Assembly: GCA_001799675.1 (NCBI GenBank)
Contig: MGTX01000022.1
Span: 74,852-109,858, forward strand
DNA: 35,007 bases
Source of the DNA: Elusimicrobia bacterium GWA2_66_18
GTDB taxonomy: Bacteria; Elusimicrobiota; Elusimicrobia; UBA1565; UBA9628
Reading direction: 5' to 3'
Part shown: positions 1-35,007 of the stretch, piece by piece
Layout: every line of letters begins with the position of its first letter
How positions within the stretch are numbered: position 1 is the stretch's first letter
Made by a program: the position numbers and the translations under genes
Notes under the pieces: model-generated
The model's database searches: none
The model's input: only the letters and a program-made list of their open reading frames with translations
What the model was told of the DNA's origin: nothing

Positions 1-1
1 G

Positions 2-1036
2 GTCGGGCTCTCCTACGGCCTGGGTTACCGCTTGGACTGGGCAGAAGAGAGCGGTCGTCCGGAGGACGACGTCGAGATCGCCGATGTCCCCGCCCCGGCC
101 GCCGGCATTTCCCTCCTGCCGGTTCCCGCGCCCCGGATGGAGATCATCCCGAGCGGTCCGGCCATCGCTCCGACGCCTTCTCCGGAGATGAAATCCGATC
201 TACGGACTATCTCCTGGGATAAGATGACTGCCGCGCTCGATAAGACGGCGGTGCACTATCCGGGGCGCGTCTCCATCTGCATGCGGGACCTCCGCACCGG
301 TAAGACCTGGATGTACCACCCTGATGATCTCTTCCCGGCGGCCAGCCTCATCAAGGTCCCCATCCTGATCGCGGCCTTCTACAAGATGAAGGACGGGCAA
401 CTCTCGCTCGAGGAGAAGCTGCCGATTACGCGGCGCAACCGGGTGGGAGGATCGGGCTCCCTTAAGTGGCGGCCCGACGGCACCAAGCTCGCGGTGCGCG
501 AACTCCTGATCCATATGATCAATGAGTCGGACAACACCGCGACCAAGATGGTCCTAGAGCGTCTTGGTCTGGGCTACGTGCAGCAGCAGTTCCCGCGGAT
601 GGGTCTCCTTTATACGGGCATCTACGAAGAGGGAATGAGCATTAAGGGCGGGCGTGTGGCGCACGAGAATTACACGACCGCGCGCGAGATGACCATGCTC
701 CTAGAGAAGATCTACAAGGGGGAGGCCGTCGACAAACCCTCCAGCGATCTGATGATGGAAATTCTCAAGAAACCCAAGGCCGTCGCCTCCCGCCTGGCCA
801 AGGGGATGCCGACCGGCTGGGAAATCGCCCACAAGACGGGGCTCCTGCGCCAGGCTTGTCACGACTCCGCAATCTTCCTGACGCCGAACGGCGACTATTC
901 CCTGACCGTCCTTACCGGTCAGAACCAGTCGTACTCCCAGGCCAAGACCTTCATCACCAAGCTTGCGCACGTCACTTTCGCCAATTATGCGGGCCCGCGC
1001 TACTATGCCCAGGCGACCCGGCGTCGCCGGCGCTGA
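2..1036 (+). CDS. Serine beta-lactamase-like protein, 5' end outside window
   Basis: The reading frame is open to the left edge, so the gene probably starts upstream; an internal TTG at 32 is the first start-like codon. The first residues (VGLSYGLGYRLDW) alternate like a last strand of an outer-membrane barrel. A proline-rich linker follows, then a class A beta-lactamase/transpeptidase-like fold. Counting from the TTG, the active-site motifs are SLIK (S105, K108), SDN (166-168) and KTG (268-270), with a Glu-Asn at 212-213 in the omega-loop region. All three hallmark motifs are intact, so it is probably an active serine hydrolase. Substrate could be a beta-lactam or a peptidoglycan peptide; sequence alone does not decide. 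The end is Arg-rich (RRRRR). The next gene begins 7 bases downstream. Confidence 0.8.
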   Translation, partial: VGLSYGLGYRLDWAEESGRPEDDVEIADVPAPAAGISLLPVPAPRMEIIPSGPAIAPTPSPEMKSDLRTISWDKMTAALDKTAVHYPGRVSICMRDLRTGKTWMYHPDDLFPAASLIKVPILIAAFYKMKDGQLSLEEKLPITRRNRVGGSGSLKWRPDGTKLAVRELLIHMINESDNTATKMVLERLGLGYVQQQFPRMGLLYTGIYEEGMSIKGGRVAHENYTTAREMTMLLEKIYKGEAVDKPSSDLMMEILKKPKAVASRLAKGMPTGWEIAHKTGLLRQACHDSAIFLTPNGDYSLTVLTGQNQSYSQAKTFITKLAHVTFANYAGPRYYAQATRRRRR

Positions 1037-1043
1037 GGACCGC

Positions 1044-1568
1044 GTGAGCGTCCTCCTCCTGGCTGCTCTTCTATTCCCCGCCTTCCCCGCGGCGCGCGCC
1101 GGCGAGGATGAAATCCCCGTCATCCAGAGATATCTGGTCCACCTTAAGCTGGGCGATGATCTGGAGGAAGTGAGGCGCATCTATCCGCCCGCCCAAGAGT
1201 GGCCCTCCTCCATGGACCCCCGCGGGCGCGTGACGCGCTACCGCGTGGAACGAGCCTGGGCCAAGACCTTCCCGCTCAAGGTTCAGATCCTGCACCTGGG
1301 GTTCAAGAAGGGCCGTTTGGTCGAGATACAGGTCGTCTACGATGAGAAATTCTCGAGCGCGAAGACTTACGAGACCATGGCCGGTGATTTCTCGCTCCTT
1401 TATGGAGAACCGGTACGTTCCGGCGATCGCTTCTGGTGGGCGGACGCCCACACCGTTCTGCGAGTGTTCCCCGCCGAAATACCCCTCGCCAAAAACGGGG
1501 ACAAGGCCGTGGAGTGGCGCACCAGCGTTCAGATCTACGAGAAGGGCGTTTTCGATCGTGTGGACTAG
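1044..1568 (+). CDS. Small secreted protein of unknown function
   Basis: I place the start at GTG 1044, preceded by GAGG five bases upstream; the longer frame from 963 would overlap the previous gene deeply. The product is 174 residues. It starts with a hydrophobic stretch ending in AARAG, consistent with a signal peptide, although the usual basic N-terminus is lacking. The mature part has a repeated theme of 'G.s.eevr..y', a charged beta-rich middle, and a phrase ending LLYGEP. This recalls small periplasmic lipoprotein/BLIP-like folds, but I do not recognise a family. It sits directly after the beta-lactamase-like gene with a 7-base gap and likely shares its transcript. Confidence 0.65.
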   Translation: MSVLLLAALLFPAFPAARAGEDEIPVIQRYLVHLKLGDDLEEVRRIYPPAQEWPSSMDPRGRVTRYRVERAWAKTFPLKVQILHLGFKKGRLVEIQVVYDEKFSSAKTYETMAGDFSLLYGEPVRSGDRFWWADAHTVLRVFPAEIPLAKNGDKAVEWRTSVQIYEKGVFDRVD

Positions 1569-1632
1569 CGACCGTTAAGCCGTGGAACTTTTTTGACCCC
1601 CGCCCCGTATCCATTAGGCACACCCTAGTGTG

Positions 1633-1661
1633 ATCGAACATCAATCGAACAAAAATCGAAC
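1633..1661 (+). repeat. Three helically phased ATCGAAC direct repeats
   Basis: ATCGAAC occurs at 1633-1639, 1644-1650 and 1655-1661, exactly 11 bases apart, so all three lie on the same face of the helix. The third copy forms the left half of the inverted LexA-type operator at 1657-1670. They look like extra half-sites for the same repressor in front of recA. Confidence 0.6.
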
Positions 1662-1670
1662 TTGTGTTCG
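1657..1670 (+). promoter_or_regulatory. LexA/SOS operator of the GAAC-N4-GTTC type
   Basis: CGAACTTGTGTTCG is a perfect 5-base inverted repeat with a 4-base spacer, matching the core of the Gram-positive (DinR/LexA) SOS box. It lies over the predicted -35 of the recA promoter, so a bound repressor would block RNA polymerase. No lexA gene is in the window. Confidence 0.75.
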
Positions 1671-1690
1671 AATTAAACTTCTGCTATACT
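1662..1690 (+). promoter_or_regulatory. Predicted sigma-70 promoter of recA
   Basis: TTGTGT (1662-1667) and TATACT (1685-1690) are separated by 17 bases. The -10 matches consensus at five of six positions. The site lies in an AT-rich island inside otherwise GC-rich DNA and overlaps the LexA-type operator. Transcription would start near 1697, giving a leader of about 48 bases that includes the ribosome binding site AAGGAGG at 1725-1731. Confidence 0.6.
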
Positions 1691-1744
1691 AACACCCTTG
1701 GACGCCCGAGGTCAGAGGCGCGCTAAGGAGGGAGAAAGCACTCA

Positions 1745-2827
<1,083 letters not shown>

Positions 2828-3715
2828 GTCCGGCAAGGCCCGTCCCGCCGCCATCGAGGAGTTCGTCCGCTACCTGAGCCTGGAGAGGGGGTTGTCTGCG
2901 CATACCGTTCAGGCCTACGCCTCGGACGCCGGCCGCTTCCTCGCCTGGGCTGCGGAGCGTAAGATCGACCCGCGCGGGGCCCTCAAGACCGTCTTCGATG
3001 ATTTCCTGTGGGAGGAGAAGCAGAGAGGGATGGACGCATCATCGCTCGCCCGCGGGATCTCGGCGTTAAAGGCCTTCTTCTCCTACCAGGCCGTCGAAGG
3101 CCGCCTGTCCGAGAATCCGGCCGAGGGTCTCAAGGCCCCGCGCCTGCCCCAACGCCTGCCCCACCACCTTTCGCTCCAGGACGCGGCGCGGCTGCTGGCT
3201 GCGCCCGACGGCGTCTCCTACGAGGATGTGCGTGGGCGCGCCATGCTTGAGTTCCTCTACGCCTGCGGACTGCGCGTCTCCGAGCTCATCGGTCTGCGCC
3301 CGGAGTCCGTCAACATGCAGGAAGGCTGGGTGCGTGTGATGGGGAAAGGTTCGAAGGAACGCCTCGTCCCCGCGCACCCCCGCGCCCTGGCCGCGCTCCG
3401 CGCCTACATGGTCCTGCGCGAGAGCCGTTTTAAGTCATCCTCCCCGGAATTATTCCTAGGGCGGACGGGCCGGCGCCTCTCCCGCGTCCAGTTCTGGCGC
3501 CTGCTGCGCGCACTGGGCCGGCGCGCGGGCCTCAAGACTCCGCTCTACCCGCACCTCCTGCGGCACACGTTTGCGACCCATATGTTGTCGGGGGGCGCGG
3601 ACCTCCGCTCGGTCCAGGAGATGCTCGGACATTCCGACCTCTCGACGACGCAGATCTACACGCATCTCGATGCCTCAGCTCTGAAGGACGCGCACGCCAA
3701 ACATCACCCTCGGGG

Positions 3716-4324
3716 ATGATAGACTACCCTGCGATGGCTTTTCTCCTGCTGGCCGCCTGGGCGGTCCTCGCCGTTCCGACCGCCGCCGCGGGTCCAGGCA
3801 CGCCCTCCGAAGAGGTCTCGCTCCAGCTCGTCGATTATGCCTTGCGCACACCCACCCCGGACATGGACCCCAAGCTTGCCAACGCCTTCCTCGACCTGGA
3901 CTTGGAGATGATTCCCAAGAAGAAGAAGGAGAAGGTTCGCGCCAAGCAGTTGGAACTGCGGACCCTCCTTAAGATCAGCGCGGGCAAGAAAAAGGGCGGC
4001 ATCCGCTGGCCTCAGCCCGACGCCTGCACGCCGAAGTACTACGGCCCCGGCGACGAGGGCGCGCTCGCCATCGCCGGATTCGCCGAGATCGAGGAGGACG
4101 AGGCGGATTTCCTGGAGGAGAGGACGAAATGCAGCGAGGCGGAGCTGTGTTGCGAGTTCTCGCTGACGATCATCCTGATCCCGCGCAAGAAGGGCCCGCC
4201 CCTCAAGCGCTTCTTTCTCCACGACAACGACCCCATTAATTCCCTTCTGGCCGAGTACAGGAACAAGAAGGTCGGCGGGCAGACGAAGTTCTTCGGCGCC
4301 GGCGTCTTCTCCTGCAACCGCTGA
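3716..4324 (+). CDS. Secreted protein of unknown function
   Basis: The ATG at 3716 forms a 4-base ATGA overlap with the recombinase stop, arguing for translational coupling; ATG 3734 is an alternative start. The product is up to 202 residues. A hydrophobic segment ending TAAAG looks like a signal peptide. The mature part has a Lys-rich middle (IPKKKKEK) and several cysteines (C near 137, a CC pair, and one near the C-terminus) that could form disulfides after export. The beta-rich C-terminal half has no motif I recognise. No function is proposed. Confidence 0.65.
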   Translation: MIDYPAMAFLLLAAWAVLAVPTAAAGPGTPSEEVSLQLVDYALRTPTPDMDPKLANAFLDLDLEMIPKKKKEKVRAKQLELRTLLKISAGKKKGGIRWPQPDACTPKYYGPGDEGALAIAGFAEIEEDEADFLEERTKCSEAELCCEFSLTIILIPRKKGPPLKRFFLHDNDPINSLLAEYRNKKVGGQTKFFGAGVFSCNR

Positions 4325-4328
4325 GACC

Positions 4329-5843
4329 ATGCACGCCACGACGCGGACGGCTCCCGCGCTGCTGCTGACGCTGATCCTGGCGGCGCTTGCCCTGGCGCTC
4401 TACGGGAGGAGTATGGGCTGGGGTCCGGTATGGGATGATCATTTTTTCGTCGCGGGGCAGTCATTTCTCGCCGATCCTCGGCACCTGCTCGATGTGTTCG
4501 ACCCGCGCAGCCTGTTTGAGATACTCCCGGTGCGCAACGCCGCTCGGCCCATGTGGCTGGGCTCGGTGCTCTTCGACCGTCTCGCCTTCGGCGGGTCCTT
4601 CGCGGCCCTACGGGCCTCAAGCCTCCTATGGCACGCGGCGGGGGCGGCTCTCCTAGCGGTCCTTGCCGCGGAACTCGGCGCCGGACCGCTTGCGGCGCGC
4701 CTGGCGGCCGTCCTTTTCATGGTCCATCCTCTCCATATCGAGGCAGTGACGATCGTGACCTTCCGGGCCGACCTGCTGGCCTTCGTCTTCTCCATCCTCT
4801 CCCTGATCCTCCACGCGCGCGCCGGCCACCGCGAGAACGGCCTGTTGTGGGGCACAGGGTCGCTTCTCGCCTTCGCCCTCGCCCTGCTCTCGAAGGAGTC
4901 CGCGGCGTTCCTGCCCCTGCTCTTTCCCCTCATCGACGCCGTGTCCGGCGTGACGCCTAACCGGCGGCGATGGCGGATGTACGCGGCTTTCGTCATACTC
5001 CTCGTCGGCTACCTCTGGTTCCGGACCCCTCGCTCCGGATACACGATCTCGACGGGTTCGGATGCCTTCACCGACCTTCGCAAGCGCGTTCCGGGCTTAT
5101 TCGCTCCGGTCTCGCGTCCCAATCCGCGCTGGAGCGCCTTTGCCGGAGTCGTGAGGACCGACTCCGACGAAGTTTCGGTGAGGAATCGGAAACTGGACGA
5201 ACCGATGGTCCGGGCGCGCACCCTGATTGCCGTCCAGGGCTCTGCGCTGAGGCGGCTGCTCTGGCCCCGGCCTCTCCAGGCGGACTACGCTCCGCGGCCT
5301 GCGCTCTCCTGGAGCGATCCTCGTCCCTGGGCCGCGCTTGCGGGATGGTCGCTCGTGCTCGTCGCGGCGTGGTTCCTGCGCCGAGGGCGCCCGCTCACGG
5401 CGCTGGGGCTTGCCTGGATGACGGCCGCTCTCGTCCCCGTCTCGGGTCTGGTCTGGATGGCGAATCCGACCGCGGACCGATACCTCTACTTTGCCTCCGG
5501 CGGGTTGTGCCTGGCGCTCGGCTCTCTTCTAGGGAGAGAGGGGCCGGACCCGCGCGCGCGCCGCACGGCGGCGGCGTTGGCGACCGTGCTCGTTTGCGTT
5601 TGGGGCGCGTGGACGGCCCTACGCGTTCCAGACTTCCGTGATGACTTATCCCTCTTCTCCTCGGTCGTGGCGCTCGATCCCGAGGTTCCGCGCGCGCGTC
5701 TCAATCTGGCTCTGGCCCTGGCCGACGGCGGGCGTCGCGAGGAGGCCGAGGGTCATTTCCAGGCCGCCTTGCGACTGTGGCCGCAGTCTGCGCGCGTGCG
5801 CCGTCTGTACGCTGAGTTCTTGGCCGAGGGCGGGGCGCGGTAA
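4329..5843 (+). CDS. GT-C membrane glycosyltransferase-like protein with C-terminal TPR
   Basis: The 504-residue polytopic membrane protein shows the pattern of TMTC/PMT-like GT-C enzymes. An N-terminal hydrophobic helix is followed by an acidic loop with WDDHFF, then HPLHIEAV and RADLLAF, then LLSKESAAFLPLLFPL. The last 60 residues form a TPR-like helical pair (DPEVPRARLNLALALADGG). GT-C enzymes of this type transfer sugars from polyprenyl-phosphate donors to exported proteins or glycans. Acceptor and sugar cannot be told from sequence. Start is ATG 4329, four bases after the previous stop. It ends nine bases before the convergent minus-strand thiolase. Confidence 0.75.
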   Translation: MHATTRTAPALLLTLILAALALALYGRSMGWGPVWDDHFFVAGQSFLADPRHLLDVFDPRSLFEILPVRNAARPMWLGSVLFDRLAFGGSFAALRASSLLWHAAGAALLAVLAAELGAGPLAARLAAVLFMVHPLHIEAVTIVTFRADLLAFVFSILSLILHARAGHRENGLLWGTGSLLAFALALLSKESAAFLPLLFPLIDAVSGVTPNRRRWRMYAAFVILLVGYLWFRTPRSGYTISTGSDAFTDLRKRVPGLFAPVSRPNPRWSAFAGVVRTDSDEVSVRNRKLDEPMVRARTLIAVQGSALRRLLWPRPLQADYAPRPALSWSDPRPWAALAGWSLVLVAAWFLRRGRPLTALGLAWMTAALVPVSGLVWMANPTADRYLYFASGGLCLALGSLLGREGPDPRARRTAAALATVLVCVWGAWTALRVPDFRDDLSLFSSVVALDPEVPRARLNLALALADGGRREEAEGHFQAALRLWPQSARVRRLYAEFLAEGGAR

Positions 5844-5852
5844 GAAGCGCTC

Positions 5853-7199
5853 CTAACGCCTCTCGACGACCAGGGCTGCGCCCATGCCGCCGCCCGCGCA
5901 GGCCGCCAGCATCCCGTAGCGGCTCTTCGGGTTCTTCCGGAGGGCGTAGACGAGATTCAGCGCCAGCCGGCCGCCGGTCGCGCCCAGCGGGTGGCCGATC
6001 GCGATTGAGCCCCCGTTGGGGTTCAATATTCCGGACTTGTGTTTGGCTTCCCAGTCGTGGCCGTACTTCTCCTTGCCGAGCTTGAAAATGGACAGGACCG
6101 TGGCAGCGAAGGGCTCATGGAGCTCGATCTGGTCGAGGGCGTCGAAGGAGACGCCGGCGCGCTGGAGCGCCAAAGGGGCGGCGAGTGCTGGAGAGACGCC
6201 CATGTGCGCGGGGTTGTTTCCCACGAAGCCCCAGCCCTTGATCGTGGCCAGGACCTCGAGGCCGAGTGCCTTGGCTTTATCGGCTGTGGTCACGACGACC
6301 AGGGAGGCTCCGTCCGAGCGACCACAGGAGTTGAACAGGGTCACGCTGCCCTTGGCGCCTTCCTGGTAGGTCTTGCCCTTAATGAACCGGCCGAAGTCGC
6401 GGTAGAAGTCCTTCATCGAGTAGGCGGAGTTGTCGAAGAGGATCGGGGCCTTGGCGAACATCTGAGGCTTCTCGACGAGGCTCGCGCGCAGGTACGGGTA
6501 TTCGTCCTTGGCCAGGACGACCGCTCCGTCGCGTGAGACCGGAACGACGTGGCCGTCGTAGAAGCCCGACTTCCAGCCTTCAAGGCTGCGCCGGAAGCTC
6601 TCGTGCGCGTACGCGTCCTGTGCGGCGCGGCCGATGCCGTACATCTGAGCGCAGACCTCGGCCGTGCCGGCCATATTGATATTCTTGACGGGATCAATCA
6701 GGCCCTGCTCCATCGCGTCCACGATGGAGACCTCGGGCAAGGTCAGCAACTCTCCCCATTTCTGCTTGACCACGTCGAGTGAGCGCAGAGGCTTGGCCGC
6801 GCGGCTGCCGTCGATCGAGTAGGGGATGCGGGACATCACCTCGACGCCGCCGGCGAGGTAGAGTTCACCCTCGCCGGCCATGATGAAGCGGGCGGCGGAC
6901 GCGACCGCCTCGATGGAGGAGACGCAGTTGTTCTGAACCGTGACGGCCTGGGTCCGCTCGGATAGGCCCGCCTTGAGCGCGGCCACGCGCGCGATGTTCG
7001 GGGCCGAGAAGGACTGCCCGACCCAGCCGAGGAGGATGCCGTCCACGGCTTCGGGGGAGAGTTTGGCGCGGGAAAGGGTCGCCTGTACCGCGTCCACCAT
7101 CAGGTCCGTCGGGGGAATGTCGGCCAGGGCGCCGGCGAAATGGCCGATAACCGTGCGTATGCCGCCGGCGATGACGATGGTCTTGGACTGAGAGTTCAT
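5853..7199 (-). CDS. Acetyl-CoA acyltransferase (thiolase), FadI-like
   Basis: Thiolases cleave 3-ketoacyl-CoA or condense acyl-CoA units. The 448-residue product has the nucleophilic cysteine in NNCVSS (C92), the C-terminal motifs GGSIAIGHPLGATGG and CAGGGMGAA, and HEPFAA in place of the common NEAFAA. The histidine form is seen in FadI/HADHB-type long-chain thiolases, and the length also fits that group better than the roughly 395-residue short-chain enzymes. GGAGG lies four bases upstream of ATG 7199. It diverges from the glycosyltransferase gene across a short AT-rich island. Together with the second thiolase and the hotdog thioesterase it suggests fatty-acid or ketoacyl-CoA metabolism; direction of the reaction is unknown. 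Confidence 0.92.
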   Translation of the reverse strand: MNSQSKTIVIAGGIRTVIGHFAGALADIPPTDLMVDAVQATLSRAKLSPEAVDGILLGWVGQSFSAPNIARVAALKAGLSERTQAVTVQNNCVSSIEAVASAARFIMAGEGELYLAGGVEVMSRIPYSIDGSRAAKPLRSLDVVKQKWGELLTLPEVSIVDAMEQGLIDPVKNINMAGTAEVCAQMYGIGRAAQDAYAHESFRRSLEGWKSGFYDGHVVPVSRDGAVVLAKDEYPYLRASLVEKPQMFAKAPILFDNSAYSMKDFYRDFGRFIKGKTYQEGAKGSVTLFNSCGRSDGASLVVVTTADKAKALGLEVLATIKGWGFVGNNPAHMGVSPALAAPLALQRAGVSFDALDQIELHEPFAATVLSIFKLGKEKYGHDWEAKHKSGILNPNGGSIAIGHPLGATGGRLALNLVYALRKNPKSRYGMLAACAGGGMGAALVVERR

Positions 7200-7210
7200 G
7201 AGGCCTCCGG

Positions 7211-7226
7211 GCCCCCTCGCGGGGGC
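7211..7226. other. GC-rich hairpin in the divergent intergenic region
   Basis: GCCCCC, TCGC, GGGGGC form a perfect 6-base-pair stem with a four-base loop. It would lie in the 5' leader of the minus-strand thiolase transcript, about 12 bases from the start codon. It could affect translation, or be incidental in GC-rich DNA. There is no T-run, so it is not a terminator. Confidence 0.35.
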
Positions 7227-7236
7227 GGTCGCGGCA

Positions 7237-7248
7237 AATATATATAAT
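7237..7248. promoter_or_regulatory. AT island with -10-like elements in both directions
   Basis: AATATATATAAT stands out in GC-rich surroundings. On the plus strand TATAAT (7243-7248) ends seven bases before GTG 7256, so transcription would begin at or next to the start codon. On the minus strand TATATT (7242-7237) would start transcripts about 30 bases upstream of the thiolase. No good -35 was found for either direction. Confidence 0.4.
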
Positions 7249-7255
7249 CCGCAAG

Positions 7256-8578
7256 GTGAGGAACCTGGTCTTCGTCGGCAGTCACCTAGGATATCCGATG
7301 GACCGGACCCCGCTGGGCGGCGGCGCCATGGTCGGCCTCCAACTGGTCAGGCATTGGAGGCCGGACGCGTCCTGGCGTCTGGTCGTCCTTGGCTCCGGGC
7401 CCGAGACGCCCTCCTCAGGTCTCAAGTACGTGCGCTTGGCCGGCCAGGACGGCGGCATCGTGGACTTAAGCGAGCTCCGCTACGCCCGTTTCTGCCGCGA
7501 GTTCGAGGCGGCGACCACGGAGTGGATTCTCTCCAGGCGAGGCGAGTTCAAGCCCGAGGAGACCGCGATCGTGGTCAACGACATCTCCGAGGGCCCGACC
7601 CTGGGGGAACTGGCGCGCGCGGGCTATCGCATCCTCTCTATTTGGCACGTGGACGTGGTGGACTATTTCAACAAGCTCTACCTGCGCCGCTTCCTCGCGC
7701 CGGAGAAGCTCACCCGCATCCACGAGCGCCTGCGCTGCCTCGGCGTGGATCAGGTCCTCCCGGACGTGCTCAACCTAGTCTTCGACAAGCAGCGCGAGAC
7801 CGTCGTGCACTCGCGGCGGCTGGTCGTGCCTTCCACGGCCATGGCCGATACCATCGTGCGTTGCTACGGCGGGATCGCGGGGGAGGCGGAACTGCGACGC
7901 CGCATCGCAGTGATACCCTGGGGCGTCTGGGCCTCGGACCCGACGCCCGCCGACGCGAACCGCGCCGACGAATTGCGCGATTACCACGAGATCGGGTCCG
8001 ACACCTTCGTCCTCATGACTCTCTCGCGCATTTCCCCCGAGAAGGGCATCCATCTTCTGCTGGAGGCCCTGCGCCTGCTCGAGGTCAATGACAAGCTCGC
8101 GGGCCAAGACGTCCGCCTGTTTATCTGCGGCGAGCCAGCCTTCATGATGGGGCAGTCCTATCACAAGAAGGTCCGTCAGGTCGCGGCCCGGCTCAAGCAG
8201 GTCAAGGTCATCTTTGTCGGCTACCTCGACGCGGAGGCCAAGCGCGCTTACTTCCGCCTGCCGCACCTCTTTGTCTCGCCATCCATTCACGAGAGCTACG
8301 GCCTGAACGTGGTCGAGGCGATGCACGCGGGCCTGCCGATCCTGGCCAGCGACCACTACGGCGTGCGCGACACCTTGCCCGCCGACGCGGGCCGACTGGT
8401 CCACTATCCTAGCCCGGGGAAAGCGCCGCCGCTCCTGGCCGCCGCCCTTCTCGAGATGATGTCCGACCGCGAACGACTCAAGAAGATGGGAACCGCCGCC
8501 CGCGCCGCCGCCCAGGACATGCCCTTCTCGTCCGCAGCCGACGCCGTGGGCGCGGCGGCGCGGGGGATGTTCTCATGA
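7256..8578 (+). CDS. GT4-family glycosyltransferase
   Basis: The 440-residue protein has a GT-B fold signature. The N-terminal domain begins with a Rossmann-like strand and a Gly-rich turn (LGGGAMVGLQL). The C-terminal donor-binding domain shows VIPWGV, LSRISPEKGIHLLLEAL and ESYGLNVVEAMHAGLPILAS, where the E-x7-E pattern contacts a nucleotide sugar. It should transfer a sugar from a nucleotide donor, retaining configuration. Acceptor unknown; heptose/LPS or another surface glycan is plausible because hldD lies 7 kb away. Start is GTG 7256, with no Shine-Dalgarno and a -10 element only seven bases upstream, hinting at a leaderless message. It overlaps the next gene by four bases (ATGA). Confidence 0.88.
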   Translation: MRNLVFVGSHLGYPMDRTPLGGGAMVGLQLVRHWRPDASWRLVVLGSGPETPSSGLKYVRLAGQDGGIVDLSELRYARFCREFEAATTEWILSRRGEFKPEETAIVVNDISEGPTLGELARAGYRILSIWHVDVVDYFNKLYLRRFLAPEKLTRIHERLRCLGVDQVLPDVLNLVFDKQRETVVHSRRLVVPSTAMADTIVRCYGGIAGEAELRRRIAVIPWGVWASDPTPADANRADELRDYHEIGSDTFVLMTLSRISPEKGIHLLLEALRLLEVNDKLAGQDVRLFICGEPAFMMGQSYHKKVRQVAARLKQVKVIFVGYLDAEAKRAYFRLPHLFVSPSIHESYGLNVVEAMHAGLPILASDHYGVRDTLPADAGRLVHYPSPGKAPPLLAAALLEMMSDRERLKKMGTAARAAAQDMPFSSAADAVGAAARGMFS

Positions 8579-8967
8579 GGGCGGGGCTGAAGGCCGGAAT
8601 TACCGTGGACATGCCCGCGAAGGTTGAGAAGCACATGCGGCCCCACCTGCAGGGGCTGGTGAGCCATCCGCTCTATGCGACCTGGGCGATGGCCTACCAC
8701 ATGGAGACGGTCTCGCGCATGCTCCTGGCTCCATATCTGGAGCCGCATGAGGAGGCGGTCGGCGGAGCGGTCCTGGTCAAGCATCTGCGCCCCGCGCGCA
8801 TCGGAGCGCCCCTCCACGTGGTCGCACGCCTAGTGCGCGTGCGCGGCAGCCGCGTCTACACGCGCGCCGAGGTCCACAGCCGGGGCCGGAAGATCGGGGA
8901 GGGTTCAGTGCTCCAGGTCATCATGACCCGCTCTCGCTTCGCCAAGCTCCTCCAGGAGGCGCGCTGA
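8575..8967 (+). CDS. FlK-like hotdog-fold thioesterase
   Basis: The 130-residue protein fits the hotdog thioesterase pattern of the fluoroacetyl-CoA thioesterase-like group. It has HPLYATWAMAYHMETVSR (central helix with the conserved acidic residue), then GGAVLVKHLRPARIGAPL with the conserved His, and a closing beta strand GSRVYTRAEVHSRGRKIGEGS. It would hydrolyse a short acyl-CoA. It sits between a glycosyltransferase (4-base overlap) and a thiolase, and the second association makes an acyl-CoA role more likely. The exact substrate is not inferable. Confidence 0.7.
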   Translation: MRAGLKAGITVDMPAKVEKHMRPHLQGLVSHPLYATWAMAYHMETVSRMLLAPYLEPHEEAVGGAVLVKHLRPARIGAPLHVVARLVRVRGSRVYTRAEVHSRGRKIGEGSVLQVIMTRSRFAKLLQEAR

Positions 8968-9012
8968 TGGATGGATACCGTGAGGAGTGGCGCGCCAAAA
9001 TGGAGGATTTCG

Positions 9013-10218
<1,206 letters not shown>

Positions 10219-10353
10219 GTCGATGATCGTCTTCACGCGGGGCTTCGCTTGGGATCGTCGTCTGCTCGCCTCTCCGGGCAAAGCTTCGCGGGAGCGGGTA
10301 CTGGTCATCGTTGACGGAACTCTGTTCGCGAGGATAGCCGATTTTCCCTAAAA
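10219..10353. other. Intergenic region upstream of the atp promoter
   Basis: This separates the thiolase from the ATP synthase operon. I found no convincing terminator hairpin with a T-run. An ATG at 10223 opens a 42-codon frame (ending 10351) without a ribosome binding site or recognisable product; I regard it as probably non-coding. Confidence 0.4.
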
Positions 10354-10382
10354 TTGACAGGTCGCGCGGTAAATCGTACAAT
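10354..10382 (+). promoter_or_regulatory. Strong sigma-70 promoter of the ATP synthase operon
   Basis: A perfect TTGACA (10354-10359) is followed after exactly 17 bases by TACAAT (10377-10382), five of six to consensus. It is the best promoter in the window. Transcription would begin near 10389, leaving only about ten bases before the atpZ start. Confidence 0.8.
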
Positions 10383-10399
10383 GCCCATCGTTGCCGAGA

Positions 10400-10645
10400 A
10401 TGCCCGCTGAATCCGAGGAGGCGAATGAGTCCCGGAGGCGTTCCTGGGCCCTCGCGTTGAGCATCGGCTGGGAGCTTGCTTCCTTTTCCCTGCTGGGGTT
10501 CGGGCTCGGATATTGGCTCGATGGCCGTTACGGGTCGTCTCCGTGGGGTGTTCTCGTCTTGACGTTGATCGGAATCGTCCTTGGTCTCTATAGGCTTATT
10601 CGGATGTTCAGCCGTCCCGTGGACGGCGGCCCGAGCCGCCGCTGA
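10400..10645 (+). CDS. atpZ: AtpZ-like small membrane protein
   Basis: The 81-residue product has a charged N-terminus (EESEEANESRRRS-like) and two transmembrane helices with glycine-rich faces (LLGFGLGYWLDG, then LIGIVLGLYRLIRM). This matches the AtpZ family encoded in front of many F-ATPase operons, linked in the literature to AtpI and Mg2+/Ca2+ handling or c-ring assembly. I prefer ATG 10400; a TTG at 10391 is an alternative. Both lie right behind the predicted transcription start, so the message is short-leadered or leaderless. Confidence 0.75.
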   Translation: MPAESEEANESRRRSWALALSIGWELASFSLLGFGLGYWLDGRYGSSPWGVLVLTLIGIVLGLYRLIRMFSRPVDGGPSRR

Positions 10646-10898
10646 GGGCGCCGTACTGGCTGTCGCCTTATCGGCGGCGAGCGTGGTCTGGCTGTTGTGG
10701 GCGCGCGGTCGTTCGACGGAGGCGTTTTGGTGGGCATTTGGAGGCGGGACGGCGCTGCGCGCGCTGGGGTTGGTGATTCTTGTCTCCTGGGGTTGGAGGC
10801 GCGCGGGCGTGTCGATGGAGGCGCTGCTGTTGTCTTATGTGTTCACGCTGCTGGCGATGTTGCTGACGCTGGAATATAGGAATCTGAGGCTGGAATGA
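10581..10898 (+). CDS. AtpI-like small membrane protein, start uncertain
   Basis: Three hydrophobic helices (AVLAVALSAASVVWLLW; ALRALGLVILVSWGW; LLLSYVFTLLAMLLTL) and the position between atpZ and atpB fit AtpI, an F-ATPase assembly protein, though sequence similarity is weak to my eye. No ATG is available. TTG 10581 overlaps atpZ by 65 bases; GTG 10683 would cut the first helix. CTG 10656 has GAGGG seven bases upstream and would keep all three helices, so a rare CTG start is possible. The 3' end overlaps atpB by four bases (ATGA). Confidence 0.6.
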   Translation: MVSIGLFGCSAVPWTAARAAAEGAVLAVALSAASVVWLLWARGRSTEAFWWAFGGGTALRALGLVILVSWGWRRAGVSMEALLLSYVFTLLAMLLTLEYRNLRLE

Positions 10899-11656
10899 AT
10901 TTCGAGTCGGTGCTGGCGCACCATCTAGTCGACCATAAGCTCTTCCACTTCATGGTGGGACCACTCGACCTCGGCCTGTCGCCGCTGATCATCACGATGT
11001 GGGTCTCAGCGCTGGTCGCGACGGTGACGCTGAGTTTCGCGGCGCGTTCCCGGTCCTCCGCCGCGCGCCTGACGCGCGGGATGATCGAGCCGGTCGCTCT
11101 TTTCGTGCGCGACGACATCCTGGAACCCCTTTTCGGCCACCACGCCAATTTCTACCTGCCCTACTTCCTGACCCTCTTCTTCTTTCTCTTGACCTGCAAC
11201 CTCATCGGTCTCGTTCCCTATGCCAAGGGCGTCACCGCCAACATCGCCGTGACCGCCTCGATGGCGCTCTGCACCTTATTCCTGATCCAGTTCGCCGGCG
11301 TCAAGGAGCAGGGTTTGGTATCCTACATCACGCACATCGTGCCGAGCGGCGTGCCGTGGTGGCTGTGGCCCGTCCTCTTCGTCATCGAGGTCTTCGGCAT
11401 GTTCGCCAAGTGCATCTCGCTTTGCATCCGTCTTTTCGCGAACATGCTCGCCGGCCACATCGTATCGCTGTCATTTTTGTTCTTGATCTTCATCTTCGCC
11501 CAGATGAACAAGGCCATGGGCTTCGGAGTGTCGCCCGCGGCCGTCGGCCTGGCCCTCTTCATCTATCTCATGGACGTGCTGGTGTCGTTTCTGCAGGCGT
11601 ACATCTTTACCTTTCTGACCGCCCTGTTCGTCGGCGGCGCCGTTCACCCGCACTAA
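10895..11656 (+). CDS. atpB: F-type ATP synthase subunit a
   Basis: Subunit a forms the proton half-channels of the membrane Fo sector. The 253-residue polytopic protein contains the conserved helix with the essential arginine R179 (IRLFANMLAGH), preceded by the typical ICNLIG-like segment (LTCNLIGLVPY, residues about 99-109). The C-terminal helix ends in the family's usual short tail. ATG 10895 overlaps the upstream stop by four bases. It is first of the classical Fo genes B, E, F. Confidence 0.97.
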   Translation: MNFESVLAHHLVDHKLFHFMVGPLDLGLSPLIITMWVSALVATVTLSFAARSRSSAARLTRGMIEPVALFVRDDILEPLFGHHANFYLPYFLTLFFFLLTCNLIGLVPYAKGVTANIAVTASMALCTLFLIQFAGVKEQGLVSYITHIVPSGVPWWLWPVLFVIEVFGMFAKCISLCIRLFANMLAGHIVSLSFLFLIFIFAQMNKAMGFGVSPAAVGLALFIYLMDVLVSFLQAYIFTFLTALFVGGAVHPH

Positions 11657-11720
11657 ACCGCGGAGGTCGCACTCGGCCGTCTTTTGACGCGCCGGAACAT
11701 GTCGTCAAGGAGTCATATCA

Positions 11721-12011
11721 ATGGAACTCGGAATGTCTTACTTCGGCGTTTTCCTCGGCGCGGGCTTAATCCTCATCGGCTGCGGCTACGGCATATCGAG
11801 GCTCGCGAGCGCGGCCCTCGAGGGCACCGCTCGCCAGCCAGAAGCCGCAAATTCATTGCAGACGATGATGATCATCCCCGCGGCTATGATCGAAGGTCTC
11901 GGCTTGCTGGCGCTGGTCATCGCGCTTCTGGCCGTGCTGTCTCTAAACAAGAGCGTTCCCGTCGCCGGTGGCTCCGCCTCCGCCGAGCACGCGGCCGCTG
12001 CGACTCACTAA
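11721..12011 (+). CDS. atpE: F-type ATP synthase subunit c
   Basis: The 96-residue hairpin of two membrane helices joined by the polar loop ARQPEA forms the rotor ring. The ion-binding carboxylate is E58 (AAMIEGLGLL). The residues around it lack the Gln...Glu-Ser/Thr pattern typical of sodium-binding rings, so I infer proton coupling. The C-terminal tail (SASAEHAAAATH) is longer than in many c subunits. AAGGAG lies in front of ATG 11721. The 64-base gap before it is the largest in the operon and may carry expression control for this high-copy subunit. Confidence 0.97.
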   Translation: MELGMSYFGVFLGAGLILIGCGYGISRLASAALEGTARQPEAANSLQTMMIIPAAMIEGLGLLALVIALLAVLSLNKSVPVAGGSASAEHAAAATH

Positions 12012-12045
12012 GACTAAGCTCAATCGGCCTTCAGGAGCGCCCACC

Positions 12046-12558
12046 ATGGATAAGTTGATCGTCCCCGACACCGGTCTGATGTTCTGGACTATCGTCACCT
12101 TCCTCTGCCTGGTGATGATCCTCAAGAAGGCGGCGTGGGGCCCGCTCCTGAAGGCCATTGACGAGCGCGAGTATCGCCTCAGGGAAGACCGCCTGGCCGC
12201 CGAGGAGGCCCGCGCCGAGGCAGAGCGCATCCAGAAGGAACTCGAGGCGCAGATGGCCGGCGTCCAGACCAAGAGCAAGGAACTCCTCGCCGCGGCCGTC
12301 AAGGACGGCGAGGCTCTGCGCGCGAAGCTGAAGGCCGAGGCCGAGTCCGACGCCCAGGCCATCAAGGACAAGACCGCGGCAGAGCTCGTCGCGGAGAAAA
12401 ACCGCCTCGTCGATGAGTTGCGCCAGGAAGTCGCTTCCCTCTCCGTGTTGGCGGCCGAGAAGCTCATGCGCAAGTCGGTCGACGAAGGCGTGCAGAAGAG
12501 CGTGCTGGACGGGTTCTTCAGGGATCTCGATACATCGAAGAAAGCGGGCCGGAACTGA
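12046..12558 (+). CDS. atpF: F-type ATP synthase subunit b
   Basis: I start at ATG 12046, with AGGAG nine bases upstream. The 170-residue product has one N-terminal transmembrane helix (GLMFWTIVTFLCLVMIL) followed by a long Lys/Glu/Ala-rich coiled coil, the peripheral stalk. It ends in a TGATG overlap with atpH. Family length is normal. Confidence 0.95.
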   Translation: MDKLIVPDTGLMFWTIVTFLCLVMILKKAAWGPLLKAIDEREYRLREDRLAAEEARAEAERIQKELEAQMAGVQTKSKELLAAAVKDGEALRAKLKAEAESDAQAIKDKTAAELVAEKNRLVDELRQEVASLSVLAAEKLMRKSVDEGVQKSVLDGFFRDLDTSKKAGRN

Positions 12559-13100
12559 TGCAGGCATCAGATCGAGTCCTCGCGGGACGCTACGCGGCGG
12601 CGCTCTTTGCGGCCGCGGCGGGCAGGGCCGAGGAGCGGAAGGTTCAGACGGACCTCGCCGCGGCCGCAAAGATTCTGTCGGACAAGACAGGCGTCCTGCG
12701 CCATCCGCGCGTGTCCCCCGCGGACAAGAAGAAGCTTCTGCAGTCCGAGCTCGCGGGAAAGGTCGGCGCGACCACGCTGAGCTTCCTAGAGCTCCTTATT
12801 AGCAGGAAACGCTACGATCTCCTCCCGCTGATGGCCGCCGACTATGGCCGCCTCGCGGCCGAAAAGAGCGGCACGGCCAAGGCCGTCGTGCGGACCGCGC
12901 GGGCGCTGTCCGCCGATGCGCAGAAGATGCTGGCGGCCCGCCTCAAGATTTTCGCCGGGAAAGACATCGAGCTCGACGTGAAAGAGGACCCGGAGCTCAT
13001 CGGCGGCGTCACCGTCAAGATCGGCGACTGGGTCCTGGATTCCAGCCTGCGCGGACAACTGCGCCGGCTGCGGGGGAGATTCCACCACCATGGCAATTAG
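12558..13100 (+). CDS. atpH: F-type ATP synthase subunit delta
   Basis: The 180-residue delta/OSCP subunit links the peripheral stalk to the alpha3beta3 head. The N-terminal helical domain starts with RYAAALF, a family signature, and the C-terminal region has the conserved [23 protein letters not shown], matching the 'iGG..i..gd.viD.Si...L' pattern. The start shares a base with the atpF stop and the end overlaps atpA by 11 bases. Confidence 0.95.
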
Positions 13101-14601
13101 ACCGGAAGAGATCACCGCCGTCATCAAGGCTCAGATCGAGGGCTTCACCGGCTCCACGGAGCTCAAGGAGGAAGGCTCCGTCCTCTCCGTGGGCGACGGC
13201 ATCGCCCGCGTGTACGGCCTGGAGAACGCCATGTCGGGAGAACTCCTCGAGTTGCCCAACGGCGTCATGGGCATGGTGCTCAATCTGGAAAAAGAGAATG
13301 TCGGTTGCGTGCTCCTCGGCTCTGATGCCCTCATCAAGGAGGGCGACCCGGTCCGCCGCACCGGCAAGATCATGCAGGTGCCCGTGGGCGAGGCCCTCAT
13401 CGGTCGCGTGGTCGACCCCCTCGGCCGCCCCATCGACGGCAAGGGCCCGATCAAGACGACGAAGACGCGCGCCATCGAGGTCGTGGCCCCCGGCGTCATG
13501 GCCCGCTCTCCCGTCAACGAGCCTCTCCAGACGGGCCTCAAGGCCATCGACGCGATGATCCCGATCGGCCGCGGCCAGCGCGAGCTCATCATCGGCGACC
13601 GCCAGACCGGCAAGACCGCCGTCGCCATCGACACGATCATCAACCAGAAGAACCAGCCCAACCGCCCCATCTGCATTTACGTGGCGGTCGGCCAGAGGCA
13701 GTCCACCGTCGCGCAGGTGGCGCAGACCCTCTGGGACGCGGGCGCGATGGAGTATTCCATCATCGTCGCCGCCGGCGCCTCCGAACCGGCGCCCCTCCTC
13801 TACATAGCCCCCTACTCCGGCTGCACGATGGGCGAAGAGTTTTTGTGGCAGGGCCGGCATGTGCTGGTGATCTACGACGACCTCTCCAAGCACGCCGCGG
13901 CCTACCGCCAGCTCTCGCTCCTCCTTCGCCGCCCGCCGGGCCGCGAGGCCTACCCCGGCGACGTGTTCTATCTTCACTCGCGTCTGTTGGAGCGCGCCTG
14001 CAAGCTCTCCAAGGAGAACGGAGGGGGGTCGCTCACCGCTCTGCCCATCATCGAGACGCAGGCCAACGACGTGTCGGCCTTCATTCCGACGAACGTCATC
14101 TCGATCACGGACGGCCAGATCTACCTCGAATCGAATTTGTTCTATTCGGGGGTTCGTCCCGCCGTCAACGTCGGCCTGTCGGTATCCCGCGTCGGCGGCG
14201 CCGCCCAGACCAAGATGATGAAGCAGGTCGCCGGACGCCTGCGCCTGGACATGGCCCAGTTCAACGCCTTGGCGGCCTTCGCGCAGTTCGGCTCCGAGCT
14301 TGATCTGGCATCGCAGAAGCAGTTGGCCCGCGGCGAGCGCCTCATCGAGATCCTCAAGCAGGGGCAGTACGTGCCCCTGGCCGTGGAGCGCCAAGTCCTC
14401 TCGATCTTCGCCGGCACCAACGGCTTCGTCGATGATGTCCCCGCGGCGCAGGTTCGCCGCTTCGAGAGCGAGCTCTTCACCTACGCGGAGGCCCGCCACG
14501 GCGCGACGATGAAGGAACTCGTGGAGAAGAAGGCCATCGACGACGCCATGAAAGCGAAGCTCGAGGCCTTGCTCAAGGAGTTCCGGGCCCAGTTCAAATG
14601 A
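13090..14601 (+). CDS. atpA: F-type ATP synthase subunit alpha
   Basis: The 503-residue alpha subunit forms the non-catalytic nucleotide sites of F1. Walker A is GDRQTGKT at 169-176. Conserved blocks include [21 protein letters not shown], the [24 protein letters not shown] arm and the arginine-containing [10 protein letters not shown] segment. The C-terminal helical domain is intact and length is standard. The start overlaps atpH. Unusually, the next genes are not atpG but a small secreted protein and hldD. Confidence 0.98.
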
Positions 14602-15029
14602 TCCGAGCCATCCTCCTCGCCGTCTGTCTTCCGGCCGCCGCGGCGACGACGCCCTCGCCGGTCCCGTCTTCGGCGGGGGTGATCAACCTCTCGCTCGTCG
14701 ACGCGCTGACCGCCATCGAGGAGCCCCGGCTGTCCGGGATATTCTCGTTCATCGCCGAGCAGGACTCGACTTTCGCTTTCGCGGACCTGCTCGCGCGCGA
14801 CAAGAAGGCGCTCAAGCGCTACCTCGTCAAGCTCCAGGCGGACCTGAAGGCGGCCAACGGCCTGACGGGATGGGACCATGAGGTCTGCGCGACCCTGGTC
14901 AACCTCTACTCCTCGCCGTTCAGCTCCACCCTCGAGAAGCCGGACCCAAAGAAGATGTCTCAGATCAATAATTGCGTCCTGGCCGGCACGGTCGCCCTGG
15001 CCGACATCGTGGCCCGGAGGGGGAAATGA
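14598..15029 (+). CDS. Small secreted protein inserted in the atp operon
   Basis: ATG 14598 makes a 4-base overlap with the atpA stop. The 143-residue product begins with a signal-peptide-like stretch ([17 protein letters not shown]), so it is likely exported. The rest is helical, with two cysteines ([15 protein letters not shown]) that could pair. I recognise no family. Four-base overlaps on both sides couple it to atpA and hldD. It is not a known ATP synthase subunit. Confidence 0.7.
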
Positions 15030-15940
15030 GAGCGCTGGTCACCGGCGGCGCGGGCTTCGTCGGCTCCAACCTCTGCTGGGAGCTGGCGGCGCGCGGCTGG
15101 GACGTCGTGGCGCTCGACGATTTCTCTTCCGGCGATTTCGAGAACCTGCGCGGTTTCCCCGGCGACGTCGTCGCCGCGGGCGTCGGCGACACGTCCTACT
15201 GGGGTCCGCGCGTGCGGCGCGCGGACGCCGTCTTCCATCAGGCCGCGATCACCGACACGACGGTCATGGACCAGCGGGTCATGATGAAGGTCAACGTCGA
15301 GTCGTTTCGCGATCTCCTCGCTTGGGCGGCGAAGGCCAAGGTCAAGAAGGTGGTCTACGCCTCCTCCGCGGGCGTTTACGGCGACCTGTCCGTGCCCATG
15401 CGCGAGGAGATGCCCCCTAAACCCCTGAACGTTTACGGCTTCTCGAAGGCGATCATGGACAACGTCGCCGCCCAGGCCAAGGGCGTGAAGGCCGTGGGGC
15501 TGCGCTATTTCAACGTCTTCGGGCCGCGCGAGGCCCACAAAGGCAAGGCCGCCAGCATGATCTGGCAGCTCTCCCTGCAGATGCGGGCGGGCCGCCGCCC
15601 GCGCATCTTCGAGTCCGGCGAGCAATTCCGCGACTTCATCTACGTCAAGGACGTCGTGGACGCCAACCTGCGGGCTTTTGAGAAGGCCGCGCCCGGCGTT
15701 TACAACGTCTGCACGGGCCGCAAGACCGATTTCAACGGGATCGTCACGGCGCTCAACGCCGCGCTGGCGACAAGCCTGCATCCTGAATATTTCAAGAACC
15801 CATATCCGTTCTTCCAAAACGAGACGCTCGGCGACCCGGCCAAGGCACGCAAGGCTTTCGGTTTCGCGTCGCAGTGGACCGTGGAACGCGCCGTCTCGGA
15901 TTATTTCGGCTCCGCCGCCTTGCGGGCCGTTGGAGCCTGA
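15026..15940 (+). CDS. hldD: ADP-L-glycero-D-manno-heptose 6-epimerase-like (HldD)
   Basis: This extended short-chain dehydrogenase probably epimerises ADP-D,D-heptose to ADP-L,D-heptose for the LPS inner core. The 304-residue length fits HldD (about 310). The NAD(P)-binding motif is GGAGFVG (7-13); the catalytic set is S113/S114 and Y137-x3-K141 (YGFSK). Diagnostic stretches are RYFNVFGPREAHKGK and FRDFIYVKDV. A UDP-sugar epimerase is the alternative, but the FNVFGPRE..HKG block is characteristic of HldD. Start ATG 15026 overlaps the upstream gene by four bases, and atpG begins two bases after its stop. Its place inside an ATP synthase operon is unusual. Confidence 0.85.
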   Translation: MRALVTGGAGFVGSNLCWELAARGWDVVALDDFSSGDFENLRGFPGDVVAAGVGDTSYWGPRVRRADAVFHQAAITDTTVMDQRVMMKVNVESFRDLLAWAAKAKVKKVVYASSAGVYGDLSVPMREEMPPKPLNVYGFSKAIMDNVAAQAKGVKAVGLRYFNVFGPREAHKGKAASMIWQLSLQMRAGRRPRIFESGEQFRDFIYVKDVVDANLRAFEKAAPGVYNVCTGRKTDFNGIVTALNAALATSLHPEYFKNPYPFFQNETLGDPAKARKAFGFASQWTVERAVSDYFGSAALRAVGA

Positions 15941-15941
15941 C

Positions 15942-16850
15942 ATGGCTTCCCTGAGAGAGATCCGCCGCAAGATCAAGTCGGTCAAGTCCACCGAACAGAT
16001 CACCAAGGCCATGAAGATGGTCGCCGCGGCGCGCATGAGACGCTCGCAGTTGTCGATTCTCGCGGCGCGTCCCTTCGCCATTAAAATGGAGCGCCTGGTT
16101 CGCGAGCTGGCCCTGCTGGAGATCCGCGCCGAGCAAGCCGCCGGTCTTCCGCTGGACATCCACCCTTTCTTCAACCGTCGCCCGCAGTCCGGCGCCGAAC
16201 TCATCGTGTTCGTGACGGGAGACAAGGGCCTCTGCGGCGCGTTTAACTCGAACGTTCTTCGCGCCGCCATCGACTGGTTTCGGGCCCGCAAGGGACGCAA
16301 GTCGTACTGCGTCGTCGTGGGCCGCAAGGGCCGCGACTTCGTGCACCGCCTCAAGGGGGCCGATGTGGAGGTCATCCAAGAGTTGGCCGGGGTTTTCCCG
16401 AAGGTTTCCTTCGCGCACGCCGAGTTGGTAGGCCAGGCCGTGATCGACGCCTATCTCGACCCGACGAAAAGCGTGAGCAAGGTCACGGTGCTCTACAACG
16501 AGTTTAAGTCCGTGGCGCAGCAGCGTCTGCTGACGGTCGCCCTCCTTCCGATCCCCGAGCCGGAGGTCGTGCCCGCCGAGATCGCTCTGCCGGACTACGG
16601 ATTCGAGCCGGGTCGCCAGGAGCTTCTGGGAGCGCTCCTGCCGCGCCACGTGAAGGCGTCCCTCTACCGCATTCTCCTTGAATCGCAGGCGGCCGAGCTC
16701 GCCGCCCGCATGAACGCGATGGACGCCGCGTCCAAGAACGCGAAGGAACTGCGCGAGGCTCTGAACCTCGACGCCAACCGCACCCGGCAATCTTTCATCA
16801 CCAAGGAGATCGCCGAGCTCGTCGGCGGCGCCGAGGCGCTGGCGAACTGA
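15942..16850 (+). CDS. atpG: F-type ATP synthase subunit gamma
   Basis: The 302-residue gamma subunit is the central rotor shaft. It has the N-terminal coiled-coil signature IRRKIKSVKSTEQITKAM and the Rossmann-like middle with SDRGLCG-like VTGDKGLCGAFN. The C-terminal helix carries ASKNAKEL and NRTRQ..ITKEI. I use ATG 15942, as the longer frame from 15678 lies inside hldD. It is separated from atpA by two unrelated genes. Confidence 0.96.
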   Translation: MASLREIRRKIKSVKSTEQITKAMKMVAAARMRRSQLSILAARPFAIKMERLVRELALLEIRAEQAAGLPLDIHPFFNRRPQSGAELIVFVTGDKGLCGAFNSNVLRAAIDWFRARKGRKSYCVVVGRKGRDFVHRLKGADVEVIQELAGVFPKVSFAHAELVGQAVIDAYLDPTKSVSKVTVLYNEFKSVAQQRLLTVALLPIPEPEVVPAEIALPDYGFEPGRQELLGALLPRHVKASLYRILLESQAAELAARMNAMDAASKNAKELREALNLDANRTRQSFITKEIAELVGGAEALAN

Positions 16851-16865
16851 TCATAGGAGAGGAAT

Positions 16866-18610
<1,745 letters not shown>

Positions 18611-18626
18611 GCGTCCCGAGGCCCTC

Positions 18627-19058
18627 ATGGACAAGCGACTGACGCTCGAACTCGTGACTCCGGAGAAGGTGGCTTGGTCCGCCGGGGCGGACTTCGTCGT
18701 TCTGCCCGCCCTCGAAGGCGAGATGGGAGTGCTGCCCGGACACCAGTCGTTCCTCGTCGGATTGACCGCGGGCGAGGTCCGCATCAAGGTCAAGGACGAA
18801 GTCCAACGCTTCGCCGTCTCGGGCGGGTTCGCCGAGGTCAAGGACGACAAGATCGCGCTCTTCGCGGAGACCGCGGAGATGTCCGATCAGATCGACGCGG
18901 AGCGCGCCAAGCAGGCGCTCGAGCGCGCCAAGCTCGCCTCGGTCAAGCCCGGGCTCGACCCGCTCCAGCTGGCGGAGATGGAGGCGGCCATCCGTCGCGC
19001 CCAGATCCGCCTGCGCGTCGTGCGCCACGGCAAGACCGTGCCGCCGCATCTCGAGTAG
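18627..19058 (+). CDS. atpC: F-type ATP synthase subunit epsilon
   Basis: The 143-residue epsilon subunit has the N-terminal beta sandwich (LTLELVTPEKVAW, GEMGVLPGHQSFLVGL, FAVSGGFAEV) and the C-terminal helical hairpin (ERAKQALERAKLAS). It links rotation to catalysis and can inhibit ATP hydrolysis. It is the last recognised atp gene. Only 22 bases separate it from the cupin gene, with no terminator in between. Confidence 0.95.
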   Translation: MDKRLTLELVTPEKVAWSAGADFVVLPALEGEMGVLPGHQSFLVGLTAGEVRIKVKDEVQRFAVSGGFAEVKDDKIALFAETAEMSDQIDAERAKQALERAKLASVKPGLDPLQLAEMEAAIRRAQIRLRVVRHGKTVPPHLE

Positions 19059-19080
19059 CTTGCGTGGGAGGAAATCCGGG

Positions 19081-19542
19081 TTGAAGGCGCCCCCGCCCCC
19101 GCCGCTCGAGGGCAACCACAGCAAGGTTCTGCGCAAGTCTCCGTCGGGTTTTGAGTGGAAGGGCGTCCCCCTCGAGGCGTACAAGGCCGACACCGCGACC
19201 TGGAAGGGCATCACGCGGCGCGAGCTTATCGGCAAGCGCGGCGAAACGCCCCGCTTCCACGTCCGCTACTTCGAGATTCAACCCGGAGGCAACTCGACGC
19301 TCGAGAAGCACGAGCACGAGCACGTCGTCATCCCGCTGCGGGGCAAGGGCGAGGCTCAGGCCGGCTGTTACGTCTGGACGGTCGGCGTCGGCGACGTCGT
19401 CTACGTCTCCCCGTCGGATTCGCATCAGTTCCGCTGCCCCGCCGACGCCGACGAGCCTTTCGGCTTCCTCTGCATCGTCAACTCCGAGCGCGACGAGCCG
19501 ACGTCCGTCGACGGCCTCGGCGCCTGCCGCATCTGCGGGTAG
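19081..19542 (+). CDS. Cupin-domain protein at the head of the radical SAM array
   Basis: I choose TTG 19081 because GGGAGG (19066-19071) lies nine bases upstream; TTG 19060 is an alternative. The 153-residue product has one conserved beta-barrel cupin: motif 1 with a metal-binding histidine cluster (EKHEHEHVVIPLRGKG) and motif 2 with GDVVYVSPSDSHQF. The extreme C-terminus is ACRICG, a CxxC pair outside the cupin core that might bind metal. It could be a metal-dependent oxygenase, isomerase or sensor; specificity is unknown. It begins 22 bases after atpC and ends one base before the first radical SAM gene. Confidence 0.7.
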   Translation: MKAPPPPPLEGNHSKVLRKSPSGFEWKGVPLEAYKADTATWKGITRRELIGKRGETPRFHVRYFEIQPGGNSTLEKHEHEHVVIPLRGKGEAQAGCYVWTVGVGDVVYVSPSDSHQFRCPADADEPFGFLCIVNSERDEPTSVDGLGACRICG

Positions 19543-19543
19543 C

Positions 19544-21139
19544 GTGCGACCCACCGCTCCCGGCCCGAGACTTGCCCTCATCCAATGCCCAGGCTGGGGG
19601 CGAGAGTGCCCGCCGTACGCCCTGGCTTGCTTGGCGTCCCATGTTCGCCGCGAAGGGCACTCAGCCGCCTGTTTCGATCTCAACAACGAGTTCTATCACG
19701 CCTCTGCGGAGCGCCGGCGCATGTGGGAGGACAAGGATTATTACTCGTTCTGGGAGAGCGAGAGTTCCGTGCGCCGTCTCGTCGCCGAGAACGAGGCGCT
19801 CGTGGATTCCTTCGTCGAGCGCATTCTGGCCGCGGGGACGCGCGTGGCGGGGTTCTCCACGCACACGACCTCATTCCGGGTGAGTCTGGAGCTGGCGCGC
19901 CGCCTCAAGCGGCGCGACCCTTCCGTGCTGGTTCTTTTCGGGGGGCCGCAGTGCTCCCGCGCCCAAGCCGGGCGTCCTTTCGCGGAGGAGCCCTGCGTGG
20001 ATGCGGTCATTATCGGCGAGGGGGAACTCACTCTAACCGAGGTCCTGCGGCGCGCGCGAGACGGCAAACCTCTCGAACCCATGCCCGGACTTCTGATGAG
20101 GCATCAAGGCGTCGTCGTCGACGGCGGAGATCGCGGAGTCATCACCGATCTCGATCGACTGCCGCTGCCCGACTACTCCGACTTTGATGCGGCCATCCGC
20201 GGCGGACTTTACGCCGATCCCGAGAGGCTCGAGATCTTAGACAGTCGCGGCTGCGTTCGGACCTGCCACTTCTGCAGCGAGTGGCAGTTCTGGCGGAGTT
20301 TTCGCGCCATGAGCGGCGAGCGGATGTTCGCGGAGGCGTCGGCCCAGGTCCTGCGCTACCCCCGCGTCAACCGTTTTTACTTCATCGGCTCGCTCGTCAA
20401 CGGCAGCATCGGGTCCTTGGAGCGCTTCTGCGACCTGGTCATCGCCTCGGACCTGCGCATCCGATGGCAGGGTCAGGCCATCGTCAACCCCGCCATGGAC
20501 GATCGCCTGCTGGGCAAGATGGCGCGCGCCGGTTGCGAGTGGCTGGGCTTCGGCATCGAGTCCGGCTCCGAGGACCTGCGCGCGCGCATGAACAAGAAGT
20601 TCACCAACGAGAACGCGTTCGCGACCTTGCGTGCGGCGCATCGAGCCGGCATCCGAGCCCAGATCAACGTCATGTTCGGCCTGCCGACGGAGACGCGCCG
20701 GGACTTCGAGGAGACCCTTCGGTTTCTCGCGCGCGTGCGGCCGCATATTGAAACCGTCCTGGCCAGCCAGTCCTTCGCGGTCATCGACAAGGGCACCGCG
20801 CCGCACGCCCATCCCGAGCGCTTCGGCGTGTCGGACCAGGACCACCACCTGTATTGGACCTCCAACGAAGGGGAGAACGACTACGCGGAGCGCTCCCGCC
20901 GCTACGAGGAGTTCTGCCGCGTCGCCATCGCGCTCGGCGTTCCCGAGGTCTCGGGCGTCCTGCGCGAGAAGCCCGATAAGTGGCGGCTGCTTGGCGAGCA
21001 CGCCCTCTACCGCCGCGATTGGCGCGGCGCGGTGCGCGCCCTGCGCCGCGCCTTGCGCCGCGAGCCGGGCGACGAAGGCTTGCGGGCCGGGCTCGCTCGC
21101 GCGCGCGAGGAACTGCGGCCGGCCGCCGCGGCGGCCTGA
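19544..21139 (+). CDS. B12-binding-domain radical SAM protein 1 (subfamily A)
   Basis: Start GTG 19544 follows the cupin stop by one base; the longer frame upstream is a shadow. The 531-residue product has an N-terminal Rossmann-like B12-binding-type domain (about residues 10-200, with LFGGPQ and IIGEGELTL). The radical SAM core follows with C237, C241 and C244 (GCVRTCHFC) for the 4Fe-4S cluster and GIESGSEDL for SAM binding. The DxHxxG cobalamin ligand motif is absent, so any B12 would bind base-off/His-off, or not at all. The C-terminal 60 residues look TPR-like (YRRDWRGAVRALRRAL). It is a clear paralogue of the protein at 24484 (shared MSGER, NGSI and DHHLYW-type phrases). Reaction unknown. 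Confidence 0.88.
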   Translation: MRPTAPGPRLALIQCPGWGRECPPYALACLASHVRREGHSAACFDLNNEFYHASAERRRMWEDKDYYSFWESESSVRRLVAENEALVDSFVERILAAGTRVAGFSTHTTSFRVSLELARRLKRRDPSVLVLFGGPQCSRAQAGRPFAEEPCVDAVIIGEGELTLTEVLRRARDGKPLEPMPGLLMRHQGVVVDGGDRGVITDLDRLPLPDYSDFDAAIRGGLYADPERLEILDSRGCVRTCHFCSEWQFWRSFRAMSGERMFAEASAQVLRYPRVNRFYFIGSLVNGSIGSLERFCDLVIASDLRIRWQGQAIVNPAMDDRLLGKMARAGCEWLGFGIESGSEDLRARMNKKFTNENAFATLRAAHRAGIRAQINVMFGLPTETRRDFEETLRFLARVRPHIETVLASQSFAVIDKGTAPHAHPERFGVSDQDHHLYWTSNEGENDYAERSRRYEEFCRVAIALGVPEVSGVLREKPDKWRLLGEHALYRRDWRGAVRALRRALRREPGDEGLRAGLARAREELRPAAAAA

Positions 21140-21141
21140 CC

Positions 21142-22356
21142 ATGGAGACCGCGACCGAAGCCCCCGCCGCCCCTCTGGGAAGATTGCCCCGGGAGGAGAG
21201 CGTGGCGCGAAACCTCGCCGAACTTTCGGCGCGCCGTACGGTCCTGACCGCGCCCCCGCGCCTGGTGGCGCTGGGCACGCACAATGCCTGCAACGCCAAG
21301 TGCGTCTTCTGCCTGGAAGGGAAGTATCCGCGCTTCGACCTGCCTCTCTATAGACGCTTCTTCGAAGGCAAGATGGGCCATTTCATCCGACAGGCGGAAA
21401 AGGCGACCTTCACCGGCTTCGGCGAGGTCTTATGGGCGCCCGCCGCCCCGATATTTTTAGACTACCTCAATGAGACCATCCCGGAGACCTGGAAGATCTT
21501 CACGACCAACGGCACGCCCTTGCGTCCGCCGATCATCGAGCGCCTGCTCAAAAGCCGCTACGTGATCCAGCTTTCCCTGCACGCCTCGCGCGCGGACCTC
21601 CACGAGGAGCTCACGCTGTTGCCGGGAGCTTTCGAGCAGATCATCGGGAGCCTGGGGGAACTCTGTCGCCTGCGCCGGGAGCGGGATCTCGGCGACCGCT
21701 TGCATGCGGTGATCGTGGACGTCGTCACTCGCCGAAACGTCGACGACCTGCCGGCCTTAGTCAAGATGGCCTGGGACATGAAAGTCCCGGAACTCCAGTG
21801 CCGGTACGTCACGATGTTCGACCCCGCCCACATCGAGCTGTCCTGCTGGTTGGAGCCGGAGCGCGCCAACGCCGCCATCGACGCCGCCGAACGCGTCCTG
21901 GGGGAGATCCAGGCCCGCGCCGATCCCGAGGAGTTCGCGCACTTCGGCGTGCGCCTGCCCCCGCGTTTCGGCCGTCGGGACTCGGCGCGGGCTGAAAGCG
22001 GGTTTTGCGCCGACCCGTGGGAGATGATCTACGTGGAGGGGCAGGGGCCCGTCCTGCCCTGCTGTCAATGGGGCGCGCACGTGGGCGATCTTGAGAAGGG
22101 CGACGAGATCGAGGCGGTCTGGAACGGGGACTTCTATCGCGCCTTGCGGACGTCCATGGCCTCCGGCCGGCCTCACCCCTGGTGCGCGCATTGCGTGAAG
22201 TTCCGCGGCTACAACGTCGATAGATTGCTCGCCCATCTGACCAACCGTCCGGAGCAGCAGGGGCGCCTGCTCGATGAAATCGCCCGCCGCGGCCTAGCCG
22301 ACGTCTCAGCTTACCGGGCTGAGGTCGAGTCCGCGGGTCAAGCGGCGCCCCGATGA
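21142..22356 (+). CDS. Radical SAM/SPASM protein 1 (subfamily B)
   Basis: ATG 21142 is two bases after the previous stop. The 404-residue product has the CxxxCxxC motif at C50, C54, C57 (HNACNAKCVFC). Downstream are GFGEVLWAP in place of the GGEP-type SAM motif and a C-terminal SPASM-like region (FCADPWEMIYVEGQG, LPCC, WCAHC) that should hold auxiliary iron-sulfur clusters. SPASM proteins modify peptides or enzymes and some small molecules. It is a paralogue of the protein at 26283. It overlaps the next gene by four bases. Confidence 0.85.
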   Translation: METATEAPAAPLGRLPREESVARNLAELSARRTVLTAPPRLVALGTHNACNAKCVFCLEGKYPRFDLPLYRRFFEGKMGHFIRQAEKATFTGFGEVLWAPAAPIFLDYLNETIPETWKIFTTNGTPLRPPIIERLLKSRYVIQLSLHASRADLHEELTLLPGAFEQIIGSLGELCRLRRERDLGDRLHAVIVDVVTRRNVDDLPALVKMAWDMKVPELQCRYVTMFDPAHIELSCWLEPERANAAIDAAERVLGEIQARADPEEFAHFGVRLPPRFGRRDSARAESGFCADPWEMIYVEGQGPVLPCCQWGAHVGDLEKGDEIEAVWNGDFYRALRTSMASGRPHPWCAHCVKFRGYNVDRLLAHLTNRPEQQGRLLDEIARRGLADVSAYRAEVESAGQAAPR

Positions 22357-23549
22357 TCGGCCGCGCCCTGCTGCTCCTGCGCGAGAGCCTGATGCCCGAC
22401 CTGGAGGAGCGCGTCGTCGCCCGTCTGCGCCGGGGCCGGCAATGGCGGAAACTCTTCAACTATCTCCTCGTCGAACTGCAGACCGGCCTGGGGACGCCCC
22501 GGCTGTTCGTCGGCAAGCCCTACTGGCTCACCATCGACCCGACCAACTCCTGTCAGTTGAAGTGCCCGTTCTGTCCGACCGGCGCCGGGCGCGGAGTGCG
22601 CGACAAGGCGACGATGAGCCTCGAGCGCTTCAGGCAGGTGATGGACATCCTGGGCCCGACGTTGATCCACATCGACTTCATGAACTGGGGCGAGCCCCTG
22701 CTCAACAAGGACCTATGGGCGATGGTCGCTCTGGCCAAGCGCGACGGCATCGACACGATGGTCTCGACCAATCTCAATCTGCTGCGCGCAGGCGAGGCCG
22801 ACGCCCTGCTCGACTCGGGGCTCGACCGCCTGGTTCTGTCGATCGACGGGCTCGAGCAGGCGACTTATGAGAGGTACCGCGTGGGGGGAGACTTCGCGGT
22901 CGTCGTCGCGAACTTGAAGACGCTCGTCCGCCGACGCCGAGAACGCGGCCTCGTCAAGCCGAGGATCGCCTGGCAGTTCCTGGCCTTCAAGCACAACGAG
23001 CACGAGGCCGACCGGGTGCGGGCGTTCTCGCTGGGGCTCGGCGTCGACGAGGTCGGCGTCACGCCCGCCTACCTGCCCTTCCGGCCCGGCGTCAAGGATG
23101 AGTGGCTGCCGACGCGCTCCGACCTGCGCCTCTACGATCCGGAGAGCTTCCCGGAGAGCCCTCCCTGGCAGTGGGAGGAGTCGGGGCCCCGAGAGGAGAA
23201 CGGCGCCGCGCCCCAGGTCAAGGTCGAGGTTTATGCGGCCGGGAAGGGGTCCCCGCGGCGGCGATGCAACTGGCCCTGGGCCGGCATCGCGATCAACCCC
23301 GACGGCTCGGTGTCGCCCTGCTGCTCGGTCGAGGAGCAGGAATACGATTTCGGGCGCTTCTTCACGGAGAGCTTCTCTCGACTTTGGAACAACGAGAAAT
23401 ACGCCCAGGCCCGCCGGCACGTCTCGAGCTACGCCGCCGGCCGGACGGAGGCGATCCCCGCATCCAGGCACGCCTGCGAGCGCTGCTTCTCGATCGGGCA
23501 GTCCCGTTTCCAGTTCCCTCACTCATGGCTTTCGGAAGCCGGGGGATGA
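22353..23549 (+). CDS. Radical SAM/SPASM protein 2
   Basis: ATG 22353 overlaps the upstream stop (ATGA). The 398-residue product starts with about 55 basic, amphipathic residues before the core. The cluster motif is C67, C71, C74 (TNSCQLKCPFC), then FMNWGEPLL as the SAM-binding GEP motif. A typical SPASM tail follows (CNWPWAGIAINPDGSVSPCC, HACERC). It is the only member of its subtype in the array and looks closer to widespread MoaA/SPASM enzymes than its neighbours. Substrate unknown. Confidence 0.87.
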   Translation: MIGRALLLLRESLMPDLEERVVARLRRGRQWRKLFNYLLVELQTGLGTPRLFVGKPYWLTIDPTNSCQLKCPFCPTGAGRGVRDKATMSLERFRQVMDILGPTLIHIDFMNWGEPLLNKDLWAMVALAKRDGIDTMVSTNLNLLRAGEADALLDSGLDRLVLSIDGLEQATYERYRVGGDFAVVVANLKTLVRRRRERGLVKPRIAWQFLAFKHNEHEADRVRAFSLGLGVDEVGVTPAYLPFRPGVKDEWLPTRSDLRLYDPESFPESPPWQWEESGPREENGAAPQVKVEVYAAGKGSPRRRCNWPWAGIAINPDGSVSPCCSVEEQEYDFGRFFTESFSRLWNNEKYAQARRHVSSYAAGRTEAIPASRHACERCFSIGQSRFQFPHSWLSEAGG

Positions 23550-24487
23550 TGAAGCTTTCCCGCGCCGAGGGGGATCCTCGCGCCGCCAATCTGGCCTCGC
23601 GCCTGCCGTCTAGGCCCGTGGTCTTCGCTTGGGATCTGCATTACAGCTGCAACTACCGCTGTCCCTACTGTTTCTACAACGAAGCGGGCTGGACGGAACT
23701 GGCCAAGAAGAATCTCTATTTCGAGCCCGCGAAGTGGGAGGCGGTCTGGTCTCGCGTGCATGACCTCTACGGGCGCTGCCAGCTGCGCATCACGGCCGGG
23801 GAGCCCTTCACCTACCCGCGCTTCGACGATCTCCTGGCGCGCGTCTCTCGCCTGCACGACCTCCAGGTCACCACGAACTGTTCCCAGAGCGAAGCGATCC
23901 GGCGCGCGGCCGAGCGCGTCGATCCCGCGACCCTCGAGTTCGACTGCACTTACCATCCGCTCTCGGGGGAATTTGAGCCTTTCGCCGACAACGTGACGCT
24001 CCTGCGCGAGAGGGGCTTTGTGGCCAACGTCTGTTTCCTGGCATACCCTCCTCAGATGGGGCGCATGGCCGAGTATAAGCGCCGCTTCGCCCGACGCGGC
24101 CTTTACATGAATATGGCCATCTTCTGGGGACGTTGGAAGAATTCACAGTATCCCTTCGCCTACACCGACGAGGAACGCCGCGCGATCAAGGAGACGATCG
24201 GCGTCGAGGTCGGACCGGAGACCGTCAACCTGGAGCCCCTTTCGAACCGCGGCAAGCTCTGCGGGGCGGGTCAGCGCTACGCGGTCGCGCAGGGCGACGG
24301 GCGGGTTTTTCGCTGCGGCCAACTCGGACATGAAGGCCAATCCATCGGCAGCCTCTTCGATCCGGCTTTCTGCCTCCGCGAGGCCGCTCTTGCCTGCGAG
24401 GCCGACTACTGTCGCTCCAAGGAGTTCCAGGTCGCCTGGGACGAGACGGACCGGGAGATTCTGCTTCGGGAGAACCGCCTCAAATGA
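23546..24487 (+). CDS. Short radical SAM protein 1 (subfamily C)
   Basis: I take ATG 23546 (4-base overlap); ATG 23525 and 23549 are in frame too. The 313-residue product has C35, C39, C42 (YSCNYRCPYC), W-x3-W-x-R-V spacing, ITAGEPFTYPRF (SAM motif), TTNCS and TYHP. The C-terminal cysteine set is C-x-A-G, DGRVFRCGQ and ACEADYC. Three further genes (27368, 30354, 31259) share this layout, so this is a distinct short family with a twitch-like C-terminal cluster site. It completes the first A-B-C set of the array. Confidence 0.85.
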   Translation: MMKLSRAEGDPRAANLASRLPSRPVVFAWDLHYSCNYRCPYCFYNEAGWTELAKKNLYFEPAKWEAVWSRVHDLYGRCQLRITAGEPFTYPRFDDLLARVSRLHDLQVTTNCSQSEAIRRAAERVDPATLEFDCTYHPLSGEFEPFADNVTLLRERGFVANVCFLAYPPQMGRMAEYKRRFARRGLYMNMAIFWGRWKNSQYPFAYTDEERRAIKETIGVEVGPETVNLEPLSNRGKLCGAGQRYAVAQGDGRVFRCGQLGHEGQSIGSLFDPAFCLREAALACEADYCRSKEFQVAWDETDREILLRENRLK

Positions 24488-26286
24488 CCCGCGCGGCCCT
24501 CGTGCAATGCCCGGTCTGGTGGACCGTGGACCCGCCCTTGGGCCTGGCCCAGATCGCGGGCTGCCTGGGCGCGCGCGGCATCGAGGCCGTGGTCGTGGAT
24601 CTTAACGCGGAGCTCGCGCGCGGGCGAGCGAACGGCTACGAGAGCCTCTGGAATTGGGAGCAGTTCCACTATTGGAACGACCCCGGCTTCGTGAAGCGGG
24701 CCTTCCAAGACAACGCCAAGGTGGTCGACGATGCCCTCGAGCGGGTCCTGCGCAGCGACGCCGCGGTCGTCGGCTTCTCGGTGAATGCGGGCAGCCAGTC
24801 GCCGACCCTGGAGTTCGCGCGGCGCGTCAAGCGCGAGGACCCCCGCCGAGCGGTCGTGCTTGGAGGCCAGTACTTCTTCCGCGGCGGCGCCGCGGCGCGG
24901 TTGGCGGACGACCCGGCCGTCGATGCGGTTCTGCGCGGTCCCGGCGACGAGATCTTCGCGCTCCTCGTCGAGGAGCATGTCCGGACCGGTCGGATATCTC
25001 CGCGCCCGGGCGTCGTCGCCCGCGTCGACGGTTCGGTCGTCGACGGCGGGGCGGCCAAGGCGCTGCGCGACCTCGACGGCCTGCCCTTCGCCGACTTCCG
25101 AGGTTTCCGCCTCGAGCTCTACGATGTGCCCGAACGCCTGCCCATCCACATGAGTCGCGGCTGCGTCTGGCAGTGCCGCTTCTGCTCCTCCCGCTCGTTC
25201 TGGCCCGGCTACTCCTTCATGAGCGGCGAGCGCGTCCATGCCGAAATCCTGGAGCACAAGCGCCGACACCCGGAGAAGACTCATTTCGAGTTTTACGACC
25301 TTACGGCCAACGGCAGCATCCAGAGCCTGCGCCGATTGGCCGAGTCTATCGCGTCGGACTGGAAGGAGAACCGCGAGAAAAACTTCTTCGGCTGGAAGAT
25401 CAACGCGATCCTTCGGCCCGAGATGGACGCCGGCCTCCTCGGCCTCCTGGCGAGGGCCAACTGCCACGACGTGATCTACGGCGTCGAGAGCGGCTCGCCG
25501 CGCGTGCTTAAGCTCATGAACAAGCCCTACGAGATCGCCGCGGCCGAGCGCGTCTTGGCCGACACCAAGCGGGCACGCATCGCCACGGTCGGCAACTTCA
25601 TGTTCGGCTTCCCCGGCGAGACCGAGGAGGACTTCCAGCTCACTCTCGACTTCCTGCGCCGCAATCGCGCCTCCTTCGACCGGGTTTACGCCAGCGCCAC
25701 CTTCACCAGCCTGGAGGCGGATGCGTGGCTCTCCGAGCACCGGACCGAGGCCGGGATCAAGGATGACGGGCCCGAGGCGCACCACCTCTACTGGGAGTCG
25801 GCGGACGGGACCAACACCTACCCCATGCGCCTGGCGCGCTACGAGCGCTTCCGCGCGCTTGCGGTTGAACTCGGCCTGGACGCCTACAAGGGGATCAACG
25901 GAAGCCTGGAACTGGAGCGACACGCGGGCCTGGCGGCCTACCACCATTACCGCGGCGACCACCCGGAGGCCGTGCGAGAGCTGCTCGACTGCCTCGACTT
26001 GGACTTCCGGCACCCGGCCTTTCGTGAGGAGCTCGCGGCATACGCCCGCGACCTCGCCCTCCTGCGCCGCGCCCTGAAGGCGGCCGCCAAGGCCGCGGCC
26101 GGGAGGGACGGCCCGTGGCGATCGCGGGCCGAGTCCGCGCTCGAGGCCATGCGCGAGCGCGCCAGGATCCAGTCCGGGCCCGAGGGGCTGCGGCTGCGCT
26201 GGGGCCGCGCCGAACCTCAACTCAAGGAAATCGAGATATTGGCTCGCCGCGCCGCCCAATGGATGAGTTCTGTATGCGCGAGATGA
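24484..26286 (+). CDS. B12-binding-domain radical SAM protein 2 (subfamily A)
   Basis: The 600-residue product starts with a 4-base overlap. The B12-binding-like domain (about 4-200) contains VLGGQYF but no DxHxxG. The radical SAM motif is C227, C231, C234 (GCVWQCRFC), followed by SFMSGERVHAE, GVESGSPRVLKLMNKP and FGFPGETEEDF. About 130 residues after the core form a helical, TPR-like extension with an Ala-rich tail. It is a paralogue of the protein at 19544 and again sits first in an A-B-C series. Reaction unknown. Confidence 0.88.
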   Translation: MTRAALVQCPVWWTVDPPLGLAQIAGCLGARGIEAVVVDLNAELARGRANGYESLWNWEQFHYWNDPGFVKRAFQDNAKVVDDALERVLRSDAAVVGFSVNAGSQSPTLEFARRVKREDPRRAVVLGGQYFFRGGAAARLADDPAVDAVLRGPGDEIFALLVEEHVRTGRISPRPGVVARVDGSVVDGGAAKALRDLDGLPFADFRGFRLELYDVPERLPIHMSRGCVWQCRFCSSRSFWPGYSFMSGERVHAEILEHKRRHPEKTHFEFYDLTANGSIQSLRRLAESIASDWKENREKNFFGWKINAILRPEMDAGLLGLLARANCHDVIYGVESGSPRVLKLMNKPYEIAAAERVLADTKRARIATVGNFMFGFPGETEEDFQLTLDFLRRNRASFDRVYASATFTSLEADAWLSEHRTEAGIKDDGPEAHHLYWESADGTNTYPMRLARYERFRALAVELGLDAYKGINGSLELERHAGLAAYHHYRGDHPEAVRELLDCLDLDFRHPAFREELAAYARDLALLRRALKAAAKAAAGRDGPWRSRAESALEAMRERARIQSGPEGLRLRWGRAEPQLKEIEILARRAAQWMSSVCAR

Positions 26287-27371
26287 AAACAGAGGAGCAG
26301 AAGGCGAACCTCGCGCTCAACGTCCGCGAGCACGATGAAAAACGCATCGTCCTCTCGAGCACGCCGCGTCGCGTCTTCCTCCAGATCAACGCGGCGTGCA
26401 ACGCGGACTGCGTGTTCTGCTCCAAGGGCTACGATTACCCGACCTTTTCCTTCGACGATTACCTCAAGGCCGTGGGGCCTCGTCTCAACCGCGTGCTCTC
26501 CCAGGCGGAAGAGCTCATTCTCACCGGCTCGGGCGAATTCCTTGGGCTTCCCGACGCCGAGCGCATCCTGGCTTACTTCAATCGCGAGTTCCCGCACGTG
26601 GACAAGTACATCGCCACCAACGCCTCGCACGCGCGCCCGCGGGTATGGGAACTCATCACGGGCGGGGAGAGCCGCTACACCCTCCAACTCTCCCTGCACT
26701 CGGCGGACCCCGAGTCGCATAAGGCCATGATGCGCTACGGCGCCTGGGAGCAGGTCCAGCGCAACATCCGCTTCCTTGCCGAGCGCCGCAAGGTGATGGG
26801 CAACCCGCGGCTCAAGGCCATGTTCGTCATGACCACGCTCAACGCCGAGCTCCTGCCCGAGTTCGTGCGCTGGGCCGCGGGCGTGGGCGTGGACGAGGTC
26901 ATCGCGGGCTATTTCTACATCTACGAGTCCCAGCAGAAGTATCTGTCGCTGTACTTCAAGCAGGGCCTCGCCAACCGCGTCATCGACGAGGCCCGCAAGA
27001 CCGCGGACGAACTTGGCGTGACCCTGCGCCTGCCGCCGAAGTTCGGCGGCTCGCCTCCCGGCTGGGTCAAGCCCTCCTCCTGCCCCGAGCCCTGGCACCA
27101 GATCATGATCAACGCCGACGGGCGGGTCCTGCCCTGCGACGTGTACGGCGATTTCGACGAGAGCTTGGCGGGACGCTCCTTCGACGAGGTCTGGAACGGC
27201 CCCGGCTACCGCGCCGTGCGATGCTCCCTGCGCGCCGGCGCAGGCTGCCTGGAAACCTGTCCTCGCCAGAACGCAGCTGCCGTCAACGACTGGAGCGCGC
27301 ACGTCATCCACCGCCGCAAGGACCCCGCTCAGATCGTCAAGGAGCGCCACGAGGCGCTGAGAAAGCCGTGA
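26283..27371 (+). CDS. Radical SAM/SPASM protein 3 (subfamily B)
   Basis: ATG 26283 makes the 4-base overlap seen along the array; ATG 26259 and 26274 are in-frame alternatives. The 362-residue product has C39, C43, C46 (AACNADCVFC), then LTGSGEFLG in place of the GGEP motif and LQLSLHSADPESH. The SPASM-like tail includes SCPEPWHQIMINADGRVLPC and GCLETCPRQ. It is a paralogue of the protein at 21142 (same N-x-ACNA core, same DEVWNG phrase), shorter at the N-terminus. Confidence 0.85.
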   Translation: MKTEEQKANLALNVREHDEKRIVLSSTPRRVFLQINAACNADCVFCSKGYDYPTFSFDDYLKAVGPRLNRVLSQAEELILTGSGEFLGLPDAERILAYFNREFPHVDKYIATNASHARPRVWELITGGESRYTLQLSLHSADPESHKAMMRYGAWEQVQRNIRFLAERRKVMGNPRLKAMFVMTTLNAELLPEFVRWAAGVGVDEVIAGYFYIYESQQKYLSLYFKQGLANRVIDEARKTADELGVTLRLPPKFGGSPPGWVKPSSCPEPWHQIMINADGRVLPCDVYGDFDESLAGRSFDEVWNGPGYRAVRCSLRAGAGCLETCPRQNAAAVNDWSAHVIHRRKDPAQIVKERHEALRKP

Positions 27372-28237
27372 CCCAAGACCCCGAGATCCGCGTCACCTGG
27401 AACATCCACTGGAGCTGCAACTACCGCTGCAGCTACTGCCTCTTCGACGGGCATTGGACCGATTACGGCAAACGCAACGCCTACCTGACTCCCGATGAGT
27501 GGCTGGTCCATTGGAAGCGACTGCATGAACGCCATGGCCGCGCCTATGTCGTCATCAACGGAGGCGAGCCTTTCGCCTATCCCCGGTTCGTGACGTTATT
27601 GACCGAGGTCTCACGGATGCATTGGCCGATCAACGTGACCACGAACGGCTCGCTGCACCTCGACGACTACCTTCGCCATGTCGATCACTCGAAGGTCTCT
27701 CTGTCTTTGAGCTTCCATCCCCAGTACCACACGGTCCAAGAGTTCCTTACGATCGTGCGCAAGGTCCGCGAGGGCGGCGTCCAGCTTGGTTGTCTTAATT
27801 TCGTGGCCTGGCCGCCCATGCTGGCCGACCTTCCCGCGGTTCTGGAAGCCTTCAAGGCCTCCGGAGAAAGCCTGAAGGTGATCCCTTTCATCGGTCAGTG
27901 GCGCGAAGCGCGCTATCCGGACGCCTACTCGCCCGACGAGAAGGCCCTGCTCGGCATGACCGCCGGCGAGCCCGGGGAGAAGGACTGGCTTGCCGGCAAG
28001 CGTCGCAAGGGAATGCTCTGCCGCGCCGGTCACCGCTCCGCCTTGTTGCTGCCCGACGGGAAGGTCACACGCTGCGGCCAGATCGGCGACCCCGGCATCT
28101 TCTCGGATTTCCTCGCGGACGGCTTCCGCCTCCTCGACGCTCCGGCCCCGTGCGGCGTCGAGCTCTGCCCCTGCGACGAGTGGAAGGTCATTCCCGATGA
28201 GAAAACCCCGGATCAAGCCGGGGCCTGGCTGCCATGA
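27368..28237 (+). CDS. Short radical SAM protein 2 (subfamily C)
   Basis: Start GTG 27368 overlaps the upstream stop (GTGA). The 289-residue product has C17, C21, C24 (WSCNYRCSYC), INGGEPFAYPRF, VTTNGS, SFHPQYHT, and the C-terminal set LCRAGHRSALLLPDGKVTRCGQ ... LCPCDEW. Its last residues (about PDEKTPDQAGAWLP) are encoded across a REP-like palindrome at 28206-28223, so the natural C-terminus may have been altered. It overlaps the broken gene that follows by four bases. Confidence 0.85.
   Translation: MTQDPEIRVTWNIHWSCNYRCSYCLFDGHWTDYGKRNAYLTPDEWLVHWKRLHERHGRAYVVINGGEPFAYPRFVTLLTEVSRMHWPINVTTNGSLHLDDYLRHVDHSKVSLSLSFHPQYHTVQEFLTIVRKVREGGVQLGCLNFVAWPPMLADLPAVLEAFKASGESLKVIPFIGQWREARYPDAYSPDEKALLGMTAGEPGEKDWLAGKRRKGMLCRAGHRSALLLPDGKVTRCGQIGDPGIFSDFLADGFRLLDAPAPCGVELCPCDEWKVIPDEKTPDQAGAWLP
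28206..28223. repeat. REP-like palindrome CCCCGG-N6-CCGGGG
   Basis: A perfect 6-base-pair inverted repeat with loop ATCAAG. The sequence CCCCGGATCAAGCCGGGG resembles dispersed palindromic units found between genes in several bacterial groups. Here it lies in the last codons of a radical SAM gene and just ahead of a frame-broken gene. No second copy was noticed in the window. Confidence 0.5.
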
Positions 28238-28841
28238 GCTTCCTGCGCCGCGCCGCGGCGGGAGCGCTCACGGCGTTCGGCGTCTTCCTCCCCCGGCGGA
28301 ACGTGAACGCGCCTTCGAGGTCAATCTCCGGGAGATGGCTCTCTTGGCCCATCAGGCGGGCGCGAAGATCGCGTTCTGCGCCCTTCCCGCCAACCTGCGC
28401 GACTCCGTCCCGACAACGGGGGCCTCTCTGCCCTGGGACCAGCCGGATTTCTTCTCGGCCTGGACCGCCTGGGAGGAGGAAGACGCCGCTCGCGCGGTTC
28501 GGCTGTTCGCCGCGCGCGTCGCCTCCGTTCCCGGGGACCCGCACGCGCATTACTGGCTGGCGCGGGCTCTGGATATGGTGGGACGCACGCGCGAGGCGGC
28601 GCGCTCCTATTCCCGCGCGGCCGACCTTGACCGGCCGGGCGAGAGGACCAGTCCGGCGCGCGCCGGGATCGTGCGCCGTGTGGCCCGCGAAAGTGATGCG
28701 ATCCTCGTGGATCTTGCCGCAGCCTTCTCCGCGCGATCCCCTTTGGGGACGACGGACGGGACGCTGATGCGAGACGCTTGCCATTGGCGCCATGCCTACG
28801 ACCCTTGGGTGGCGGACCTCAGTGGGAGTGGAGGGATATGA
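28234..28841 (+). pseudogene. Frame-broken SGNH-hydrolase/TPR-type gene
   Basis: The coupled start ATG 28234 opens a frame that begins like a membrane anchor (MSFLRRAAAGALTAFGVFLP). It then turns into Arg/Pro/Ser-rich nonsense. From about 28296 the sensible protein continues in another frame: ERAFEVNLREMALLAHQAGAK, ALPANLRDSVP, a TPR pair (HAHYWLARALDMVGR) and DACHWRHAYDPWVADL. That last phrase resembles the Asp-x-x-His block of SGNH hydrolases. One additional C in the C5 run at 28290-28294 would join the frames into about 202 residues. Even then the N-terminal GDS nucleophile block is missing, so the protein is also truncated. Both ends keep 4-base overlaps with neighbours. Sequencing error, recent mutation or frameshifting are all possible. 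Confidence 0.6.
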
Positions 28842-29305
28842 TCCATTCGGGGCTTGCCAAAGCCTGCTATGCGCCCGCCGACCTGTTCCATGAGGAGGCC
28901 TTGACGCTGATCCGGCGCGCGCGCCGGGAGGATCCCGCGCGATTCGCGCGGGCGGTTTCCTCCGCCCGCGCCTTGTCTGAGACCGTGTACAGGGACCATC
29001 CCGAAGGCGACTGCGCGCGGCGTCAGGAGCCGTTGTGGTCGCACATCTCGGAGGCCATGCGTCGCGAGGGCCGCCCGCGCGAGGCGGAGCAGGCGGCCGC
29101 CCGGGCGCTGGCCGCCTCCCCAGGCTCCTATCGCGCTCGCCTCGCCGCGGCTCTGTCGGCGGGCGGCGCCGGGCGGGCCGACGAGGCCGCCGACCGTCTT
29201 GAGGAACTGCGGACACGCCGTCCGGACCGCCGCGAGGCGAGGTTGTGGGCCGCTTACTGGCGGGCGAAGGCGGGTCCCGCGCGCGCGGAGAGGGCCGCCC
29301 GGTGA
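28838..29305 (+). CDS. Small TPR-like helical protein
   Basis: ATG 28838 overlaps the stop of the preceding frame by four bases. The 155-residue product is Ala/Arg-rich and helical. Two stretches look like TPR units (REAEQAAARALAASPGSYRARLAAAL; DEAADRLEELRTRRPDRREARLWAAYW, each about 27 residues). There is no signal peptide or catalytic motif. It could be a scaffold for the array's enzymes or the remaining tail of the broken gene upstream. It couples to the methyltransferase by GTGA. Confidence 0.6.
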   Translation: MIHSGLAKACYAPADLFHEEALTLIRRARREDPARFARAVSSARALSETVYRDHPEGDCARRQEPLWSHISEAMRREGRPREAEQAAARALAASPGSYRARLAAALSAGGAGRADEAADRLEELRTRRPDRREARLWAAYWRAKAGPARAERAAR

Positions 29306-30357
29306 CGACGACGCGCGGCTGCGCGGCCGACGTACGGCGGGTGATCGACCGGCTGCTGGGCGATCCCGAACACCGGCAGAAATGGGGCACGGTCGCGGGC
29401 GAGGACGGCAGATTCCTCGAGATGTGCATCGGGATGATTGGAGCGAAGAACGTCCTGGAAGTCGGGGCCGGAACGGGCCTTTCGTCTCTTTACATGGGCC
29501 TGGGACTCCTCAAGACCGGGGGGAAGCTGACGACCATCGAGTTTGATGCGGAGCGTCTGCGTCGCGCGAAGGCGAACCTGGAGGAAGCCGGGCTTTCGCA
29601 GACCGTCGATTTGATGGGAAAAGACGCGTGGGATGTCCTTCCCCGCCTCCAAGGGACTTTCGACATGGTCTTCTTGGACGCCGTCAAGATCGACGCCATC
29701 CATTATTTGGACATGATCTTTCCCCGAGTCAGGCGGGGCGGGGTCATCCTGGCCCACGATGTGAATTGGGGGCATGACAACACCGAGAATTGCAAGATGC
29801 GGGATTATCTGGACGCGCTGAAGGCCCATCCTTGCCTGGAGACGGTTTTGGTGTCCGATGAGAGCTTTAACTTGCAAGGGATCACGGGAGCGGGCATGGC
29901 CCTGAGCCATAAGAGCTGCGTTCATGGAGAGTGTCCCGTTCGTCCCGGTCGAAAGCTGGCGAGGCTCCCGGCCGGCCGGGGATTCGCTCCCGGCGACCAA
30001 CTCGGCCACATCGTCTTGGAAAAGCACGTCGACGATTATGGAAACCTCGGCTATTGCCTTCTGCTCGATCGATCATGCACGAAGCAAGAGGTCATCGGAC
30101 TGTGCGAGCAATATTTTCTTCGCCATCATCAGCAATCGACTCTGTCGGTCCATCTTTACACTTCCAGGGAGGCTTTCGACCGCAGAAATGATCTAAGCTC
30201 TCCGCCCGAACGATACTTCGAGCATCTCGTCGCCCAGTGTTATCGGCACCCCCGCGCCCCTTATGATGAAATCCGATACTATCGAGACTCCCAGATCCTC
30301 CTCTTCGAGAAGGGCCCTGCGCCGGACCCGGAGATGAAAAGGGAGGCGGTGTCTTGA
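29302..30357 (+). CDS. SAM-dependent O-methyltransferase-like protein with extra C-terminal domain
   Basis: Start GTG 29302 overlaps the previous stop. Of 351 residues, the first 215 or so are a class I methyltransferase of the catechol-O-methyltransferase-like type. Motif I is VLEVGAGTGLSS (about 51-62), then TIEFDAERL, and FDMVFLDAVK, where the Asp usually helps bind a metal. RGGVILAHDVNW follows. The last 130 residues form a separate domain I do not recognise (LGYCLLLDRSC, STLSVHLYTSREAF, DSQILLFEKG). The DNA for that part (around 30050-30260) is visibly less GC-rich than its surroundings, suggesting a separate origin. Confidence 0.75.
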   Translation: MTTTRGCAADVRRVIDRLLGDPEHRQKWGTVAGEDGRFLEMCIGMIGAKNVLEVGAGTGLSSLYMGLGLLKTGGKLTTIEFDAERLRRAKANLEEAGLSQTVDLMGKDAWDVLPRLQGTFDMVFLDAVKIDAIHYLDMIFPRVRRGGVILAHDVNWGHDNTENCKMRDYLDALKAHPCLETVLVSDESFNLQGITGAGMALSHKSCVHGECPVRPGRKLARLPAGRGFAPGDQLGHIVLEKHVDDYGNLGYCLLLDRSCTKQEVIGLCEQYFLRHHQQSTLSVHLYTSREAFDRRNDLSSPPERYFEHLVAQCYRHPRAPYDEIRYYRDSQILLFEKGPAPDPEMKREAVS

Positions 30358-31262
30358 GCGGCATCGACGCGCGTCCCGGGCTCGAGTTCCTCTGGTTCGT
30401 GCAGGATCTCTGTAATTACAAGTGTCCCTATTGCTTCGTTTCCGGCCAAAGACGCGAGGCCCGGCCGTGGCTGGTCAACACGCGCCCGACCGCGCCGTGG
30501 GTCGAGGCCTGGGATCGGGTCGCCGACCTCTACGGCCCGGCTTGGATACGCTTGACCGGCGGCGAGCCGACGCGCCTGCCCGGCTTCCTGGGCCTCATCG
30601 GGGCGATGACGCGGCGCCACTCGGTCTCCTTCGACACCAACATGTCGTGGAGCCGCGATGAAATCCGGCGCTTCGCCGAACTGGTGCCGAACGACCGCAC
30701 CACGGTCGATGTCAGCCTCCATCCGAGCGAGGGATACATGAGCGAGGTTCTGGCCAAGTGCGTCATGCTCAAGGAGCGCGGCTACAAGCTGATCGCCCGA
30801 CTCGTCGGCTACCCGCCTCTGTTGGACCAGGCGTCGCGCCTACGTTCTCTCTTCGGGGGGGCGGGGCTGCGCTTCATCGTCAACCCATACCAGGGGGAGT
30901 GGCAGGGGCGGGAATATCCGCGCGATTACACCGCCGCGGAGCGTCGCACGATCGAATGCGCGAGCACCGCGCTCGATCCGGCTCTCGCCGAGGATCGCGA
31001 ACAAGTCGAGATTGCCGCCCATATCCTGCGCATGCACGAAGAGTCCCCGCGCGGCCGGCTCTGCCGCAGCGGCTCTCTGTACGCCCGCGTGATGCACGAC
31101 GGCTCGGTCTACCGTTGTCAGCCTTACGAGAGCCGAGGCTGGGAGACTCTCGGCAATCTGCTCGACGCCGATTTCCGGCTGCGCGGGGCCTCCACGCCTT
31201 GCCGCTCGGATTTGTGCGAGTTTGAGTACAAGTATCTGGCCGCGACGGAGACGGTCCGATGA
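30354..31262 (+). CDS. Short radical SAM protein 3 (subfamily C)
   Basis: Start TTG 30354 gives the 4-base TTGA overlap. The 302-residue product has C20, C24, C27 (DLCNYKCPYC), LTGGEPTRLPGF, FDTNMS and SLHPSEGY. The C-terminal cysteine pattern is LCRSGSLY, DGSVYRCQ, PCRSDLCEFEYKYL. It diverges most from the other three family members in the SAM-binding region (RLP for YPR). It belongs with the next gene as a tandem pair. Confidence 0.85.
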   Translation: MSGIDARPGLEFLWFVQDLCNYKCPYCFVSGQRREARPWLVNTRPTAPWVEAWDRVADLYGPAWIRLTGGEPTRLPGFLGLIGAMTRRHSVSFDTNMSWSRDEIRRFAELVPNDRTTVDVSLHPSEGYMSEVLAKCVMLKERGYKLIARLVGYPPLLDQASRLRSLFGGAGLRFIVNPYQGEWQGREYPRDYTAAERRTIECASTALDPALAEDREQVEIAAHILRMHEESPRGRLCRSGSLYARVMHDGSVYRCQPYESRGWETLGNLLDADFRLRGASTPCRSDLCEFEYKYLAATETVR

Positions 31263-32161
31263 CGCGCGAGTGGTGGCTGGACGAGCACGCGCCGACCTTC
31301 ACCTGGGACCTTTGGTACGGCTGCAACTACCGCTGTTCCTACTGCTGGTGGGAGATGGGGGACCTCTGGGAGGAGCTGGCGCGCAGCCATCGCCTGCTGG
31401 CGCCCGAGGATTGGGCCGCGGCCTGGACCCGCGTGCGCGACCGCCACGGTGCGGCGCGCATCGACGTGCTGGGCGGCGAGCCTCTGGCCTATCCGCGGGC
31501 CGGGGAGGTCTTTGAGGCGCTCTCGAAGCTCCACCGCCTCGTCATCACCACCAACCTCTCGCCGCAGCCCGAGAAGCTGGATCTGCTCGCCTCATGTTTA
31601 TCTCCCGAGCTCGTGCATTTCAGCGCGAGCTTCCATCCCGAGTTCACGAAGATCGATGCGTTCATGGGAAGGCTCTCGCTTCTGCGCGCGCGGGGATTTC
31701 GCCCGGCGGTGCTGTTCGTGACCTGGCCGCCGCTGCTGCCGCGCTTGGCGGAGTACCGCGGCGTCTTCCAGGACGCCGGCTATCCCTTCAGCGCGATGGT
31801 GTTCCAGGGCGAGTTCTCCGGTCTCCTCTATCCTGACGCCTACACGCCGCAGGAGCGAGCCCTCATCGCAGGCGAGATCGGAGGGGAGCCGGCGCAAAAG
31901 GAGGCGGAGCGCGATTACCGCCTCGATGTCCGAGCCACGCTGGGCAAGCCCTGCCACGCGGGGCGGGTCTACGCGAACGTGAAAGCCGACGGTAGGATCT
32001 TCCGTTGCGGTCAGGACGCCTTCGGCCGCAAGCCCATGGGAAACCTCTTCGACGAAGGCTTCCGCCTCCACGACGAGCCTCGTCCGTGCCCGTACGAGCG
32101 ATGTAGCTGCCTGGAGTTCAAGTACCTCGACGAACTGCGCGTTCCGGAGGCTTCCCGATGA
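31259..32161 (+). CDS. Short radical SAM protein 4 (subfamily C)
   Basis: ATG 31259 overlaps the upstream stop. The 300-residue product has C22, C26, C29 (YGCNYRCSYC) followed by two tryptophans, LGGEPLAYPRA, TTNLS, SFHPEFTK and WPPLLPRL. The C-terminal set is PCHAGRVY, DGRIFRCGQD, PCPYERCSCLEFKYL, with one extra cysteine. The shared EF/EYKYL ending and adjacency suggest it and the preceding gene arose by tandem duplication. Confidence 0.85.
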   Translation: MTREWWLDEHAPTFTWDLWYGCNYRCSYCWWEMGDLWEELARSHRLLAPEDWAAAWTRVRDRHGAARIDVLGGEPLAYPRAGEVFEALSKLHRLVITTNLSPQPEKLDLLASCLSPELVHFSASFHPEFTKIDAFMGRLSLLRARGFRPAVLFVTWPPLLPRLAEYRGVFQDAGYPFSAMVFQGEFSGLLYPDAYTPQERALIAGEIGGEPAQKEAERDYRLDVRATLGKPCHAGRVYANVKADGRIFRCGQDAFGRKPMGNLFDEGFRLHDEPRPCPYERCSCLEFKYLDELRVPEASR

Positions 32162-32547
32162 GCGCGCCTGAGCGGCGGGAGACGACGTCCGCGGCCCTGG
32201 GGCGTCCGGCCGGCGAGGGCGGCCTGCTCATCGAGCGCGGGGGGCTGGTCGTCTATATAGATCCAAACGGCGCTTGCGAAGGACTGCCGAAGGCCGACAT
32301 CGTCTGCGTGAGCGCCGTCGACCCGCGCCGGGCGCCGGAGACGGGGGTGCGCGCGGTCTCGATGCCGACGACGATCATCGCGGGACTGCCGCAGTGCGTC
32401 TCGCGATTCCGCCTCAACCAATTGCCGCTCCTTCACGGGCAGTCGCGCACGGCCCTGGGTCTGGAGCTCTTCTTGTCGGGCGACGACGGGACGACGGTCC
32501 GCTGGCGGCTGCGCTGGTCAGACTTGGACGTCATGCATCCCATATGA
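32158..32547 (+). CDS. Small protein, possibly a truncated metallo-beta-lactamase-fold remnant
   Basis: The 129-residue product is coupled on both sides by 4-base overlaps. The phrase GGLLIERGGLVVYIDPNG...LPKADIVCVSAVDP has the layout of the first strands of UlaG-like metallo-beta-lactamase-fold proteins ('i.DP...lpkaDlIlvTH.H.DH'). The HxHxDH metal ligands are missing and the protein is too short. It may be a degenerate non-enzymatic relative or an unrelated small protein. Its preserved coupling argues that it is expressed. Confidence 0.55.
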   Translation: MSAPERRETTSAALGRPAGEGGLLIERGGLVVYIDPNGACEGLPKADIVCVSAVDPRRAPETGVRAVSMPTTIIAGLPQCVSRFRLNQLPLLHGQSRTALGLELFLSGDDGTTVRWRLRWSDLDVMHPI

Positions 32548-34115
32548 AGCGGCGATATTGGAGACCGGTGGATTGGACGCATGCCGCGCCCCTGGCGGCG
32601 CTGGTGGCCGCTCATGCCACGGTTCAGTCCTATCTCCTGCTCCAGAGCGGAGGGCTTGCCGGGTTCTCCGCCGACAGCGCCGACCGAATCATCCTTGCGT
32701 TTATATGGGGCGGTCATCCGACCTTCTTCATCCAGCCGTCGGCCTGGCTGCCGGTTTTCTTCTGGATTTACGGGACGCTGCTGCGGTTCTGGCTCGATCC
32801 GCTTTGGGCGCCGATCGTGTTCACCGTGGTCTTGAGCAACCTGTCCCTGTTGGCTCTCTACGGGATATGCCGGAGGATCGGCGGCGGGAGGGAGGGCAGC
32901 CTATTGGCGGCCGCCGCCGCGGGCTTTATGCCTCTCTCGCTCCAGGTCAGCGGGCAGCCCTACTTCGACCCTCTCTTCATTCTCATCCTTCTTTGCGCCA
33001 TCCATGCCTGGCTGCGCTCGGAGGGGGGGCGGCGGCGCGGGTGGCATTTGGCGTCCGCCGCGGCCATGGCCGCGGCCGCGCTGACGCGGTTCGAGGGCTG
33101 GCTGTTCGTCGCCGCCTGGCTTGCGCTGACGCGGAGGCGGCCGGGGCTGCGCCTGCGCTTGCTGGCGCTTGCGCCGATCGCGCTTTATCTCCTCCATGAG
33201 GTCGCCGCATACGGCGGGTTCGAGTTCCTCAGGCTCCAGCGCGACCGCGGGCTCGTGAGCGTGCCGCCCCTGGACTGGCGTGTCCTGGACGCTCTGTGGA
33301 CCAAGGTCTTCGCCGATGGGCTGCTGCTCCCCTTCATCCTTGCGGCGTTTCCCGCTCTGGACTTCAGACGGGCCGAGGTGCGCGAGACGCTCGGCCTGGT
33401 CTGGCTTCCTTTCCTGGCGTTCATCGGCATGACCCAGTTTCTAGGATTCCCGCTGCCCTTCGAGCACTTGGCCCCGTTTCTCGCCCTCCAGATGATTCCC
33501 CTCGCCCCGGCCCTGGACCGGGCGCTGGAGGCATGGAGCTCTTCTCTGCGCGCCTGGGCCGCGGACTGGGACCGGCCCGCGAGGTTGGCTCTGGCCTTGG
33601 TCCTCATCCTTGGCGTAACGGTTGGGGCGATGATGAGAACCTGTCAGCCGCCTTGCTCGCGCGCGCCGATAGGCTTTGTAAAAGAACTCGGTCAGAAATT
33701 GAAGCCGGGCGAGCGCTTCCTCCTGGAGCTTCCGCTCGTCGGCTCTCATAACCAGGACGCCGACGAAAGATTTGAAGACCCGCGGATGCTGCAGCTTGCG
33801 GCCTTGCCGACAGAGATGGAGTTTGACCGCATCTTCAGATACCGGCACGGCTCGACGGATGACTTCTTCACCTTGGACACCGCCGATCCTTCCGTCCTGG
33901 AGCTTCCGGAGGCCGAGCTCGGAAGGGAGCTCAAGCGCCTCTCCGTGCGCCTGATCCTGGCTCGCCGCGAGCACAAGAAGCTCGAGAGGCTGGGCTGGCG
34001 ACCGGCCGGCGAGCTGCGGCATTACCTATTCTATGCGCGCGCCGAGGACAGGCTCTATCCCCTGCTGAGGAGCGGGATGGAGCCTCATGGGGGGCGGCCC
34101 GGAAGAAAGACATGA
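32544..34115 (+). CDS. Polytopic GT-C glycosyltransferase-like membrane protein
   Basis: ATG 32544 overlaps the previous stop. The 523-residue product has about ten hydrophobic helices. An early acidic loop (SADSADRI, residues about 42-49) sits where GT-C enzymes keep their catalytic acidic residue, and there is an LTRFEGWLF segment. About 150 soluble residues follow at the C-terminus. This fits ArnT/PMT-like enzymes that use polyprenyl-phosphate sugars, though motifs are weak. Embedded in the radical SAM array, it suggests a lipid- or glycan-linked step on the outer face of the membrane. Confidence 0.65.
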   Translation: MKRRYWRPVDWTHAAPLAALVAAHATVQSYLLLQSGGLAGFSADSADRIILAFIWGGHPTFFIQPSAWLPVFFWIYGTLLRFWLDPLWAPIVFTVVLSNLSLLALYGICRRIGGGREGSLLAAAAAGFMPLSLQVSGQPYFDPLFILILLCAIHAWLRSEGGRRRGWHLASAAAMAAAALTRFEGWLFVAAWLALTRRRPGLRLRLLALAPIALYLLHEVAAYGGFEFLRLQRDRGLVSVPPLDWRVLDALWTKVFADGLLLPFILAAFPALDFRRAEVRETLGLVWLPFLAFIGMTQFLGFPLPFEHLAPFLALQMIPLAPALDRALEAWSSSLRAWAADWDRPARLALALVLILGVTVGAMMRTCQPPCSRAPIGFVKELGQKLKPGERFLLELPLVGSHNQDADERFEDPRMLQLAALPTEMEFDRIFRYRHGSTDDFFTLDTADPSVLELPEAELGRELKRLSVRLILARREHKKLERLGWRPAGELRHYLFYARAEDRLYPLLRSGMEPHGGRPGRKT

Positions 34116-35007
34116 AGTCGATCGTCTTCATCAATCCTCCGATGACTCTCGAAGCCCGCTACGGAGGCTTGGCGCGGGCCGGGGCCATGGAGCCCCCTTT
34201 CGGACTCTGCTCCCTGGCCGCGGTGACGCGGCGGCAGGGTTACGAAACTCGCATCATCGACGCCGAGACCCTCGGACTGTCGGCCGACCAGGCGGCGCGG
34301 GAGGCTCTGGCCTGCAAGCCGGACTGCATCGGTCTGACCGCGACGACTCCCGCCGTCGACAGCGCGGCCCGCGTGGCCGAAAGGATCAAGGAGGCCGAGC
34401 CTTCGGTTCCGATAATTATTGGGGGCTGCCACGTCACGGCCATCCCGGAGGAGACGCTGCAAAGCTTCCCGGCTTTCGACCTGGCGCTGGTCGGCGAGGG
34501 CGAGGTCACGATCCTGGAGCTTCTGCGCGGACTCGATCAGGGGACAAGCCTCGATCGCGTCGCGGGCCTCGCCTTTCGCAGAGGGAACGGCGTCGTCCGC
34601 ACTCCGCCCCGCCCGCTGATCAAGGATCTGGACTCCATCCCCATGCCCGCCTTCGATTTACTGCCTCCGCTCGAGCGTCATTACAGCGTGACCGCGCAGA
34701 GCGTCGACCGGTTTCCGGCGGTTTCGCTGCTCACCTCCCGCGGCTGCTACGCGCGCTGCGCCTTCTGCGACACCAATGTCACGGGCAACACGATGCGCGC
34801 GCACGGCGCGGCTTATGTCGCGCGCATGATGAGACTCGTCAAAGAGCGCTACGGCATCCGCAGCGTGATGTTCGAGGACGACAATTTTCTGGCGTTGCGC
34901 AAGCGTCTTAAGGAGCTGAAGCTTCTTCTCCAGGAGGAGCGGCTCGACATGACCTGGTCCTGCACCTCCCGCGTCGACATCGCCGACGGCGAGACTCTGA
35001 GGCTCGC
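34112..35007 (+). CDS. B12-binding-domain radical SAM protein 3, 3' end outside window
   Basis: ATG 34112 overlaps the preceding stop by four bases and the frame is open to the right edge (298 codons visible). The start (KSIVFINPPM) and EPPFGLCSLAAVTRRQGYETRIID are classic for B12-binding radical SAM proteins. Next come IIIGGCHVTAIPEE and LVGEGEVTILELL, then C212, C216, C219 (GCYARCAFC) and FEDDNF. It is closer to the common BchE-like class than the two subfamily A proteins. A cobalamin-ligating DxHxxG is not evident. The array therefore continues beyond this window. Confidence 0.88.
   Translation, partial: MKSIVFINPPMTLEARYGGLARAGAMEPPFGLCSLAAVTRRQGYETRIIDAETLGLSADQAAREALACKPDCIGLTATTPAVDSAARVAERIKEAEPSVPIIIGGCHVTAIPEETLQSFPAFDLALVGEGEVTILELLRGLDQGTSLDRVAGLAFRRGNGVVRTPPRPLIKDLDSIPMPAFDLLPPLERHYSVTAQSVDRFPAVSLLTSRGCYARCAFCDTNVTGNTMRAHGAAYVARMMRLVKERYGIRSVMFEDDNFLALRKRLKELKLLLQEERLDMTWSCTSRVDIADGETLRL

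Follow-up and report, generated by a model that had tools for sequence, protein, structure and literature searches.

A conserved array of radical SAM genes in an Elusimicrobia genome as a candidate tailoring system for a surface glycan

The window analysed here (the whole stretch of 35,007 nucleotides from Elusimicrobia bacterium GWA2_66_18) ends in a dense run of radical SAM (rSAM) genes. Small molecules, peptides or cofactors are the usual substrates of this superfamily, whose enzymes mostly act alone or a few together. The array most likely remodels an unusual cell-surface sugar polymer.

Gene content and layout of the array

Genes were called with a custom script, which miscalls some high-GC regions. 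By the reading of open reading frames, the ten rSAM genes all lie on the forward strand, from 19544 to beyond the end of the window, and extension along the contig showed that the run goes on to about 37937 (window numbering). Among the 16 gene junctions from A to Q, 10 are 4-nt overlaps, and the widest gap separating adjacent genes is 20 nt. The GTG start of A at 19544 is supported by an alignment of complete relatives. The features are as follows.

A, 19544..21139, + strand: core B12-binding rSAM protein (Pfam B12-binding and Radical_SAM), 531 aa, GTG start, CxxxCxxC at residue 237
B, 21142..22356, + strand: core radical SAM/SPASM protein, 404 aa
C, 22353..23549, + strand: core radical SAM/SPASM protein, 398 aa
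D, 23546..24487, + strand: core short rSAM protein, 313 aa, weakly STM4011-like
E, 24484..26286, + strand: core B12-binding rSAM protein, 600 aa, paralogue of A (39%)
F, 26259..27371, + strand: core radical SAM/SPASM protein, 370 aa, paralogue of B (31%)
G, 27368..28237, + strand: core short rSAM protein, 289 aa, paralogue of D
H, 28234..29305, + strand: remnant of an SGNH-hydrolase/TPR gene, spread over three frames
I, 29302..30357, + strand: O-methyltransferase (Methyltransf_3)
J, 30354..31262, + strand: accessory short rSAM protein, 302 aa
K, 31259..32161, + strand: accessory short rSAM protein, 300 aa, also in several Elusimicrobiota loci
L, 32158..32547, + strand: uncharacterised protein, 129 aa
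M, 32568..34115, + strand: GT-C type membrane glycosyltransferase (PMT_2)
N, 34112..35007 and on past the window to about 35419, + strand: B12-binding rSAM protein, HpnJ/BchE-like, interrupted there by a run of N

All ten rSAM proteins have the CxxxCxxC motif and a match to Pfam Radical_SAM, which lies above the cut-off (29.5 bits) for eight of them and below it for B (19.4) and D (28.7); B has a SPASM match besides, and D was found at 30.4 bits, with its neighbours, in the genome-wide search. The Pfam B12-binding cut-off was exceeded by A, E and N, and that of SPASM by B, C and F. The short proteins D, G, J and K gave no match in the Pfam SPASM scan; each has four further invariant cysteines and so probably holds an auxiliary cluster as well. 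The first-pass annotation had described ten coupled CxxxCxxC genes on one strand, split into three B12-binding, three SPASM-like and four short proteins, and this description is borne out. The core A to G goes back to the old duplication of a unit made up of B12-rSAM, SPASM and short rSAM genes.

The whole genome holds 62 rSAM matches (E <= 0.001) in 2.79 Mb, from which 0.35 would be expected per 15.9 kb (Poisson P(>=10) of about 6e-12); because rSAM genes tend to cluster in general, this value excludes chance only.

The partners that were first listed for these genes hold in part. The methyltransferase (I) and the GT-C protein (M) stand; the start of I at 29302 is inferred from the sister genome (G004), its longest open reading frame starting at 29245. 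A working TPR protein at H was rejected, since H is a broken remnant of a gene that is intact in G004 (566 aa). In that genome the intact gene is followed by a third B12-rSAM gene (E'), missing from the window's genome; in one Omnitrophota locus, an E'-like gene has a relative of I beside it. The cupin at 19081-19542 was rejected as an array member: in other members of the genus it belongs with ATP-synthase genes, following the epsilon subunit in 10 of the 14 with fetched loci (the remaining four loci were unreadable by the gene caller), and A was found downstream of it in none of these fetched loci. L is conserved next to rSAM genes in some relatives. N is missing from the L-Q interval of the sister, where the PqqD-like gene Q, which the run in the window's genome also has, directly follows L.

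Conservation and glycan context in relatives

Among 19 genomes of the genus, two hold close orthologues of the array. Relatives were searched more widely using two short patterns derived from Elusimicrobiota, by which 55 stretches were matched and 27 confirmed. Genes A to G form a conserved set in two phyla, Elusimicrobiota and Omnitrophota, and A has orthologues in both; because of the origin of the patterns, the restriction to two phyla holds for that scan alone. The possibility raised at first, that the genes map to unrelated, separately conserved clusters, is thus not what was found. Trees were quick SH-aLRT analyses of BLAST segments, in which some branches are long (N, and copies in G025 and G022), and the cross-phylum groupings of B (82) and of D (94, extra copies being intermixed) were less well supported. 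In one genome (G051), A, B and C were miscalled and were located by tblastn. In related loci, as many as 20 rSAM motifs fall within 33 kb, the totals in G028 and G101 being counts of CxxxCxxC and not Pfam matches. Fusions recur: B is joined to A in several Elusimicrobiota and to a glycosyltransferase-rSAM protein in some Omnitrophota, and C is joined to A in several Omnitrophota. Literature searches (titles and abstract openings) returned no published description of the locus.

The gene upstream of the core in Omnitrophota encodes GT4 and rSAM domains in one protein in all 11 loci that hold it (L061, L057, L059, L060, L062, L064, L066, L063, L067, L070 and L073); the other two of the 13 Omnitrophota loci (L058 and L072) end before reaching it. 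GT2 domains precede GT4 in most of these fusions, the exceptions being L057, whose start is cut off, and L063, where GT2 is a separate gene. Wzm and Wzt genes lie immediately before the fusion gene in all three Omnitrophota loci that are long enough (L061, L063 and L067). It is this combination of glycosyltransferase-rSAM fusion and polysaccharide exporter, in relatives from a second phylum, that points to a surface sugar polymer. Genes for WecA-like, O-antigen ligase, ManC, WecG and PMT proteins are scattered over two sampled Omnitrophota loci (G101 and G107). In Elusimicrobiota, the rSAM of these fusions also lies within about 7 kb before A in 14 of 16 loci, the window and the sister genome being the two that lack it; a GT4 gene lies within the same distance in 9 of 16 (Pfam-based in two). 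These glycosyltransferase counts cover A-type loci only.

In the window's genome, the glycan-type neighbours are M, O, P and two glycosyltransferases at 37954-41372. Searches of this genome (assembly 94.7% complete) found no upstream SPASM rSAM gene (best 40% over 80 residues), no close GT4 (best 32% over part), no ABC2_membrane match and no Wzt_C, and its O-antigen-ligase matches lie on other contigs. With the upstream rSAM, the close GT4 and ABC2_membrane missing, the glycan reading draws there on the GT-C, GT2-methyltransferase and YdjC neighbours. A search of 29 genomes gave Wzt_C in 11, namely in 9 of 13 Omnitrophota and in 2 of 16 Elusimicrobiota (the latter not placed near the array); Wzm/Wzt-like pairs near the array, all lacking Wzt_C, occur about 8 kb upstream in G076 and about 40 kb downstream in G028 and G037.

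The Omnitrophota loci resemble Wzm/Wzt-dependent O-antigen-type loci in having Wzm, Wzt with Wzt_C, and GT2 and GT4 domains, with WecA-like, O-antigen ligase or ManC genes in the sampled ones, whereas the window's genome shows no such exporter. To our knowledge, known Wzm/Wzt loci are neither dominated by rSAM genes nor furnished with rSAM-glycosyltransferase fusions.

Named families and alternative readings

Scans with NCBIfam models were redone with full-length A, which had been 59 residues short at its start in the first of these scans and in the Pfam scan. Every rSAM protein of the array falls far under the curated cut-off of each model shown, so named families were rejected for all ten, and the initial statement that no named pathway or characterised gene could be matched is upheld. 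For D, G, J and K the best model is NF038073 (STM4011, cut-off 200), at 54-72 bits (65.7, 59.3, 54.3 and 72.1, respectively).

Searches of solved structures were also made. The B/F profile matched BtrN first and the C profile BtrN, then BlsE, the BtrN match covering only the C-terminal part; the top Foldseek match was DesII for B and BlsE for D. BtrN, BlsE and DesII act on sugars, aminocyclitols or sugar nucleosides. Peptide enzymes follow closely behind the sugar enzymes; because of this mixture and TM values of about 0.5, the fold matches are weak support for a sugar substrate. By profile or fold, the solved structures closest to A, B, C or D include rSAM enzymes of aminoglycoside, nucleoside and deoxysugar pathways (BtrN, SpeY, DesII, BlsE, AprD4, OxsB), but at a low identity (about 10-21% in the fold matches). 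Those pathways have one to few rSAM genes and release free small molecules.

The PqqD-like family is linked to peptide modification, and Q (59.8 bits, cut-off 23.4) is under purifying selection, so that a peptide substrate has to be weighed. Q would recognise a ribosomal peptide that the rSAM enzymes modify, as in a RiPP pathway, the sugars being either a decoration (a glycopeptide) or mere neighbours. Besides the adjacency of Q and L in the sister, genes similar to Q occur close to A in G076, L065 and L068, and the first sequence match of both the short rSAM family and the upstream rSAM is SkfB, a peptide enzyme. The best named models for A and E are those of RiPP B12-rSAM methyltransferases, TIGR03975 (rSAM_ocin_1) and NF050148 (ApyD); with TIGR03975 (cut-off 281.85), however, A scores 143.5 bits at full length and E 120.8, i.e. 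about half the cut-off or lower, and the narrow gaps of the array leave no space for a precursor gene between its genes. Moreover, a Q-like match was found in none of the 13 Omnitrophota loci, which have the glycosyltransferase-rSAM fusions instead, and the Pfam PqqD domain in none of the ten rSAM proteins. We regard this pathway as rather improbable.

In a membrane-lipid pathway (hopanoid, ladderane or tether-like), the B12-rSAM enzymes would link hydrocarbon chains or methylate them. The best scores of N are those with the HpnJ (TIGR03471) and BchE models, a ladderane-type model weakly matches A, E and N, and C weakly matches tetraether synthase. The HpnJ, BchE and ladderane-type scores are nevertheless all far under the cut-offs (for HpnJ, 147.2 bits against 577.6, with the N sequence interrupted by its run of N), N is absent from the L-Q interval of the sister, and no isoprenoid or fatty-acid genes were seen among the scanned proteins, a sample of the neighbours. 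Such a product seems unlikely.

We also doubt that the array is a decaying remnant with no present function in the window's genome. Decay would account for the broken H, the missing E', and the absence of the upstream glycosyltransferase/rSAM module and the exporter. Against it, the shared genes other than H keep open reading frames, and dN/dS relative to the sister is 0.16-0.25 in all 12 genes tested.

Meheust et al. (2020) are said to have described rSAM-rich nitrogenase-like loci in groundwater Elusimicrobia, i.e. in the same phylum, and a locus of such appearance, with three Oxidored_nitro proteins and a double rSAM/SPASM protein, lies on another contig, C16, in this genome. For the array itself, a pathway to a metal cofactor or a nitrogenase-like cofactor is nonetheless very unlikely, and such a locus was rejected there, since it was seen only on C16 among the contigs read, its proteins match A to K weakly, at the level of the rSAM superfamily, and Oxidored_nitro was found neither among the 20 proteins scanned between 17186 and about 37937 nor among the sampled proteins in and beside A-type loci.

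Proposed role of the array

We favour, with moderate confidence, a system in which rSAM enzymes would tailor a surface glycan in several steps. The observations behind this proposal are the gene content, the overlaps, a gene order shared by two phyla, the glycosyltransferase-rSAM fusions, the adjacency of the exporter in Omnitrophota, and purifying selection; a gene neighbourhood is by itself insufficient as proof of a substrate. The first-pass annotation had cautiously proposed a pathway of biosynthesis or modification that involves many radical steps. That reading stands, because the scores lie below all named cut-offs and A to G are conserved together, although it had counted the cupin, missed the break in the TPR gene and not seen the glycan context, which lies mainly in relatives.

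The sugar substrate, the type of each reaction and the export route are predicted as follows. The array would be a patchily retained operon whose products make or tailor a glycan of the cell surface: glycosyltransferases would make a sugar chain or a lipid-linked oligosaccharide, and the conserved rSAM enzymes (A and E; B, C and F; D and G) would use radical chemistry to alter that sugar or its acceptor. The B12-rSAM enzymes may carry out C-methylation or rearrangement, and those of SPASM type oxidation, epimerisation, deamination or linking. Variation between species may come from J, K, N, E' (in the sister), the O-methyltransferase, the GT-C protein and the YdjC protein. The product probably leaves through the Wzm/Wzt ABC transporter in Omnitrophota, while in the window's genome the export step would have been lost or replaced.

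A bolder version, which we put forward tentatively, is an rSAM assembly line tethered to glycosyltransferases, in which at most about 20 enzymes would act one after another on a single glycan, either lipid-linked or exported. The resulting surface polymer would contain C-methylated, rearranged or C-linked sugars of a novel kind; the system would be conserved in both phyla and varied between species by swaps of accessory rSAM genes.

If the proposal is true, the conserved set of seven rSAM genes, in loci with up to 20 motifs and with a neighbouring member fused to glycosyltransferases, would be a means by which two largely uncultured phyla build their cell surface with radical chemistry; many uncharacterised sugar-modifying enzymes would be opened to study, and the chemistry of the envelope would become directly testable.

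Content and layout of the array

The window covers contig C22 from base 74852 to base 109858. The 2.79 Mb genome from which it is taken has 62 Radical_SAM matches, and ten radical SAM (rSAM) genes lie on the + strand between position 19544 and the window end. By Pfam, three encode B12-binding proteins (A, E and N), three SPASM-bearing proteins (B, C and F) and four short proteins (D, G, J and K); none of the ten reached the cut-off of the NCBIfam models shown. Four Cys besides the rSAM motif are invariant in 13/13 aligned sequences of the short D/G/J/K type, which suggests that these proteins carry an auxiliary cluster. The array extends beyond the window to about position 37937 (window numbering). 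From A to Q, neighbouring genes overlap by 4 nt at 10 of the 16 junctions, with a widest gap of 20 nt; gene N is interrupted by a short run of N bases just past the window end.

Genes at the borders of the array
19081-19542: cupin gene, after the ATP-synthase epsilon gene
Crossing the window end, + strand: N, B12-binding rSAM gene
Past the window end: O, GT2-methyltransferase gene
Past the window end: P, YdjC protein gene
Past the window end, to about 37937: Q, PqqD protein gene

Amino acid identity is 39% between A and E, 31% between B and F, and 27-37% among D, G, J and K. Given this paralogy, the core genes A-B-C-D and E-F-G look like a duplicated unit (B12-rSAM, SPASM rSAM, short rSAM) to which C would have been added.

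Two other dense rSAM clusters were observed in the same genome, at 4.8-18.6 kb of contig C25 and at 39-110 kb of contig C16. An rSAM-rich, nitrogenase-like locus on C16 (L009:741-8192, - strand), separate from the window, has three nitrogenase component-1-like (Oxidored_nitro) proteins flanking a double rSAM/SPASM protein; GDSL/TPR and carbamoyltransferase genes lie nearby. Proteins of about 1175 aa at L005:1317-4826 (-) and L008:4505-8047 (-) combine ferredoxin-like, carbamoyltransferase and radical SAM domains.

Distribution, sister genome and relatives in two phyla

The cupin is present in 15/19 genomes of the genus and is adjacent to epsilon in 10 of the 14 other genus loci fetched (four of the 14, L091, L093, L095 and L103, were unreadable by the gene caller); A was found behind it in none of these 14. 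Close orthologues of A and E (threshold for E, E <= 1e-80) were restricted within the genus to the window's genome and its sister G004, 18 other members being searched. The G004 array lies on two contigs, A-B-C-D-E-F and G-H-E'-I-J-K-L-Q, which we infer to join. Compared with G004, the window lacks the third B12-rSAM gene E', has the SGNH/TPR gene H reduced to pieces in three frames, and carries M (GT-C glycosyltransferase), N, O and P between L (129-aa protein) and Q. The broken gene, at 28234-29305, has lost most of its N-terminal part and is intact in the sister genome. For the 12 shared genes tested between the two genomes, dN/dS was 0.16-0.25, so selection maintains the array.

Scanning genome contigs with an alignment of A returned 27 loci, titled Elusimicrobia/Elusimicrobiales (12), Omnitrophota/Omnitrophica (12), Candidatus Gygaella (Omnitrophota; 1) and "bacterium" (2); the last two, L049 and L051, correspond to the contigs G036 and G032, which belong to the window's family. 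Across the phylum, 26 of 340 genomes have E or a close paralogue (E <= 1e-80). B immediately follows A in 12/13 testable Elusimicrobiota loci, window excluded, the exception being G070 (A-C-B); in Omnitrophota, C follows A in 12/12 testable loci and B lies upstream. Arrays reach 20 CxxxCxxC motifs over about 33 kb in G028, and 17 over about 27 kb in G101, where the contig ends. Between B and C, seven of the Elusimicrobiota loci (e.g. L036:6786-7520) encode a protein of about 244 aa that is conserved among them; it clusters with beta-helix proteins from neighbouring loci, but no Pfam match of its own passes the cut-off. Downstream of the G107 array (Omnitrophota; L080+L067+L081 join, 56976-59477), a gene near an rSAM gene encodes a 78-aa peptide with a Cys/Ser/Gly-rich stretch, RiPP-like by eye.

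A tree built from B12-rSAM segments places 29 rows in the A clade (SH-aLRT 98), which divides into 13 Omnitrophota rows (99) and 16 Elusimicrobiota rows (97). The E group of this tree (24 rows, SH-aLRT 97) has both phyla inside. One group per phylum was also recovered for B (82), C (100), F (96; L067 falls outside the split) and G (100), and less clearly for D. Since the paralogue groups each hold both phyla, the duplication, judging from these trees, predates the spread over Elusimicrobiota and Omnitrophota.

Glycan context and probable target

At 11/11 Omnitrophota loci that hold it, the gene preceding A (or preceding B, where B is separate) encodes a GT4 and an rSAM domain in one protein. 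These fusions reach 2163 aa, several being cut by contig ends, and in most of them GT2 domains precede; L063 encodes these in a separate gene, and the L057 contig ends before that point. At all three loci with enough upstream sequence, the fusion gene is directly preceded by genes for an ABC-2 membrane protein and for a Wzt that carries Wzt_C, and an FAD amine-oxidase-like gene lies slightly upstream of this exporter pair at the same three. WecA-like, O-antigen-ligase, mannose-1-phosphate guanylyltransferase, WecG and PMT genes occur at one or other of two sampled loci.

In Elusimicrobiota, the same SPASM-type rSAM as in these fusions (the upstream rSAM) is encoded no more than about 7 kb upstream of A at 14/16 loci, either by a gene of its own or as a fusion with A, and GT4 at 9/16 (G026 and G030, among those without it, have <1 kb available upstream). 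G076 has a Wzm/Wzt-like pair about 8 kb upstream of A, and in G028 and G037 such pairs are located about 40 kb downstream; Wzt_C was not found in any of them. Adjoining the window's array are GT-C, GT2-methyltransferase and YdjC genes and one GT2 and one GT4 protein.

In profile searches against solved structures, A matched OxsB, TokK and AprD4 among others, B/F matched BtrN first, C matched BtrN and then BlsE, and the upstream rSAM and short families matched SkfB first. The best matches of the predicted models were BlsE for D (pLDDT 82) and DesII for B (pLDDT 87), both at a TM of about 0.5 and with peptide enzymes close behind. These matches lean towards sugar or aminocyclitol chemistry without deciding it.

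Because of the GT-rSAM fusion, the conserved order and the exporter, the target of the array enzymes is probably a surface glycan. Counting against this, the upstream rSAM was not found in the window or G004, nor a close GT4 or an ABC2_membrane match in the window's genome, so that upstream module and exporter are missing there; Wzt_C is rare in Elusimicrobiota carriers (2/16 genomes, versus 9/13 Omnitrophota genomes searched), and Q is a PqqD gene. The alternatives are less likely: a RiPP pathway is improbable, the array being without a precursor gene; a lipid pathway and loss of function are each somewhat more doubtful; and a metal cofactor pathway is very unlikely. A glycan locus that consists mainly of rSAM enzymes and includes GT-rSAM fusions was not found in the openly licensed literature searched; a glycan locus with tailoring enzymes, as the surface-glycan reading implies, is an already known kind of system.
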